From: Acidiphilium rubrum
GTDB lineage: Bacteria; Pseudomonadota; Alphaproteobacteria; Acetobacterales; Acetobacteraceae
Reading direction: 5' to 3'
Assembly: GCF_900156265.1 (NCBI RefSeq)
Contig: NZ_FTNE01000003.1
Span: 124,001-188,000 of the forward strand
Length of the DNA stretch: 64,000 nucleotides
Part shown: positions 1 through 64,000 of the stretch, in pieces
Layout of the letters: each line of letters opens with the position of its first letter
Numbering within the stretch: the stretch's first letter is position 1
Made by a program: the position numbers and the translations under genes
Notes under the pieces: model-generated
Databases searched by the model: none
What the model was told of the DNA's origin: nothing
The model's input: only the letters and a program-made list of their open reading frames with translations

Positions 1-1248
1 CTGCCGCTGCTGGTGATCCTGCCGGATTTCTGGGCCGGATCGATGCATATGAACCTCGCCACGGTCGGCTTCGTGCTGACGCTTGTGCGGATTTTCGATG
101 TGATCGTCGACCCCGCGATCGGCCGGTTTTCCGACCTCTCGCATAGCCGCTTCGGCCGGCGCAAACCGTTCATGGCGGTGGCGATGCCGGTCGCGGCGAT
201 CGGCGCGGTCGGCCTGTTCTTTCCGCCGCACGGGGCCGGCGCGCTCTGGCTGTTCGTGTTCTACGCACTGGTCACCTGGGGCTGGACCGCGCTGTCCCTG
301 CCCTATTGGGCGTGGGGGGCTGAATTGTCGGATGACTATACCGAACGCCAGCGCATCACCTCGCTGCGCGAAGGCGGCACGATTGTCGGCATCCTGATTT
401 CCGCGATCGCGCCGGTCGCACTCGGCATCACCTCACATGTCGGCCAGGCGCATCTGCTGTCGCTGCTGACCATCGGGCTTGCGACACCCTTCGTGCTGTT
501 CGCGCTGCTGCTGGTGCCCGACAAGCTGCCGACGCGGCGCACTGCCCCGGCCGGGCTCGGGCCGACCCTGAAACTGGTCGCCTCGAACGGCCCGTTCCGC
601 CGGCTGATCCTCGCTTGGGCGGTGAACGGTCTGGCGAACGGGTTGCCGGCGGCGCTGATCCTGATCGTGTTCGACCAAATCCTGCATACGCCCGCCGCAT
701 CGGGGCCGCTGCTGCTGGTCTATTTCGCGGCGGGCGTGATCTCGGTGCCGTTCTGGCTGAAACTCGCGGCGCGGATCGGGAAGCATCAGACCTGGGCAGC
801 GGCGATGGCGATGTCCGGCATCGCCTTCGCCTTCGTGCCGGCGATCCTGCACGTGCCGCATGTGCTGATCCTGTTCGGCATCATCAGCGTGTTCACCGGC
901 GCTGGGCTGGGTGCGGATTTCACCATCCCGCCCGCGATCCAGGCCGATGTCGTCGATGTCGATGAAGCCGCGAGCGGCGAGCAGCGCGCCGGCATCTATT
1001 TCGCGGCCGCCACCATGGCCCAGAAGGCCGGCAACGCCCTCGCACCGGGTCTCGCGTTTCCGCTGCTCGGCCTGGTCGGGTTCTCGACCCACGGCGGCAA
1101 CGACGCGATGCAGGACGCCGCTCTGATGGTGCTCTATTGCGGCATTCCGTCTGCGCTGAAAATCGTCGCCGCGCTGATCATGCGCCGCTTTCCGATCGAC
1201 CGCGCCGCCCAGCAGGAACTGCGCACCGCGATCGCGGCACAGGCGTGA
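1..1248 (+). CDS. GPH/MFS_2-type sugar:cation symporter, 5' end outside window
   Basis: Inner-membrane transporter of the glycoside-pentoside-hexuronide (MelB-like) branch of the major facilitator superfamily; the substrate cannot be read from sequence. The frame is open from base 1 (L-P-L-L-V-I-L...), so the true start lies upstream. Visible features are the family's loop 2-3 region with R-I-F-D-V-I-V-D-P and the basic S-R-F-G-R-R-K-P stretch, followed by repeated hydrophobic helices to the C-terminus. MelB uses the equivalent Asp residues for cation coupling. The stop codon overlaps the GTG start of the phosphoesterase gene, so the two are probably co-transcribed. Confidence 0.85.
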   Translation: MPLLVILPDFWAGSMHMNLATVGFVLTLVRIFDVIVDPAIGRFSDLSHSRFGRRKPFMAVAMPVAAIGAVGLFFPPHGAGALWLFVFYALVTWGWTALSLPYWAWGAELSDDYTERQRITSLREGGTIVGILISAIAPVALGITSHVGQAHLLSLLTIGLATPFVLFALLLVPDKLPTRRTAPAGLGPTLKLVASNGPFRRLILAWAVNGLANGLPAALILIVFDQILHTPAASGPLLLVYFAAGVISVPFWLKLAARIGKHQTWAAAMAMSGIAFAFVPAILHVPHVLILFGIISVFTGAGLGADFTIPPAIQADVVDVDEAASGEQRAGIYFAAATMAQKAGNALAPGLAFPLLGLVGFSTHGGNDAMQDAALMVLYCGIPSALKIVAALIMRRFPIDRAAQQELRTAIAAQA

Positions 1249-1940
1249 CGCCGCCGCCCGGCTGCATCCCGCCCGGCATCGGTCTGCGCATCGTGGGTGA
1301 TGTCCACGGCGACGCCAAAGGCTTCGCCGCGGCAGCGGCGACCGATCGGTTCATCATCCAGCTCGGTGATCTGGTCGATGACGGGCCGGACACGCCCGGC
1401 GCGCTGCATCTGATGTTCGACCTGATCGATGCCGGGCGCGGCCTGTTCCTGCTCGGCAACCATGATTTCAAACTGGCCCGCGCGCTGCGGGGCGATGCCG
1501 TGCAGCGCGGCCCCGGCCTTGCCACCACTTTGGCCGCGCTCGATGCGGCCACCGCCGCGCGCACCCTGGCCGAAATCAGCCGCGCACCGGCGTGGCTCAC
1601 CCTGCACAGCGCACTCTGCGTCCACGGCGGGTTTCACCCCGCGATGCTCACCGAACCGGCCCCGCCGTTGCCGCCCGGCCGCGCCGGCCGCCTGCTCGCC
1701 CGCGCCCTGTTCGGCCAGACCACCGGCCGCGTCACCGGCGCCGGCAAGCCCGAACGCCTGCTCACCTGGGTCGACCGGATTCCACCGGGCATCACGGTCT
1801 ATTGCGGCCACGACCAACGCAGCGCGGATGGCCGCCCGCTGCGCCTGACCGGGGCGCTCGGCGGCGTTGCCATGTTCATGGACACCGGCGCCGGCAAAGG
1901 CGGCCATCTCTCCTGGATCGACCTGCCCCCGTTGAACTGA
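1245..1940 (+). CDS. Metallophosphoesterase (PP1/PrpA-like serine/threonine phosphatase family)
   Basis: Calcineurin-like phosphoesterase of 231 aa, cytoplasmic. The metal-binding motifs are in order: G-D-V-H-G near residue 20, L-G-D-L-V-D-D-G near 45, G-N-H-D near 70, a later H-G-G-F and a C-terminal G-H-D. The order fits bacterial PrpA/ApaH-like enzymes, which hydrolyse phosphoproteins or small phosphoesters. I chose the GTG at 1245 because it overlaps the upstream TGA (GTGA) and removes 36 residues of low-complexity lead-in. The substrate is unknown. Confidence 0.82.
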   Translation: MTPPPGCIPPGIGLRIVGDVHGDAKGFAAAAATDRFIIQLGDLVDDGPDTPGALHLMFDLIDAGRGLFLLGNHDFKLARALRGDAVQRGPGLATTLAALDAATAARTLAEISRAPAWLTLHSALCVHGGFHPAMLTEPAPPLPPGRAGRLLARALFGQTTGRVTGAGKPERLLTWVDRIPPGITVYCGHDQRSADGRPLRLTGALGGVAMFMDTGAGKGGHLSWIDLPPLN

Positions 1941-2003
1941 GCCGGGTTTCGTGCCCTAAACCCCGGCATTCATGACACCGCTATCACTGACAGGACTCGA
2001 TCG

Positions 2004-2438
2004 ATGACCAATCTCACCCTCGCCACCGCCGAAACCATCCTCGCCGCCGCCCGCGCCAAAGGGCGCGCGCTCAACCTCGCACCCCTGACCGTGGTGGTGC
2101 TAGACGCCGGCGGCCACATGGTCGCGCTCGCGCGGGAGGATCGCTCGGGCATCGGCCGGGTCGAAATCGCAACCGGCAAGGCCTGGGGCGGCCTCGCCAT
2201 CGGTGCCGGCTCGCGCGTGCTGTTCGACCGCTGGAACGCCGGCGGCGCCGGCTTCGTCACCGCCCTCGCCGCCGCCACCCAAGGCCGCATGGTGCCGGTG
2301 CCGGGCGGCGTGCTGGTGATCGATCCCGCCGGCGATATCATCGGCGCGGTCGGCATTTCGGGCGATACGTCCGATAACGACGAGGCCTGCGCGATTGCCG
2401 GGATCGAGGCGGCTGGGTTGACGGCTAAGGCGGGGTGA
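2004..2438 (+). CDS. GlcG/HbpS family protein (DUF336)
   Basis: A 144-aa single-domain protein of the GlcG/HbpS family. Characteristic stretches are V-V-V-L-D-A-G-G-H, the K-A-W/G-A middle and the P-V-P-G-G-V-L-V-I-D...G-A-V-G-I-S-G end. Family members bind haem or accompany glycolate and propanediol metabolism; none of those genes is adjacent, so the physiological role is not assigned. The length is normal and the ATG follows a short leader. A T-tract palindrome starts 12 bases after the stop in the orientation expected for a downstream terminator. Confidence 0.8.
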   Translation: MTNLTLATAETILAAARAKGRALNLAPLTVVVLDAGGHMVALAREDRSGIGRVEIATGKAWGGLAIGAGSRVLFDRWNAGGAGFVTALAAATQGRMVPVPGGVLVIDPAGDIIGAVGISGDTSDNDEACAIAGIEAAGLTAKAG

Positions 2439-2449
2439 GGACGGGAAGC

Positions 2450-2489
2450 GCTTCTTTTTTGTAAAAAAGAAGCAAAAAACTTTTTTTAA
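2450..2489 (+). repeat. T-tract palindrome repeat, copy 1
   Basis: An 11-bp stem (GCTTC plus T6, paired with A6 plus GAAGC) with a 2-base loop at 2450-2473, followed by A6-C-T7. It is the first of eight copies in the window. It sits just after the GlcG-like gene, where it could act as a terminator, although the lower stem carries little GC. Confidence 0.8.
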
Positions 2490-2588
2490 TCTGGGGTATC
2501 GGCGGTTTCGTCGGTATGAACAGATCTGATGAAAGTTTGTTGCTTCTCCTTTATAAAAAATGCTTACGTCTGAAACCCGGAGCCGGCC

Positions 2589-2957
2589 ATGCTCGATCAC
2601 GTCACGATCGGTGTCACCGATATCGAATCATCGAAACGGTTCTACGATCACGCGCTCCGTCCGCTCAGCATCGAACGCCTGCACACTGATCCAGAGTTCG
2701 CGGGCTACGGCGCCAACGAGATCGCCGTGTTCTGGATCGGCCTCCGCGATCGACTGCAATCCGGCACCCACATCGCGTTCGCAGCGGCGAACCGCGCCAT
2801 GGTCAATGAATTCTACCGGTCGGCCCTCACCGCTGGCGGGCGCGATAACGGCGGCCCGGGTTTGCGACCCCACTACCACGACCATTATTACGGTGCGTTC
2901 GTGCTTGACCCCGACGGGCACAACATCGAAGCCGTCTGCCATGTTGAGCAGGGCTGA
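2589..2957 (+). CDS. VOC family (glyoxalase/dioxygenase fold) protein
   Basis: A 122-aa vicinal-oxygen-chelate protein. It starts M-L-D-H-V-T-I-G-V-T-D-I, where the first His is the usual metal ligand, and ends with Y-G-A-F-V-L-D-P-D-G-H-N-I-E-A, where the Glu is the usual last ligand. Proteins of this size are generally homodimeric lyase- or dioxygenase-like enzymes of unknown substrate. The gene stands alone between a palindrome repeat and the Nudix gene. Confidence 0.82.
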   Translation: MLDHVTIGVTDIESSKRFYDHALRPLSIERLHTDPEFAGYGANEIAVFWIGLRDRLQSGTHIAFAAANRAMVNEFYRSALTAGGRDNGGPGLRPHYHDHYYGAFVLDPDGHNIEAVCHVEQG

Positions 2958-3086
2958 CACCCGCTTGCCCTGACCGTCCACGGTGGATCTGCCGATTTGA
3001 TCTTGTCCCACCGAGCAGAACCCACATCATTGCCTCGCCCGTAAAACAACCCGATATTTGATAGCGCAGTCCGATCAGGAGCATCG

Positions 3087-3569
3087 ATGACCAAGCCAAC
3101 AAGAGTCCGCGTTCTTCTGCTATCACCCGCCAAACGGATATTACTGATCAAATATCGCAACACCGGGCCAACCGGCATCCCGCAACCCTGCTGGACAACC
3201 GCAGGAGGTGGCCGAAAAAGCGGCGAAACCATCGAGCAAACAGCACTCCGGGAAATTGCCGAAGAAACTTGCATGACCGACATTCGGCTCGGCCCCGTGG
3301 TTTGGTACGGCGAAGATCGCCACCGTAGCGGCGCCTGGAAAACGCTGTTCCAAGAGCACTTCATCGTCGCCTTCGCTGCCCACGAAAAAATCGATCAAGC
3401 CCGATGGACCGAACACGAGCGCGAGCAGATTATCGAGACCCGCTGGTGGACGCTGGATGACCTTAGGACATCCAGCGAGGCGATCTATCCGTTCAACCTC
3501 GCAGATCGACTTGAGCCGATTCTCCGCGGCGAGTACCCGAGCGAGATCATCAAGTTACCGCGGATCTGA
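3087..3569 (+). CDS. Nudix hydrolase
   Basis: A 160-aa pyrophosphohydrolase of the MutT/Nudix superfamily. The Nudix box lies at about residues 41-63: a Gly-Gly run, then S-G-E, then R-E-I-A-E-E, matching G-x5-E-x7-R-E-U-x-E-E except that the usual following Gly is Cys. The metal-binding Glu residues are intact. The substrate (nucleotide or sugar diphosphate) cannot be inferred. Base composition is slightly more AT-rich than the neighbouring housekeeping genes, which fits an accessory gene. Confidence 0.88.
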   Translation: MTKPTRVRVLLLSPAKRILLIKYRNTGPTGIPQPCWTTAGGGRKSGETIEQTALREIAEETCMTDIRLGPVVWYGEDRHRSGAWKTLFQEHFIVAFAAHEKIDQARWTEHEREQIIETRWWTLDDLRTSSEAIYPFNLADRLEPILRGEYPSEIIKLPRI

Positions 3570-3955
3570 TCACACTGCTGAAGTCACTAGCTGAGCGCAG
3601 TAAGCCGCCCGAATCCTGACCGGCCCATGACCTATCTGCAGCTCCGCGACATCGGAATACCGGGCGCAAAAATGAATACACAAAATTAGCCAGTTGAATT
3701 CATTGGGATTTCCTGATTTAGTCGATCACGTCGAGTGGGTCTCGCATCAGCATGATGGCTGTTCGATTCATCTTGAAAGATTCGAGATGACGAAACTATG
3801 ATGCCTCAGAAAAATGTGAACGATCCTATTGGCACGGAAAACCTGTCCCAGCCCGGAGTACGGCATGGGAGACTCTAGATGAGATATGGCCTCCCAGCGA
3901 CGACAGAAAATGGTGGTTTATGAGCCGACGGGCAACAGAAATCCATGAACCCAAG
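3570..3955. other. Non-coding or degenerate stretch between Nudix and VOC genes
   Basis: About 385 bases with no convincing gene, AT-richer than the flanks. From 3791 a frame opens after a stop and runs without interruption into the downstream VOC gene. Its translation is Trp-rich (for example E-I-W-P-P-S-D-D-R-K-W-W-F) and does not resemble a VOC N-terminus. It could be the relic 3' end of a lost gene; I do not recognise it. Confidence 0.4.
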
Positions 3956-4324
3956 ATGCCTTTGGCACTGAACCGGCTCCTTCTCTATGCCCGCGATGTC
4001 GAGGGAACCGTCGCTTTCTACGAAAAGCACTTTGGTTTTCAGGTGCTACGTTTGCCAGATGATCGAATCGTCGAGTTGGTGGCACCGAGCGGTGGTGCGA
4101 ATATAATGGTCCATGCCGCTGCAAAGGGCGTGAGAACCGGGCAGGTCGCCGTGAAACCGGTATTCGACGTCGAAGATGTTTCGGGGTTTTGCGAGAGGAG
4201 TGCCGGCAATGGGCTCATATTCAGCGCCGAGCATCCGGCCGACGGTTATTCCTACGCGAACGCTAAAGATCCGTGCGGCAACAACATCCAGGTGTCGAGC
4301 CGCGCATTTCGTAAAGCAGATTAG
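3956..4324 (+). CDS. VOC family (glyoxalase-like) protein
   Basis: A VOC-fold protein of 122 aa. The domain begins M-P-L-A-L-N-R-L-L-L-Y-A-R-D-V-E and ends Y-A-N-A-K-D-P-C-G-N-N-I-Q-V. The expected first metal-ligand His is Asn (L-N-R) and the final Glu is Gln, so metal-dependent catalysis is doubtful; it may be a binding protein or a diverged enzyme. An ATG at 3920 would add 12 residues. I prefer 3956 because the fold starts immediately after it. Confidence 0.75.
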   Translation: MPLALNRLLLYARDVEGTVAFYEKHFGFQVLRLPDDRIVELVAPSGGANIMVHAAAKGVRTGQVAVKPVFDVEDVSGFCERSAGNGLIFSAEHPADGYSYANAKDPCGNNIQVSSRAFRKAD

Positions 4325-4540
4325 GAATGTCGCCGCAAAGAACGATTGCTGGCTACCGCTTGGTAGTTACTGGATCTAATTCTCTGGACATGCAGCAATC
4401 TGATAATTAACCATAATTCGCTTCGCCAACGTATTGAGCTAGCTCTTCCGGCTCGCTCTGGAAAACTCTTGAATAGGTTGCGAGCGGCCGGGGAGAATTT
4501 TGCGCAGCTAGACCTATCGGCAGTACCGCCAGCCCAAACT

Positions 4541-4577
4541 AAAAGAGTTTTTTGCTTCTTTTTTACAAAAAAGAAGC
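4541..4577 (-). repeat. T-tract palindrome repeat, copy 2
   Basis: The same family as copy 1 in the opposite orientation: A4-G-A-G-T6, then GCTTC-T6-AC-A6-GAAGC at 4554-4577. It lies between the ends of the convergent VOC and HtrA genes, downstream of the minus-strand protease. Confidence 0.8.
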
Positions 4578-4609
4578 GATTGCTGACTCTGCTGATCAAA
4601 CGCCACCAC

Positions 4610-6019
4610 TCAGTGCGTTGTAGCCTCATGGTCGAGCGGTACCGAAATCCATGACGTACCGTCCGGCCCATCGACCAGCAGGGCAACCGCATGTTTGCGG
4701 GCCAATTTGTCGTTCAGCGCTTTGGGCGAGGTGACGAAATCGGGCCCGACCGCTTCGATCAGCGTATCCGCCTGTAATCCGGCATGGGCGGCGGCGCCGT
4801 TTTTGTCGACCGAGACGACAATCACGCCCTGGGCACCGGGGTGGGTCATCACGCCGATGCCGAGGGCGCTGATCATATCGGGTTTCGGCGCTGTGGTGGC
4901 GGGTGCGGGTTTCGGTTTGGCACCTGGTGCGGCCGGTTTCGGCGGTACGGCGATGGTGATGGTCGCGTCGTGCACATCGCCATCGTGCCGGTAGCGCAAT
5001 TGCGCGGTCTGGCCGACCGGAATTTCGGCGAGAGCGACCTTGAAGGCGTGCACCGTATCGATCGGGTTGCCATTGACGCGGGTGATCACGTCGGCCGGCG
5101 CTAATTTGCCGGCCGAGGGGCCGTGCGCGACGACGCCGCCGACCACGACGCCATCGGTCGTTTTCAGATGCCAGGCGTGCTGCATGTCGGCCGAGAGATG
5201 TTCAACCCGCAATCCGGCCCAGCCGCGCGTCATCGAGCCATGGGCGATCAGCGCGAGGGCGACCGGCTTGACCATGCTGGAGGGGATGGCGAACCCGATG
5301 CCGACCGATCCGCCCGAGGGTGAATAGATTGCCGAATCGACGCCGACGACGTGCCCCGCGGCATCGAGCATCGGGCCGCCGGAATTGCCGCGGTTGATCG
5401 CGGCATCGGTCTGGATAAAATTATCGAACGGGCCGGAGCCGATATCGCGGTGCAGCGCGCTGACCACGCCGGCCGAGACCGAAAACCCGAGGCCGAACGG
5501 GTTGCCGATCGCAACCACCCAGTCACCCAGTTCGAGCTTGCCGCTGTCGCCGAACGTCAGATACGGATCGGGCTTGCCGGTGTCGATTTTCAACACCGCG
5601 AGATCGGCCTTTTTATCGGCGCCGACCAGCTTGGCGGTGAAAATCCGCCCGTCATGCAGCGTCACCTTGATTTCGCTGGCACCGGCGATGACGTGATGAT
5701 TGGTGACGATATAGCCATCCGGGCTGATGAAAAACCCGGTGCCGAGCGCCTGTTCGGCGCGCGGCGGCACGATCAGGCTGTGGCTGTCGGCTTTGTCGGT
5801 CGCGGTCTTGTGAAATCCGCCATCACCCGGCTTGCTCGCCGCACCGCTGCCGGGCTTGGCTTTCATCGGGTCGATGCTTTCGACATCGACCACCGCCGGC
5901 AACGCCGCCCGCGCGAGTTTCGCGATCGCCGGTGGCGCCGGTGCGGCATGGGCAGGTGCTGCGATGGCGAGGCCAAGGGCGGCGAGTGTCAGAACGGGCA
6001 GGGTTTTGCACAATGTCAT
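4610..6019 (-). CDS. DegP/HtrA-like periplasmic serine endoprotease with PDZ domains
   Basis: A 469-aa exported protease for envelope protein quality control. A Sec signal peptide (residues 1-26, A-H-A cleavage region) is followed by a trypsin-like domain with the catalytic triad H109 (T-N-H-H-V), D139 (A-D-L-A-V) and S213 (G-N-S-G-G-P). A PDZ domain follows at about 280-365, then a Pro/Ala/Lys linker and a second, shorter PDZ-like domain at about 385-460. Length and order match DegP/DegQ. It starts one base after the gluQ stop, so gluQ and htrA are tightly spaced on the same strand. Confidence 0.9.
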   Translation of the reverse strand: MTLCKTLPVLTLAALGLAIAAPAHAAPAPPAIAKLARAALPAVVDVESIDPMKAKPGSGAASKPGDGGFHKTATDKADSHSLIVPPRAEQALGTGFFISPDGYIVTNHHVIAGASEIKVTLHDGRIFTAKLVGADKKADLAVLKIDTGKPDPYLTFGDSGKLELGDWVVAIGNPFGLGFSVSAGVVSALHRDIGSGPFDNFIQTDAAINRGNSGGPMLDAAGHVVGVDSAIYSPSGGSVGIGFAIPSSMVKPVALALIAHGSMTRGWAGLRVEHLSADMQHAWHLKTTDGVVVGGVVAHGPSAGKLAPADVITRVNGNPIDTVHAFKVALAEIPVGQTAQLRYRHDGDVHDATITIAVPPKPAAPGAKPKPAPATTAPKPDMISALGIGVMTHPGAQGVIVVSVDKNGAAAHAGLQADTLIEAVGPDFVTSPKALNDKLARKHAVALLVDGPDGTSWISVPLDHEATTH

Positions 6020-6020
6020 G

Positions 6021-6869
6021 TCATGAGAGTGAGGTGATATTGCCGATCCGGCAAGAGATGATTTTCCGAACCTGATCGGGCGTTACACCACCCTCCCGCA
6101 GGTCGCGCAGTGTGGCGGCACGATCGCGCTTGGCCAGGCGCCGGCCGGCGGCATCGGTCAGCAGCGCGTGATGGGCGTAGCCCGGCGTTGGCCAGCCGAA
6201 CAGGCGTTGCAGCACCACCTGAATGGGCGTGGCGTCCCGCAGATCCGCGCCGCGCGTGACCAGAGTTACGCCCTGCAACGCATCGTCATGCGTGACGCAT
6301 AAATGATAGCTGCACGGCGCATCCTTGCGGGCGAGCACGATATCGCCGCACGCCGCCGCATCGCCGCTGATCCAGCCCTCGCCCGCCTCGTGATAGCGCA
6401 CGGGGCCGGTTTGGCGGATGGCGGCATCGGTGCGCAGGCGCAGCGCATAGGCATCGCCGCGCGCCATGCGGTCGGCGGCAAATGCGGGATCGAGGTGGCG
6501 GCAGGTACCGGGATAGACCGCGCCCGCCCCATGTGGCGCCCCGAGCGCGGCGGCGATTTCGGCGCGCGAGCAGAAACACGGATACAGCAGGCCCATCGCC
6601 GCGAGTTGATCGAGCGCGGCGCGATAGGCGGCGACATGCGCGGACTGGATGCGCGGTGCGCCATCCCAGACGAGGCCGAGCCAGGCGAGATCCGCGAGGA
6701 TCGCCTCGGTATAGCAAGCCCGGCACCGCGCGGTATCGATATCCTCGATTCGCAGCAGAAACCGCCCGCCGGCCGCCCGCGCATGCTCGAACCCGATCAA
6801 GCCCGCAGCGGCGTGACCGAGGTGCAGATACCCGGTCGGGCTGGGGGCGAAGCGCGTGGTGATGGACAT
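6021..6869 (-). CDS. gluQ: Glutamyl-Q tRNA(Asp) synthetase (GluQ-RS)
   Basis: A 282-aa truncated GluRS paralogue that activates glutamate and attaches it to queuosine 34 of tRNA-Asp. It has the F-A-P-S-P-T-G start, an H-L-G-H signature (residues 16-19), the L-R-I-E-D-I-D-T strand, the zinc set C98, C100, Y119, C123 (as in E. coli YadB) and a K-R-D-R loop near 247-250 standing in for KMSKS. There is no anticodon-binding domain, as expected. I placed the start at the Met preceding S-I-T-T-R-F; the open frame upstream is low-complexity. It partners functionally with the queA-tgt-queF-queG cluster at 19.5-23.2 kb. Confidence 0.92.
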   Translation of the reverse strand: MSITTRFAPSPTGYLHLGHAAAGLIGFEHARAAGGRFLLRIEDIDTARCRACYTEAILADLAWLGLVWDGAPRIQSAHVAAYRAALDQLAAMGLLYPCFCSRAEIAAALGAPHGAGAVYPGTCRHLDPAFAADRMARGDAYALRLRTDAAIRQTGPVRYHEAGEGWISGDAAACGDIVLARKDAPCSYHLCVTHDDALQGVTLVTRGADLRDATPIQVVLQRLFGWPTPGYAHHALLTDAAGRRLAKRDRAATLRDLREGGVTPDQVRKIISCRIGNITSLS

Positions 6870-6917
6870 CGGACGGTAGGATGATACCCTCAGCGGCAAA
6901 TTCAAAGAGGGATCAGC

Positions 6918-7574
6918 ATGGACGTACTGGATGGACCGCGTTGGGGACAGGCCGCGGGTGCCGCGAAGCAACTCATCGTGCTGTGCCACGGCGTCGGTGC
7001 CGACGGCAATGATTTGATCGATCTGGCACCCTATTGGGCGAAAGCCGCGCCGGAGGCGGCGTTCATATCGCCGCACGCGCCCGAACCCTTCGCGATGGCG
7101 CCGCATGGGCGGCAATGGTGGGATATCGCCGATCGTGATCCGGCGCGCATGGCGGTGGGCGTGCGACGGGCACGGGTGGCGCTCGATGGGTTAATCGACG
7201 CGGAATTGGCCCGGCTGGGTTTGCCGCCCGATGCGTATGCGCTGATGGGCTTCAGCCAGGGGGCGATGACCGTGCTGTTCACCGGCCTGCGCCGCGCCGT
7301 GCCGCCGCGCGCGATTCTCGCGTTTTCCGGTGCGCTGATCGACCCGGACTCGCTCGCGCGCGAACTCACCGGCCGCCCGCCGGTTCTGCTGGTTCATGGC
7401 ATCGAGGATCAGGTGGTGCCGGTCTCGCGCTCGCGCGACGCCGAGGCGGTGCTGCGCACAAACGGTGTGCCGGTGCAGGCGCTGTATGTGCCGAAACTGG
7501 CGCACGGCATCGAGGATTCCGGCCTCTCGGCCGGCGCGCTGGCGCTGCAGAAAGGCTTCGCGACCGTTGTTTAA
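6918..7574 (+). CDS. Alpha/beta hydrolase, phospholipase/carboxylesterase family (YpfH-like)
   Basis: A 218-aa cytosolic serine esterase. The nucleophile is S113 in G-F-S-Q-G, with D164 (H-G-I-E-D-Q-V-V-P) and H196 (L-A-H-G-I) completing the triad. Length and motifs fit the short phospholipase/carboxylesterase family (YpfH/EstB). A clear ribosome-binding site (GAGGGA) lies 7 bases before the ATG. The gene is divergent from gluQ with about 50 bases between starts. The natural substrate is unknown. Confidence 0.87.
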   Translation: MDVLDGPRWGQAAGAAKQLIVLCHGVGADGNDLIDLAPYWAKAAPEAAFISPHAPEPFAMAPHGRQWWDIADRDPARMAVGVRRARVALDGLIDAELARLGLPPDAYALMGFSQGAMTVLFTGLRRAVPPRAILAFSGALIDPDSLARELTGRPPVLLVHGIEDQVVPVSRSRDAEAVLRTNGVPVQALYVPKLAHGIEDSGLSAGALALQKGFATVV

Positions 7575-7579
7575 GTTTG

Positions 7580-7636
7580 ATGACAAGGGTTTCGTCCAAC
7601 CGGCTTCGGCTTGCGGGCTTGGCCGGTCTTTGTCAT
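7580..7636 (+). terminator. Candidate stem-loop after the esterase gene
   Basis: An inverted repeat just past the esterase stop: outer arms ATGACAAG (7580-7587) and CTTTGTCAT (7628-7636), inner arms ACCGGC (7599-7604) and GCCGGT (7622-7627), with an unpaired bulge on the left. It has no strong T tract, so an intrinsic terminator is possible rather than certain. Confidence 0.35.
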
Positions 7637-7757
7637 AAAGCGCGCATGAATTCGGCCTGCCACGACATCTGGCGATTCGATTTCCGAAACGCCCTCAAGC
7701 GTTGGTCTCCGTTCTGGGACCTGTTCAGTCCGGCCGCGGTCCGGTGCGGTGCGCCTG

Positions 7758-8318
7758 ATGCCTGACGGCGGGCAGAATTTCCCCGCTCTCGTGCTGAACG
7801 CGGATTTCCGTCCGCTCTCCTATTTTCCATTATCGCTCTGGGCCTGGCAGGACGCCGTGAAAGCGGTGTTTCTCGACCGTGTGTCCGTCCTGTCGGAATA
7901 CGAGCACGAGGTGCATTCCGTCTCGTTGTCGATGAAGCTGCCTTCGGTGATCGCGCTGAAGGATTTCGTGCCCTCGATGCGCCAGCCGGCGTTCACCCGG
8001 TTCAACGTATTTCTGCGCGACGGTTTCACCTGCCAGTATTGCCACGATCGGCTGCCCGCGCCGGATCTGACGTTCGACCACGTGATCCCCCGCGCGCGCG
8101 GCGGCCGCACGACCTGGGAAAACGTGGTCACCGCCTGCGGTGCGTGCAATCTGCGCAAGGGCTCGAAACTGCCGCGCGAGTGCAAGATGTTCCCGTATGA
8201 AACGCCGCGCCGGCCGAACAGCTGGGAATTGCAGGATCGCGGCCGGGCGTTTCCGCCGAATTTCCTGCACGAAAGCTGGCGCGACTTCCTGTATTGGGAC
8301 AGCGAGTTGGAAACATGA
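7758..8318 (+). CDS. HNH endonuclease family protein
   Basis: A 186-aa protein with a C-terminal HNH nuclease domain: F-T-C-Q-Y-C at the zinc finger, D-H-V-I-P-R-A-R-G-G, then N-V-V-T-A-C-G-A-C-N-L-R-K-G. It belongs to a conserved chromosomal HNH family common in Alphaproteobacteria whose target is not established. A GTG at 7749 would add three residues; I use the ATG at 7758. Its stop overlaps the start of the GST gene (ATGA). Confidence 0.85.
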   Translation: MPDGGQNFPALVLNADFRPLSYFPLSLWAWQDAVKAVFLDRVSVLSEYEHEVHSVSLSMKLPSVIALKDFVPSMRQPAFTRFNVFLRDGFTCQYCHDRLPAPDLTFDHVIPRARGGRTTWENVVTACGACNLRKGSKLPRECKMFPYETPRRPNSWELQDRGRAFPPNFLHESWRDFLYWDSELET

Positions 8319-8944
8319 GCGATCTGATCCTCTATACCAACCCGATGTCGCGCGGCCGCATCGCGCGCTGGATGCTCGAGGAGATCGGCCAGCCCTACCG
8401 GGTCGAACTGCTCGACTTCAAAGGTGCGATGAAAGCGTCGCACTACCTCGCGATCAACCCGATGGGCAAAGTCCCCGCGGTGCAGCACGGCGATACGATC
8501 GTCACCGAAACCGCGGCAATCTGCGCCTACCTCGCGGATGCGTTTCCCGAGGCCGAATTGGCACCGCCGCTCCGCGATCAGCGGCGCGGCCCTTATTTCC
8601 GCTGGATGTTTTTCGCGGCCGGCCCTTATGAGGCGGCGGTGACCAACAAGGCATTCGGCTTCGAAGTGCCGGCGGGACGCGAAATATCGACCGGCTACGG
8701 CAGTTATACTGCGGTGATGGACGCGCTGGAGCAGGCGGTCGGGCAGGGTGACTTCATTCTGGGCGATCAGTTTTCGGCCGCCGATGTCTATGTCGGCTCG
8801 CAGATCGCCTTCGGCCTGATGTTCGGCACGATCGAAAAACGCCCCGCGTTCGAGGCCTATGCCCAGCGTCTGGCAGCACGGCCCGCCGCCCAGCGCGCCG
8901 CCGCACTGGACGATGCCCTGATCGCCGCCGCCGGCGATAAATAG
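8315..8944 (+). CDS. Glutathione S-transferase family protein
   Basis: A 209-aa cytosolic GST-like protein. The N-terminal thioredoxin fold runs L-I-L-Y-T-N-P-M-S-R-G-R with N-P-M-G-K-V-P-A and the E-T-A-A-I-C glutathione-binding turn. The C-terminal helical domain contains F-I-L-G-D-Q-F-S-A-A-D-V-Y-V, the N-capping box motif. The start is the ATG at 8315, overlapping the preceding stop. The physiological substrate is unknown. Confidence 0.88.
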   Translation: MSDLILYTNPMSRGRIARWMLEEIGQPYRVELLDFKGAMKASHYLAINPMGKVPAVQHGDTIVTETAAICAYLADAFPEAELAPPLRDQRRGPYFRWMFFAAGPYEAAVTNKAFGFEVPAGREISTGYGSYTAVMDALEQAVGQGDFILGDQFSAADVYVGSQIAFGLMFGTIEKRPAFEAYAQRLAARPAAQRAAALDDALIAAAGDK

Positions 8945-9005
8945 CGGCCGGCCCGGTTTCACCTGATCGTCATATCGGCTATCTCCGGTTCATTGGAGAG
9001 CCGCC

Positions 9006-10220
9006 ATGAACAAACCGATCCCGAATTCCCTGCGCAACCTGCCCGACGAACGTGGCCGCTTCGGCGCGTTCGGCGGAAGGTTCGTCGCCGAGACGTTGAT
9101 GCCGCTGATCCTGGAACTTGAGGCCGCCTACGAAGCGGCCAAAGCAGATCCGGCGTTTCAGACCGAATTCGACTATTACATGAAGCATTACGTCGGCCGG
9201 CCGAGCCCGCTGTGGTTCGCCGAACGGCTGACCCGCAAACTCGGCGGTGCCAAAATCTATTTCAAGCGCGACGAGTTGAACCACACCGGCGCGCACAAGA
9301 TCAATAATTGCATCGGCCAGATTCTGCTCGCCAAGCGCATGGGCAAGACGCGGATCATCGCGGAAACCGGCGCCGGCCAGCACGGAGTCGCGACCGCGAC
9401 CGTCGCCGCATTGTTCGGCCTGCCCTGCGTGATCTACATGGGCGCCGTCGATGTCGAGCGCCAGCAGCCCAACGTGTTCCGCATGAGGCTGCTCGGCGCC
9501 GAGGTGGTGCCCGTCACCTCCGGTGCCGCCACGCTGAAGGATGCGATGAACGATGCGATGCGCGACTGGGTCGCGAACGTGCGCGACACGTTCTACATCA
9601 TCGGCACCGCCGCCGGCCCGCACCCCTACCCCGCCATGGTGCGCGATTTCCAATCGGTGATCGGCACCGAGGCGCGCGCCCAGATGATCGAGGCCGAAGG
9701 CCGCCTGCCGGATGTCGCGATCGCCGCGATCGGCGGTGGTTCCAACGCGATCGGCCTGTTCCACCCGATGCTCGATGACGAGGTGAAACTGATCGGCGTC
9801 GAAGCCGCCGGGCGCGGCCTCGATTCCGGCGAGCACGCCGCCTCGCTCTCGCGCGGCCGGCCCGGCGTGCTGCACGGCAACCGCACCTATCTGTTGCAGG
9901 ATGCGGATGGCCAGATCCTCGAAGCCCATTCGATCTCGGCCGGGCTCGACTACCCTGGCATCGGGCCGGAGCATTCGCATCTGCACGACATCGGCCGGGT
10001 GGAATACGTCGCCGTCACCGATGACGAGGCGCTGGAAGCGTTCCAGCTCTGCTGCGCGACGGAGGGCATCATCCCCGCGCTGGAACCGGCCCATGCGCTC
10101 GCGCATGTCGCGAAAATCGCGCCCGCGATGGAGCCCTCGCAGATCATCCTGATGAATCTGTGCGGGCGGGGCGACAAGGATATTTTCACGGTCGCGAAAC
10201 ATCTCGGAGCAAAACTGTGA
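9006..10220 (+). CDS. trpB: Tryptophan synthase beta chain
   Basis: A 404-aa PLP enzyme that condenses indole with serine to give tryptophan. The PLP lysine is K98 in H-T-G-A-H-K-I-N-N; also present are the catalytic E-T-G-A-G-Q-H-G, the phosphate-binding G-G-G-S-N and the C-terminal H-A-L-A-H. A ribosome-binding site (GGAGA) precedes the ATG. It overlaps trpA by GTGA, giving the usual alpha2-beta2 pair. No trpF is next to it; the upstream neighbour is a GST gene 61 bases away. Confidence 0.97.
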
Positions 10221-11053
10221 GCCGGATCGCCGCCACGTTCGCACGGCTGAAATCCGAAGATCGCGCCGCCCTGATCACCTTCGTCGAAGCGTTCGACCCC
10301 GATCGCGCGACTTCGGCCGCCCTGCTCGCCGGCATGGCCGCGCGCGGTGCGGACATCATCGAAATCGGCATGCCCTTCACCGACCCGATGGCCGATGGCC
10401 CGACCATCCAGCAGGCCGGCCGCCGCGCCTTGGCCGGCGGCGCCACCGTTGCCGGCACCCTCGGCCTGGTGCGCGACTTTCGCGCCGGCAACGACACCGT
10501 GCCGCTGGTGCTGATGGGCTACCTCAACCCGATCCTGTCCTACGGCGTCGCCCGCTTCACCGCCGATGCCGCGGCCGCCGGCGTCGATGGGTTGATCGTG
10601 GTCGATCTGCCGACCGAGGAGACCGATCTGATGCTGGCGGACGTGCGGGCGAACGGGCTCGACCTGATCCGCCTGGTCGCCCCCACCACCTCGGATGCAC
10701 GCCTGCCGGTAGTGCTGAAAGACTCCTCGGGCTTTGTGTATTACGTGTCGATCACCGGCATCACCGGCACCCGCACCGCCTCCGCCGCCGACCTCGCGCG
10801 CGACATCCCGCGCCTGCGTGCGGCCACCAGCCTGCCCATCGCGGTCGGCTTCGGCGTGCGCACCCCCGAACAGGCCGCGATCGTGGCCCGCCACGCGGAT
10901 GGCGCGGTGGTCGCCTCCGCCCTGATCGACCGCATGGCCGCCGGGCTCGACGATCAGGGCAAAGCTTCCGCCGCGCTGATCGCCACCGTACTCGACGATG
11001 TCACCGCCCTGGCCGCAGCGATGCGCCGCGAGCGGGTAACCGTTTTGGCGTGA
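10217..11053 (+). CDS. trpA: Tryptophan synthase alpha chain
   Basis: A 278-aa TIM-barrel lyase that cleaves indole-3-glycerol phosphate to indole and glyceraldehyde 3-phosphate. The catalytic residues fall at E49 (I-I-E-I-G-M-P-F) and D60 (D-P-M-A-D-G-P), the same numbers as in E. coli TrpA. The start is the GTG that overlaps the trpB stop. It is followed by the convergent purD gene 12 bases away. Confidence 0.97.
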
Positions 11054-11065
11054 CGCCGCTACCGC

Positions 11066-12337
11066 TCAGCCGGTAACGGCGCCCACCCCGATATCCCGCC
11101 GGCAGAATCCGTCCGGAAACGCGATCGCATCCACCGCCCGATAGGCACGCCCAACCGCCTCGTCCACACCGCCACCGGTCGCGGTCACTGCAAGCACGCG
11201 GCCGCCCGCGCTGGTCAGACCGTCAGCGCCGAGCGCGGTGCCGGCATGGAACACCACCGTATCCGGCAACGCCACCGCCTCACCCAGATCGATCGCGCTG
11301 CCCTTTGCGTACGCGCCCGGATAGCCCTTTGCCGCCATGATCACGGTCGCTGCCGCCGCATCGCGCCAGACCGGCGTCATCGCCGCATCGAGCGTGCCAT
11401 GCGCGCCGGCGGTCAGCAGCGGCAACAAATCGCTTGCCATCAGCGGCATCAGCGCCTCGCATTCCGGGTCGCCGAACCGGGCGTTGAACTCGATCAGCCG
11501 GGGCCCGGTCGCGGTCAGCATCAGCCCGGCGAACAGAAACCCACGGAATGGGGTGCCGCGCGCCGCCATGGTGGCGAGGGTCGGGCGGATAATGCCGGCC
11601 ATGACGGTCTCGATCAGCGCGTCCGTCGCCGCCGGGTGCGGCGCAATCGCGCCCATGCCGCCGGTGTTCGGACCGGTATCGTTGTCGAAGGCGCGCTTGT
11701 GGTCCATCGCGGTGCCGCAGAACAACGCCGTCTCGCCATCGCACAGCGCGAACAACGACATTTCGCTGCCGGTCATGCACTCCTCGATCACGATGCTCGA
11801 ACCCGACGCACCATGCACCCCATCTTCCAGCATCGCCGCAATCGCGGCTTCCGCCTCGGCATCGCTCGCCGCCACCACCACACCCTTGCCGCCGGCCAGT
11901 CCATCCGCCTTGATCACGATCGGCGCCGGATGGTCGGCCAGATAGGCGCGCGCTGCTGCCGCATCCGTGAAACTCGCCCAGGCGGCGGTCGGAATCGCCG
12001 CCTCATCGCATAATTCCTTGGTGAACTGCTTCGATGCCTCAAGCTGCGCCGCCGCCTGGCTCGGCCCGAAACAGGCGATGCCGGAGTCGGTCAGCGCATC
12101 CGCAATCCCCAGCGCCAGCGGCAGTTCCGGCCCCGGGATCACCAGATCGATCGCGTTCGAGGCCGCGAACCCGACCAGCCCGGCAATGTCATCCACCGCG
12201 ATCGGCACGTTTTCGCCATGCTGCGCGGTACCCGGATTGCCGGGGGCGATGAACAGCCGGGTCAGCAACGGGCTTTGCGCGAGCTTCCAGGCCAGCGCAT
12301 GCTCACGCCCGCCATTGCCGATAATCAGAACCCGCAT
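11066..12337 (-). CDS. purD: Phosphoribosylamine-glycine ligase (GARS)
   Basis: A 423-aa ATP-grasp enzyme, the second step of de novo purine synthesis. The start M-R-V-L-I-I-G-N-G-G-R-E-H-A-L-A-W is diagnostic. The ATP-grasp core has K-A-D-G-L-A-G-G-K-G-V, then G-P-N-T-G-G-M-G and L-I-E-F-N-A-R-F-G-D-P-E. I rejected a 59-residue N-terminal extension because it overlaps the divergent xseA promoter region. Starts of purD and xseA are about 50 bases apart. Confidence 0.96.
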   Translation of the reverse strand: MRVLIIGNGGREHALAWKLAQSPLLTRLFIAPGNPGTAQHGENVPIAVDDIAGLVGFAASNAIDLVIPGPELPLALGIADALTDSGIACFGPSQAAAQLEASKQFTKELCDEAAIPTAAWASFTDAAAARAYLADHPAPIVIKADGLAGGKGVVVAASDAEAEAAIAAMLEDGVHGASGSSIVIEECMTGSEMSLFALCDGETALFCGTAMDHKRAFDNDTGPNTGGMGAIAPHPAATDALIETVMAGIIRPTLATMAARGTPFRGFLFAGLMLTATGPRLIEFNARFGDPECEALMPLMASDLLPLLTAGAHGTLDAAMTPVWRDAAAATVIMAAKGYPGAYAKGSAIDLGEAVALPDTVVFHAGTALGADGLTSAGGRVLAVTATGGGVDEAVGRAYRAVDAIAFPDGFCRRDIGVGAVTG

Positions 12338-12389
12338 CCTGTGCCCTCCTGCTTGCCATGCGAGCGGGCGCTTAGCATAGTCCCGCCCC

Positions 12390-13778
12390 ATGAGCGAAAC
12401 CCTGCCCCCACCAACCGGCAATCTGCCGGAACTCACCGTGTCCGAAATCGCCGGTGCGGTGAAACGCACCTTGGAAACCGCGTTCGGGCGGGTGCGGGTG
12501 CGCGGCGAAATCACCGAAATGAAGCTCTACGCCTCGGGCCACACCTATATGGCGCTGAAGGACGAGGGCGCGAAAATCCGCGCGATCATCTGGAAGGGCA
12601 ACGCGTCGCGAATCGGCATGAAGCCGGAGAACGGCATCGAGGTGATCGCAACCGGGCGGATCACGTCGTATCCGGAGCGGTCGGAATATCAGTTGATCAT
12701 CGAGCGGCTGGATTATGCCGGCGAAGGCGCCCTGCTCGCGCGGATCGAGGCGCTGCGCCTGCGCCTGCTCGGCGAAGGCCTGTTCGATGCCGCGCGCAAG
12801 CGGGCCTTGCCGATGCTGCCGCGCGTGATCGGCGTGGTCAGTTCGCCACAGGGTGCCGTCATCCAGGACATCAAGACCACCATCGCCCGCCGCTTCCCCA
12901 GCCACATCGTGCTCTGGCCGGTCGCGGTGCAGGGCGAAGGGGCCGCAGCACAGATCGCCGCCGCCATCGCAGGCTTCGGCGCCCTGCCGCCCGATGGCAC
13001 CATCCCCCGGCCCGACGTGCTGATCATCGCGCGCGGCGGCGGCTCGCTCGAAGACCTGATGGCCTTCAACGACGAGGCGGTGGTCCGCGCGGCGGCAATG
13101 AGCCCGATCCCGCTGATTTCGGCAGTCGGGCATGAAACCGACACCACGCTGATCGATTTCGTCTCTGATCGCCGGGCGCCCACTCCGACGGCGGCGGCCG
13201 AGTTGGCGGTGCCGGACCGGATCGCGCTGGCGGCCGATCTGGCGCAGTCGGGTGCGCGGCTGGCTGGGGCGTTGCTGCGAATCGCACAGACCGTGCGGTT
13301 GCGGCTCGATCGGGCGGCTTCCGGCTTGCCCGACCTGCCCGCGTTGGTGGGTGCGGCGCGGCAACGGCTGGACGACCGGGGTGAGCGGCTGGTTCTGGCG
13401 CTGCCGGCGCTGCTCATCGTGCGGCGCGCGGCGCTCGATCGGCTGGCGGGGCGGTTGCTGCATCCGCGCGAATTGATCGCGGCCAAGCGCCATCAGGTGG
13501 CGCTGCTGGCGCAACGCCTGGCGGTGCCAACGGCCGCCCGGCTGCGCGAAAGTCGGTTGCGGCTCGACGCGGCGGCGGCGCGGCTGGAGAGCGTGTCCTA
13601 TAACGCCGTGCTCGCGCGGGGATTCGCACTCGCGATCAACCCGAAGGGTGAGCCGGTCACCTCGGCCAAGGCGGCGGCGGCGTCACGCAGGCTGACGATC
13701 CGCTTTCACGATGGCGATGCCGGTGTGCAGACCAACGCGCGCGGCGCCGGTGCGGTGCAGCCCACCTTGGATCTCTGA
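12390..13778 (+). CDS. xseA: Exodeoxyribonuclease VII large subunit
   Basis: A 462-aa catalytic subunit of the single-strand exonuclease ExoVII. It has an N-terminal OB fold (V-R-V-R-G-E-I-T-E-M-K) and the catalytic region from about residue 130 with G-V-V-S-S-P-Q-G-A-V-I-Q-D, A-R-G-G-G-S-L-E-D-L and H-E-T-D-T-T-L-I-D-F-V-S-D-R-R-A-P-T-P-T-A. An Arg/Leu-rich helical C-terminus follows. The small subunit XseB is not in the window. Its stop abuts the stop of the convergent anti-sigma gene with no intervening base. Confidence 0.96.
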   Translation: MSETLPPPTGNLPELTVSEIAGAVKRTLETAFGRVRVRGEITEMKLYASGHTYMALKDEGAKIRAIIWKGNASRIGMKPENGIEVIATGRITSYPERSEYQLIIERLDYAGEGALLARIEALRLRLLGEGLFDAARKRALPMLPRVIGVVSSPQGAVIQDIKTTIARRFPSHIVLWPVAVQGEGAAAQIAAAIAGFGALPPDGTIPRPDVLIIARGGGSLEDLMAFNDEAVVRAAAMSPIPLISAVGHETDTTLIDFVSDRRAPTPTAAAELAVPDRIALAADLAQSGARLAGALLRIAQTVRLRLDRAASGLPDLPALVGAARQRLDDRGERLVLALPALLIVRRAALDRLAGRLLHPRELIAAKRHQVALLAQRLAVPTAARLRESRLRLDAAAARLESVSYNAVLARGFALAINPKGEPVTSAKAAAASRRLTIRFHDGDAGVQTNARGAGAVQPTLDL

Positions 13779-14507
13779 TCAGGCGCCGTTGTTGACCGGC
13801 AGGATCGGGCCCGCGAACACGATGGGCGTGTCCGGTTGGCCGGTCGGCGAACCGCCCGGCGGTTCGACCGTGACGGCCATCAGGATATTCGGCTTGCGCA
13901 GATCGGCTGGGATCTGGTGGGCCGGCAGCACGCTGGGCCTGGCCGAAACGAAGCCGATCGCCACCGGTTTTTCACCGCCCGCGACCGCCCACAACTGCCA
14001 CACCTTGCCCGCCGGCGGCTTGATGTCGCCGACCGGGGCGATGTTCATGCCACCATCGCTGCGCAACGCGACGGTGAACACCGGACCGGCCTTGCTCGCG
14101 AGCACGGCGACCAGGCCTGGGGCTTGGGTCGGTTGCGGGCGGAGCACGGCGATCGCGATGGCGGCGGCGACGGCGATACCGCCGATGCCGCGCCAGACGG
14201 CGACGTTATCCCAGAAGCTTTCCCGCCAGGTCGGCCGACGACGCAGGGATGTCGGTGATTGCACGGGGCTGGCACTGTCGCGCGGTGCCAGGATGCGCTG
14301 GATTTCGAGCCACACCGATTCGGAGGGTTCGACCGGCGGCACCGCGAGCGAGAGTGGCAACAGCCTGACTTCCCACGCCGAAACTTCCATGGCAAGCACC
14401 GGGTCGACCGCGAGATCGGCCTCAAACTCACGACGCTCCTGACCACGCAGCAAGCCAAGCACATACAGACCCGCGCGATCCGGGATGGGGGCGATCAGGT
14501 CACTCAT
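13779..14507 (-). CDS. RskA-family anti-sigma factor
   Basis: A 242-aa single-pass membrane protein. The N-terminal cytoplasmic part is a zinc-free anti-sigma segment; a predicted transmembrane helix lies at about residues 106-123. The C-terminal periplasmic RskA domain contains P-A-G-K-V-W-Q-L-W-A-V and ends near F-A-G-P-I-L. It is expected to sequester the sigma factor encoded immediately upstream (ATGA overlap) until a periplasmic signal releases it. The signal is not identifiable here. Confidence 0.85.
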   Translation of the reverse strand: MSDLIAPIPDRAGLYVLGLLRGQERREFEADLAVDPVLAMEVSAWEVRLLPLSLAVPPVEPSESVWLEIQRILAPRDSASPVQSPTSLRRRPTWRESFWDNVAVWRGIGGIAVAAAIAIAVLRPQPTQAPGLVAVLASKAGPVFTVALRSDGGMNIAPVGDIKPPAGKVWQLWAVAGGEKPVAIGFVSARPSVLPAHQIPADLRKPNILMAVTVEPPGGSPTGQPDTPIVFAGPILPVNNGA

Positions 14508-15073
14508 CGTTCAAGACATTTCTTCAACGCATCAAGCGATCGAACGATCCAGCTTTTGATGGTGCCCAGGGGCGTTTTCGTGAGATCAGCGATTTCGCTG
14601 TGCGAATAACCTTCGACGTAAGACAGCATGACGGACCGGCGCCAGTTCTCGGGCAGTTCGTTGATGCAGCTCGAAAGAGCGCGGCTGTCTTCGATATCGA
14701 CCGGCAGTTCCGCGGCGACGTCCGGAAGCTCATCGGTCCCGGTGTGGCGCTTTTCGTTTTCCAGCCGATCGAGCGCGCGGTAGCGCAGAATACCGATCAT
14801 CCAGGCCTTGGGCGAGCCGCGTTGGGTATCGAACCGGTCGGCATTGCGCCAGATCTGCAAAAACGCGTCCTGCAGTGTTTCCTCGGCGTGCGGGCGGTTG
14901 CGCAACAGCCGGAGCGCGACACCGAGCATGGTTGGCGCCATCGCGTCATAAAGAGCGCGCAATGCGAGCGGGTCCCGCTCGGCACACCGGCGAAGCAGGG
15001 CCGCAAGGCCGTCTTCCGCCGTCATACCAGCTGTACTGTCGCTCAAATGAATGAAACCTGTGCCATCGAACAT
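14504..15073 (-). CDS. ECF-family RNA polymerase sigma factor
   Basis: A 189-aa group 4 sigma factor. Region 2 is visible as A-E-E-T-L-Q-D-A-F-L-Q-I-W-R with the following D-T-Q-R-G-S-P-K-A-W-M-I-G-I, and region 4 as Y-V-E-G-Y-S-H-S-E-I-A-D-L...G-T-I-K-S-W-I-V-R. The overlap with an RskA-type anti-sigma gene suggests the SigK-like class. A Met at 15025 is an alternative start that would give a more typical length. Autoregulation is likely for the family but I could not place a promoter. Confidence 0.9.
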   Translation of the reverse strand: MFDGTGFIHLSDSTAGMTAEDGLAALLRRCAERDPLALRALYDAMAPTMLGVALRLLRNRPHAEETLQDAFLQIWRNADRFDTQRGSPKAWMIGILRYRALDRLENEKRHTGTDELPDVAAELPVDIEDSRALSSCINELPENWRRSVMLSYVEGYSHSEIADLTKTPLGTIKSWIVRSLDALKKCLER

Positions 15074-15590
15074 CTTGTAGGTGACTACGGCAGGTCAGGC
15101 AATCCGGATGCATCACGAACCGAAATCTGCGTCTATTTAATTACCTTGGTCAAAATTGTCTCATTTTATGATCTTGTGTGAGCTGATCTATCAATGCGCC
15201 ACGATCTTCCTCACGTGCAATCGAACACGATTTCGCGGCGCGCATTCGAAGTAATGCCTCGCAACCGGTCTTTTTCGCGCCAATCCGATCTGCGCGTTGA
15301 TCTGAGTGCCATCTGTGACTTCCCCGCACGGATTTTGGATTTTACCGTCCGGACCTACCTGGGGATCGACGCAATCCTCCTCGATCGTTTCAATGACTGC
15401 CCGCGCCCGCAACGAATGGCGCGGGTTTTCACCGCAGGCATGCAAACGGCACGATCCGCCTCCGCGACATTTTGCGACTCACGGCGGGGCATTGCGCGCG
15501 ATCCGGCTGCCACCGGGGCCGCGAATCGGCTGGCCCGTACCCGTGCGTTTGGGGTGGACCGGGCGGCTCAGATAGTTCACAACGCGCCTG
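15074..15590. other. Intergenic region between sigma factor and Mur/Fur gene
   Basis: About 500 bases with divergent starts at both ends. The first 120 bases are AT-rich and are where the sigma-factor promoter would be expected. A weak plus-strand frame at 15194-15607 exists but has biased composition and matches nothing I know, so I do not call it a gene. Confidence 0.5.
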
Positions 15591-16082
15591 ATGGAGACCC
15601 GCATTGAGCGTCTGTGCATGGAAATCGGGCTCAAAATGACCGGCCCGCGCCGCGCCATTGCACGTATCCTGTCCGAAGCGAACGACCATCCCGATGTCGA
15701 TGAACTGCACCGCCTGGCCCACACGCTCGACCCGCGCATCTCACTCGCTACCGTCTATCGGACCGTGCGCCTGTTCGAGCAGCACGGCATATTGGAGCGG
15801 CGCAACCTCGGCAGCCGGCGGGCGCGCTATGAAATGTCGGGCGATCGCGATCATTTCCATCTGGTCGACCAGGAAAGCGGCAAGGTCATCGAGTTCGACG
15901 AGCCGGAAACCGAAATCCTGATGCGGCGCGTCGCCGCACGGCACGGCTTCGAGCTCATGTCGCTCAAGATCGAATTGTTCGGCCGCAAACTCCGGGCCGA
16001 GGCCGGTCCGCTTGACGCCACGGCACCGGCGACCAGCCCGCCGGACAATATGCGTACCGCCGCCAAGAGTGCTGCCGAATGA
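15591..16082 (+). CDS. Fur-family transcriptional regulator, cysteine-poor Mur/Fur type
   Basis: A 163-aa Fur-superfamily repressor. The winged helix is I-S-L-A-T-V-Y-R-T-V-R-L-F-E-Q-H-G-I-L at residues 50-68, followed by a metal-sensing region at 87-101 (D-H-F-H-L-V-D-Q-E-S-G-K-V-I-E-F). Classical Fur has C-x2-C in this region; here both cysteines are absent, as in alphaproteobacterial Fur/Mur proteins that sense manganese or iron. The only Cys is C9. It overlaps the acyltransferase gene by ATGA, so the two probably form an operon. Confidence 0.88.
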   Translation: METRIERLCMEIGLKMTGPRRAIARILSEANDHPDVDELHRLAHTLDPRISLATVYRTVRLFEQHGILERRNLGSRRARYEMSGDRDHFHLVDQESGKVIEFDEPETEILMRRVAARHGFELMSLKIELFGRKLRAEAGPLDATAPATSPPDNMRTAAKSAAE

Positions 16083-16882
16083 CCGCCGTGCTCGCGATCG
16101 GCCAGGAGCCGCTGTTCGAGGAGTTGCGCGCCGGCAATCTGGGCGTCCGCCTCGCCACCACCGCCGATGAGATCGATGCCGCCCAGGCGCTGCGGTTCAA
16201 GGTGTTCTACGAAGAGCTCAGCGCCCGGCCCGATGCCGGCACCCTCGCCAGCCGGCGCGACCGGGACCAGTTCGACCCGATCGCCGATCATTTACTGGTG
16301 ATCGATCACGACATCGGGGATGATGCCCGTGGCGTGGTCGGCACCTACCGCCTGATCCGCCAGGAGGCCGCCGACAAGATCGGCCGGTTCTACTCGGCCG
16401 ATGAATACGATCTGACCCTGTTGGAGCGGTTCCCCGGCCGGTTGCTCGAACTCGGCCGCTCCTGCGTCGATCAAACCCACCGCTCGCGCGCGGTGATGCA
16501 GCTGTTATGGCGCGGCATCGCGGCCTATGTGTTTCAGCACGGCATCGAGCTGATGTTCGGTTGCGCCAGCCTGCAGGGCACCGATCTCGATGGGCTCGCG
16601 GCCGACCTGACCTATCTCTACACCAATCACCTCGCCCCCGAGCCGATCCGGCTGCGCGCGGTGGCGGATCGCTACGTCGACATGTGCCGGCTCGACCCCG
16701 CCGCGATCGAGCCGCGCCAGGTGCTCGCCGGCCTGCCGCCGCTGATCAAGGGCTATCTGCGCCTCGGCGGTTTCGTCGGCGACGGCGCGGTGATCGACTG
16801 GCAGTTCAATACCACCGACATCGCCGTGCTGGTGAAAACCGACCTCGTGACCGAAAAATACTACCGTCATTATGCAAGATGA
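16079..16882 (+). CDS. OlsB-like N-acyltransferase (GNAT fold)
   Basis: A 267-aa acyltransferase of the OlsB/haemolysin-like GNAT family, which transfers 3-hydroxyacyl groups from acyl-ACP to ornithine to make lyso-ornithine lipid. Family hallmarks are A-Q-A-L-R-F-K-V-F-Y-E-E near residue 40, the R-D-R-D-Q-F-D segment, L-E-L-G-R-S-C-V-D near 122 and the late L-P-P-L-I-K-G-Y-L-R-L-G-G. A second-step OlsA is not in the window. Co-transcription with a Mur/Fur gene is suggested by the overlap. Confidence 0.82.
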   Translation: MTAVLAIGQEPLFEELRAGNLGVRLATTADEIDAAQALRFKVFYEELSARPDAGTLASRRDRDQFDPIADHLLVIDHDIGDDARGVVGTYRLIRQEAADKIGRFYSADEYDLTLLERFPGRLLELGRSCVDQTHRSRAVMQLLWRGIAAYVFQHGIELMFGCASLQGTDLDGLAADLTYLYTNHLAPEPIRLRAVADRYVDMCRLDPAAIEPRQVLAGLPPLIKGYLRLGGFVGDGAVIDWQFNTTDIAVLVKTDLVTEKYYRHYAR

Positions 16883-16975
16883 GCCGGATGGACGCTGAAT
16901 TGCCGGCCTGACGGTTGGCCTCCGGCGCGCTGCGCGCTATGCGTGCGCACCGATAGCGAAGAGCAGATTGGACCT

Positions 16976-17488
16976 ATGGCCGAAGACGACACGCCGATCC
17001 CCGACAGCCTGTTGCCCTACGATGTATGGACCGAGGAGGCGTTGCGCCTGGTCGCGGTGCGCGCCCTGCAGCACGCCGCGCGCGAAGGCATGCCCGGCGG
17101 GCATCATTTCTACGTGACCTTCGATACCCGGCATCCCGGGGTGGTGATGCCGGATCGTCTGCGCGCGCAATACCCCGAGGAAATGACCATCGTGCTGCAG
17201 CACCAGTATCGCGACCTGCTGGTCGATGAGGCGGAGCGCTGGTTTTCGGTGAAACTCTCGTTCGGCGGCGTGCCCTCCACCCTGCAGATCCCGGTCGCGG
17301 CGCTGACCGCCTTCGCCGACCCCGAAGTGCGGTTCGGCCTGCAATTCGCGCTGCACGGCAACACCGATATCGAGCCTGAGCCGCCGGCACCCGAACCGCA
17401 AGCCGAGCCGGCGCCGCCGGCCGAAAGCGGCCCCGCCGAGGTCGTCAGCCTCGATGCGTTTCGCCGCCGGCCGCCCGCCAAGGACTGA
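16976..17488 (+). CDS. sspB: ClpXP adaptor, SspB-alpha family
   Basis: A 170-aa protein resembling alphaproteobacterial SspB, which tethers ssrA-tagged proteins to ClpXP. The substrate-binding domain covers about residues 10-125, with H-F-Y-V-T-F-D-T, P-E-E-M-T-I-V-L-Q-H-Q-Y and F-S-V-K-L-S-F-G-G. An acidic, Pro/Glu-rich linker follows, then a short C-terminal motif (V-V-S-L-D-A-F-R-R) of the kind that docks on ClpX. I chose the ATG at 16976 over one 33 bases upstream because the domain begins there. Confidence 0.88.
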   Translation: MAEDDTPIPDSLLPYDVWTEEALRLVAVRALQHAAREGMPGGHHFYVTFDTRHPGVVMPDRLRAQYPEEMTIVLQHQYRDLLVDEAERWFSVKLSFGGVPSTLQIPVAALTAFADPEVRFGLQFALHGNTDIEPEPPAPEPQAEPAPPAESGPAEVVSLDAFRRRPPAKD

Positions 17489-17518
17489 ACGACAGAGTAT
17501 GGAGCATTGGGGATCGCC

Positions 17519-19165
17519 ATGAACGCCATTGTGAAAAAGACCGCCGATTTCGCCTTCTCCACCATGTTTCCGCTGGGGCATGACGATACGGTGTGGCGCA
17601 AGCTCGACCTTGCCGGCGTCACCACAATCGAGGCGGGCGGCAAAACCATCGTGCGGATCGCGCCCGAAACGCTCTCCGCCCTGACGTTCGAGGCGTTTCA
17701 CGAGGTGTCGCATCTGCTGCGCCCGGCCCATCTGCGCCAGTTGCGGACCATCCTCGATGATCCCGAAGCGTCGCAGAACGATCGCTATGTCGCGATGGAA
17801 TTTCTCAAGAACGCCAATATCGCGGCCGGCGGCGTGCTGCCGATGTGCCAGGACACCGGCACCGCCATCGTGTTCGGCAAAAAAGGCCAGCGCATCTGGG
17901 TTGATGGTGACGAGGAAGAAGCCTTCTCGCACGGCGTCTATCGCACCTTCACCGAAACCAATCTGCGCTATTCGCAAATGGCGCCGCTGAGCATGTATGA
18001 CGAGGTCAACACCGGCACCAACCTGCCGGTGCAATGCGATATTCTGGCCGCGTCCGGCGACTCCCACGCCGAGGAGTTCGACCTCATGTTCGTCGCCAAG
18101 GGCGGCGGATCGGCCAACAAGAGCTTTCTCTATCAGGAAACCAGGGCAATCCTGAACCCGAAGAAACTCATAGAATTCATTGAAACTAAAATAAAAACAC
18201 TGGGTACCGCCGCCTGCCCGCCCTATCACCTCGCCATCGTGATCGGCGGCACCTCCGCCGAGGCAACAATGAAGACCGTCAAGCTCGCCTCGACCAAATG
18301 GCTCGACGCTCTGCCGACCACGGGCGATGCCACCGGCCACGCCTTCCGCGATCTGGCGCTCGAACAGGACATTCTCGACCTCACCCGCCGCATCGGCATC
18401 GGCGCGCAATTCGGCGGCAAATATTTCTGCCACGATGTCCGCGTCGTGCGCCTGCCGCGCCACGGCGCTTCGCTGCCGGTCGGCATCGGCGTGTCGTGCT
18501 CGGCGGATCGCCAGATCAAGGCGAAAATCACCAAGGACGGCGTCTTCCTCGAACAGCTGGAAACCGAACCCGCGAAATACCTGCCGGAGGTGACCGATAC
18601 GCATCTCGGCGGCGACGTCGTGCGGATCGACCTGACCCGCCCGATGCCCGAAATTCTCGCCGAACTGTCGAAACACCCGGTCAAGACCCGCGTCGCCCTC
18701 ACCGGCACCATCGTGGTGGCGCGCGACATCGCCCACGCCAAGCTCAAGGAACGGCTCGATCGCGGCGAAGGCCTGCCCGACTACCTCAAGGACCATCCGG
18801 TCTATTACGCCGGCCCCGCCAAAACGCCGGAAGGCATGGCGACCGGCAGTTTCGGCCCGACCACCGCCGGGCGGATGGATAGCTACGTCGCCGAATTCCA
18901 GGCGGCCGGCGGCTCGCTGGTGATGCTTGCCAAAGGCAACCGCTCGCGTGCCGTGCGCGATGCCTGCAAGGCGCATGGCGGCTTCTACCTCGGCTCGATC
19001 GGCGGCCCCGCCGCCGTGCTGGCGCGCGACAACATCCGCCATGTCGAAGTGCTGGAATATCCCGAACTCGGCATGGAAGCGGTCTGGAAAATCGAGGTGG
19101 AGGACTTCCCGGCCTTCATCGTGATCGACGATAAGGGCAACGATTTTTTCGCGGACTTAGTATGA
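17519..19165 (+). CDS. Class I fumarate hydratase (single-chain, Fe-S)
   Basis: A 548-aa oxygen-sensitive fumarase of the FumA/FumB type, exactly the usual length; it interconverts fumarate and malate in the TCA cycle. Candidate [4Fe-4S] ligands are C110 (L-P-M-C-Q-D-T-G-T), C233 (A-A-C-P-P-Y-H) and one of C304 or C327 (V-S-C-S-A-D-R). [12 protein letters not shown] and the beta-domain [11 protein letters not shown] are typical. A TTG at 17507 is a possible alternative start; I use the ATG. It overlaps the next gene by ATGA. Confidence 0.94.
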
Positions 19166-19557
19166 AATTCACCATCGACCGGATCGACCACGTCGTCCTC
19201 ACCTGCAGCGACCTCGGCGTCACCGCCGATTGGTATGAGCGCGTGCTCGGCATGGAGCGCGAGGAATTCGGGCCGGACAAGCGCATCGCACTCCGCTTCG
19301 GCGCGCAGAAAATCAACCTGCACCAGGCCGGTAATGAATTCAGCCCGCACGCCGCCAAACCACAGGCCAGCGCGCTCGACATCTGCTTCATCACCGCCCT
19401 CGGCACCGAGGATATCGTCAGGCATCTCGGCGAACAGGGGGTCGACGTGGTCGAAGGCCCGGCGCCGAAAACCGGCGCGCTGGGCGCCATGCGTTCGGTG
19501 TATTGCCGCGATCCGGACGGCAATCTGATCGAGATTTCCAGCTATCTCGAAGGATGA
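19162..19557 (+). CDS. VOC family glyoxalase-like protein
   Basis: A 131-aa VOC protein. It begins [14 protein letters not shown], with the first metal His, and ends [13 protein letters not shown], with the terminal Glu. It overlaps the fumarase stop and the queA start (ATGA on both sides), so it is embedded in the fumarase-queuosine operon. No link to either pathway is known to me. Confidence 0.85.
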
Positions 19558-20591
19558 ACCTGGCGGATTTCGACTATGCGCTGCCGGCCGAGCGTATCGC
19601 GGCCGAACCGGCGCGGCCACGTGACGCCGCACGCCTGCTGCACGTCACCCAGGCAGAACTGCACGATTGCCGGATCGCTGACCTGCCCGAACTGCTGCGC
19701 CGCGGCGATTGCCTCGTCGTCAACGACACGAGGGTCATCCCCGCCCAACTGACCGGCCGGCGGGGCGATGCCGTCATCGGCATCACGCTCGATCGCCCGA
19801 TGGATGATGGCACCTGGCGCGTCCTGCTGCGCAACGCACGACGGGCACGACCCGGCGAGATCATCACGATCGATCGCGGCGAAGGCCTCACCGCCACAGT
19901 GGTCTCGCGCGCGGATGACGGCGCGGCCCGGCTCCGCTTCAACGCCGAGGGCGATGCGTTCCGCACCGCGCTCGATGCCGCCGGCGCCCTCGCACTGCCG
20001 CCCTACATCCCGCGCGATGCCAGCGTGACCACGCAAGATCAGGCCGATTACCAGACGATGTTCGCCGCCCATGAAGGCGCCGTCGCCGCCCCGACCGCCG
20101 GGCTGCACTTCACCCCGGCCCTGCTCGAAGCGCTGGCCGCGAAAGGCATCACCACCGCCCGCGTCACCCTGCATGTCGGCGCCGGCACCTTCCTGCCGGT
20201 CCGCACCGAAACGCTGGCAGACCATCGGATGCACGCCGAACGCTGCATTATCACCGCCGCCACCGCCGCCACCATCAATGCCGCCCGCACTGCCGGCGGC
20301 CGCATCGTCGCGGTCGGCACCACCAGCCTGCGCGTGCTGGAAACCGCCGCCGCGGCGGATGGCACGATCATGCCCTGGTCCGGCGAGACCGATCTGTTCA
20401 TCCTGCCCGGCTACCGGTTCCGCGCGGTCGATCGCCTGCTGACCAATTTCCACCTGCCCCGCTCGACCCTGCTGATGCTGGTCGCCGCCTTCGCCGGGCA
20501 CGACCGCATCAAAACCGCCTATCAGCACGCTATCGCGCAGCACTACCGCTTCTATTCCTATGGCGACGCCTGCCTGCTGGAGCCGGCATGA
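19554..20591 (+). CDS. queA: S-adenosylmethionine:tRNA ribosyltransferase-isomerase
   Basis: A 345-aa enzyme that transfers and isomerises the ribose of SAM onto preQ1 in tRNA to give epoxyqueuosine. The start [11 protein letters not shown] and the blocks [21 protein letters not shown] and [12 protein letters not shown] are QueA signatures, as is the C-terminal [13 protein letters not shown]. The start is the ATG overlapping the VOC stop. It is followed by tgt with ATGA overlap. Confidence 0.97.
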
Positions 20592-21706
20592 CCGAATTTG
20601 CCTTCACCCTGCTCGGCCAGGATGGCGCCGCCCGGCGCGGCCGCATCACCACCGCGCACGGCACCGCGCAAACCCCGGCGTTCATGGCGGTCGGCACCGC
20701 CGGTACCGTCAAGGCGATGACCGCCGATCAGGTCCGCGCCACCGGCTCGGAAATCGTGCTCGGCAACACCTACCACCTGATGCTGCGCCCGGGGGCGGAC
20801 CGCGTCGCTGCACTCGGCGGCCTGCACCGCATGATGGACTGGCCCGGCATCATCCTCACCGATTCCGGCGGATTCCAGGTGATGTCGCTCGCCAAACTCC
20901 GCAAACTCGATGAAATCGGCGTTACCTTTCGCTCGCATATCGATGGTTCGGCCCATCACCTCACCCCGGAATCCTCCACCGCCATCCAACACAAGCTCGA
21001 CGCCACCATCACCATGGCGTTCGACGAATGCACCCCATTCCCCGCCACGCCGGATGAAGCCGCGGCCTCGATGCGCCTGTCGATGCGCTGGGCCGCCCGC
21101 TCGCGCGCGGCCTTCACGCCCCGCCCCGGCTACGCCCAGTTCGGCATCGTCCAGGGCGGCATCTACCCCGATCTGCGGGCGGAATCCGCCGCCGCCCTCA
21201 CCGCGCTGGGCTTCGAAGGCTACGCGATCGGCGGCCTCGCGGTCGGCGAAGGCCAGCCAGCCATGTTCGAAACCCTCGACGCCACCACCCCGCTGCTGCC
21301 TGCCACATCACCCCGCTACCTGATGGGCGTCGGCACGCCGGATGACCTGCTGGGGGCGATCGAACGCGGCGTCGACATGTTCGATTGCGTGATGCCCACC
21401 CGCGCCGGCCGCACCGGCCGCGCCTACACCGCGCGCGGCGTGTTCAACCTGCGCAACGCCCGCTTCGGCGACGATGCCACCCCGCTCGACCCCGCCTGCA
21501 CCTGCACGCTCTGCACCCGCCACTCCGCAGCCTATCTGCATCATCTGTTCCGCTGCGAGGAAATGCTGGGCCCGATGCTGCTGACCGGGCATAACCTCAC
21601 CTATTATCAGGCGCTGATGCACGGCGCGCGCACGGCGATCGAACAACACCGCTTTGCTGCCTACGCCGCCGCCGCGCGGGACGGATGGAGACAGACCCAT
21701 GACTGA
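20588..21706 (+). CDS. tgt: tRNA-guanine(34) transglycosylase
   Basis: A 372-aa TIM-barrel enzyme that swaps G34 for preQ1 in GUN-anticodon tRNAs. Motifs are [11 protein letters not shown] with the catalytic Asp, the F-D-C-V-M-P-T-R nucleophile strand and a zinc site C-T-C-T-L-C with a downstream His (Y-L-H-H-L-F). Length and order are standard. It overlaps queA and queF, so the genes are almost certainly one transcript. Confidence 0.97.
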
Positions 21707-22163
21707 CGAACGCTACGCCGGCCTGCACCAGCTCGGCCACTACACCAAAGCCCCGGAAACCCCCGAACAGGCCGAACTCGAACGCGTCGCCGCCCCCGCC
21801 CAAGGCAGCGCCTACGTCATCCGCTTCACCTGCCCGGAATTCACCTCGCTCTGCCCGATGACCGGACAGCCCGATTTCGCCCATATCGTGCTCGACTACA
21901 TCCCCGATGCCTGGATCGTCGAAAGCAAATCCCTCAAGCTGTTCCTCGCCTCGTTCCGCAACCACGGCGCGTTCCACGAAGCCTGCACCATGATGATCGC
22001 CGAACGCCTGACCGATCTGCTCGCCCCGCGCTGGCTGCGCATCGGCGCCTATTGGTATCCGCGCGGCGGCATCCCGATCGATGTGTTCTGGCAGACCGGC
22101 GCCCCGCCCGAAGGCGTCTTCCTGCCCGATCAAGGCGTCGCCCCCTATCGCGGCCGTGGCTGA
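21699..22163 (+). CDS. queF: NADPH-dependent 7-cyano-7-deazaguanine reductase (QueF)
   Basis: A 154-aa unimodular QueF that reduces preQ0 to preQ1. The active-site Cys sits in [11 protein letters not shown], followed by the substrate-binding [15 protein letters not shown] block. The size matches the short Bacillus-type enzyme rather than the two-domain E. coli form. The start overlaps tgt by 8 bases and the end overlaps queG by 8 bases. Confidence 0.95.
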
Positions 22164-23199
22164 GGCGCAATCGCTCAAGGCCGCCATCACCACAAGCGCC
22201 GCGGCACTCGGCTTCGATGCGATCGGCTTCACCCGCGCCACCCTGACCGCGCAACACCGCGCCAACCTCGATGCCTACCTCGCCGCCGGCCACCACGGCA
22301 CCATGGCGTGGCTCGCCGAACGCACCGCCCAACGCGCCGACCCCGCCACCCTCTGGCCCGAAGCCGTCAGCGTCATAGCACTCGGCCTGTCCTACGCCCC
22401 GGCCGGCGATCCGCTCGCCACACTCGCCCGACCCGATCGCGGCAATATCTCGGTCTACGCCCGCAACCGCGATTATCACGACATCATCAAAGGCAAACTC
22501 AAACACCTCGCCCAGTTCATCACCGCGCGCGCGGCCGCCGGCATCAAGGTCTTCGTCGATACCGCCCCCGTGATGGAAAAACCGCTGGCCGCCGCCGCCG
22601 GCCTCGGCTGGCAAGGCAAGCACACCAACCTCGTCTCGCGCACCCACGGCTCCTGGCTGCTGCTCGGCGAAATCATGACCACGCTCGACCTGCCGGCCGA
22701 TGCACCCCACGCCGATCGCTGCGGCTCCTGCACCAAATGCCAGGCCGCCTGCCCGACCGATGCCTTCCCCGCGCCCTACCAGCTCGACGCACGGCGCTGC
22801 ATCTCCTACCTCACCATCGAACACGAAGGCCCGATCCCGCAGGCACTCCGCCCCGCCATCGGCAACCGGATCTACGGCTGCGATGATTGCCTCGCCGTCT
22901 GCCCCTGGAACAAATTCGCGAGCCTCGGCCGCGAAGCCAAGCTCACCGCCCGCGCCGACCTCATCGCCCCGCCGCTCGCCGCCCTCGCCACCCTCGACGA
23001 TGCTGGCTTTCGCGCCCATTTCGCCGGCGGCCCGATCAAACGCATCGGCCGCCGCCGCTTCGCCCGCAACGTCGCCATCGCAATCGGCAACTCAGCCGAT
23101 CCCAGCCTCGCCCCCAGCGCCGCCCACCTCGCAACCGACGCCGATCCCACCGTCGCCGAAGCCGGCAAGTGGGCGCTCCACCAATTGCAAAATCTCTAA
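22156..23199 (+). CDS. queG: Epoxyqueuosine reductase
   Basis: A 347-aa cobalamin-dependent iron-sulfur enzyme for the last step of queuosine synthesis. One [4Fe-4S] set is C189, C192, C195, C199 and the second is C215, C242, C245, C249; V-D-T-A-P-V-M-E-K near 134 is the active-site strand. A C-terminal HEAT-like part is present. I chose the GTG at 22156 because an ATG at 22081 would add 25 residues lying inside queF in another frame. Its need for cobalamin links this operon to the large cob locus downstream. Confidence 0.94.
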
Positions 23200-23264
23200 T
23201 TTGAAGCTGGAATCGGGCGGATAAATCATCTATCCCCGAAGCCGATCACAAAAAGGATGCACCG

Positions 23265-23723
23265 GTGTCTCAATCATTCCGACCGAAAACCCCCGGCTGG
23301 GTCGATGAATTCAAAACCTTCCTCCTCCGTGGCAACGTCGTCGACCTCGCCGTCGCCGTCGTCATCGGCGCCGCCTTCACCGGCATCGTCTCCAGCCTGG
23401 TCGCCAATATCATCAACCCCCTCATCGGCCTGCTGACCGGCGGCGTCGATTTCTCGAATCACTTCATCACCCTCAAAGGCACCGTCGCCCCCACCCTCGC
23501 CGCCGCCAAAAAAGCCGGCGCCGTCACCCTCAACTACGGCCTGTTCATCAACGCCATCATCAACTTCGTCATCGTCGCCTTCGCGATCTTCTGGATGGTT
23601 CGGCTGATCCAGAAACTCTACCGCAAACCACCCCCGCCACCCGCCGTCGAACCACCCCCCACCGCCTCCGAAACCCTGCTCACCGAAATCCGCGACCTGC
23701 TGAAATCGCGCCCTACGGTTTGA
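23265..23723 (+). CDS. mscL: Large-conductance mechanosensitive channel
   Basis: A 152-aa inner-membrane homopentameric channel that opens under extreme turgor. Two transmembrane helices are visible: V-D-L-A-V-A-V-V-I-G-A-A-F...I-I-N-P-L-I-G and, after the periplasmic loop, Y-G-L-F-I-N-A-I-I-N-F-V-I-V-A-F-A. A proline-rich linker leads to the C-terminal amphipathic helix with L-L-T-E-I-R-D-L-L. The start is GTG. A large inverted repeat follows. Confidence 0.96.
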   Translation: MSQSFRPKTPGWVDEFKTFLLRGNVVDLAVAVVIGAAFTGIVSSLVANIINPLIGLLTGGVDFSNHFITLKGTVAPTLAAAKKAGAVTLNYGLFINAIINFVIVAFAIFWMVRLIQKLYRKPPPPPAVEPPPTASETLLTEIRDLLKSRPTV

Positions 23724-23745
23724 GGTTAGGCGCTGGATAGCAAGC

Positions 23746-23937
23746 AAGGCCAGGGGCTCTGCCCCTGGACCCCGCTAAGGGCTTAGCCCTTAGAACCTCT
23801 TAGTTTTAGGCAAGGGGAGGGCTGTCCAGGCCAGACACATGACAAGTGCGAGGCAGCGCCCTCCCCTTGCCTAAAACTAGGGGATTTTAAAGGCTCCGCC
23901 TTTAACGGGGGTCCAGGGGGCAGAGCCCCCTGGCCTT
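23746..23937. repeat. Long imperfect inverted repeat with nested hairpins
   Basis: A near-palindrome of about 190 bases. The left arm (about 23746-23823) and right arm (about 23856-23937) are reverse complements over most of their length; both contain A-rich CTAGTTTTAGG-type and GGGGAGGGC blocks. Each arm holds its own hairpins (GGGGCTCTGCCCC, AAGGGCTTAGCCCTT, AAAGGCTCCGCCTTT, GGGGGCAGAGCCCCC). It lies between the convergent ends of mscL and the lyase gene, so it could terminate both. A half-copy is at 60346-60401. Confidence 0.85.
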
Positions 23938-23968
23938 CCTTCCTTCCTCAGCGCCCCACCCCAACCCG

Positions 23969-24871
23969 TCAGGCCCGAGTCCGCCGTTCGATGGCAGCGT
24001 GGCGGTCGAGGAGGGCTTGGGCGCGGCGGACGACGGGGATGTCGATCATGCGGCCTTCGAAGGTGATGGCGCCGGAACCGGCGGCGGTGGCTTTGGTGTA
24101 GGCGTCGACCAGGCGGGCGGCGTGGTCGAGTTCGGCGGGTTGCGGGCGGAAGCCCTCGTTCAGGATCGCGACCTGACCGGGGTGAATGACCGAGGCGCCG
24201 GCGAAGCCGAGGCGGCGGGATCGTTCGATCGTGGCGCGGAACTGATCGAGATCGTTGAAATCGGCGACGGTGCCGAGAAAGCCGAGCGGCAGGATGCCGG
24301 CGGCGCGGGCGGCGAAGATCGCCTGTTGCTTGGGAAACAGCAGCCCTTCGGCTTCGGGCAGCATCCCCACCGCCAGGGCGAGGTCTTCCGAGCCGACGGT
24401 GATGCCGACAAGGCGGGGGTGCGCACGTGCGATGCTTTCGGCACGAAAGATGCTGCCCGGGGTTTCCAACATGGCGATCAACCTGGTGTGGCCCGGCGTC
24501 ATGCCGCGTTCCGCCTCGATTTCATCGATCGTCTCCGCGATCAGGCGCAGGTGATCCGCGCTTTCGATTTTCGGCAGCATGAGTGCGGTGACCGCGGGCA
24601 TGATGGCGGCTTCGAGGTCGGGGATCAGTGCGCGCCAGGGGCGATTGACCCGCACGATCACGTCGGCGCCGCCGGCAGCGACGCTTGGTGCGGCGGCGGC
24701 GATCAGTCCGCGCGCGCGCGGTTTTTCGGCGGCGGGGATGGCATCTTCGAGGTCGAGAATGATCGCATCAGCGCCGCGCTTCGCGGCACCTGCAACGAAG
24801 CGCTCGACCGTAACAGGCACGAACAGCATGGAGCGCCAGATCGGCAGTTGTGTTGGGGCGGGAAAGCTCAT
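23969..24871 (-). CDS. HpcH/HpaI aldolase / citrate-lyase-beta family (CitE-like CoA-ester lyase)
   Basis: A 300-aa TIM-barrel lyase of the CitE/malyl-CoA lyase family. It begins W-R-S-M-L-F-V-P-V-T and carries D-A-I-I-L-D-L-E-D-A-I-P, the metal Glu in M-L-E-T-P-G-S-I and the Asp in V-G-S-E-D-L-A. Such enzymes cleave citramalyl-CoA, malyl-CoA or related 3-hydroxyacyl-CoAs. The start is the Met before S-F-P-A-P-T. It is divergent from a family III CoA-transferase, which suggests the pair activates and cleaves one dicarboxylic acid. Confidence 0.85.
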   Translation of the reverse strand: MSFPAPTQLPIWRSMLFVPVTVERFVAGAAKRGADAIILDLEDAIPAAEKPRARGLIAAAAPSVAAGGADVIVRVNRPWRALIPDLEAAIMPAVTALMLPKIESADHLRLIAETIDEIEAERGMTPGHTRLIAMLETPGSIFRAESIARAHPRLVGITVGSEDLALAVGMLPEAEGLLFPKQQAIFAARAAGILPLGFLGTVADFNDLDQFRATIERSRRLGFAGASVIHPGQVAILNEGFRPQPAELDHAARLVDAYTKATAAGSGAITFEGRMIDIPVVRRAQALLDRHAAIERRTRA

Positions 24872-24961
24872 GATCGTTCCTCGGTGCTGCCGCGCCGCCG
24901 CATCATTGGGCAGGGGCTGCGACCTGTCTATAATGAATTCAGAGCATGAGGGAGCATTGGG

Positions 24962-26212
24962 ATGACGGACACTGGGTTGCATGAAAAACGCTATGAGCCT
25001 GATGCGCCGGCGCCGCTCAAGGACATTCGCGTGCTCGACCTGTCACGTCTCGTCGCGGGCAATGTGGTCACGCATGTGCTGGCCGATTTCGGTGCCGATG
25101 TCATCAAGGTGGAAAACCCCAAGGGCGGCGATGATCTGCGCAACTGGCGCGTCGAGGATATCGCGACCCATTGGAAGGTGTATGCCCGCAACAAGCGCAG
25201 CCTGGCGCTCGATTATCGCGATGCGGAGGGGCTGGCGCTGTTGTTGCGTCTGGCCGCGATCGCGGATGTACTGGTCGAGAATTTCATCCCCGGCAAGCTT
25301 GAGCGCATGGGTCTGGGGCCGGATGTGCTGTTCGCCGCCAATCCGCGCCTGATCGTGGTGCGGATTTCCGGCTGGGGCCAGACCGGTCCGTTCGCCGGGA
25401 AGCCCGGCTTCGGCAGTCTGGTCGAGGCGATGTCGGGCTTCGCGACCATGAACGGCTTCCCCGATCGTCCGCCGGTGCTGCCGCCGCTCGCCCTCGCGGA
25501 CATGATCACCGGCCTGTACGGTGCCACCGCCATCATGATCGCGCTGCGCCATGTCGAGGTCGCGGGCGGTGCCGGGCAGGTGATCGACCTGTCGCTGTTC
25601 GAAAGCATGTTGAGCGTGCTCGGGCCGCAGGCGGCCAATTACGCGCTCACCGGCACGGTCCCCGCCCGCCACGGCAGCCGCTCCGGCACCACCGCCCCGC
25701 GCAACGTCTATTGCTGCGCCGATGGCAAATACGTCGCTTTATCCGCCTCGATGCAGGTCATGGCCGAACGCCTGTTCCGCGTGATGGGTCGGCCCGACCT
25801 GATCACCGACCCGCGTTTTGCGACCAACACCGCCCGCGTCGCCAATAACGACATCCTCGACCCGATCGTCGCTGCCTTCATGGCCGCCCACACCCAGGCC
25901 GAAGCCCTCGCCGTGTTCGAACAGGCCGGCGTCACGGTCGGCCCGGTGTGCGATCCGGCGGATTTGATGGACAGCGCATTCATCCGCGAGCGCGAAGCCC
26001 TGATCAGCCTGCCTGACGCCGACATGGGGCGTTTGCCGATGCACAACATCCCCGCCCGTCTCTCGGCAACGCCGGGTGCCATGGCAAGGCCGGCCCCCGC
26101 GCTCGGCGCGGATACCACGGCGATCCTGCGCCTGATCGATGTCGATCCGGCCACGATCGAAACCTTGCAGGCACGCGGCGTGCTCAAGGCAACCGCGCCC
26201 GACCAACCCTAA
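24962..26212 (+). CDS. CaiB/BaiF (family III) CoA-transferase
   Basis: A 416-aa CoA-transferase. The family signature is at the N-terminus (I-R-V-L-D-L-S-R-L-V-A-G...A-D-V-I-K-V-E-N-P), followed by N-K-R-S-L-A-L-D-Y and E-N-F-I-P-G-K-L-E-R-M-G-L-G. The acid, CoA donor and product cannot be read. Divergent pairing with a CitE-like lyase resembles arrangements for itaconate, mesaconate or citramalate use, but this is inference. A ribosome-binding site (GGGAG) precedes the ATG. Its stop overlaps the convergent SOUL gene. Confidence 0.88.
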   Translation: MTDTGLHEKRYEPDAPAPLKDIRVLDLSRLVAGNVVTHVLADFGADVIKVENPKGGDDLRNWRVEDIATHWKVYARNKRSLALDYRDAEGLALLLRLAAIADVLVENFIPGKLERMGLGPDVLFAANPRLIVVRISGWGQTGPFAGKPGFGSLVEAMSGFATMNGFPDRPPVLPPLALADMITGLYGATAIMIALRHVEVAGGAGQVIDLSLFESMLSVLGPQAANYALTGTVPARHGSRSGTTAPRNVYCCADGKYVALSASMQVMAERLFRVMGRPDLITDPRFATNTARVANNDILDPIVAAFMAAHTQAEALAVFEQAGVTVGPVCDPADLMDSAFIREREALISLPDADMGRLPMHNIPARLSATPGAMARPAPALGADTTAILRLIDVDPATIETLQARGVLKATAPDQP

Positions 26213-26865
26213 CCCGGCGTGGCGCCCGCCCGCGTCACCTTCACCACCGCCTCGTTGCGCCGCAGGAACGGCAGCGTCCAGGGCGGGTCATAGAACCACG
26301 CGGCAGGCTCGCCGGCCGGAGTCCACGCGCTCGATTTCAGGGCCGCGAGCAACCGCGCCTGTTCTCGGGCGACCGATGTCTGGTTGGGCACGCCGGAGAA
26401 GCGCAGCGCGGCGTAATCCTCGGCCGGCACCGTCACCAGATGCACCTTGGAATCGTTCGGCACCGGCAGAGTTTCCATCGTGTAGCCGGCGGGCATGTAG
26501 AATCGAATGGTCCACGCATCAGGCCCGCTCTGCGACTGATCGACCGGCGCGGTCATGGCGATCTTTTCGGATGGCGCGTCGGAGGCCTGCGCGACCGGCG
26601 CGGTCATCGCGATTTTCGCGCGCGTTCGGTTGCCGCCGAAAATATAGCCGGCGAGGCGGCGAAACCCCTGGCTGCGGGCGTGATAGACACTGCCGTGAAC
26701 CGTGGTTTCCGCGGCAATCCGGGGCGCGTACTGGCGAATCTGCACCGCGCCCACCGTGCCGATCACCCGGTACTTCGGCTCAGGCGTGCCGCTGCGAATG
26801 CCGACCACCGAACAGGCGCTGAGCGCCACACTCATCAACGCGGGCGCAATCAGGCGTGGTTTCAT
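26209..26865 (-). CDS. SOUL-family haem-binding lipoprotein
   Basis: A 218-aa SOUL/HBP-family protein with a lipoprotein signal peptide (lipobox L-S-A-C, C18), so it is probably membrane-anchored in the periplasm. The SOUL domain has Y-R-V-I-G-T-V-G-A-V-Q-I-R-Q-Y-A-P, two K-I-A-M-T-A-P-V repeats and Y-M-P-A-G-Y-T-M-E-T-L-P-V-P. I chose the Met at 26865 because GGAGG lies 8 bases upstream of it. Position next to bluB raises a tetrapyrrole connection, but this is only contextual. Confidence 0.85.
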   Translation of the reverse strand: MKPRLIAPALMSVALSACSVVGIRSGTPEPKYRVIGTVGAVQIRQYAPRIAAETTVHGSVYHARSQGFRRLAGYIFGGNRTRAKIAMTAPVAQASDAPSEKIAMTAPVDQSQSGPDAWTIRFYMPAGYTMETLPVPNDSKVHLVTVPAEDYAALRFSGVPNQTSVAREQARLLAALKSSAWTPAGEPAAWFYDPPWTLPFLRRNEAVVKVTRAGATPG

Positions 26866-26899
26866 GTCGTTTGCCTCCATGACAGGAGAGATATGGGGA

Positions 26900-27571
26900 T
26901 CAACGCCGAAAAATCATCGCATCCGCATCAATCCGCCGCTCCCAGCCTTCGCGCTCCAGTTCCGGCGTCCGGTGCGCGTCCTGCGGATAGCCGATGCAGA
27001 GATACCCGATGAACTGCCAGCCCGCCGGCACATCGAGCGCCGCGGCGATCGCGCCGGGGTCAAGGATAGACACCCAGCCGAGCCCGATGCCCTCGGCCCG
27101 CGCCGCGAGCCAGAGCGTGTGGATCGCCATGACCACCGAATAGGCGATGGTCTCCTTCATGGTGCGCCGGCCCAGGCCGTGGCCGGTGGCGGGATCGGGT
27201 TCGGCGAACACGCCGATATGGCAGGGCGCGTCGTCGAGCCCGGCGAGTTTCAACCGCGCATACAGCGCCGCCCGCTCATCGTCATAGCCCAGCCGAGCGG
27301 CGTCGTTGCACGCAACGAAATTATCCCGCACCCGGCGCCGCCGCACCGGATCATCGACCAGCACGAACCGCCACGGCTGGCTGAACCCGACCGAGGGGGC
27401 CAGGCAGGCGATGGCGAGCAGCCGTTCGATGGTTCCGGGCGGCAACGCATCGCGCCGGAAATGCCGCACATCGCGCCGCAGGGTGAACAGCGCCTCGAGC
27501 GCTGCGGCAAACTCCGCCCCGAATTCCGCCGCGCAGCCAGCAGTGCCAAACTGGTCTATCATGTCGGCCAT
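26900..27571 (-). CDS. bluB: 5,6-dimethylbenzimidazole synthase
   Basis: A 223-aa flavin enzyme of the nitroreductase fold that fragments FMNH2 with O2 to make the lower ligand of cobalamin. BluB features are R-R-D-V-R-H-F-R, L-A-P-S-V-G-F-S-Q-P-W-R-F-V, the E-T-I-A-Y-S-V-V-M-A-I-H-T-L-W-L-A-A-R-A-E-G-I-G-L-G-W-V-S core and the C-terminal G-Y-P. The start codon at 27571 overlaps the divergent phosphatase start, an unusually tight arrangement. Synthesis of DMB here implies the cell makes true B12 in air. Confidence 0.92.
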   Translation of the reverse strand: MADMIDQFGTAGCAAEFGAEFAAALEALFTLRRDVRHFRRDALPPGTIERLLAIACLAPSVGFSQPWRFVLVDDPVRRRRVRDNFVACNDAARLGYDDERAALYARLKLAGLDDAPCHIGVFAEPDPATGHGLGRRTMKETIAYSVVMAIHTLWLAARAEGIGLGWVSILDPGAIAAALDVPAGWQFIGYLCIGYPQDAHRTPELEREGWERRIDADAMIFRR

Positions 27572-28139
27572 GGCTTCACCCCCCTGCCCGCTTGCGCTGA
27601 TCCGCCACCCGCAACCCGCCATCGCTGCCGGCCTTTGCTACGGCCGGCTGGATATCGGCCTGACCACAGCGGGCCATGCCGCCATCACCCCGATCATCGC
27701 ACAACTCGCGGGCCATCCGGCGAGCATCGTCCTGACCAGCCCAGCCCAGCGCTGCCGCATCCTGGCCGAGGCGCTGGGTGCGGCGCGCGGCATCCCGGTT
27801 GAGACCGACCCGCGCCTGCAAGAACTCGATTTCGGTGCTTGGGAAGGTGTGGCATGGAACGATGTGCCGCGCGCCGCCCTCGATGCCTGGGCGGCATCGC
27901 CCGAAACTTTCGCCCCGCCCGGTGGCGAGAGCGGTGCCGCGCTGCTCGCCAGGGTCACCGCCGCCTATCATGATTGCCTGATCCGGGCGCGCCCCGCCAT
28001 CATCGTCTCGCACGGCGGCCCGTTGCGGCTGCTGCTCGCGCTGGCGAACGGCACCAGGCCCGATCTGCTGACGCCCGCGCCGCCGCTGGGGTCGATCACC
28101 CTCATCGCAGACCCGGCCAGGTCGATGCCAGCAGGCTGA
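27570..28139 (+). CDS. Histidine phosphatase, probable alpha-ribazole phosphatase
   Basis: A 189-aa branch-1 histidine phosphatase, probably the alpha-ribazole-5'-phosphate phosphatase (called CobC in Salmonella). The catalytic His is H13 in L-I-R-H-P-Q-P, so the usual R-H-G is R-H-P. Next come G-L-C-Y-G-R-L-D-I-G-L-T, which is typical of CobC, L-Q-E-L-D-F-G-A-W-E-G and V-S-H-G-G-P-L-R. An ATG at 27561 would add three residues. It overlaps bluB at its start and cobS by 38 bases at its end, fully enclosed in the cob locus. Confidence 0.83.
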   Translation: MASPPCPLALIRHPQPAIAAGLCYGRLDIGLTTAGHAAITPIIAQLAGHPASIVLTSPAQRCRILAEALGAARGIPVETDPRLQELDFGAWEGVAWNDVPRAALDAWAASPETFAPPGGESGAALLARVTAAYHDCLIRARPAIIVSHGGPLRLLLALANGTRPDLLTPAPPLGSITLIADPARSMPAG

Positions 28140-28869
28140 GGACCAGAATTTCGGTGCCGATGTCGATCGCGCCGAGCGTATCCCCGGTATGCCCGCCGAG
28201 CCGCGCGGTGACATACCGCGCCCACAGCCGCGCTGCCGCACCGCTGAGCATCGCCGCCAGCACGGCGGCCCAGAACGGCACCAGCACCAGCGCCGCCACC
28301 ACCGCGATCGCTTCCGCCAGAAGCGCCGGTCCCGCCGGAATTACCCCCATGCTCGCCGCCAACCCATCGGGCCGGGCGAACGCGGTGCGCCGCTGCACCA
28401 CCACCATCGCCGCGCGGCCGAACGCGCCGGCCACCATCAGCGCCGCCATCACCCGCCAGGGTCCCGCGATGCTCCCAATCGCCGCCAGCCGCAGCGCGAC
28501 CGCCAGCACCAGCCCGATCGCGCCATAACTGCCGATCCGGCTGTCGCGCATGATCGCGAGCCGCCGCGCGATCGTGCCGCCGCCGCCCAGCCCATCCGCA
28601 CTATCGGCCAGCCCATCCTCATGCAGCCCGCCGGTCGCGAGCACGCTGACCACCAGCGCCCAACCGGCCGCGAGCCAGGGCACCATGCCGAGCCAGAGCG
28701 CCAGCGCATAAACCACCCCGGCGATGCCGCCCACCGCCAGCCCGACCACCGGATAGGCCCAGACGCTGGCGGCATAATCGACCATCGCGGGAGCCGGCAA
28801 CGCCGCACCCAGCGGCAGGCGGGTCAGCAGGCCGAACGCGGCGGCCATCTGGCAAGCGGCGGTGTTCAT
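28102..28869 (-). CDS. cobS: Adenosylcobinamide-GDP ribazoletransferase
   Basis: A 255-aa polytopic inner-membrane enzyme (CobS of Salmonella, CobV of Pseudomonas) joining adenosylcobinamide-GDP with alpha-ribazole. It has L-L-T-R-L-P-L near the start, G-G-L-H-E-D-G-L-A-D-S-A-D-G as the metal-binding signature, R-D-S-R-I-G-S-Y-G-A and G-G-H-T-G-D-T-L-G-A. Several hydrophobic helices are evident. The start overlaps cobT by ATGA. This is not the cobaltochelatase subunit of the same name. Confidence 0.94.
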   Translation of the reverse strand: MNTAACQMAAAFGLLTRLPLGAALPAPAMVDYAASVWAYPVVGLAVGGIAGVVYALALWLGMVPWLAAGWALVVSVLATGGLHEDGLADSADGLGGGGTIARRLAIMRDSRIGSYGAIGLVLAVALRLAAIGSIAGPWRVMAALMVAGAFGRAAMVVVQRRTAFARPDGLAASMGVIPAGPALLAEAIAVVAALVLVPFWAAVLAAMLSGAAARLWARYVTARLGGHTGDTLGAIDIGTEILVLSLLASTWPGLR

Positions 28870-29873
28870 GCCCGGTCCGTCACGCCCGCTTCGGCAAAAC
28901 TCGCCATGCCGGCGTGGCACGCCAGCGCCGCCCGCACCACCGGCACCGCCAGCGCCGCGCCCGAAGCCTCGCCCAGTCGCATCCCCAAATCGAGCAGCGG
29001 CACCATCCCCAGCGCTTCCACCAACCGCCGATGCCCGGCCTCGGCCGAGGCATGCGCGATCATCGCATGATCCAGCCCACCCGCCACCAGCCGCGCCAGC
29101 GGCGCCGCGGCGGCGGTGCACACGAATCCATCGAGCAACACCGGCACATGATGCACCCGCGCCGCGATCACCGCGCCCAGAATCGCCGCCAGTTCCCGCC
29201 CGCCCAGGCACGCAGCCGCCGCCAGCGGATCATCCAGCACGGCCCGATGCCGCGCCAACCCGCGATCGATCGCATCGCGCTTACGGCCAAGCCCGGCATC
29301 GTCGATGCCGGTGCCCCGCCCCGCCCAATCCGCCCCATCGCCGCCGAACAGCGCCGCCGCCAGCACCGCCGCCGCCGTGGTATTACCAATACCCATCTCA
29401 CCCAGGCACAGCAGATCGGCGCCGGGATCGACCGCGTCATACCCCGTCATCACCGCCGCCTCGAACGCGTCCGGCGTCATCGCCACATCGGTGGTGAAAT
29501 CGCCGGTCGGTGCCTCCAGCGACAGCGGAATCACCCGCAGCGCCGCCCCGGCCAGAAGCGCCAGTTGATTGATCGCCGCCCCGCCCGCCGCGAAATTCCC
29601 AACCATCTGCGCCGTCACCGCCGGCGGATAGGGCGAAACCCCCTGCGCCACCACGCCATGATTGCCCGCGAACACCAGCACCTCCACCAGGTCGAGCCGC
29701 GGCATCGCCCGCCCCTGCCAGGACGCCAGCCACGCCGCGATATCCTCCAGCCGCCCCAGGCTGCCCGGCGGCTTGGTCAGCGTCGCCTGGCGCGCCCGGA
29801 CGGCGGCGGCGGCGGCCTCATCGGCTGGCGGAAAATCCGCGCAACGGGCTCGAACGGCGGCAAAATCGGTCAT
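28866..29873 (-). CDS. cobT: Nicotinate-nucleotide-dimethylbenzimidazole phosphoribosyltransferase
   Basis: A 335-aa enzyme that makes alpha-ribazole phosphate from nicotinate mononucleotide and DMB. Visible blocks are K-P-P-G-S-L-G-R-L-E near residue 35, F-A-G-N-H-G-V-V-A-Q-G-V-S-P-Y-P, E-M-G-I-G-N-T-T-A-A-A and the C-terminal catalytic Glu in R-L-G-E-A-S-G-A-A-L-A. It overlaps cobB upstream and cobS downstream by ATGA. BluB in the same locus supplies its base substrate. Confidence 0.95.
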   Translation of the reverse strand: MTDFAAVRARCADFPPADEAAAAAVRARQATLTKPPGSLGRLEDIAAWLASWQGRAMPRLDLVEVLVFAGNHGVVAQGVSPYPPAVTAQMVGNFAAGGAAINQLALLAGAALRVIPLSLEAPTGDFTTDVAMTPDAFEAAVMTGYDAVDPGADLLCLGEMGIGNTTAAAVLAAALFGGDGADWAGRGTGIDDAGLGRKRDAIDRGLARHRAVLDDPLAAAACLGGRELAAILGAVIAARVHHVPVLLDGFVCTAAAAPLARLVAGGLDHAMIAHASAEAGHRRLVEALGMVPLLDLGMRLGEASGAALAVPVVRAALACHAGMASFAEAGVTDRA

Positions 29874-31210
29874 GGCGATCCTCGGTCAACGGAAGCGATC
29901 AGATGAAAAAAAGTGCCGGACACGCGCCCCCGCCGCCCGCCCTCCGGCCCGCGCGCGGCACCCAGCGCATCGTGCATCATGGCGAACGGCGCATCGTCGC
30001 CCGGCGCGGTCACGCTGGCATAATGAAACTCATGGCCCCGCACCACCGCCCCGGCCGCGCCCAACGGCCCATCGGCACACAAAACCGCCTCGCGATAGCC
30101 CAGATGCAGCCGGCGCCGCGCGAAACTCGTCTCATGGCCGAGCAGCCCGGTCATCGCATGGCGCACGCCATCCGCATCCTCCAGCGCCACCCCCAGCACC
30201 ATGAACCCGCCGCACTCGCCATGCACCGGCCATCGCGCCGCGAAATCGCGCAACCCGGCCTGAAACCGCCCGGCCGCGGCCAGTGCCGGCGCGTGCAATT
30301 CCGGATACCCGCCGGGCAGCCAGCACGCATCGCACCCATCGGGCGGCGCCTCATCCGCCAGCGGCGAAAACGCCACGATCTCAGCCCCCGCCGCGCGCCA
30401 CCCCGCCACCACATGCGGATACATGAAACTGAACGCCGCATCATCGGCCAGCGCAATCCGCTGCCCCGGCGGCGGCACCGCCGCAGCACTTACCCCGCCA
30501 CCATCCTCGATCACCCCAGCCGCCGCCAGCAACCCATCGATATCGCATTCCCGCTCGGCCCGTTCGCCCAACCCCGCGCAATAGCCCGCCAGCCCATCCT
30601 GCTCGCGCGCCTGCACCAGGCCCAGGTGCCGCTCCGCCAAACTCAACGCCGGATCGCGCGGAATGCTGCCGAACACCGCAACCCCGGCCCGCGCCATCGC
30701 CGCCACAATCCCGTCGCGATGCCGCGCGCTACCCACCCGGTTCAACACCGCCCCCGCCACGCGCACCGCCGGATCGAACCCGGCAAACCCCACCGCGACC
30801 GCCGCCGCCGATTGCGACTGGCCCGAAACATCGAGCACCAGCACCACCGGCAGCCCGAACCGCGCCGCGATATCCGCCGCCGCCCCCCGCCGCAGCGCCG
30901 CCTCGCCCACCCCGTCGAACAACCCCATCGAGGCCTCGATCAGCAGCACATCGGCATCCCGCGCCTGCGCCACCAGAATCGCCCCCAGCAAATCCGGCGT
31001 CATCGCCCAACTGTCCAAATTAACTCCGGGATGCCCCGAAGCCGCCTGATGAAACGCCGGATCGATATAATCCGGCCCCGATTTCGCACAGCGCACCTTG
31101 AGCCCGCGCCGCCGCAGCGCTGCGGCCAGCGCCAGCGTCACCATCGTCTTGCCGCTGCCCGAACGCGGCGCCGCAATCACCAACGCCCGCGTTTTTGAGG
31201 CAAGCGTCAT
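29870..31210 (-). CDS. cobB: Cobyrinate (hydrogenobyrinate) a,c-diamide synthase
   Basis: A 446-aa glutamine-dependent amidase that amidates the a and c side chains. The N-terminal synthetase domain has a P-loop-like A-A-P-R-S-G-S-G-K-T and K-S-G-P-D-Y-I-D-P-A-F-H. The C-terminal glutaminase-like domain has the Cys in H-G-E-C-G-G-F-M-V-L-G and a late G-H-E-F-H-Y-A. In an aerobic pathway it acts on hydrogenobyrinic acid before cobalt insertion by CobN. The start is the Met preceding T-L-A-S-K-T, overlapping the cobA stop. Confidence 0.95.
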   Translation of the reverse strand: MTLASKTRALVIAAPRSGSGKTMVTLALAAALRRRGLKVRCAKSGPDYIDPAFHQAASGHPGVNLDSWAMTPDLLGAILVAQARDADVLLIEASMGLFDGVGEAALRRGAAADIAARFGLPVVLVLDVSGQSQSAAAVAVGFAGFDPAVRVAGAVLNRVGSARHRDGIVAAMARAGVAVFGSIPRDPALSLAERHLGLVQAREQDGLAGYCAGLGERAERECDIDGLLAAAGVIEDGGGVSAAAVPPPGQRIALADDAAFSFMYPHVVAGWRAAGAEIVAFSPLADEAPPDGCDACWLPGGYPELHAPALAAAGRFQAGLRDFAARWPVHGECGGFMVLGVALEDADGVRHAMTGLLGHETSFARRRLHLGYREAVLCADGPLGAAGAVVRGHEFHYASVTAPGDDAPFAMMHDALGAARGPEGGRRGRVSGTFFHLIASVDRGSP

Positions 31211-32010
31211 CGCGCCATCGCCTCCAACGCCGGCAACAATTCCAGCAGCCGCGCCCGCGACGCCACCACCTGCCCGATCACAATGATCGCCGGCGCCGCA
31301 ATCCCCTCGATCGTCACGCGCTCGGCAAGCTGCGCCAGATCCGTCACCAGAATCCGCTGCTCCGCCAGCGTCGCCGAGGCGATCGCCGCCGCCGGCGTCG
31401 CCCCGTTCAACCCGCCCGCCATCAGCGCCGCCGTGATCGAGGCCAGATTGGTCATCGCCATATACAGCACGATCGGCTGATCGAGCCGCGCCAGCGCCGC
31501 CCAATCCATCCCGTCCGCCCGGTCGGCACCATGCCCGGTCGCCAGCACCACCGCCTGATTGACCCCGCGCAACGTCAAGGGAATCAACGACGCAGCCATG
31601 CTCGCCAACCCCGAAGTGAGGCCCGGCACAATCCGAAACCGCACCCCCTGCGCCGCCAGCGTAAACGCCTCCTCGCCGCCCCGCCCGAACATGAACGGAT
31701 CGCCGCCCTTCAGCCGCAACACCCGCCGCCCCGCCCGCGCCAGCGCAATCAACTGCGCCGTGATATCCGCCTGCACCGCCGATGGCTTGCCGCCCCGTTT
31801 GCCCGCCGGAATCAACTCGGCCCCCGCCCGCGCCAACCCCAGCACGCGCGGATCGATCAACGCATCATGCACCACCGCATCCGCCTGCCCGAGCCCCGAT
31901 AGCGTCAGCAACGTCAGATGCGCCGGATCACCCGGCCCGGCACCGGCCAGCCAGACCTCGCCCGGGTTCAGGCGTGGCAGATCGGTCATTATCCGGTCCA
32001 GGCTGGTCAT
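31207..32010 (-). CDS. cobA: Uroporphyrinogen-III C-methyltransferase
   Basis: A 267-aa SAM-dependent enzyme that methylates C2 and C7 to give precorrin-2, the entry step to cobalamin and sirohaem. The start V-W-L-A-G-A-G-P-G-D-P-A-H-L-T, the R-L-K-G-G-D-P-F-M-F-G-R-G-G-E-E block and P-G-L-T-S-G are diagnostic. No fused CysG dehydrogenase domain is present, so it is the stand-alone SUMT. It starts a four-gene run cobA-cobB-cobT-cobS joined by ATGA overlaps. Confidence 0.95.
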   Translation of the reverse strand: MTSLDRIMTDLPRLNPGEVWLAGAGPGDPAHLTLLTLSGLGQADAVVHDALIDPRVLGLARAGAELIPAGKRGGKPSAVQADITAQLIALARAGRRVLRLKGGDPFMFGRGGEEAFTLAAQGVRFRIVPGLTSGLASMAASLIPLTLRGVNQAVVLATGHGADRADGMDWAALARLDQPIVLYMAMTNLASITAALMAGGLNGATPAAAIASATLAEQRILVTDLAQLAERVTIEGIAAPAIIVIGQVVASRARLLELLPALEAMAR

Positions 32011-32043
32011 CGGCGAAATCCATCATCCAATAAGAAGCAAGCA

Positions 32044-32080
32044 CTTCTTTTTTTGGAAAAAAAGAAGCAAAAAAACGTTT
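32044..32080 (+). repeat. T-tract palindrome repeat, copy 3
   Basis: CTTCT7 and A7GAAG arms followed by C-A7-C-G-T3. This copy sits between the divergent starts of cobA and cbiD, where a terminator would not be expected. That argues for a dispersed repeat rather than a dedicated transcription stop. Confidence 0.75.
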
Positions 32081-32162
32081 CGACCTTGAGTGATTGCTGC
32101 GGAAACCGTCCGTGCGTCATTGCTGTGTGACTTGTTGGGCGTCCACGGGTATATCCACCTCT

Positions 32163-33284
32163 GTGACGAACCGGACGCCGCTCCGCCGTGGCTGGACCAC
32201 GGGCGCCTGTGCGACCGCCGCGGCCAAATCCGCCTGCGCGGCGCTGCTCACCGGCGCCTTCCCCGATCCCGTCACCATCACCCTGCCCAACGGTGCCACC
32301 ACCAGCTTCACCCTCGCGGAGGCCGCCCGCACCGCAACCACCGCGACCGCCGCCATCGTGAAAGACGCCGGTGACGATCCGGATGTCACCCACGGCGCCC
32401 TGGTCCGCGCCACCATCAGCGCTGCCACGCCCGGCGCAGGCATCATCTTCCGCGCCGGCGAAGGCGTCGGCACCATCACCCGCCCCGGCCTGCCCATCCC
32501 GCCCGGCGAACCCGCCATCAACCCCACCCCGCGCGCCATGATCCGCCAGGCGCTCACCGAAATCGCCGGCCCCAACCCCGATTTCATCGTCGAAATCGCC
32601 ATCCCCGGCGGTGCCACCCTCGCCGAACACACGCTCAACGCCCGCCTCGGCATCGTCGGCGGCCTCTCGATTCTCGGCACCACCGGTATCGTCATCCCGT
32701 TCTCCTGCGCCGCCTGGATCGACAGTATCCACCGCGGCATCGATGTCGCGCGCGCCTCCGGCATCACCCACATCGCCGGTGCCACGGGCCGCACCTCCGA
32801 ACGCGCCGTCCAAGCCCTGCACCATCTCGAAGACACCGCCCTGATCGAAATGGGCGATTTCGCCGGCGGCCTGCTGAAATACCTCCGCCGCAACCCGATC
32901 CCCCGCCTCACCATCGCCGGCGGCGTCGCCAAAATCACCAAACTCGCCCAAGGCAGGCTCGATCTCCATTCCAGCCGCAACGCGGTCGACCGCACCGCCC
33001 TCGCGTCGCTCGCCCACACCAGCGGCGCGCCCGCCGCCTTCACCGCCACCATCCTTGCCGCCAACACCACCGCCGAAATCTTCGATCACGCCACCGCCAC
33101 CGGCCTCAACCTCGGCGATACCGTCGCCCGAGCCGCCTGGCACACCGCCGCCGCCGTGCTCGCCCCCGCCGCGATCGATCTCGAAATCATCCTGTTCGAC
33201 CGCACCGGCGCCATCGCCGGTCGCGCCGGATTCGCGCCGGTTCACGAGTTATCCCCCGCCGATGAGCGAAACCGCCGGTCATAA
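32163..33284 (+). CDS. cbiD: Cobalt-precorrin-5B C1-methyltransferase type (CbiD)
   Basis: A 373-aa CbiD, which adds the C1 methyl group in the anaerobic pathway. The signature [16 protein letters not shown] lies at the N-terminus, with [21 protein letters not shown] and [10 protein letters not shown] downstream. I chose the GTG at 32163; a TTG at 32094 would add 23 residues of no family resemblance. It occurs among oxygen-dependent cob genes with no cobF in the window, so it probably does the CobF methylation here. The end overlaps cobM by 43 bases, convergently. Confidence 0.92.
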
Positions 33285-34012
33285 GCCGCATCATACAAGG
33301 CACTCTCCCGCGCCGCACCACCCGCCAGACCCGGCCCCACCAATATCACTGCCGTCCGCTCGACCTTATCACCCGCCAGCACCGCCTCGATCGTGCCCAA
33401 ATTCGCCCGCACGATCCGCTGATCCGGCCAACTCGCCCGCGCCACCACCGCGACCGGACAATCCACCCCGTAAAACGGCACCAGCCGCGCCACCACCGCC
33501 CCAATCGCATGGATCGCCAGATGCACCGCGAGCATCGCCCCGGTCCGCGCAAACCCTTCGAGCGTCTCACCCGCCGGCATCGCCGAAGCCCGCCCGGAAA
33601 TCCGCGTGATCACCAGACTCTGCGCAATCTCCGGCAAGGTCAGCTCCTGCCCCAGCGCCGCCGCCGCCGCCGCAAACGCCGGCACCCCCGGTGTCATCGT
33701 GTAGTCGATGCCCAGCCGCTCCAGCCGCCTGATCTGCTCCGCCACCGCCGAATACAGCGACAAATCCCCCGAATGCAGCCGCGCCACATCCAGCCCCGCC
33801 GCCGCCGCCGCCGCAAACTCCGCCTCGATCTGATCAAGGCTCATGGGCGCGGTATCGACAATCCGCGCCCCCTCCGGGCAATGCGCCAGCATCGCGCGCG
33901 GAATCAACGAGCCCGCGAACAAACACACGCGGCACCGCGCCAGAATATCGCGCCCGCGCAACGTCAATAAATCCGCCGCCCCCGGCCCCGCGCCGATGAA
34001 ATGCACCGTCAC
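33242..34012 (-). CDS. cobM: Precorrin-4 C11-methyltransferase
   Basis: A 256-aa SAM-dependent tetrapyrrole methylase. The start [20 protein letters not shown], the C-L-F-A-G-S-L-I-P segment and [11 protein letters not shown] are the CobM/CbiF pattern. The start codon is GTG and overlaps the cobE stop (GTGA). It forms a three-gene minus-strand unit cobL-cobE-cobM. Confidence 0.95.
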
Positions 34013-34383
34013 GACGCCTCACCCCGCGCCAACGCGCACGTCGCCCCATCGCCTGCAATCCGCGCCAGCACCAGCCGGCCCTGCGCCCCCGCCACCGCCA
34101 ACGCGCATCCTTCCGCGACCGATGCCACACCCACCGCCGCCGCCACCCGCGCCGATCGCGTCACGCACCGCGCCTGCGCCAAATCCAGCGCATCGGGCTC
34201 GACCCAGACCATCGCCACATCCAACAATCGCGCCGCCGCCGCCACGCCCGCCTCATCCATCTTGAACCGCGGCGCCGCCAGCACATCCACCCGGCACCCG
34301 GCCAACCCCGCCGCCCGCGCCACCAGCGCCACGATACCAGCCGCATCGCACCCCGCCCGGCAGCCGATCCCCGCCACGATCAC
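34009..34383 (-). CDS. cobE: CobE / CbiG C-terminal-domain protein
   Basis: A 124-aa protein matching CobE, the stand-alone equivalent of the CbiG C-terminal domain. It begins [12 protein letters not shown] and contains [11 protein letters not shown] and S-V-A-E-G-C-A-L. CobE is needed for aerobic cobalamin synthesis but its exact reaction is unsettled. The start is the GTG overlapping the cobL stop; the longer frame upstream is a shadow of cobL. Together with CbiD it may replace the deacylating and methylating CobF step (inference). Confidence 0.85.
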
Positions 34384-35585
34384 GGCTTCACCCCGCGCCA
34401 CTGCGTCACCGTCATCGCCGGGCGAAACCCGTGCAGCCCGCCCACCGGATCGAGCCGATCGATCGATAACCGCGTCAACGCCCCGCCATACTCCCGATGC
34501 GCCGCGAACAGCACGGCCTCGGTCTCGATCGTCACCGCATTCACCACCAGCCGCCCGCCCGCCCGCAGCGCCGCCCAGCACTGGCCGATCAACCCATCCA
34601 ACCGCGCCCCACCGCCGATGAACACCGCATCCGGCGCAGGCCACAAATCATCGATATCGTCAGGCGCCGCCCCCTGCCGCACCTCGAACCGCGGCACCCC
34701 CAGCGTCAGCGCATTATCCCGCGCCCGCGCCGCCCGCACCGCATCCCGCTCCAGCCCGATCGCCCGATTGGCCGGATGCGCGAGCAACCACTCGATCGCG
34801 ACCGAGCCCGACCCGCAGCCGATATCCCACAGCAAATCCCCCGGCACCGGCGCCAGCGCCGCCAGCGTCGCCGCCCTGATCTCGGATTTGGTGATCTGCC
34901 CGTCATGCGCGAACCACCCATCCGCCAGCCCGGCCACGCGCGGCATCCCCGCAGCACCCGCCACCTCGATCGCCAGCAAATTCAGCGGCCCCACATCATC
35001 CGGCATCCGATCCGCCGCCACCACCCGATGCCGCTCGCAAGGACCGCCCAGCGCCTCCAGCACATGCACGCGCGATGCCCCAAATCCCCGCGCCAACAGC
35101 ACCGCGGCAACATCGCCCGGCGTCGTCGCATCGGCGGACAGCACCAACAGCCGCGCCCCGTCATGCAGATGCGGAATCACCCGCGCCACCGGCAGGCCGC
35201 AGCACGAAATCACCGGCGTATCCTGCAACGCCCAGCCCAGCCGCGCCGCTGCCAGCGACACGCAGGACGCGACCGGCAGGCACACAAACTCCCCCCGCGC
35301 GACATGCGCCGCCAACACCGACCCCACCCCATGAAAAAACGGATCACCCGAAGCCAGCACCACCACCGGTTGCCCCCGCCGCGAAAAAATCGCCGGAAAC
35401 GCCTGATCCATCGGCCGCGGCCAGACCATGACCTCGCCCGTGATCAACCCCGCCGCCAGCCGCAAATGCCGCGCACCGCCCACCACCAGCGCCGCCCGCC
35501 CGATCAAGCCGCGCGCCGCCCCCGACAACCCATCGACACCATCCTCCCCGATCCCCAGAATGCTCAGCCATGGAACCAAGCTCAT
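34380..35585 (-). CDS. cobL: Precorrin-6Y C5,15-methyltransferase (decarboxylating), CbiE-CbiT fusion
   Basis: A 401-aa bifunctional enzyme that methylates C5 and C15 and removes the C12 acetate carboxyl. The N-terminal CbiE-type methylase covers about residues 1-205 (L-A-S-G-D-P-F-F-H-G-V-G). The C-terminal CbiT-type Rossmann domain starts near 230, with the SAM site D-I-G-C-G-S-G-S at 254-261. The fused form is the usual aerobic one. Its start overlaps the divergent cobK start by 16 bases, so promoters must lie inside the coding regions. Confidence 0.95.
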   Translation of the reverse strand: MSLVPWLSILGIGEDGVDGLSGAARGLIGRAALVVGGARHLRLAAGLITGEVMVWPRPMDQAFPAIFSRRGQPVVVLASGDPFFHGVGSVLAAHVARGEFVCLPVASCVSLAAARLGWALQDTPVISCCGLPVARVIPHLHDGARLLVLSADATTPGDVAAVLLARGFGASRVHVLEALGGPCERHRVVAADRMPDDVGPLNLLAIEVAGAAGMPRVAGLADGWFAHDGQITKSEIRAATLAALAPVPGDLLWDIGCGSGSVAIEWLLAHPANRAIGLERDAVRAARARDNALTLGVPRFEVRQGAAPDDIDDLWPAPDAVFIGGGARLDGLIGQCWAALRAGGRLVVNAVTIETEAVLFAAHREYGGALTRLSIDRLDPVGGLHGFRPAMTVTQWRGVKP

Positions 35586-36412
35586 CGCTGCCCCTGCGCA
35601 CCCTCATTCTCGGCGGCACCACCGAAGCCACAAATATCGCCCGCGCGCTCGCGCACGAACCCACGATCGCCGCCACATTGTCGCTGGCCGGCCGCACCGC
35701 CGCGCCAATCCTGCCGCCCATCCCCCATCGCATCGGCGGCTTCGGCGGCATCGCCGGTCTGGTCGCCTACCTCCGCACCACCGAAACCGCAGCGATCATC
35801 GACGCGACCCACCCCTTCGCCGCCCAAATCAGCGACCACGCCTGCCAGGCCGCCGCCCTTACCGCCACACCAATCCTGCGGATCGACCGCCCCGCGTGGC
35901 GCGCCGAACCAGGCGACCAATGGACGCACGTCACCACCATGACCCAGGCGGCCGATGCGCTCGGCCCCATGCCGCGCCGCGTCTTCCTCACCATCGGCCA
36001 GCAAGACCTCGCGCCGTTCCGCGCCGCCCCCTGGCACGACTACATCATCCGCAGCGTCGATCCGCCCGCCGCCGCACTGTGCCCGCCAAACGCCGAACTC
36101 ATCACCGCCCGCGGCCCGTTCACCGTGGCGGGGGAAACCGCCCTGCTGCAAACCCACCGGATCGACATCATCGTGACAAAAAACGCCGGCGCCGCCGCAA
36201 CGTCGGCCAAACTCACCGCCGCCCGCACCCTCGGCATCCCGATCATCATGATCGCCCGGCCAAGCCTGCCACCCTGCCCGACCGTGCCCGACGCCGATGG
36301 CGCGCTGGACTGGCTGAAACGCGAAGTCAGCACGGCGCGCCAGGCGAGCATCGCAGTAAAACGAAGTGAGAAGACTTCTTTTTTTGAAAAAAAAGAAGCA
36401 AAAAAACTTTGA
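35570..36412 (+). CDS. cobK: Precorrin-6A reductase
   Basis: A 280-aa NADPH-dependent reductase of precorrin-6A. It has the nucleotide-binding L-I-L-G-G-T-T-E-A at the start, D-A-T-H-P-F-A-A-Q-I-S near 78-88 and the late T-K-N-A-G-A-A-A-T-S-A-K-L. The last roughly 13 codons (S-F-F-E-K-K-E-A-K-K-L) are read from a T-tract palindrome repeat rather than from cobK sequence, so the C-terminus has been extended by repeat insertion. It overlaps the cobL start divergently. Confidence 0.93.
   Translation: MEPSSSLPLRTLILGGTTEATNIARALAHEPTIAATLSLAGRTAAPILPPIPHRIGGFGGIAGLVAYLRTTETAAIIDATHPFAAQISDHACQAAALTATPILRIDRPAWRAEPGDQWTHVTTMTQAADALGPMPRRVFLTIGQQDLAPFRAAPWHDYIIRSVDPPAAALCPPNAELITARGPFTVAGETALLQTHRIDIIVTKNAGAAATSAKLTAARTLGIPIIMIARPSLPPCPTVPDADGALDWLKREVSTARQASIAVKRSEKTSFFEKKEAKKL
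36375..36410 (+). repeat. T-tract palindrome repeat, copy 4 (inside cobK 3' end)
   Basis: CTTCT7-G-A8-GAAG followed by C-A7-C-T3. It lies within the coding end of cobK and supplies its last codons; the stop TGA comes two bases after the repeat. Copy 5 lies about 50 bases away in inverted orientation. Confidence 0.8.
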
Positions 36413-36458
36413 TCCATTGGGCTCGTGCCGCTGAAACCGCCCATGCCCCAGATAAACA

Positions 36459-36491
36459 AAAGTTTTTTGCTTCTTTTTTTCAAAAAAGAAG
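36459..36491 (-). repeat. T-tract palindrome repeat, copy 5
   Basis: A4-G-T6 followed by GCTTCT7-C-A6-GAAG, the reverse orientation of copy 4. Copies 4 and 5 face each other between the convergent ends of cobK and cobJ, so each has terminator-like orientation for its gene. Confidence 0.8.
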
Positions 36492-36513
36492 TCTTCCCCT
36501 ACCCGTCCCTGCC

Positions 36514-37272
36514 TCACCCCACCCCCCGCGGCGTATAAACCCACGGCGTCCCCGCCTCGCGCGCCACCATCCGTGTCGCCGCACTGCCCACCAGCACCAG
36601 CGTCCGCATATCCGCCAGTGCCGGGTCCGCCGCATCCAACCGCACCACCGTTACCGCCTCATCCGCGCGGCTCACGGCGGTCGCGAAAATCACCGGCACC
36701 GATCCGGGCAGCACGCCGCGCAGCACCTCGAAACACCGCCCGATCTGCCACGGCCGCGCCCGCGACGCCGGATTATACAGCGCGAGCACGAACCCCGCGC
36801 CCGCCGCCGCAACCAACCGCTGCTCGACCAGGTCCCACGGTTTCAGATTATCCGAGAGCGAGATCGCACAAAAATCATGCCCCAGCGGCGCGCCCACCCG
36901 TGCCGCCACCGCCAGCAGCGCCGAAATCCCCGGCACCACGCTCACATCCAACGCCCGCCAGGTCGCCTCGCCATGATCGATCGCCTCGAACACCGCGCTC
37001 GCCATCGCGAACACCCCGGCATCACCGGATGACACGACCACCACCACCCGCCCCGCCGCCGCCAGCGTCAGCGCATGGCGCGCCCGGTCCAGTTCCACCC
37101 GATTATCGGTCGGGTGCTGCACCACGCCCGGCCGCGCCGGCACCCGCGCCAGGTACGGCCCATACCCGATCAGATCGGTCGCCGCCGCCAGCGCCGCCGC
37201 CGCCTGCGGCGTCTGCATCGCCGGATCGCCCGGCCCCAACCCGACCACGATCAACCGCCCCGCCCCGCTCAT
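36514..37272 (-). CDS. cobJ: Precorrin-3B C17-methyltransferase
   Basis: A 252-aa SAM-dependent methylase that contracts the ring while methylating C17. Motifs are V-V-G-L-G-P-G-D-P, D-L-I-G-Y-G-P-Y, V-S-S-G-D-A-G-V-F-A-M-A and L-A-L-Y-N-P-A-S. It is the last gene of the riboswitch-headed operon and overlaps cobI by ATGA. Confidence 0.95.
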   Translation of the reverse strand: MSGAGRLIVVGLGPGDPAMQTPQAAAALAAATDLIGYGPYLARVPARPGVVQHPTDNRVELDRARHALTLAAAGRVVVVVSSGDAGVFAMASAVFEAIDHGEATWRALDVSVVPGISALLAVAARVGAPLGHDFCAISLSDNLKPWDLVEQRLVAAAGAGFVLALYNPASRARPWQIGRCFEVLRGVLPGSVPVIFATAVSRADEAVTVVRLDAADPALADMRTLVLVGSAATRMVAREAGTPWVYTPRGVG

Positions 37273-37994
37273 CGAACGCCCTGCCGGCCGGGCACCAGGA
37301 TCATCGAAAAATACGGCGCGGTCGGCGTCACCAGGTCCCGCAGCGGCACGATCCGCTCCCCGCTCATCGTGCCCCGCTCGACATACACGGCCCGATCGAT
37401 CAGGCTGGCAAGCTCCAGCGCGCGGCGGATCTTCTCCAGATTTCGCCCCACTTTCATGATCACCGCCGCGTGCGCGCCCGAAAGCCGCGCGACCAGATCG
37501 GCCTCGTCCAGCGTGCCCGGCAGAATGCTCAGCACGTCATCGCCATGCACCATCGGCAGCCCGGCACGGCTCCAACACCCGCTCATCCCCGCCACCCCCG
37601 GCACCGTCTCGCTCCGATAGGCGCGCGCCAGCCGATCGAACAAATACATCGCCGAGCCATAGAAAAACGGATCGCCCTCGCACAGCAGCGCAACATCGTC
37701 GCCACCATCCAGCGCCGCCGCCACGGCCTCAGCGGATTTGCCGTAAAAACAATCCATTGCAACCCGATACTGCGGATCATCATGCCCGATTTCGGTGGTA
37801 TACGGATATTCGAACCGCAACTCCGCAGCCCCCGCCCCGATCAGCGACGCCGCGATGCTGCGCGCATGGCCAACCCGCCCACGCTTGGCGAAAAACGCCA
37901 CCACCGGCACCCCAGCCAGAATCCGCGCCGCCTTCAGCGTCACCAACTCCGGATCACCCGGCCCCATCCCGATCGTATAGAGCGTGCCGGTCAT
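37269..37994 (-). CDS. cobI: Precorrin-2 C20-methyltransferase
   Basis: A 241-aa SAM-dependent methylase. It has L-Y-T-I-G-M-G-P-G-D-P-E-L-V-T-L-K-A, V-V-A-F-F-A-K-R-G-R-V-G-H-A-R, L-L-C-E-G-D-P-F-F-Y-G-S and the P-G-V-A-G-M-S-G-C-W turn of CobI/CbiL. It overlaps cobH and cobJ by ATGA. Confidence 0.95.
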   Translation of the reverse strand: MTGTLYTIGMGPGDPELVTLKAARILAGVPVVAFFAKRGRVGHARSIAASLIGAGAAELRFEYPYTTEIGHDDPQYRVAMDCFYGKSAEAVAAALDGGDDVALLCEGDPFFYGSAMYLFDRLARAYRSETVPGVAGMSGCWSRAGLPMVHGDDVLSILPGTLDEADLVARLSGAHAAVIMKVGRNLEKIRRALELASLIDRAVYVERGTMSGERIVPLRDLVTPTAPYFSMILVPGRQGVR

Positions 37995-38620
37995 TCCACT
38001 GGGCTCGCCAGCGCATTCACCGCCGCCGCCGCCATCGCGCTGCCGCCGCGCCGCCCGGTCACGATCACGAACGGCACCGCGCCCTGCGCCGCCAGTGCGG
38101 CCTTGGATTCCGCCGCCCCGACAAATCCCACCGGCATGCCGATGATCGCGGCGGGACGCGGCGCGCCAAGGTCGATCAATTCCAGCAGATGAAACAGCGC
38201 GGTCGGCGCATTACCGATCGCCACCACCGCACCGCCCAGCCGCTCACCCCATAAATCGAGCGCCGCCGCCGAGCGCGTATTGCCGATCGCCGCCGCCAGC
38301 GCCGGCACCTCGGCATCGCGCAAGGTGCAGATCACCGAATTTCCCGCCGGCAGCCGCGCCCTGGTGATGCCATGCGCGACCATCTCGGAATCGCACAACA
38401 CCGGCGCCCCCGCCCGCAGCGCCGCCGCCGCCGCATCGGCGAACCCCGGCGAAAACCGCAAATCCCGCACCACATCGACCATGCCGCACGCGTGGATCAC
38501 CCGCACCGCCACCAGCGCCTCGCCCGGCGGCCACCCGCCGAGATCGGCCTCAGCGCGAATCGTCGCGAACGAGCGCGCGTAAATCGCCGCGCCATCGCGG
38601 ATGTAATCGTAATCACTCAT
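37991..38620 (-). CDS. cobH: Precorrin-8X methylmutase
   Basis: A 209-aa enzyme moving the C11 methyl group to C12 to make hydrogenobyrinic acid. The catalytic residue is H43 in V-I-H-A-C-G-M-V-D, the same number as in the Pseudomonas denitrificans enzyme. S-E-M-V-A-H-G-I-T and I-G-M-P-V-G-F-V-G-A-A-E-S-K are the other family blocks. Length is standard. Confidence 0.96.
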   Translation of the reverse strand: MSDYDYIRDGAAIYARSFATIRAEADLGGWPPGEALVAVRVIHACGMVDVVRDLRFSPGFADAAAAALRAGAPVLCDSEMVAHGITRARLPAGNSVICTLRDAEVPALAAAIGNTRSAAALDLWGERLGGAVVAIGNAPTALFHLLELIDLGAPRPAAIIGMPVGFVGAAESKAALAAQGAVPFVIVTGRRGGSAMAAAAVNALASPVE

Positions 38621-39735
38621 ACCGCAGCACCCGCGAGCATCCCGAACTGCGCCACCACATCCGCCAACCCGAGGCCCAGCCGCACCGGCGCATCGCCCGC
38701 CCGGCCGTCCACCACCACATCATACCGCCCGTCCCGCCCGACCAGCGTCAGCGCCGCCGCCATCGGATGCGCGCAACCCTTGGCACAACCCGAAACATGC
38801 ACATCGCAATCCGCCCCAAGTCGCGCCGCCAGCAGCGCCGCATCCGCCCGCGTATCCGTACTCGCCGCCGCACAACCCAGCCGCCCGACGCAGGCCCGCA
38901 CCCGCGCCCCCGCCGGCGCAGCGGCATCGGCATCGGCACGCGCCCCCGCCAACATGATCACGCGCCACGGCGTCAACCGCAGCACGCCATCCCCCGACTC
39001 AGCCCTATCCGCGATGGCCCGCAACCGCGCCGCATCCATCGCCCCGAACGGCACCGAAACCATCGCAACACCTGGTATCCTATCCACAGTCACCGCCGCA
39101 CTGCCCCGCGCCGCAGCCTCCACCCCCGGAAACATCTCCCGCATCCGCGCCACCCCGGCCCGCAGCCAGTCGCGCAGCCACCCCTCGACCACGCCCACCA
39201 CCGCATCGGTCGCACAAAACACCGCGTGCGGATCACCATCCCGCCGCAGCACCCAGCCCGCGTCCTGCATCGCCGGGGCTGCCGCCGTCATCGCGATATC
39301 CGCCCCGATCGCGCCCAGCCCCGCCGCCCCACCGCCATCGAGCGTGATGAAAAACTTCTCCGCCCGGCCGCTCACCTCCGGCAGCGCCGCGATCACCGCA
39401 CCCAACCGCGCCGCCAACACCTCACCCGCCGGATGCGCCGCCGGATCGACCCCGAGCAACGGCGCCGTCAGCAGCCCCGGCCGCCGCACCGGCTGGTCCA
39501 GCGGCCCGATCATCGCCGCCGCCGCCGCCGCCGATGCCGCGCTGAACCCGCGCAGCTGCAAATTGCCCCGATTGGTCAGCTCGATCGCGCCATTGCCGTG
39601 CCGCGCCGCCGCATCGGCGACCAACCGCGCCTCGGCCGCGCTCAACCGTGCGAGACGCGGCCGCAGCCGCACCAGCAGCCCATCCGCCGCCGGCATCGGC
39701 TCAGCCAGGCTCGGGCACCAACCGCGCAGGCTCAC
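38617..39735 (-). CDS. cobG: Precorrin-3B synthase (O2-dependent)
   Basis: A 372-aa sulfite/nitrite-reductase-like iron-sulfur protein that uses O2 to form precorrin-3B, the hallmark of the aerobic pathway. Candidate cluster ligands are C282, C288, C317 and C321 (G-C-A-K-G-C-A-H-P). E-L-T-N-R-G-N-L-Q-L-R-G lies near 52-63. It is a little shorter than the Pseudomonas enzyme. I chose the GTG that overlaps the cobN stop. Its presence means the host makes cobalamin under oxygen. Confidence 0.93.
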   Translation of the reverse strand: MSLRGWCPSLAEPMPAADGLLVRLRPRLARLSAAEARLVADAAARHGNGAIELTNRGNLQLRGFSAASAAAAAAMIGPLDQPVRRPGLLTAPLLGVDPAAHPAGEVLAARLGAVIAALPEVSGRAEKFFITLDGGGAAGLGAIGADIAMTAAAPAMQDAGWVLRRDGDPHAVFCATDAVVGVVEGWLRDWLRAGVARMREMFPGVEAAARGSAAVTVDRIPGVAMVSVPFGAMDAARLRAIADRAESGDGVLRLTPWRVIMLAGARADADAAAPAGARVRACVGRLGCAAASTDTRADAALLAARLGADCDVHVSGCAKGCAHPMAAALTLVGRDGRYDVVVDGRAGDAPVRLGLGLADVVAQFGMLAGAAV

Positions 39736-42700
39736 GCCACCGCCTCCAGCACAGCGGCAACATCGTTGCGATGCGGATGCCACAAATCCTGCCCCCGCGC
39801 GTCCGCCAGCCGTGCGATAATCGCCGCCCGCGCCGCCGGATTCTCCCGCCGCAGAAACCCATCCACCACCGCATCACCCAGCATCGCGTCGAACACCAGA
39901 TCGAACTGCGCATCGAACCGCGCCGGCATCGTCGCGGCGAATCCGTGCAGCGCCGCCACCCCGCGCGCCATCTCGGCCCCGCCGCGATAACCATGCCGCA
40001 TCATCCCCGCGATCCAGCGTGGATTGGCCAACCGCCCGCGCACCACCCGCGCGACCTCCTCGGCCACCAACCGGCTGCGCGGCGCGTCCGGGCGCGACAC
40101 ATCCATATGATACAGCGCAGCCTCGCCCCCCAGCAGCACCGCCGCCGCGGCAAACCCGCCCTCATGCGCCGCGTATTCCGGACTATCGAGAATATCCGTC
40201 TCGGCATGATCCTGCTGATGCACGAACGCCCCCGCCTTGCGCACCAATTCGGCAAATCCCCCAGCATCCGCCGCGCCATCCAGCCCCTGGCCATACGCGC
40301 TCGACGATGCAGCGAGATAGGCCCGCCCCAATTCGTCGCGATCCCGCCAGCCGCCGCGCGCCAGCCGATCCGCAACGCCGCTGCCATAATCCCCTGGTGC
40401 CGCGCCATAAATCCGCGCCGTCGCCGCCCGAAACGCCTCGCCGGTCAAGTCCCGCGCCGCCGCCAACGGATTCCACGCGACCGCTTCATCCCGCGCCGCC
40501 ACCGCCCGCACCGCCGCGTCGAACAATAAAATCTGAGTCTCGAACGCATCGCGAAACAGGCCGGAAATCCGCAGCGTCACATCCACCCGCGGCCGATCCA
40601 GCACCGCCAGCGGCACGATCTCGAACCCGCCGACCCGCCCGGTCCCCGCATCCCACACCGGCGCAACACCGAGCAATATCATCGCCAGCGCCAGATCCTC
40701 ACCGCCGGTCCGCAGGCTCGCGCTGCCCCATAAATCGATCACCGCCGCCCGCAGATCATCGCCCTGATCCTGCCGATGCCGCGCCAGCAGCACGCCGGCC
40801 GCCTTCGCCGCCAGCGCCATCGCCGAACCGGTCGGGATCATGCGCGGATCGAGCGTGGTCAGATTGCGCCCGGTCGGCAGCACATCCGCCCGCCCCCGGC
40901 TCGGCGCACCGGCGGGTCCCGGCGCCACGAACCGCCCCTCGAGCGCCGCCAGCAACGCCGCCCGCTCACCGCCGCCCGACCCATCGAGCCGCGCCGCCAG
41001 ATCATCCACACCAGGGCACGCCGCCGTCAGCGCAGCCAGCATCGCCGCCCGGCCGCGCGGCGCCCGGCCGAACACGTGCAGCCCATCGCGGATCTGCAAA
41101 TCCTTGACATCGCACAAATACGCATCGAGCCGCGCCAGCGCCACATCCTCATCCGCCCCCGCCGGCACGCCGCATTCCGCGAGCCACCCGCCATCCGCCG
41201 CCTGCTCGATAATCTGGCGCCGCAACAGCGCCGCCCGCCGGCGATCCATCCCATCGGCGGCGGCATATTCATCGATCAGCCGCTCCAGCGCCGCACTCCC
41301 CGAACCCGCCGCCACCAGCGGCGGCGTCAGATGCCCGATCGTCACCGCCCCCAGCCGCCGCTTCGCCGCCGCCGCCTCGCCCGGATTATTCACAATGAAC
41401 GGATAGATCACCGGCAACCCGCGCAGCAACGCCACCGGCCAGCACGCCTCACCCAGCGCCGCCGCCTTGCCCGGCAGCCACTCCACCGTGCCATGCGTGC
41501 CCAAATGCACCAGCGCATGCACCCCGAGTTCACGCCGCAACCAAACGTAAAACGCCACATAGGCATGGCACGGCGGCAGCGCCGCATCGTGATACCCCGC
41601 CTTGCGATCGGTCAAACTCCCCCGATCCGGCTGCACCGCCACCACAACCTGCCCGCACCGCACATGCCGCAGCCGAAACACCCCCGCCACCACCGCGGCA
41701 TCCGCCTCCGGCTCACCCCAGGCCGCCAGCATCGCATCCCGCAACGCCTCAGGCAGGTCCCTGAAATACTGCCGATAATCCGCCACCGCGAGCACCGCAC
41801 CCGGCGCGTCATGGCACAACCCAAGCACCAGCGCCGCCGCATCCACCGGCGCGCCGCACGCATACCCAGCGCCCGCCATATCCTCGATCATCGCCGCCAG
41901 GCTCGCGAAACAATCGAGCCCCACCGCGTGCCCAATCTCACCCGAACCAACCTCACCCGAACCCGCCCCATCCACCCCGGGATAATCCGAAATCACCACC
42001 GCCACCCGCCGCTCGGCCACGCCCGCCCGCGCCAGCCGCACCCACCCCGCCGCCCGATCCGCCGCCAGCGCCACCCCCGCCGGATCGGGCCGGTTGATCA
42101 CCCGGGCAAACTCCAGCCCCGCAACCTCTTCCACCGCCGCCTTGAACGAAATCGCCGTGGTCAGCAGCCGCCCATCCAGCTCCGGCAACGCCACCTGCAT
42201 CGCCAGATCGGTTTGCGAAACACCGCGAAACCCCGCCCCGCCCGCATCGAACGAAGCCGACAAAATCACCTGCAACACCGGCACATCAGCAAAATCCAGC
42301 ACGAACCCCGCGCCAGCCCGCGCCGCAAACCCCGTCGCATTCAAAACAATCGCCGGCCGCACCACCGCCAGCCGCGCCGCAATGAAATCCGCCGCCGCCG
42401 CATCCTTCAAACTCGCGACGAACCAAACCTCCACCGCCATCCCGCGCGCCGCCAGCGCCGCGGCCAACGCCTCGACCGGCGCGGTATCCCCCGCCAGCAC
42501 GTGCGAGCGATACACCACCACAACCGCCACCGGCCGCCCGCGTGCCTCCGCCGGCACCCCGAACACCCCCGCCGCCGGCAACGCCACCGGCATCACCCCG
42601 GCATCCTCACCCACCCCCGCCAGATGCGCCGCCAACCCCAGCGCCGCCGCCATGTTCGCTGTCCCCCCCTCGCGCAGAAACCCCGCCATCCGCGCCCGCA

Positions 42701-43100
42701 TGGCCCCGCCGATGGTCGACATCGCAGCGAGCCGCGCATCCACCCGCCCATCACCCTCGATCATGATCAGCGCAATCCCGGCCGCCCGGCATACCCGCGC
42801 CACCTCCGCGCAGCCATACGCCCAGTAATCCACCCCGCCGAGAATACGGATCACCACGCACCGCGCCCGCGCGATCACCTGCTCGACATATAAATCCACC
42901 GAAAGCGGATGCCGCAGCCGCACCAAATTCGCCAGCCGCAAGCTCGGCCGCGCCTCGCCCATCGCCTGCCAGGCCTGCGCCATCCCGCCCAGATCACTGT
43001 CGGAAAACGACAGCATGACAATATCCGCGGCACTCTGCCCCAGATCGACCGCGGCCTCCTGATCATCCAGCGTCGCCGTCTCGCGGACGAGCAGATGCAT
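39732..43100 (-). CDS. cobN: Aerobic cobaltochelatase subunit CobN
   Basis: A 1122-aa large subunit of the ATP-dependent cobaltochelatase, homologous to ChlH, which binds hydrogenobyrinate a,c-diamide. Family blocks include W-L-P-G-K-A-A-A-L-G-E-A-C-W-P, H-L-G-T-H-G-T-V-E-W-L-P and V-N-N-P-G-E-A-A-A-A-K-R-R. Partner subunits CobS and CobT (MoxR-like ATPase and VWA protein) are not in the window. I chose the Met at 43100, three bases after the cobW stop. It is somewhat shorter than the roughly 1250-residue Pseudomonas protein. Confidence 0.94.
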   Translation of the reverse strand: MHLLVRETATLDDQEAAVDLGQSAADIVMLSFSDSDLGGMAQAWQAMGEARPSLRLANLVRLRHPLSVDLYVEQVIARARCVVIRILGGVDYWAYGCAEVARVCRAAGIALIMIEGDGRVDARLAAMSTIGGAMRARMAGFLREGGTANMAAALGLAAHLAGVGEDAGVMPVALPAAGVFGVPAEARGRPVAVVVVYRSHVLAGDTAPVEALAAALAARGMAVEVWFVASLKDAAAADFIAARLAVVRPAIVLNATGFAARAGAGFVLDFADVPVLQVILSASFDAGGAGFRGVSQTDLAMQVALPELDGRLLTTAISFKAAVEEVAGLEFARVINRPDPAGVALAADRAAGWVRLARAGVAERRVAVVISDYPGVDGAGSGEVGSGEIGHAVGLDCFASLAAMIEDMAGAGYACGAPVDAAALVLGLCHDAPGAVLAVADYRQYFRDLPEALRDAMLAAWGEPEADAAVVAGVFRLRHVRCGQVVVAVQPDRGSLTDRKAGYHDAALPPCHAYVAFYVWLRRELGVHALVHLGTHGTVEWLPGKAAALGEACWPVALLRGLPVIYPFIVNNPGEAAAAKRRLGAVTIGHLTPPLVAAGSGSAALERLIDEYAAADGMDRRRAALLRRQIIEQAADGGWLAECGVPAGADEDVALARLDAYLCDVKDLQIRDGLHVFGRAPRGRAAMLAALTAACPGVDDLAARLDGSGGGERAALLAALEGRFVAPGPAGAPSRGRADVLPTGRNLTTLDPRMIPTGSAMALAAKAAGVLLARHRQDQGDDLRAAVIDLWGSASLRTGGEDLALAMILLGVAPVWDAGTGRVGGFEIVPLAVLDRPRVDVTLRISGLFRDAFETQILLFDAAVRAVAARDEAVAWNPLAAARDLTGEAFRAATARIYGAAPGDYGSGVADRLARGGWRDRDELGRAYLAASSSAYGQGLDGAADAGGFAELVRKAGAFVHQQDHAETDILDSPEYAAHEGGFAAAAVLLGGEAALYHMDVSRPDAPRSRLVAEEVARVVRGRLANPRWIAGMMRHGYRGGAEMARGVAALHGFAATMPARFDAQFDLVFDAMLGDAVVDGFLRRENPAARAAIIARLADARGQDLWHPHRNDVAAVLEAVA

Positions 43101-43102
43101 CG

Positions 43103-44146
43103 CTACGCCGCAACCGTCTCGGAACCGATCGCCGCCTCGATCGCCGACCGATCCAGCCCGCTCAGCCCGATCACCACGACATCCCCGCGCCGCACCTCGC
43201 CCGCCGCCCACGCCCGATCGAAATGCCAGGTGAACCGCGCGCCCACCCCCTGCACCGCCAGCCGCATCGGCTTGCCCGCAATCGCCGCAAACCCCTTGAT
43301 CCGCAGCACATCATGCGCCGCCGCCACCGAACGCAGCCGCGCGATCAACCCATCGACATCATCCTGCACGCCGATGCCCACCGAAAAACTCTCGAAATCA
43401 TCATGCTCATGCGCGCCATCCTCGGCATCATGATGCGATGGCCGCGCCGCCAGATCCGCCTCCGCCGCCGCCCCCAGCCCGAACACCACCGCCGGATCAA
43501 GCTGGCCCTGCCGCGCCGCCACCAGTTTCACCGCCCGCGGCAACGCCGCCGCAATCCCCTCCCGCACCGCCGCCAATTCATCACCCGACAGCAAATCCGC
43601 CTTGTTCAGCACGATCAGATCCGCCGCCTGCAACTGATCCTCATAAACCTCGGCCAGCGGATTATCATGATCGAGCGAAGGGTCCGCCGCCCGCTGCCGC
43701 GCCACCGCCGCCGGATCATCGGCAAACCGCCCCGCCGCCACCGCCGGCCCATCCACCACCGCGATCACCCCATCCACCGTCACCCGCGTGCCGATCCCCG
43801 GCCAGGTGAACGCCTTCAGCAACGGCTTCGGAATCGCAAGCCCCGACGTCTCGATAATAATGTGCTCCGGCGGCAACGCCCGATCGAGCAGCGCCGTCAT
43901 GGTAGGGATAAAATCCTCCGCCACCGTGCAGCACAAACACCCGTTCGCCAGCTCCACGATATCCTCATCGCCGCACGCCTCGATGCCGCACCGCCGCAGC
44001 GTCTCGCCATCAACCCCCAGCGCCCCGAACTCATTGACAATCACCGCAATCCGCCGCCCGCCCGCATGCGCCAGCAAATGGCGCAGCAGCGTCGTCTTCC
44101 CCGCCCCCAGAAACCCCGTGATGATCGTCGCCGGCACCTTGCTCAT
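43103..44146 (-). CDS. cobW: CobW (COG0523 GTPase, metal chaperone family)
   Basis: A 347-aa G3E-family GTPase, thought to deliver cobalt to the aerobic pathway. The P-loop is at residues 11-19 (G-F-L-G-A-G-K-T-T), the metal-binding C-x-C-C is C70, C72, C73 (N-G-C-L-C-C-T) and N-K-A-D is the guanine site. A His/Asp-rich segment (H-H-D-A-E-D-G-A-H-E-H-D-D) may add metal sites. The start Met overlaps the DUF1636 stop. Location under a B12 riboswitch between DUF1636 and cobN favours a true cobalt role. Confidence 0.94.
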   Translation of the reverse strand: MSKVPATIITGFLGAGKTTLLRHLLAHAGGRRIAVIVNEFGALGVDGETLRRCGIEACGDEDIVELANGCLCCTVAEDFIPTMTALLDRALPPEHIIIETSGLAIPKPLLKAFTWPGIGTRVTVDGVIAVVDGPAVAAGRFADDPAAVARQRAADPSLDHDNPLAEVYEDQLQAADLIVLNKADLLSGDELAAVREGIAAALPRAVKLVAARQGQLDPAVVFGLGAAAEADLAARPSHHDAEDGAHEHDDFESFSVGIGVQDDVDGLIARLRSVAAAHDVLRIKGFAAIAGKPMRLAVQGVGARFTWHFDRAWAAGEVRRGDVVVIGLSGLDRSAIEAAIGSETVAA

Positions 44147-44529
44147 TCCGCAGCCTCCCGCATCCCCGACTCGATCGACGGCACCCGGCCCACGATCATA
44201 TCCTTCAACGAAGCCGCCCGGCGCGACGGCATGATCGTCCCGCTGCCCGACGCCACATAAGACCGCGCATAATCCATCAGATCGCCCGCCATCTCCGGCC
44301 GCAACCCGCCCAACAGATAACTCCATTTCCCCGGCATCGAAATCGCCGCCGAACACCCAAGCGCACACATCGCCAGGCACTCGACCCCGCGCAGCACAAC
44401 CGGCGCCCCATCGGCGCACCCCTCGAGCGCGGCATACAAATCCGCCCCCATCGGCACCCCACCAGGCTCCAACGGCAAACCAGCCCGGCACGTGATACAA
44501 ACATGCAAATGCGCAACCGCGTCAGTCAT
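44143..44529 (-). CDS. DUF1636 protein, ferredoxin-like, first gene of the B12-riboswitch operon
   Basis: A 128-aa protein of the DUF1636 family. Five cysteines (C11, C14, C51, C55, C59) form C-I-T-C and C-L-A-M-C-A-L-G-C, resembling thioredoxin-like [2Fe-2S] ferredoxins or a metal-binding site. DUF1636 genes are often next to cobW, which suggests electron supply or cobalt handling for the pathway, but no function is proven. The start is the Met at 44529; the riboswitch ends about 165 bases upstream. Confidence 0.82.
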   Translation of the reverse strand: MTDAVAHLHVCITCRAGLPLEPGGVPMGADLYAALEGCADGAPVVLRGVECLAMCALGCSAAISMPGKWSYLLGGLRPEMAGDLMDYARSYVASGSGTIMPSRRAASLKDMIVGRVPSIESGMREAAE

Positions 44530-44695
44530 CGAACCCCCGGACGGAACCCTCCGCCATGCAACAGGCAACGATCACTGAGCGTCCCGGCCCGCCAAAACGG
44601 CAAACCGAAAGACGACGTTTTCACGCGTCGCTGTCATCAGGACACCCCGCCCGAGACACGTTCAGCCCAACCAGGCAACACGCCCAGCCGCAGAT

Positions 44696-44868
44696 GGCAG
44701 GTCTCCTGGCTCACAGCGCCGGGGATCGATCCCCATGGTTCCCATCGCCTTCCCGGAAAACACCCAGTGGCAAAATGACGAAAACCGCGCCGCTTACAGT
44801 TGCGGGGGCAGCCGTGGCCTTACACCACGTTCCCTATTCACCTCCCTCGCGGGAGGACCATCACACCC
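44696..44868 (-). promoter_or_regulatory. Cobalamin riboswitch
   Basis: Read on the minus strand, the element contains GAATAGGGAAC, then GGCTGCCCCCGCAACTGTAA, then GCCACTGGG, then CGGGAAGGCG and finally the B12 box AGCCAGGAGACCTGCC. These are the conserved cobalamin-riboswitch core blocks in the right order. It lies about 165 bases upstream of DUF1636-cobW-cobN-cobG-cobH-cobI-cobJ and should repress them when adenosylcobalamin is plentiful. It is the only copy I find in the window. Confidence 0.95.
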
Positions 44869-44928
44869 CATCCATACAAGCCCCGCACAACGCATGTCAA
44901 AACGATCGCGAGCAAGGCAAGGCAAGGC

Positions 44929-44962
44929 CTTCTTTTTTGAAAAAAAGAAGCAAAAAACTTTT
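44929..44962 (+). repeat. T-tract palindrome repeat, copy 6
   Basis: CTTCT6-G-A7-GAAG then C-A6-C-T4. It sits between the divergently read riboswitch and the restriction-methylation gene, upstream of both. Confidence 0.78.
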
Positions 44963-44989
44963 ATGAATCAAACCACCCCAGACCCGTAG

Positions 44990-45013
44990 GGTGGGTATCC
45001 CTTGATACCCACC
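44990..45013. repeat. Perfect hairpin, GATGGGC-family variant
   Basis: GGTGGGTATC - CCTT - GATACCCACC: a 10-bp perfect stem with a 4-base loop, preceded by CGTAG. The layout (GTAGG, TGGG, CTTG, CCCA) parallels the GATGGGC palindromes at 57221 and 63070. It lies about 60 bases before the restriction-methylation start. Confidence 0.7.
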
Positions 45014-45074
45014 ACCACACCCCCAAACCCCGCCCCATTGCCCACCGCCACCACCTGCCCCACAATCCGCCCCG

Positions 45075-48000
45075 ATGCCCGACCACGCCACCCCCGACCC
45101 CGCCACCGAAGCCTTCATCGCCCGCTGGCACGGCCGCGAAGGCGGCGCCGAACGCGCCAACTGCCAACCCTTTCTCGACGATCTCTGCACCATCATCGGC
45201 GTCCCCAAACCCGACCCCGCCGATGCCACCTCCACCCATAACGACTACGTCTACGAACGCACCGTCCGCGGCGACGACGGCAACCTCAAACGCATCGATC
45301 TCTACAAGCGCGGCTGCTTCATTCTCGAAGCCAAACAATCCCGCCACCGCACCACCACCCGCAGCTGGGACGTCATGATGGAACGCGCCCGCATCCAGGC
45401 CGAAGGCTACGCCCGCCTCCTCCCGCCCGACCACCCCTGGCCGCCCTTCATCCTCACCTGCGACATCGGCCACGCCATCGAAATCCGCGCCGATTTCACC
45501 GCCCAGGGCCGCAACTACAACCAATTCCCCGACCGCACCGGCTTTCGCATCGCACTCGAAGATCTCCGCGACCCCGCCATCCGCGAACGCCTCCGCCTGA
45601 TCTGGACCGACCCCCACGCCCTCGACCCCGCCCGCCGCACCGCAACCGTCACCGCCGAAATCGCCGCCCGCATCGCAGCCGTCGCCAAATCCCTCGAAAC
45701 CACCAACCCACCCGAACGCGTCGCGATGTTCCTGCTCCGCTGCCTGTTCACCATGTTCGCCGAAGACGTCGGCCTCCTGCCCGAACAATCCTTCCAGCAT
45801 CTGCTCGCCCGCTGCGCCGAAGACCCCACCAAATTCGTCCCCATGATCTCCCAACTCTGGGCCGCCATGAACACCGGCGCCTACGCCTACGCCATCGAAA
45901 CCCAGGTCCGCCGCTTCAACGGCGAATTCTTCCGCGACCAGACCGTCCTGCCCCTCACCCGCGCAGACATCGCCGAACTCTCCAAAGCCGCCGAATACGA
46001 CTGGAAAAGCGTCGACCCCGCCATCTTCGGCACCCTGCTCGAACAAGCCCTCGACCCCGCCGAACGCAAACGCCTCGGCGCCCACTACACCCCGCGCGCC
46101 TACGTCGAACGCCTGGTCAGCGCCACCATCATCGAGCCGCTACGCGCCCAATGGAACCAGCACATCGCAACCATCGCCCGCCACCGCGCCGAATTGCGCC
46201 CCGCCGATGCCATCCGCGTCGCCCGCGATTTCCACGCCCAACTCTGCACCCTGCGCATCCTCGACCCCGCCTGCGGCACCGGCAATTTCCTCTACGTCGC
46301 CCTCGAACTGCTGAAAAAACTCGAAGGCGAAATCCTCGAAACCCTGCTCGACCTCGAACCCCAATCCCCCCTCGCCGCCCTGCAAGGCTTCTCGGTCGAT
46401 CCCCACCAGTTTCTCGGCCTCGAAGCCAACCCACGCGCCGCCGGCATCGCCGAACTCGTCCTCTGGATCGGCTACCTCCAGGGCTACCTCCGCACCACCG
46501 GCACCATGCCCCAGGCCGACCCCGTGCTGCGCGCCTTCCACAACATCCAAATCCGCGACGCCGTGCTCGAAGCGAACGACCCGCTCTCCGGCGATTTCTC
46601 CAATCCCCACGCCCCCAACTGGCCCGAAGCCGAATATATCGTCGGCAACCCGCCCTTCATCGGCGGCAAGGACATCCGCGCCCGCTTAGGCGATGCCTAC
46701 ACCCAAGCCCTCTGGGCCGCCCATCCGGACATGAACGACAGCGCCGATTTCGTCATGTACTGGTGGAACCACGCCGCAACCCTGCTCACCACCCCAAACA
46801 CGCCCCTGCGCCGCTTCGGCTTCGTCACCACCAACTCCATCACCCAGGTCTTCCAGCGCCGCGTGCTCGCCCGCCACCTCGACGCCAAATCGCCCATCTC
46901 GCTCATCTTCGCCATCGCCGACCATCCCTGGACCCGCGCAACCCCCAAAGCCGCCGCCGTCCGCATCGCCATGACAGTTGCCCAAGCCGGCACCCACGAA
47001 GGCACGCTCCTGACCGTCACCGCCGAAGCCGGCCTCGACACCGACACCCCGATCATCGCGTTTTCCGAAACCACCGGCCGCATCAACCCCGACCTGACCA
47101 TCGGCACCGACCTCACCAGCATGACGCCGCTCATGGCGAACGAGGGTCTCTGTTCACGCGGCGTCGCACTGCACGGTGCCGGGTTCATCGTCACCCCGGA
47201 CGAGGCCGCAACCCTCGGCCTGGGCCGCATCCCCGGCCTCGACCGCCACATCCGCCCCTACCGCAATGGCCGCGACCTCACCGCCAGACCGCGCGGCGTC
47301 ATGGTCATCGACCTGTTCGGCCTGACCGAACCCGAAGTCCGGAAAAGATTCCCATCGGTCTATCAGCACCTGTTAACCACGGTAAAACCCGAACGAGATA
47401 ACAATCGCGAAACATTCCGACGCGAAAACTGGTGGCTTTTCGGACGACTGCACACAGAACTTCGGAGTTTTTTGTCTGACCTACCCCGCTACATCGCCAC
47501 CGTCGAAACCGCCAAACACCGCATCTTCCAATTCCTCGACGCCACCATCCTGCCCGACAACAAGCTGATCGCAATCGGTTGCGATGACGCCTTCATCCTC
47601 GGCGTGCTCTCCGCCAACATCCACACGATTTGGGCGTTACGCGCCGGCGGCTGGCTCGGCGTCGGCAACGATTCCGTGTACGTGAAATCCCGCTGCTTCG
47701 ACCCGTTTCCCTTCCCCGCCGCCACCCCAGCGCAGCGCGCCGCCATCGCCGACCTCGCGGAGGAAATCGACGCCACCCGCAAACGCACCCTCGCCGCCAA
47801 CCCTGACCTCACCCTGACCGGCCTCTACAACATCCGCGCCAAGCTCCAGTCCGGCCAACCGCTCGATGCCGCCGAACAGGATGGTTTCGCCCGCGGTCTG
47901 GTCGGCCTGCTGCACGAACTCCACACCCGCCTCGACCATGCAGTCGCCCACGCCTACCAACTCCCACCCGATGCCCCGGCCCCGACCATCCTGGCCCACC

Positions 48001-48362
48001 TCGTCGCCCTCAACACCGCCCGCGCCACCGCCGAGGCCGAAGGCACCATCGCCTGGCTGCGCCCCGCCTACCAGATCCCCCGCTTCGGCAACCAGGACCA
48101 GAAACTCGCCCTCCAGGGCGGCGCCATCGCCAAACCCACCACCGCCCGCCTCAAAACCCGCTTCCCCGCCCGCGACATCGAACAGACCGCCGCCATCATC
48201 GCCGCCCTCAAATCCACCCCCCACCCGATCGACGCCGCAACCCTCGCCCGCCGCTTCACCCAGGGCACCCGCATCGAACCCCAAACCAAATCCATCCTCA
48301 CCGCCCTCGCCAGCGTCGGCCTCGTCACCCATTCCCCCCAGGGCTACGGCCTCAACCTGTAA
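45075..48362 (+). CDS. MmeI-like fused restriction endonuclease-methyltransferase (type IIL/IIG)
   Basis: A 1095-aa single-chain DNA enzyme. The N-terminus has a PD-(D/E)xK-type nuclease motif, D75 then E85-A-K87 (I-L-E-A-K-Q). A helical spacer follows, with L-G-A-H-Y-T-P-R at 334-341. The adenine-N6 methyltransferase core has the SAM motif D-P-A-C-G-T-G-N-F at 397-405 and the catalytic N-P-P-F at 525-528. The remainder should hold the target-recognition region; the C-terminal ~150 residues may form an extra domain. No separate R, M or S gene is adjacent, as expected for this class. The alternative, a PglX/BREX methylase, lacks the N-terminal E-A-K motif. Confidence 0.87.
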   Translation: MPDHATPDPATEAFIARWHGREGGAERANCQPFLDDLCTIIGVPKPDPADATSTHNDYVYERTVRGDDGNLKRIDLYKRGCFILEAKQSRHRTTTRSWDVMMERARIQAEGYARLLPPDHPWPPFILTCDIGHAIEIRADFTAQGRNYNQFPDRTGFRIALEDLRDPAIRERLRLIWTDPHALDPARRTATVTAEIAARIAAVAKSLETTNPPERVAMFLLRCLFTMFAEDVGLLPEQSFQHLLARCAEDPTKFVPMISQLWAAMNTGAYAYAIETQVRRFNGEFFRDQTVLPLTRADIAELSKAAEYDWKSVDPAIFGTLLEQALDPAERKRLGAHYTPRAYVERLVSATIIEPLRAQWNQHIATIARHRAELRPADAIRVARDFHAQLCTLRILDPACGTGNFLYVALELLKKLEGEILETLLDLEPQSPLAALQGFSVDPHQFLGLEANPRAAGIAELVLWIGYLQGYLRTTGTMPQADPVLRAFHNIQIRDAVLEANDPLSGDFSNPHAPNWPEAEYIVGNPPFIGGKDIRARLGDAYTQALWAAHPDMNDSADFVMYWWNHAATLLTTPNTPLRRFGFVTTNSITQVFQRRVLARHLDAKSPISLIFAIADHPWTRATPKAAAVRIAMTVAQAGTHEGTLLTVTAEAGLDTDTPIIAFSETTGRINPDLTIGTDLTSMTPLMANEGLCSRGVALHGAGFIVTPDEAATLGLGRIPGLDRHIRPYRNGRDLTARPRGVMVIDLFGLTEPEVRKRFPSVYQHLLTTVKPERDNNRETFRRENWWLFGRLHTELRSFLSDLPRYIATVETAKHRIFQFLDATILPDNKLIAIGCDDAFILGVLSANIHTIWALRAGGWLGVGNDSVYVKSRCFDPFPFPAATPAQRAAIADLAEEIDATRKRTLAANPDLTLTGLYNIRAKLQSGQPLDAAEQDGFARGLVGLLHELHTRLDHAVAHAYQLPPDAPAPTILAHLVALNTARATAEAEGTIAWLRPAYQIPRFGNQDQKLALQGGAIAKPTTARLKTRFPARDIEQTAAIIAALKSTPHPIDAATLARRFTQGTRIEPQTKSILTALASVGLVTHSPQGYGLNL

Positions 48363-48395
48363 CCCGGCCAACCACCACCCAGTCCCAATCCCCCA

Positions 48396-48683
48396 ATGAC
48401 CGCCCCCGCCCCCATCCACGCCCCCATCCACGCCATCGGCTTCGGCCCCGCCGTCCACCAACGCAGTACCGCCGGCCTGTCCGACATCGTCATAAACCCG
48501 CCCGATCACGGCCACAGCCACGGCCGCCGCATCACCAACGCCCTGCTCCACTGGGGCCACCAGGCCGGCGCCCACACCGCCTACCTCCAGGTCACCGAAG
48601 CCAACCACACCGCAAGAACTCTCTACCAGACGCTCGGCGTTCAGAATTCCTACCCCTACCACGACCGCATCCGGCACCCCTGA
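48396..48683 (+). pseudogene. Truncated GNAT acetyltransferase
   Basis: A 95-codon frame whose second half resembles the C-terminal half of a GNAT acetyltransferase: G-R-R-I-T-N-A-L-L-H-W, then G-A-H-T-A-Y-L-Q-V-T-E-A-N and L-Y-Q-T-L-G-V. The N-terminal part of the fold is missing, and the acetyl-CoA loop (H-G-H-S-H-G) departs from R/Q-x-x-G-x-G/A. It is probably a relic left beside the restriction-methylation gene, though a short functional product cannot be excluded. Confidence 0.6.
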
Positions 48684-48868
48684 CCCTGACACCCATCCCG
48701 TGCGCAACAAAAAATCTTCGAAAATACCCAAAAATCGCAAACACCGCCGTCAAAATCCAAGCCCCCGCCGATCGCCGCGCGTGCCCCGATCGTCCCACCC
48801 GAACCGTCCAACACCCGCATCCCCGATCATCGCGCCCCGAACACCGCGCCCCGAACACCGCACCGCGA

Positions 48869-50032
48869 TCAACGCACGACAGACATCACTCGATTCCCAT
48901 TAATCTCAGCCGGCCAACCAGGCGAGCCAAATTCCGGCATCATCGTGTCAAGAATGGTTTCAATCCTTGCCTTGATGTAAGGAATATCGACGGCCCAAGT
49001 CCTCGATCGCCGCTTCAACATCTCGACCTCCATGCCCGTTCCATCCAGATCGGGCACCGGATCAGGCTCGAATTGATCGGCCCAGTAATGCAACCCGCGC
49101 GCCTGAGCGATGCGATTGGCGAGTGTCGGCATAAAATGGCCTGGAAACAACTCGTACAAGGTCGCCCCCGGTCGGCAGAACGCAACATTCAACAAACCCG
49201 CACCGTGCGCACCCACAACCAGCGATGCTGAACTGAATGCTTCAACCTGTTCCCTGAACGACATCGTACCGCAGATTACCGGGATGATCCCGAACTGGGC
49301 GAGCATCTCGATCAACTCTGACTCATTACGCATCGTGCGTGCAGCCGAGTCCTCACGCCAGTAATAAATCATTGTTTTCGGCGTATCGGTCACAAATCCT
49401 GATTGTCGCCACCGAGGGTCTGTGATTGCGTTATACATTGACTGGGACGCCGTATCGACGTCTGCAAGCCAATCAGTAAGCAGCGACGAAATCGTGATGT
49501 CATCGCAAAATATTGCCTCATTGTCCTCAACGAATTTATGGTCCGGTAATTCCCGCAGGAGACGGTGCAGGCTCGACCGCTGCGACGCGAACGGCATTTT
49601 TGGCAGCAGCAGAACCGACGAAGCGAATTCCGGATCGGCCATTAAATGAAACAGCGCCGGCAGGACCTGTGCGATCCAATGCCCATAGTTGGCCTCGGCC
49701 CAACGGTGGAATATTGAAAAAACCCGCCGCCCCCTGATTTCGAACGAGGGTGAGCGCGCCCGCTCCCGCGCCGCCCGCTCTTCGTTCGCATAAAGCAATC
49801 CAGCGGTCTGGGGCAGCAGACGACCCTGATTGAACAGACAACCGCTGATCGAATCGAGCACCGCACCGCGCACCCGTGTGTGTTTGATGGCCTGTGTCGC
49901 GGTCCTCGCCGCGAAATGCGCGCGCGTCGTGCTGCAAGTCATTGTCTCGCCCAGATGGATCGATCCCGCGGGCGTAAAAGCACCACCCGGCATCACGATC
50001 TGCTCGTCCCACCACCCCGCCTCGCGCGTCAT
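48869..50032 (-). CDS. GT61-family glycosyltransferase
   Basis: A 387-aa putative glycosyltransferase of the DUF563/GT61 family, related to plant and bacterial capsule-type xylosyl- or arabinosyltransferases. The C-terminal signature is V-V-G-A-H-G-A-G-L-L-N-V-A-F and P-G-A-T-L-Y-E-L-F-P, with an upstream E-A-N-Y-G-H-W. The acceptor is unknown. It has no signal peptide. Composition is lower in GC than the cob genes around it, consistent with later acquisition inside the locus. Confidence 0.8.
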   Translation of the reverse strand: MTREAGWWDEQIVMPGGAFTPAGSIHLGETMTCSTTRAHFAARTATQAIKHTRVRGAVLDSISGCLFNQGRLLPQTAGLLYANEERAARERARSPSFEIRGRRVFSIFHRWAEANYGHWIAQVLPALFHLMADPEFASSVLLLPKMPFASQRSSLHRLLRELPDHKFVEDNEAIFCDDITISSLLTDWLADVDTASQSMYNAITDPRWRQSGFVTDTPKTMIYYWREDSAARTMRNESELIEMLAQFGIIPVICGTMSFREQVEAFSSASLVVGAHGAGLLNVAFCRPGATLYELFPGHFMPTLANRIAQARGLHYWADQFEPDPVPDLDGTGMEVEMLKRRSRTWAVDIPYIKARIETILDTMMPEFGSPGWPAEINGNRVMSVVR

Positions 50033-50272
50033 CGATCAACCCTCATCAAATCCTCTCAGTCGGAATGGTTCAAGACTATACCTCGGTCTCGCATTGCGCT
50101 GACTTGCTCATTGATATCGTGAATTGATTAACGGTCGATGAACATCAATCATCATCCCGCACCAATCCGCCAAACATCACCACGAGTCACATAAAATACC
50201 GACACGTTTAAAAAACCGCTTTCTCAGCCATACAAGCAAACAATTTCCTCCCCACACCGCGCACACCTTCGC

Positions 50273-50866
50273 ATGCCCACCTCGGAACGATACCGTAACA
50301 AACAAGGCTTCCAGCCACGCCCCCCTTGCGCTACGCCATCCAAAACCGCGCAAGGAACCGCACCCATTCCCACCACCCTCATCCTCGGCGGCGCCCGCTC
50401 CGGCAAAAGCCGCCACGCCGAAACCCTGCTCGCCGCCCACCAACCCCCCTGGCACTACCTCGCCACCGCCCAGGCGTTCGATGCCGAAATGCGCGAGCGT
50501 ATCGCCCTCCACCAGGCCCGCCGCGACCACAACTGGCACACCACCGAAGCCCCGCTCGACCTGATCACCCCGCTCGAAGCCGCCGGCCCTACCCCGGTCC
50601 TGATCGATTGCCTCACAATCTGGCTCACCAACCTCCTCCTGGCCGAGGCCGATCTCACCGCCGAATCCGCCCGCCTCGCCGCCGCTTTATCCACCCGCAC
50701 CGCCCCCACCATCCTGGTCGCCAGCGAAGTCGGCCTCGGCATCGTGCCCGAAAACGCCCTCGCCCGCCGCTTCCGCGATGCCGCCGGCCTGCTCCATCAA
50801 CGCATCGCCGCCGGCGCCGACCACGTCATATTCATGGTCGCCGGCCTGCCCCTGACCGTGAAATGA
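50273..50866 (+). CDS. cobU: Adenosylcobinamide kinase / adenosylcobinamide-phosphate guanylyltransferase
   Basis: A bifunctional enzyme (CobU, called CobP in Pseudomonas) that phosphorylates adenosylcobinamide and adds GMP. The P-loop is L-I-L-G-G-A-R-S-G-K-S-R-H-A-E; V-L-I-D-C-L-T-I-W-L-T-N-L and S-E-V-G-L-G-I-V-P-E are the family blocks. The first 30 or so residues before the P-loop are atypical, so the true start may be a rare codon downstream of 50273. cobO begins 8 bases after its stop. Confidence 0.93.
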   Translation: MPTSERYRNKQGFQPRPPCATPSKTAQGTAPIPTTLILGGARSGKSRHAETLLAAHQPPWHYLATAQAFDAEMRERIALHQARRDHNWHTTEAPLDLITPLEAAGPTPVLIDCLTIWLTNLLLAEADLTAESARLAAALSTRTAPTILVASEVGLGIVPENALARRFRDAAGLLHQRIAAGADHVIFMVAGLPLTVK

Positions 50867-50873
50867 GACGCCA

Positions 50874-51476
50874 ATGAGCGAAGACGAAACCCGCCACCGC
50901 GCCAAAATGGCAAAACGCAAAGCCCTCCAGGATGCCGAGGTCGCAGCCAAAACCATCGAAAAAGGCCTGCTGATCGTCAACACCGGCCCCGGCAAGGGCA
51001 AATCCACCGCCGCCTTCGGCCTCGCGCTCCGCATGATCGGCTACGGACGAAAGGTCGCCATCGTCCAATTCATCAAGGGCGCCTGGGCCACCGGCGAGCG
51101 CACCGCCCTCGCCCGGTTCGACGATCTGGTGACGTTCCACACCATGGGCGAGGGCTTCACCTGGGAAACCCAGGACAAATCGCGCGACATCGCCGCCAGC
51201 CAGCGCGCCTGGGCCACCGCCGCAACCCTCCTGGCCGACCCCGAAATCGCCCTGGTCATTCTCGATGAACTCAACATCGCACTCCGCTACGACTATCTCC
51301 CGCTCGACCCCATCCTGGCCGCCATCGCCGCCCGCCCGCACCCGATGCACGTCGTCATCACCGGCCGCAACGCCAAACCGGCCCTGATCGCAGCCGCCGA
51401 TCTGGTCACCGAAATGTCCGCCACCAAACATCATTTCGCCGCCGGGGTGAAAGCCCAGCAGGGCATCGAGTTCTGA
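50874..51476 (+). CDS. cobO: Cob(I)yrinate a,c-diamide adenosyltransferase
   Basis: A 200-aa CobA/CobO/BtuR-type ATP:corrinoid adenosyltransferase that attaches the upper ligand. The Walker A motif is [10 protein letters not shown] near residue 40; further blocks are Q-F-I-K-G-A-W and [11 protein letters not shown]. Its last base is shared with the cobQ start codon region. Reduction of Co(II) to Co(I) must come from a reductase encoded elsewhere. Confidence 0.95.
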
Positions 51477-52936
51477 TGGCGCGCGCCCTGATGTTCCAAG
51501 GCACCGGCTCCAGCGTCGGCAAATCCACCATCGTCGCCGGCCTCGCCCGTGCGCTGACCAATCGCGGCCTGCGCGTCCTGCCGTTCAAACCCCAGAACAT
51601 GTCGAACAACGCGGCCGTCACCCCGGAGGGCGGTGAAATCGGCCGCGCCCAGGCGCTCCAGGCCCGCGCCTGCCGCGTTCCCCCCAGCGTCCACATGAAC
51701 CCGATCCTGCTGAAACCCCAAAGCGAAACCGGCAGCCAGATCATCGTGCAAGGCCGCATCTTCGGCACCGCCAAGGCGCGCGACTACCAGGCGCTGAAAC
51801 CGCAATTGATGCCCCACGTGCTCGAAAGCTTCGCCCATCTGCAATCAAGCGCGGATCTCATCCTGATCGAAGGCGCCGGCAGTGCGTCGGAAATCAACCT
51901 CCGCGCCAACGACATCGCCAACATGGGCTTCGCCCGCGCGACCGACAGCCCGGTCATCCTGATCGGTGATATCGATCGCGGCGGCGTCATCGCGAGCCTG
52001 GTCGGCACCAGAACCGTGCTCGATCCGGCGGACGCCGCGCTGATCGCCGGCTTCATCGTCAACAAAATGCGCGGCGACCCCACCCTGTTCGCCGACGGCA
52101 TGGCCGCGATCGCCCGCCACACGCCCTGGCGCCCGCTCGGCCTCGTCCCGCATTTCGAAAGGGTCAAAAACCTCCCCGCCGAGGACGCGGCAGACCTCGC
52201 CGCCAACGCACCCCACCGCACCGGCGCCACCCTGGTCATCGCCGTGCCGATGCTGCCCTGCATCGCCAATTTCGACGATCTCGATCCGCTGCACGGCGAA
52301 CCCGATGTCGATCTGCGCTTCATTCCGCGCGGCACGCCGCTGCCGCGCGAGGCCGATCTGATCATCCTGCCCGGCTCCAAAGCCACCATCGCCGATCTCG
52401 CAACCCTGCGCGCCGAGGGCTGGGACATCGACATCCGCGCCCACCACCGCCACGGCGGCGCGCTGCTCGGCCTGTGCGGCGGCTATCAGATGCTCGGCCG
52501 CAGCATCGCCGACCCCCACGGCATCGAGGGTCCGCCCGGCAGCGCCCCCGGCCTCGGCCTGCTCGATATCGAAACCATCCTCGCCGGCGACAAACGCCTC
52601 ACCGCGGCCACCGGCCGCCTCGTCCCCGAATCCGCCGGTTTCAGCGGTTTCGAAATGCACATCGGCCAAACCACCGGCCCTGCCACCGCGCGCCCGCTGC
52701 TCCACCTCGCCGATGGCCGGCCGGATGGCGCGCAATCACCCGATGGCCGGATCGCCGGCACGTATATCCACGGCATATTCACCGCCGATCCCGCCCGCGC
52801 TGGCCTGCTCCGCCGCTACGGCGCCACCCCCGCGCGGCGCAATTTCGAAGCCGAGATCGACACGACGCTCGACGCCCTGGCCGCCCATCTCGAAACCCAT
52901 ATCGATATCGACGCCTTGCTCACGCTGGCCCGATGA
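51476..52936 (+). CDS. cobQ: Cobyric acid synthase
   Basis: A 486-aa glutamine-dependent amidase that amidates the b, d, e and g side chains. The N-terminal P-loop is G-T-G-S-S-V-G-K-S (residues 9-17), with [10 protein letters not shown]. The glutaminase-like half has C334 in [11 protein letters not shown] and a C-terminal Y-I-H-G-I-F. It overlaps cobO at its start and the convergent cobD by 17 bases at its end. Confidence 0.96.
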
Positions 52937-53897
52937 TCACCGCCAGCAGCCACACGACCCCGATCTGCAACCACGCCGCAACCCGCACCAGCCGCAACGC
53001 GCGCTCGATATCCGCAACCCCCGCCGCCGCCCGCCCCGCGCCCATCCAGGCATCATCGACGCGGACGGCCCCATAAACCCGCGGCCCCGCCAGCCGCAGC
53101 CCGAGCGCCCCGGCCATCGCCGCTTCCGGCCAGCCCGCGTTCGGCGAGCGATGCTGGCCCGCATCCCGCCGCACCGAAACCATCGCCCCGCGCGCGCTCG
53201 CCCCCGGCACAACCGCCGCCGCCAGCACGAGCCACAGCGCCGCCAGCCGCGACGCCGGCAGGTTGATCACATCGTCGAACCGCGCCGCAGCCCAGCCGAA
53301 CGCGCCATGCCGCGCCGTCAAATGCCCGATCATGCTGTCCGCCGTGTTGACCACCTTATAGAGTGCGATCCCCGGCAACCCGAGCACCGCGCACCACAGC
53401 GCCGGCGCCACCACGCCATCGGAAAAATTCTCCGCCAGACTCTCGATCGCCGCCCGCGCCACCCCCGCCGCATCGAGGCTCGCAGGATCGCGCCCGACGA
53501 TATGCGACACCGCGACCCGCCCTTCCGCCAGCCCGGCGCGCAACCCCACTGCCACCGCCCGCACATGGGTGATCAGACTAACCGATGCCAGCAACGCGCT
53601 CGCCAGCACCCCAATCACCACAATCGCCACCGCACGCGGCACCAGCGCGCACACCGACGCCTCGATCAGCCAGCACGGCACCCACGCCGCCAGAGCCAGC
53701 ACGACCAGCGCCGCCACCCCCAGCCAGCGCCGCCGCCGATCGCCACCCCGGTTCAGCCCCGCATCGAGCCGCGCGATCAGCGCCCCCGCCCACATCACGG
53801 GATGGCGGATCAACCGAAATATCGTATCGGGATAGCCGATGATGGCCTCGATCGTGAGCGCCAGGGCAGCGATCGGAACCGTGAGCATCAAATCCAT
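52920..53897 (-). CDS. cobD: Adenosylcobinamide-phosphate synthase (CbiB/CobD)
   Basis: A 325-aa integral-membrane enzyme joining aminopropanol phosphate to adenosylcobyric acid. It has the N-terminal G-Y-P-D...H-P-V-M-W, then [41 protein letters not shown] and a C-terminal helix. Several hydrophobic segments are present. The start is the Met at 53897; the open frame beyond it is the shadow of the divergent cobC. Confidence 0.94.
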
Positions 53898-53936
53898 GGC
53901 ATGCAGACCAGCAGTTTCATCGGCGCCGTCGATATC

Positions 53937-54983
53937 ATGAGCACGCAAACGGCAACAGAACGCCCCATCCTGCACGGCGGCCGGCGCGAAGCGATGCGCG
54001 AGGCCTACCCCGCCGCGCCGCAACCCTGGATCGACCTGTCCACCGGCATCAACCCGATCCCCTACCCGATCCCAACCCTGCCGGCCGAATGCTTCACCCG
54101 CCTGCCCGACCCCGAGGCCGCCACGCGCCTCGAATCCATCGCCGCCGCCGCCTACCACGTGTCCGACGCCGCGATGGTCGCCGCGGCACCGGGCACGCAA
54201 ATCCTGATCGAACTGCTCGCCCGCCTGCTGCCCCAGCAGCGCATCGCCATCCTCGGCCCGACCTACGCCGAACATCAGGCAGCCTGGGCGCGCGGCGGCG
54301 GCAGCGTCGATCTGATCCCCGATCTCGACGATCTGCCCGCAGCGTCATCGCTGGTTCTCTGCAACCCGAACAACCCGGATGGCCGGATCATCCCGCCCGC
54401 CCGGCTCCGCGCCCTGGCCGATCATCTCGCCGCCCGCGGCGGCCTGCTGGTGATCGACGAAGCCTTCGCCGATCTCGCGGACCGCGCCACCAGCATGGCG
54501 GCAACCCTGCCGCACCCCGCCATCGTCATCCTGCGCTCGTTCGGCAAAACCTACGGGCTGGCCGGCGTCAGGCTCGGCTTCGCCCTGGCCGATGCCCCGC
54601 GCGCCGCCGCCATCCGCACCGCCCTCGGCCCCTGGGCGGTCTCCGGCCCGGCGATCGCGATCGGCACGATCGCCCTCGCCGATCCCGCCTGGCTGGCCGC
54701 AACCCAGCATCGCCTGACCCACGCGGCCGCCACGCTCGACCGGCTTCTGACCGATGCCGGCATGACCATCATCGGCGGCACGCCGCTCTACCGCCTCGCC
54801 GCCACCGCGACCGCGCCCGATTGGCACGATCGCCTCGCCCGCGCCGGCATCATGACGCGCCGGTTCGACGACCATCCCTCCTGGTTGCGATTCGGGCTTC
54901 CCGCCGACCACACCGCCTGGGCGCGCCTCGCCGCCGCCTTGTCGGGCAATCGCCCGCCCCTGGCCAACCACCCCGATCAATGA
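53937..54983 (+). CDS. cobC: Threonine-phosphate decarboxylase
   Basis: A 348-aa PLP enzyme of the histidinol-phosphate aminotransferase fold that makes (R)-1-amino-2-propanol phosphate for the nucleotide loop. It has H-G-G-R-R near the start, D-L-S-T-G-I-N-P, C-N-P-N-N-P-D-G and the PLP lysine in R-S-F-G-K-T-Y-G-L-A-G-V-R-L-G. An ATG at 53901 would add 12 residues. It is divergent from cobD, which uses its product. In Pseudomonas nomenclature this is CobC, in Salmonella CobD. Confidence 0.92.
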   Translation: MSTQTATERPILHGGRREAMREAYPAAPQPWIDLSTGINPIPYPIPTLPAECFTRLPDPEAATRLESIAAAAYHVSDAAMVAAAPGTQILIELLARLLPQQRIAILGPTYAEHQAAWARGGGSVDLIPDLDDLPAASSLVLCNPNNPDGRIIPPARLRALADHLAARGGLLVIDEAFADLADRATSMAATLPHPAIVILRSFGKTYGLAGVRLGFALADAPRAAAIRTALGPWAVSGPAIAIGTIALADPAWLAATQHRLTHAAATLDRLLTDAGMTIIGGTPLYRLAATATAPDWHDRLARAGIMTRRFDDHPSWLRFGLPADHTAWARLAAALSGNRPPLANHPDQ

Positions 54984-55010
54984 AAAAACACCATCCGAAC
55001 GGAGACCGCC

Positions 55011-55781
55011 ATGACCTATGAAATGATCATCACCGAAACCCACGGAAGCGTCGCGCAAATCACCCTCAACCGCCCCCGCGCCCTCAACGCGCTCTGCGAC
55101 CAGTTGATGACCGAACTCGCCGCCGCCCTGCGCGCCGCCGATGCCGATCCCGCGATCGGTGCCATCATCCTCACCGGCTCGCCCCGCGCCTTCGCCGCCG
55201 GCGCCGATATCAAGGAAATGCAGGACAAGACCTACCCCGATACCGCGCTCGATGATTTCATCGGCAGGAACTGGGAAGTCGTCACCACCATCCGCAAACC
55301 CGTCATCGCCGCGGTCGCCGGCTACGCGCTCGGCGGCGGCTGCGAACTCGCCATGATGTGCGACATGATCATCGCGGCCGACACCGCCCAGTTCGGCCAG
55401 CCCGAAATCAACCTCGGCGTCATCCCCGGCGCCGGCGGCACCCAGCGCCTCACCCGCGCGATCGGCAAATCCAAGGCGATGGACATGATCCTGACCGGCC
55501 GCATGATGGACGCAACCGAAGCCGAGCGCGCCGGCCTGGTCAGCCGCATCATCCCCGCCGCCGATCTGCTCACCGAAGCGCACAAGATCGCAGGCACCAT
55601 CGCCGCACTCTCGCCGGTCGCGGTGACGATCGCCAAGCGCAGCGTCAACCGCGCGTTCGAAACCACCCTCGCCGAAGGCATCGCCTACGAGCGCGCCACC
55701 TTCCTCGCCCTGTTCGGCACGCCCCACCAGCGCGAAGGCATGACCGCCTTCATCGAAAAGCGCAAACCCGACTTCGCATGA
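55011..55781 (+). CDS. Enoyl-CoA hydratase (crotonase family)
   Basis: A 256-aa crotonase. The oxyanion-hole blocks are [11 protein letters not shown] and A-G-Y-A-L-G-G-G. Both catalytic glutamates are present, E112 (G-C-E-L-A) and E132 (Q-P-E-I-N-L-G), 20 residues apart as in the rat mitochondrial enzyme, so it should be a genuine hydratase in fatty- or short-chain acyl-CoA oxidation. A GGAG ribosome-binding site is upstream. The stop lies about 35 bases from the tRNA gene. Confidence 0.93.
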
Positions 55782-55814
55782 CCAACCATGCCTGAACAAT
55801 CATGAATGAAACGG

Positions 55815-55886
55815 CTGGGGAGGGAGGATTCGAACCTCCGCATGGTGGAATCAAAATCCACTGCCTTACCGCTTGGCTACACCCCA
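55815..55886 (-). tRNA. tRNA-Gln (anticodon UUG)
   Basis: A 72-nt cloverleaf on the minus strand. D-arm GCC-AAGCGGTAA-GGC, anticodon stem GTGGA/TCCAC with loop TTTTGAT (anticodon TTG) and T-arm GGAGG-TTCGAAT-CCTCC are all intact. The acceptor stem TGGGGTG/CTCCCCA has one T-T mismatch at the sixth pair. The discriminator is G and the CCA tail is not encoded in full. It lies between echA and the aminotransferase. Confidence 0.95.
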
Positions 55887-55984
55887 ATCCGTGCCACCCT
55901 GATATGGGTTTGCGTCCGGCTCGGCAAGACCCGCACGGCAGATGTTGCATCCGCGCCATATTCAACCCCGCGGTTTCCCGCTAA

Positions 55985-57214
<1,230 letters not shown>

Positions 57215-57220
57215 GCAACT

Positions 57221-57255
57221 CGTAGGATGGGCAGAGCTCTTGCGAAGCCCATCAC
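57221..57255. repeat. GATGGGC/GCCCATC palindrome, copy A
   Basis: CGTAGGATGGGC-AGAGCTCTTGCGAA-GCCCATCAC: arms GATGGGC and GCCCATC form a 7-bp stem. A near-identical copy is at 63070-63101, beside a REP-associated transposase relic. It follows the aminotransferase stop by six bases. Confidence 0.8.
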
Positions 57256-57289
57256 TTTTCAGTCACCAATAAAACAAGTTAAGCAAGGC

Positions 57290-57324
57290 GTTCTTTTTTA
57301 TAAAAAAGAACCAAAAAATTTTTT
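57290..57324 (+). repeat. T-tract palindrome repeat, copy 7
   Basis: GTTCTTTTTTA at 57290-57300 and its exact complement TAAAAAAGAAC at 57301-57311 form a perfect 22-bp palindrome, followed by C-A6-T6. The usual C-G pair at the stem base is changed to G-C on both arms, a compensatory change that supports selection on the stem. Confidence 0.82.
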
Positions 57325-57399
57325 GACTTTGGGTCACGGGCGTTGGTGAGGGTCAGTCTTTCCGAAATGGTTTAGGGAGGTTCGGACTAAAATTTAAAT

Positions 57400-57759
57400 T
57401 CATTGATAACGGCGTTCGCCTTGAAGGCTGCGATCACATGGCTCACAAATTAACCTGGTATTCTCATCCGTATACCCACCGATAGTTGTGAACCTATCTA
57501 ATACGTTATAAGAGTCCGGCAGTTTCTTTTTGCATATATCGCAACACCCGTTTTGCTGCTTTCGCTTTAATGCTTTCAGCTTTCGTCTTTCATTTGGACC
57601 ACTCCGTTCATCATAAACAAGCATTTTGGCGATCTTCCGGCGATACGCGAATAAAAGCTCTGGATCGCCACCCGCGAGGTCAGAAATTTTTTTGCGGACT
57701 TCGTTTAACAACTCGTTTGGTTTGGTAAGCTGTTCAGCGTCGAGAATCGGGTTCACCAT
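57400..57759 (-). CDS. Small HNH/zinc-knuckle nuclease-like protein
   Basis: A 119-aa basic protein. The C-terminal half carries paired C-x2-C knuckles (G-C-C-D-I-C-K-K-K-L and L-I-C-E-P-C-D-R-S-L) flanking L-D-R-F-T-T-I-G-G-Y-T-D-E-N-T-R, the layout of endonuclease-VII or HNH nucleases, though the usual D-H is D-R. The N-terminal half is Lys-rich and helical. Its start overlaps the stop of the next gene (TAATG), so the two are translationally coupled. AT content is well above the cob genes. Confidence 0.65.
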   Translation of the reverse strand: MVNPILDAEQLTKPNELLNEVRKKISDLAGGDPELLFAYRRKIAKMLVYDERSGPNERRKLKALKRKQQNGCCDICKKKLPDSYNVLDRFTTIGGYTDENTRLICEPCDRSLQGERRYQ

Positions 57760-58145
57760 TAGCCACGTTCCTTTATGGGTTTCTCTGATCCTGTCTCATG
57801 CGGGAAATCGGCGCCAACCAGACCGCTGCTATGTGCTGGCCCATGAGCCTTGCCGCGCCATTGGCATCCCCGCGCTTCGGGCTGCTCTCGCACGATAAAC
57901 ACAATCCGGTTCGAACGCTTCGCTGACTCGTCCGTAATCGGCTCGAATCCCAGAATAACGCCGCCAAGCTCGGAAGGAGACGATTTCGTCGGGTGCAGGT
58001 AAATCCATCCCCCAACGAGCAATTCAGCATTTTTTTCGGATATGTACCACTTCCCCGAGCGGAACTCACCAGCGGCATCGTCGAAAGTTAAGTTCTTTAA
58101 ATTTCCCTGATTGTCCCGCCCGCACAGCAAATGAACCGCCAGCAT
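57759..58145 (-). CDS. Protein of unknown function coupled to the HNH-like gene
   Basis: A 128-aa protein I do not recognise. It is predicted soluble, with no signal peptide or membrane helix; visible segments are L-T-F-D-D-A-A-G-E-F-R-S-G-K-W-Y-I-S in the first third and R-I-V-F-I-V-R-E-Q in the last. It ends in TAATG overlap with the downstream HNH-like gene, so it is probably the first gene of a two-gene accessory module. It could be a partner or antitoxin-like protein, but there is no direct evidence. Confidence 0.6.
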   Translation of the reverse strand: MLAVHLLCGRDNQGNLKNLTFDDAAGEFRSGKWYISEKNAELLVGGWIYLHPTKSSPSELGGVILGFEPITDESAKRSNRIVFIVREQPEARGCQWRGKAHGPAHSSGLVGADFPHETGSEKPIKERG

Positions 58146-58200
58146 TTCGCCCTCCTCCCGTCAATGGATCAATCCCATAGCCCCACGACCACCCCCGATT

Positions 58201-58237
58201 AAAAAAGTTTTTTGCTTCTTTTTTACCAAAAAAGAAG
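58201..58237 (-). repeat. T-tract palindrome repeat, copy 8
   Basis: A6-G-T6 then GCTTCT6-ACC-A6-GAAG, in reverse orientation. It lies in the divergent gap between the unknown gene at 57759-58145 and the ribonucleotide reductase. The rest of the 300-base gap is CT-rich and shows no gene. Confidence 0.78.
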
Positions 58238-58447
58238 TCTTCCCTTACCTCGCCTTCCCCTCGCCTTCCCCACTCACGCCCCCCTTGCCTTCCTCCCCCA
58301 CTCTCCCTACAAGAACAAACAACGAACAAACCCCATCGACTCGGTGCAAGCCAATTTTCTGATAAAACTTCATCTAGTAGCGATTGCGCGATGCCCTCCC
58401 AATATGTTGTTATACCCTCTGCCGAACCGATTGGAGTCTCCGCCGCA

Positions 58448-60340
58448 ATGAACGTCATGACCCGTGCCGACCAAGCCCTGCTTGAGCCCACCTTGCTGGA
58501 AACCGACGTCCAGCTTCAGGGCCGCCACCAGATCAAGGTCGACCGCTCCCGCGACGCGCTCCTGACCGATTTCGGCCGCGCCACCCTCGATGATCGCTAT
58601 CTGATGCCCGGCGAATCCTACCAGGATCTGTTCGCCCGCGTCGCCTCGTTCTACGGCGACGATCAGGCCCACGCCCAGCGCCTCTACGACTACATCAGCA
58701 AGCTCTGGTTCATGCCCGCCACCCCGGTCCTCTCCAACGGCGGCACCGCGCGCGGCCTGCCCATCTCCTGCTTCCTCAACGAAGCCTCGGACTCCCTCGA
58801 AGGCATCGTCGATCTCTGGAACGAAAACGTCTGGCTCGCCTCCAAGGGTGGCGGCATCGGCTCCTATTGGGGCAATCTCCGCTCAATCGGTGAAAAAGTC
58901 GGCCAGAACGGCAAAACCTCCGGCGTCGTCCCCTTCATCCGCGTGATGGACAGCCTCACCCTCGCCATCAGCCAGGGCTCGCTGCGCCGTGGTTCAGCGG
59001 CGGTCTATCTGCCGATCAGCCACCCCGAAATCGAGGAATTCATCGAAATCCGCCGCCCCACCGGCGGCGATCCCAACCGCAAGGCCCTCAACCTCCACCA
59101 CGGCATCCTGATCTCGGATGCGTTCATGCGCGCCGTCGAAGCCGACGAGCCATGGTCCCTCACCTCCCCCAAGGACGGTGCCCACGTCCGCCACGTCTCG
59201 GCCCGCGCCCTCTGGGTCCGCATCCTCACCGCCCGCATCGAAACCGGCGAGCCCTACATCATCTTCGCTGATCACGTGAACAACGCCCGCCCCGAACACC
59301 ACAAACTCGCCGGTCTCGAGGTCAAAACCTCCAACCTCTGCGCCGAAATCACCCTCCCCACCGGGCTCGATCAGCACGGCCAGCAACGCACCGCGGTCTG
59401 CTGCCTGTCCTCGATCAACCTCGAAACCTGGCTCGAATGGCACGATAACCCCCAGTTCATCGAGGACGTCATGCGCTTCCTCGACAATGTGCTGCAGGAT
59501 TTCATCGACCACGCGCCCGATTCCATGGCCCGCGCCAAATACGCCGCCGCCCGCGAACGCTCGGTCGGCCTCGGCGTCATGGGCTTCCACTCCTTCCTCC
59601 AGGCCCTGAACATCCCCTTCGAATCCGCCATGGCGAAGGCCTGGAACATCAAAATCTTCAAACACATCCGCGCCGGTGCGGATCACGCTTCGAAGAAGCT
59701 GGCAAAAGAACGCGGCCCCTGCCCCGACGCCGCCGACTACGGCGTCATGGAACGCTTCTCGAATAAAATGGCGATCGCCCCCACCGCCTCGATCTCGATC
59801 ATCGCCGGCAACTCCAGCCCCGGCATCGAACCCATCGCCGCCAACGTCTTCCTGCAAAAAACCCTCTCCGGCAGCTTCTCCGTCCGCAACCGCCACCTCC
59901 AGCAACTCCTGGCATCCAAAGGCCGCGACGACGACGCCACCTGGTCCAACATCACCGTCACCAAAGGCTCCGTTCAACATTTGGATTTCTTAACAGACGA
60001 CGAAAAATCCGTCTTCAAAACCGCCTTCGAACTCGACCAGCGCTGGATCATCGAACACGCCGCCGACCGCACCCCCCACATCTGCCAAAGCCAATCCATC
60101 AACGTCTTCCTCCCCGCCGATGTGAACAAGCGCGACCTCCACCAAATCCACTACCAAGCCTGGAAACGCGGCGTTAAGTCATTGTACTACTGCCGCTCCC
60201 TCTCGATCCAACGCGCCGACAGCATCAGCGAAAAAGTAGAACACCGCACCCACCTGGAAGCCGCCAACAACACCGCCCACATCCCATTGGCGGCAGCGGC
60301 GAGTACGACGAATTATGAGGAGTGCCTTGCCTGCCAGTAA
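58448..60340 (+). CDS. nrdA: Ribonucleoside-diphosphate reductase alpha chain, no ATP cone
   Basis: A 630-aa class I catalytic subunit that reduces NDPs to dNDPs. Active-site residues are C108 (I-S-C-F-L-N-E), N296-L-C298-A-E300 and C319 (C-L-S-S-I-N-L). The radical-transfer tyrosine pair is in S-L-Y-Y-C-R-S and the C-terminal redox pair in E-C-L-A-C-Q. The N-terminus starts directly with the reductase domain; the ATP-cone regulatory domain of E. coli NrdA is absent. I chose the ATG at 58448 over 58391 because GGAG sits about 11 bases upstream. The beta subunit is not in the window. Confidence 0.94.
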   Translation: MNVMTRADQALLEPTLLETDVQLQGRHQIKVDRSRDALLTDFGRATLDDRYLMPGESYQDLFARVASFYGDDQAHAQRLYDYISKLWFMPATPVLSNGGTARGLPISCFLNEASDSLEGIVDLWNENVWLASKGGGIGSYWGNLRSIGEKVGQNGKTSGVVPFIRVMDSLTLAISQGSLRRGSAAVYLPISHPEIEEFIEIRRPTGGDPNRKALNLHHGILISDAFMRAVEADEPWSLTSPKDGAHVRHVSARALWVRILTARIETGEPYIIFADHVNNARPEHHKLAGLEVKTSNLCAEITLPTGLDQHGQQRTAVCCLSSINLETWLEWHDNPQFIEDVMRFLDNVLQDFIDHAPDSMARAKYAAARERSVGLGVMGFHSFLQALNIPFESAMAKAWNIKIFKHIRAGADHASKKLAKERGPCPDAADYGVMERFSNKMAIAPTASISIIAGNSSPGIEPIAANVFLQKTLSGSFSVRNRHLQQLLASKGRDDDATWSNITVTKGSVQHLDFLTDDEKSVFKTAFELDQRWIIEHAADRTPHICQSQSINVFLPADVNKRDLHQIHYQAWKRGVKSLYYCRSLSIQRADSISEKVEHRTHLEAANNTAHIPLAAAASTTNYEECLACQ

Positions 60341-60345
60341 GGTAA

Positions 60346-60401
60346 AGGAAGGCGAGGGCTCTGCCCTCGACCCGCTGGGGCCTTAGGCCCCAGACCCCTT
60401 A
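60346..60401 (+). repeat. GGGCTCTGCCC-type repeat, single half-copy
   Basis: GAGGGCTCTGCCCTCGACCCGC, then TGGGGCCTTAGGCCCCA and GACCCCTTA. It contains two hairpins and matches the order of the left arm of the large inverted repeat at 23746-23937. It begins five bases after the nrdA stop and may act as its terminator. Confidence 0.75.
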
Positions 60402-60461
60402 GCAAAAAACATTTGGACAATAAATTGATCTGTCACTAAACGGCCAAATTAGGTATTGGTA

Positions 60462-60887
60462 ATGAAACGTTTTTGGTTGGCTGCGTTCATATCGTTGTTC
60501 TTAACTGTCAGCACAAAATCCCAGAATACTCCTTATTTTGCGCCTATTATTCATCGTCCTATTGCATCTATAGGTGTTGGAATGGATTCTTGTGGACGGT
60601 ATGCTGAGGTCTACAAACAGTATGGGGAATCCGGAAAAGATACTTTCCTCGAATGGGCTTTCGGTTATCTTACTGCAAACAATGCAGCTCAAGCGAGAGA
60701 TAACGAAAATCAGCTTCAAGTAAAAAAAAACACTATTATTCGATCAATTGATCGATATTGTAATGAACATCCTCTTGCGACATTCTCAAACGCTGTTACG
60801 TCGACACTTAATTGGTACTTAGCGAATAATTCTGCATCACTTCCTGCTCAAAAATCATATCGTACATCACACCCTTACGGTCCATAA
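60462..60887 (+). CDS. Small secreted protein of unknown function (SCG...YC..HP type)
   Basis: A 141-aa protein with a Sec signal peptide (M-K-R-F-W-L-A-A-F-I-S-L-F-L-T-V-S). The mature part has D-S-C-G near residue 42, W-A-F-G-Y-L-T-A-N-N in the middle and Y-C-N-E-H-P-L-A-T-F-S-N-A-V near the end. This two-cysteine helical layout recurs in secreted HdeA/Rap1a-like small proteins, some of which are immunity proteins; the family assignment is from memory and tentative. Base composition is strongly AT-rich (about 40% GC), pointing to recent transfer. Confidence 0.62.
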   Translation: MKRFWLAAFISLFLTVSTKSQNTPYFAPIIHRPIASIGVGMDSCGRYAEVYKQYGESGKDTFLEWAFGYLTANNAAQARDNENQLQVKKNTIIRSIDRYCNEHPLATFSNAVTSTLNWYLANNSASLPAQKSYRTSHPYGP

Positions 60888-61021
60888 TAAAGCAAGCCGT
60901 ACGATGAGTAAGCGCAGCCGCTATCCATCACGCTCATCCATCCATGCTTTCTGTATCCGAATCCACGACATGAAAAAGATATTGCAGTAGCAGGACAGCT
61001 TGCCTGGAACGCTCAATCGTA

Positions 61022-62263
61022 GTGATATTAAACAGCGCAAGGCAGGGAAACATCAAGTTGGCAGCGAAAAAACGCTACTATTCAGACGACGATCACGTTG
61101 GCAAAACGCCGTCTGCCCTTAGGCGTCTCAGCCGAACGCAGCAGCGAGATTACCTTCTTTATTGGTTCCATCGCAATTTTGAGGACCCAGCTGAGAAAAC
61201 GCCCCATGAGTCCGCCGAGGGAGGCTATCAGTATATTTGGGGAGGCCCCTACGACGCCAGCGAAGAGTTAAGTGGCGAGTTTGGAGACATCGTTTCCGAA
61301 GATTTGCTGAGCAAGGTTGTCAAAGAAGTTCAAAGCGACGGGACCACAGATTGGGCGCCTGGCCCGGCTCATCCTGATATGCAGCACCGTCAAGAAGATG
61401 CAGAAGGAGATGAGGTTGAGCGAAGCCAGGAGCTACCCCGTCGGTGGCAAACTCAGGGCGTAATTATCGCCCCGCTCACAGTAGGTGAAGCTGTTGGTAA
61501 GCCTCTGGGTGAGCCGGCGCATATAACCCCGAGGTTCCCACGCGGGATAAAGGATTCAGACCTCCGGCAGGCGGGCGGCGCAATACAGCGGGAAACCGCC
61601 ATCTGGTGGTTCATTCTGAACTTAGAGCCATACGATCATTCAAGGGCTGCCGCCCGCTTTGGCGAATCGCGATTTGGTGATCCGTTCAACAGAGCCGCCG
61701 TTCAAGCAGAACGCATCCTACATCAGGAGTTCGGGAGCGTTCTGCCGGACGCGATGATCGAAGAGCTTGGCGTCATTTTAGCCGGTGACTGGATGTGGAA
61801 AAGCCCCCCAATGCAACTGCCGTTGGCGCCTCCATCGACTGCGGCCGAGGCTATAACAGCCATTGTGCCGGTTCTAGAATCGCTGGCTGCCGCTGTTCAC
61901 GATCTGGCGCCGCCGGCAGCGCATGGCCGCATCGGCCACAATGGGCCGCCGGACGAGTGCGCGATCACGGAACAGGATCGCGAGGAGGTTCTCGAAAAAA
62001 TTAAGGAGGCCAAGGAGGCAGCTCAAAGCAATGAAGCAGAAGCAGCATCGAAGCTCGCAACGCTATGGAGGCAGATCAAGGAAAAGCTCGACGGCCTCGG
62101 GCAATGGACCTTGGATAGAATTAATGACTTCACATCCGAGGCGTCCAAAGAAGCTGGCAAGACCGTTGGAAAGTGGTTGCCTCATTATTTAGCATTACAC
62201 GCTACGACCTATATGCTGGTCAAAGCTGCGGATCAAATTATAGCAGTCCTTCACCAGCACTGA
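61022..62263 (+). CDS. Protein of unknown function with G-H-N-G-P-P motif
   Basis: A 413-aa soluble protein I do not recognise. The N-terminal third contains G-G-Y-Q-Y-I-W-G-G-P-Y-D-A-S-E-E-L and D-W-A-P-G-P-A-H-P-D. A middle helical block includes R-Q-A-G-G-A-I-Q-R-E-T-A-I-W-W-F. The motif I-G-H-N-G-P-P-D-E lies near 305-313, and a Lys/Glu/Ala-rich probable coiled coil (about 316-375) precedes a hydrophobic C-terminal helix (P-H-Y-L-A-L-H-A-T-T-Y-M-L-V). I recall the G-G-P-Y-D-A and G-H-N-G-P-P blocks from other alphaproteobacterial hypothetical proteins. The start is GTG and uncertain. Confidence 0.6.
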   Translation: MILNSARQGNIKLAAKKRYYSDDDHVGKTPSALRRLSRTQQRDYLLYWFHRNFEDPAEKTPHESAEGGYQYIWGGPYDASEELSGEFGDIVSEDLLSKVVKEVQSDGTTDWAPGPAHPDMQHRQEDAEGDEVERSQELPRRWQTQGVIIAPLTVGEAVGKPLGEPAHITPRFPRGIKDSDLRQAGGAIQRETAIWWFILNLEPYDHSRAAARFGESRFGDPFNRAAVQAERILHQEFGSVLPDAMIEELGVILAGDWMWKSPPMQLPLAPPSTAAEAITAIVPVLESLAAAVHDLAPPAAHGRIGHNGPPDECAITEQDREEVLEKIKEAKEAAQSNEAEAASKLATLWRQIKEKLDGLGQWTLDRINDFTSEASKEAGKTVGKWLPHYLALHATTYMLVKAADQIIAVLHQH

Positions 62264-62362
62264 TACAATGGAAAATCCAGAATAGAACCGAAGATACCAA
62301 CGCTAACGCTACGAGAGATACGTAACGCAAGCAATACTGTTCCGCCCACGCAACCGGGAAAT

Positions 62363-63073
62363 ATGGAACGGCTTCAACAAGAAGCCCGGCGCCGTCAACA
62401 GCAACCGATGGAACACGCTCCAATCCCAACCATCGGTGACCGGAAGTTGCAGCAAGGCATTGCATCGTGGCAGACCTCCCTTGGGAGGGCCGGATTGATG
62501 AGTTCTAGCTTCGGGAAATTTTTCGCCACGACCAAGCTTGACTGCCGCGCCGGTTTCGACCGCACGATGCGGGGGATGACGATGCCAAACGACATCGACG
62601 TCGAAAAACTCTATCTCGCCTTCGAGAGTGGCCATCGCGAGGGAAATCCTCGCCTCACACGACGCCTGATGTCCGACTTCATGGGTGAATTCGATTGGCA
62701 TTGGCCGTGGATGGAGGAGTGCGGGCAGAACTTCGACCGTCTTAATATGTGGCCAAGCGTTTGGAAATGGCGGCACATCGAAAGGCCTTTGCAATGGGAG
62801 CAGATCAACGCGGCGACCAAAATCGAAATGCTCGAAATTAATCTGAGCAAATGCGCCTTCATGGCGCGTGATCTTCGGAAGAGTTATGGTAACGCCGATA
62901 TCACCAGTTCTTTCCAATTCACCTTGCGCGCTACACCGCCGTGCGCAGTCGAAGCATTTATCGTCGAGCAAAAGCGGGACGCGATCGAGCGGGGCGACTT
63001 TTCTGATTTGCCACCCTATTTCCCCGACGACAGATCGTGGATCACCATATTGGACCAGCAGAAAAGCAAGTAG
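62363..63073 (+). CDS. Protein of unknown function, stop codon supplied by a palindrome repeat
   Basis: A 236-aa hypothetical protein, 99 bases after the preceding unknown gene on the same strand. It is Trp- and Met-rich in the middle (F-D-W-H-W-P-W-M-E-E, N-M-W-P-S-V-W-K-W) with no signal peptide. Its TAG stop is the first codon of the GATGGGC palindrome, so the C-terminus is fixed by the repeat. A Met preceding P-N-D-I-D-V-E is an alternative start. An opposing minus-strand frame exists but is less protein-like. Confidence 0.5.
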   Translation: MERLQQEARRRQQQPMEHAPIPTIGDRKLQQGIASWQTSLGRAGLMSSSFGKFFATTKLDCRAGFDRTMRGMTMPNDIDVEKLYLAFESGHREGNPRLTRRLMSDFMGEFDWHWPWMEECGQNFDRLNMWPSVWKWRHIERPLQWEQINAATKIEMLEINLSKCAFMARDLRKSYGNADITSSFQFTLRATPPCAVEAFIVEQKRDAIERGDFSDLPPYFPDDRSWITILDQQKSK

Positions 63074-63101
63074 GATGGGCAGAGCCCTTGCGAAGCCCAT
63101 C
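63070..63101. repeat. GATGGGC/GCCCATC palindrome, copy B
   Basis: GTAGGATGGGC-AGAGCCCTTGCGAA-GCCCATC, one base different from copy A (57221) over the shared 32 bases. It lies about 65 bases from the end of the REP-associated transposase relic, the typical location of a cognate REP element. Confidence 0.82.
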
Positions 63102-63164
63102 GATCACAACACCACAATCGACCCATCTTCCCCCTTCAACCATCACATAAAAATCAATCCGGCG

Positions 63165-63626
63165 TCACCCATCACCCCCAACATCCGCCACCACCCCATC
63201 CCCCGCCCAATCAACCGGATACTGCCCCATCGCCACGGCCCGATGAAACGATGAATACGGCCAATCGGCCACCCCGGCCACACGCCCATGCTTCACCGGG
63301 TTGAAATGAATATAATCGACATGCGCCGCATAATCCGCATCGTCACGGATCGTATGCTCCCAGAACCGGCGCTGCCAAATCCCGCACTCGCGCTTGCCGA
63401 TCCGGCTCACCGATCGATACGCCCCCGCCGGTATCCGCCGCGAAAACGCGATCTTTATCGCGTTCCACCGAAACGAAAAATCGGAATCGCCGTCAGGTAA
63501 CGTCCACATACAATGCAAATGATCCGGCAACATCACAAACGCGTCGATATGAAACGGCGCCCGTGCTCTGGCACGCCACAGGCTAATCTGCCGCTTTAGA
63601 AAAAAATATCCTGGGCACATCTTCAA
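63165..63626 (-). pseudogene. REP-associated tyrosine transposase (RAYT), 5'-truncated
   Basis: A 153-codon frame with the Y1 transposase core of RAYTs: V-M-L-P-D-H-L-H-C-M-W-T-L-P (the H-x-H metal site), F-W-E-H-T-I-R-D-D-A-D-Y, and Y-I-H-F-N-P-V-K-H-G, where the Tyr is the expected catalytic residue, then W-P-Y-S-S-F-H-R. The usual N-terminal strand (about 40 residues with a Y-F-F-T motif) is missing and stops close the frame directly upstream of the TTG, where the DNA turns AT-rich. It is therefore likely a truncated relic. Confidence 0.78.
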
Positions 63627-63753
63627 TGCTCATTATTTTTTTACTGAAGACGCTGATTATCTGAAGTTAAATTTTTCGTACTATATCCCTCCCAGATATC
63701 GTGATAATCTGTGACCTTAAATCAATTAGCCAAACACCGCCCGGAGGGGGAAA

Positions 63754-64000
63754 GTGCCCTATATCGCCAAAAATCCAAATGCTTTCCTGCAACGCTCCGT
63801 CGGTGACGGACAATGCGTCGCACTGGTTGAAAAGGCGGCGAACATGCCGAGAGATCGGCTATGGAAGCGCGGTATAATTGTAAAGGGTGCCGTTATTGCC
63901 CCCGGCACAATCATTGCGACATTTGATGCGGATGGAAAATATGGCAATAATACCAATGGCTCATCGCATGCCGCAATCTACCTGGGGCAAAACGCCGAAG
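63754..64000 (+). CDS. BPSL0067-like papain-fold peptidase/amidase, cut by window end
   Basis: A frame open from a GTG at 63754 to the last base (82 codons) with a strong ribosome-binding site (GGAGGGGG). The translation has V-G-D-G-Q-C-V-A-L-V with a candidate catalytic Cys, W-K-R-G, G-T-I-I-A-T-F-D-A-D-G-K-Y and S-S-H-A-A-I-Y-L-G with a candidate catalytic His. This is the layout of the BPSL0067 family and of NlpC/P60-like cell-wall amidases. The C-terminus lies outside the window, so function as an effector or housekeeping hydrolase cannot be decided. Confidence 0.7.
   Translation, partial: MPYIAKNPNAFLQRSVGDGQCVALVEKAANMPRDRLWKRGIIVKGAVIAPGTIIATFDADGKYGNNTNGSSHAAIYLGQNAE

Follow-up and report, generated by a model that had tools for sequence, protein, structure and literature searches.

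Among the closest described relatives of the cobalamin locus considered here are the aerobic pathway of 'Pseudomonas denitrificans' and the anaerobic pathway that uses CbiG and CbiD. In the anaerobic route, as given in the accessible portion of PMC7242693, CbiG expels two carbons and methylation by CbiD follows. For the aerobic route, a 2015 paper already admits '(CobF or CbiD)' to the gene set in its Table 2, a rule that, in the accessible part of that paper, also lists CbiG and CobST (PMC4403557). A 64,000-nucleotide stretch of an Acidiphilium rubrum contig, hereafter the window, shares CobA, CobI, CobG, CobJ, CobM, CobK, CobL, CobH, CobB, CobN, CobO, CobQ, CobC, CobD, CobP, CobU, CobV, CobW and CobE with the aerobic pathway as excerpts of PMC7242693 and PMC5282855 describe it; however, the window lacks CobF, and CbiD lies in the cluster instead. 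With the anaerobic pathway it shares CbiD and the C-terminal domain of CbiG, the latter as CobE, but it lacks the CbiG N-terminal domain and has CobG and CobN. Relative to the rule in the available part of PMC4403557, CobG, CobN and one of the CobF-or-CbiD pair are present, but the full CbiG also listed there is not.

Extent and layout of the cobalamin locus

Profile searches of the window's proteins delimit a cobalamin block at 26900–54983, with bluB at the 26900 end, cobC at the 54983 end, and CobG, CobN, CobE and CbiD encoded in between. The gene names and positions proposed in the earlier note were borne out by family-profile matches, and the locus is not a chance assemblage, because most families match at scores of hundreds of bits, and other genomes show the same gene order. 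From the 26900 end, the minus strand carries bluB, for 5,6-dimethylbenzimidazole synthase (26900–27622; TIGR02476, 253 bits, cut-off 150); cobV, for a CobS-type cobalamin 5'-phosphate synthase (28102–28851; PF02654, 150 bits; ORF open to 29211, start placed from the domain); cobU, for a CobT-type NaMN:DMB phosphoribosyltransferase (28866–29873; TIGR03160, 364 bits); cobB, for hydrogenobyrinic acid a,c-diamide synthase (29870–31189; NF002204, 487 bits; ORF open to 31504, start predicted); and cobA, for uroporphyrinogen-III C-methyltransferase (31207–32010; TIGR01469, 252 bits). Beyond cbiD, the same strand continues with cobM, for precorrin-4 C11-methyltransferase (33242–34012; TIGR01465, 295 bits), cobE, and cobL, a CbiE-CbiT fusion for precorrin-6B C5,15-methyltransferase (34380–35585; TIGR02467, 132 bits; TIGR02469, 107 bits). 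The plus-strand cobK, for precorrin-6A reductase (35570–36412; NF005968, 326 bits; PF02571, 237 bits), is followed on the minus strand by cobJ, for precorrin-3B C17-methyltransferase without a CbiG_N fusion (36514–37272; TIGR01466, 271 bits), cobI, for precorrin-2 C20-methyltransferase (37269–37994; TIGR01467, 211 bits), and cobH, for precorrin-8X methylmutase (37991–38620; NF006136, 339 bits). Past cobG and cobN lie cobW (43103–44143, minus; TIGR02475, 516 bits; ORF open to 44500) and, between it and a riboswitch, a gene for a DUF1636 protein (44143–44568, minus; PF07845, 74 bits); the cobalamin riboswitch itself (44679–44877, minus; RF00174, 118 bits) stands ahead of DUF1636-cobW-cobN-cobGHIJ. 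The remaining genes are cobP, for a CobU family kinase/guanylyltransferase (50273–50866, plus; PF02283, 199 bits), cobO, for cob(I)yrinic acid a,c-diamide adenosyltransferase (50874–51476, plus; TIGR00708, 222 bits), cobQ, for cobyric acid synthase (51476–52936, plus; TIGR00313, 419 bits), cobD, of the CbiB type (52920–53888, minus; TIGR00380, 182 bits; ORF open to 54275), and cobC, of the threonine-phosphate decarboxylase type (53973–54983, plus; TIGR01140, 336 bits; ORF open from 52713).

Other alphaproteobacterial loci with CobG, CbiD and CobE, which make up 30 of 80 among the named loci listed (Gluconobacter, Komagataeibacter, Microvirga, Rhizobium, Agrobacterium and Mesorhizobium), have the same gene set in the order cobN-G-H-I-J-K-L-E-M-cbiD-(cobA)-cobB, with cbiD and cobK reversed. 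The window differs in that its cluster is split at 45075–50032 by the insertion of an MmeI-like gene and a glycosyltransferase (GT61) gene. A further set of CobG- and CbiD-containing loci (e.g. L199, L201, L203, L205 and L206) likewise shares CobG, CbiD and CobE; in these, CbiG_N is fused to CobJ, whereas the window has no CbiG_N. Their order, cobJ-I-H-G / cobL-cbiD-cobK, matches the cobGHIJ / cobLFK printed for Pseudomonas denitrificans ATCC 13867 (PMC3668002).

An aerobic-type pathway

The earlier note's assignment of the pathway to the aerobic type was upheld by the joint presence of CobG and CobN. The O2-dependent precorrin-3B synthase CobG (38617–39783, minus) scores 194 bits on TIGR02435, below the curated cut-off of 234.8; its position between cobH and cobN and its CX5C and CX3C cysteines, of the sulfite-reductase Fe-S type, agree with the assignment. 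That cut-off is a poor judge, as NirA-like proteins lie above it and the cob-locus CobG proteins of two genomes (G168 and G158) lie below it; after a check of gene context, NirA-like matches in G056 and G105, together with a single copy in each of G066 and G070, were left out, with G056 and G105 counted in the anaerobic group. Late cobalt insertion is represented by the cobaltochelatase subunit CobN (39732–43100, minus; ORF open to 43211), with 1115 bits on TIGR02257 and 1463 bits on NF008973; its chelatase partners CobS and CobT (or ChlI/D) were not among the window proteins scanned.

Given CbiD and the CbiG C-terminal domain, the locus could be imagined to run the lactone chemistry of the anaerobic route (CbiG-like) despite CobG, but this is very improbable: CobG and CobN are present, and CbiG_N (PF11760) has no match anywhere in the genome at E 0.001, so that a full CbiG is missing. 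In a class sample, 34 genomes have CbiD without a true CobG, and CbiG_N occurs in 33 of these (all but G048); of the 13 with CobG and CbiD, two have it (G037 and G165), in both as a fusion to CobJ.

CbiD in the place of CobF

The cbiD gene (32163–33284, plus) is flanked by cobA and cobM on the opposite strand, cobK being the other plus-strand gene of this part of the cluster. Its ORF, 32094–33284, opens with a TTG at 32094, and comparison with relatives makes the GTG at 32163 the likelier start. The product is full length and exceeds the curated cut-offs (PF01888, 298 bits; TIGR00312, 398 bits, cut-off 200), with 1SR8 as a structural relative. CobF, in turn, was sought by a genome-wide profile search, in which TIGR02434, with a cut-off of 195.8, matched best at the position of CobI, with 36 bits. 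The absence of CobF claimed in the earlier note thus stands, and CbiD is the only candidate found for C1 methylation.

Based on family membership, gene slot and exchange with CobF in other genomes, CbiD is predicted to replace CobF as the C1 methyltransferase, with a probability of roughly 0.87. It is most improbable, by comparison, that an assembly gap conceals cobF, with CbiD as a passenger. The genome does lie in 78 contigs, but its completeness is given as 100 %, both sampled genomes of the same family have CbiD and neither has CobF, and the complete genomes of Mesorhizobium sp. L-8-3 (L177) and Streptomyces buecherae (L190) encode CbiD and no full-scoring CobF. In an O2-dependent locus, marked by CobG and CobN, CbiD would act on a metal-free intermediate at the level of precorrin-5 and would methylate C1 after removal of the extruded C20 acetyl group, so that the two activities joined in CobF would be split here. 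By analogy with CbiG and CbiD, the acetyl group would be removed by a separate protein.

Distribution and exchange of CbiD and CobF

Among the 172 genomes of the class sample, 21 with true CobG were identified and sorted with the help of gene context; 13 have CbiD, eight have CobF, none has both, and none with neither was seen. The same exchange appears in a phylum sample of 279 genomes, with both genes in three. Altogether, CbiD and a full-score CobF occur together in five genomes (G222, G290, G305 and those of L183 and L188), and the exclusion is therefore not absolute. At least seven changes of state between CbiD and CobF are seen on a tree of CobL from 70 loci, of which 62 are labelled (CbiD, 48; CobF, 14); the 31 named rows of this tree are labelled CbiD by locus, genome-wide absence of CobF having been checked for L130, L140, L160 and L177. 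The named loci, at least 80 in number, were found by means of CbiD itself and so carry no information on how frequent CbiD is; for the same reason, the direction of the changes is not readable from the tree. At many loci cbiD adjoins cobM on the opposite strand, and in two loci of CobF genomes (L106 and L108) the order cobL-cobE-cobM-cobA-cobB is kept without cbiD, cobF lying elsewhere.

The swap of CobF for CbiD is thus common and ordinary, and is already allowed for in the published pathway rule. The configuration is commoner (13 of the 21 true-CobG genomes of the class sample) and better known (the accessible part of PMC4403557) than the earlier note implied. Pathway tools that require CobF would score CbiD-type aerobes, which include many Alphaproteobacteria and some Streptomyces, as incomplete.

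On a tree of 137 CbiD rows, 22 of which have too little context for a label and three more of which are uncertain, the window's CbiD falls in a clade of 56 (SH-like support 99) made up of 44 rows from CobG loci, 12 unlabelled and no anaerobic ones. The proposal that certain residues are diagnostic of aerobic CbiD was rejected, as no column separates aerobic from anaerobic sequences; conservation reaches 97 % or more in 81 columns across the 137 rows, as a single methylation chemistry would predict.

Loss of the two-carbon fragment

With both CobF and CbiG_N absent, loss of the two-carbon fragment is left without an assigned enzyme, and the split makes that loss from metal-free precorrin-5 a two-protein question, of CbiD and CobE. 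The leading candidate for the deacylating protein, held tentatively and at odds short of even, is CobE (34009–34392, minus; PF01890, 74 bits; ORF open to 34644, start predicted), a stand-alone CbiG C-terminal domain (CbiG_C) without CbiG_N that matches PDB chains 3BY5 and 2W6K. CobE is present in 22 of 22 near-complete genomes with CobG and CbiD, three of which also have CobF, a count that omits two genomes with 7 % contamination (G007, with CobE, and G157, without it). It is equally frequent alongside CobF, occurring in 38 of 39 genomes with CobG and CobF only (the exception being G255), and is therefore not singled out as a partner of CbiD. The earlier note's pairing of the two is further weakened by the retention of GxG and, in all but one sequence, of the invariant Glu in CobE of CobF genomes, and by two CbiD- and CobG-containing assemblies, G157 (95 % complete, 7 % contaminated) and the MAG of L140, in which CobE was missing from the usual slot and elsewhere. 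A table in the accessible part of PMC5282855 also speaks against it, listing hydrogenobyrinic acid as made with CobF and without CobE in one in vitro enzyme mixture and in one E. coli strain.

These observations bear on two other accounts, which compete with the assignment of deacylation to CobE and with no other part of the reading. In the first, which is somewhat unlikely, CbiD does both, promoting acetyl loss from precorrin-5 and methylating C1, with CobE merely assisting by binding, handing over or protecting intermediates. The equal presence of CobE with CobF argues against a CbiD-specific deacylase and so favours this account, as do the two assemblies with CbiD and CobG and no CobE and the finding that, as far as cob-family profiles show, the cobM-cbiD-cobA slot holds no additional cob-family gene associated with cbiD; however, the CobE-less assemblies are drafts, and no residue tells aerobic from anaerobic CbiD, yet the latter acts after CbiG in the scheme of the accessible part of PMC7242693. 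In the second account, which is likewise somewhat unlikely, acetyl loss is either spontaneous or the work of another enzyme encoded outside the locus, CbiD methylates the product and CobE has an unrelated role. The presence of CobE regardless of CbiD or CobF, and its absence from a few genomes, one with CobF (G255) and two with CbiD (G157 and that of L140), fit such a scheme, but no candidate protein was found in loci examined with cob-family profiles.

If CobE is the deacylating protein, a broader and quite doubtful extension is that in metal-free corrin assembly it serves generally as the C1-deacetylase, or as a hydrolase helper, whatever the methyltransferase; separation of deacylation from methylation would then have let CbiD and CobF swap at least seven times, and deacylation by CobF alone would be a back-up in cells and not their usual route.

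Other observations on CobE

A third CbiD- and CobG-containing assembly, the MAG of L185, shows CbiG_N and no CobE. The DNA around cbiD is without CobE at L175, L182, L183, L188, L190 and L197. The proposal that CbiD-type Actinobacteria lack CobE was rejected, as a genome-wide CobE-domain match, accompanied by CbiG_N or not, occurs in eight of eight such genomes, away from the cob cluster, the weakest at 31.8 bits.

The idea that the active site of CobE has decayed in CobF genomes, first suggested by seven of ten CobE sequences, mostly failed on a larger set of 46 CbiD-type and 38 CobF-type sequences. Both glycines of the GxG motif are kept in all (46/46 and 38/38), the invariant Glu in 46/46 and 37/38, a Thr in 42/46 and 35/38, and a Lys in 33/46 and 30/38, respectively. 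The sole residue that differs is a Cys after GxG, which is hardly catalytic because it is missing from 17 of the 46 CbiD-type sequences; it is present in 29/46 CbiD-type versus 11/38 CobF-type CobE (Fisher p 0.002, uncorrected for kinship).

The cobalamin locus and the absence of CobF

The cobalamin block of Acidiphilium rubrum (26900-54983; G+C content of the window, 65.5%) runs in the order bluB, cobV, cobU, cobB, cobA, cbiD, cobM, cobE, cobL, cobK, cobJ, cobI, cobH, cobG, cobN and cobW and, past an interruption, ends with cobP, cobO, cobQ, cobD and cobC. A cobalamin riboswitch (RF00174, 118 bits) precedes a DUF1636 gene, cobW and cobN, and the cluster is split between this riboswitch and cobP by an MmeI-like restriction-modification gene (45075-48362, + strand; PF20464, PF20465 and PF20473) and a glycosyltransferase 61 gene (48869-50032, - strand). 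Unlike the adjoining genes, cbiD and cobK are both encoded on the + strand; judging from the start positions of its relatives, cbiD likely begins with the GTG at 32163. An earlier note on this DNA rightly observed that an aerobic-type cob locus here carries CbiD and is without CobF, and the genome search that it proposed (3.98 Mb, 78 contigs, completeness 100) bears out the absence of both CobF and the N-terminal domain of CbiG (CbiG_N). Genome-wide, the best match to the CobF model TIGR02434 reaches 36 bits vs a cut-off of 195.8, and matches with E up to 10 fall on CobI, CobJ, CobA and one protein of contig C51; CbiG_N has no match, and the single C-terminal CbiG domain (CbiG_C) in the genome is CobE.

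A gene for a SOUL heme-binding protein (26209-26880, - strand) adjoins bluB. A short hairpin-like repeat, CTTCTTTTTT..AAAAAAGAAGCAAAAAAC, occurs in seven copies (2461, 4547, 32056, 36387, 36462, 44939 and 58207), with none found in 100 shuffles; four of the seven are inside the cob block, in the cobA-cbiD gap, at the cobK and cobJ ends and directly upstream of the riboswitch.

Distribution of CbiD in aerobic loci

The aerobic configuration with CbiD for CobF is a known variant. Such replacements were reportedly already noted in the 2003 comparative work of Rodionov and colleagues, and Pseudomonas aeruginosa uses CbiD.

All family counts for the class were made on an identical set of 172 genomes, among which CbiD occurs in 47, CobF in 8, CbiG_C in 54 and CbiG_N in 35. 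Since TIGR02435 also matches sulfite and nitrite reductases, true CobG was sorted by model position and cob context, giving 21 genomes: 13 with CbiD (G000, G007, G015, G026, G037, G040, G051, G070, G110, G157, G158, G164 and G165, with CobG truncated by a contig end in G070 and G157), eight with CobF (G022, G042, G065, G066, G093, G154, G168 and G169) and none with both. The TIGR02435 cut-off is passed by NirA-like proteins that have no cob neighbours, and several cob-locus CobG proteins, the window's included, score under it. A phylum sample of 279 genomes, overlapping the first, has CobF in 38 and CbiD in 74, with CobG and CbiD together in 16. CbiD and CobF co-occur in three of its genomes (G222, G290 and G305), where cobF is full-scoring and away from cbiD, and CbiD likewise accompanies a full-scoring CobF in two Streptomyces genomes (L183 and L188). 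Among the matches listed, 80 named CbiD loci were compared together with at most 10 kb of flanking DNA per side (less for some loci); within these flanks none has cobF and 38 have cobG, with cobE adjoining in 30 of the 38, no cobE nearby in seven and CbiG_N only in one. When 20 whole genomes were probed for CobE and CobF (the control, G066, gave both), those with CobE and without a full-scoring CobF genome-wide included Mesorhizobium sp. L-8-3, Agrobacterium tumefaciens CNPSo 675, Gluconobacter cerinus and Streptomyces buecherae.

In the literature, a passage of PMC4403557 (its Table 2) gives '(CobF or CbiD)' for the gene set with CobG and CobNST, and passages of PMC6593275, PMC4303638 and PMC8269236 keep CobF as an aerobic marker. 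P. denitrificans is tabulated as CbiD present and CobF absent in a portion of PMC11596459, and for Pseudomonas denitrificans ATCC 13867 cobGHIJ and cobLFK are printed in PMC3668002; in that order, cbiD occupies the 'F' place in five of five loci (L199, L201, L203, L205 and L206). An E. coli strain makes B12 from these P. denitrificans genes, as told in an excerpt of PMC5282855, and if the 'cobF' of ATCC 13867 is CbiD, that strain would show that a CbiD-type set works.

Exchange of CbiD and CobF

In aerobic loci, CbiD looks like an old, stable component rather than a recent oddity, as judged from gene order and from the CobL and CbiD trees. In most CbiD loci having those genes, cbiD lies between cobM and cobA or cobB; the CobF genomes G065 and G066 have the same order minus cbiD, with cobF located elsewhere, and in G022, G042, G154 and G169 cobF follows cobA. 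The CobL tree (70 loci, 62 of its rows labelled CbiD or CobF) requires at least seven changes between the two states. In the CbiD tree (137 rows), the window's protein falls in a 56-row clade of 44 CobG loci, 12 unlabelled rows and no anaerobic ones, clustering with Acetobacteraceae, Acidisoma and a Rhodospirillales MAG; CobG loci outside the clade are those of Actinobacteria, the CbiG_N-CobJ type, G026/G158 and G015/G051. The CobL nearest to the window's is that of Pseudoroseomonas coralli (60%).

CobE and the two-carbon step

Because CobF and CbiG_N are both absent from the window, the earlier note fairly asked how the two-carbon fragment is removed. CobE, being the C-terminal domain of CbiG, is the obvious candidate. 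In its favour, CobE is present in all 22 near-complete genomes with CobG and CbiD (11 from each sample; three of the 22 also carry CobF), and cobE lies between cobL and cobM in 41 loci having cbiD and cobG, a count in which L095 and L152, identical in CbiD and CobL, are probably one locus. Against a role specific to CbiD, CobE also occurs in 38 of 39 CobF-only genomes (34/35 in the phylum sample, one of the 34 being split in two pieces, and a further 4/4 in the class sample), with the same invariant residues as in the CbiD type. The sole exception is G255, a genome of seven contigs rated 100% complete, with CobG and CobF, no CbiG_C/CobE match and CbiG_N beside cobJ. Whole-genome searches found no CobE in G157 or in the L140 genome, both with CbiD and CobG, and in each cobM and cobL are adjacent, leaving no space for cobE in its usual slot (3846-5794 in L100, the locus of G157; 1266-2024 in L140); as both are draft assemblies, these cases are a warning, not proof. 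The literature searched, mostly open-access rather than subscription, yielded no experiment on CbiD with a metal-free substrate; in P. aeruginosa, cobE was essential in one of four conditions tested, according to a section of PMC9732424. At L134 (11877-13517), the cobL and cobE domains share one open frame, a possible fusion.
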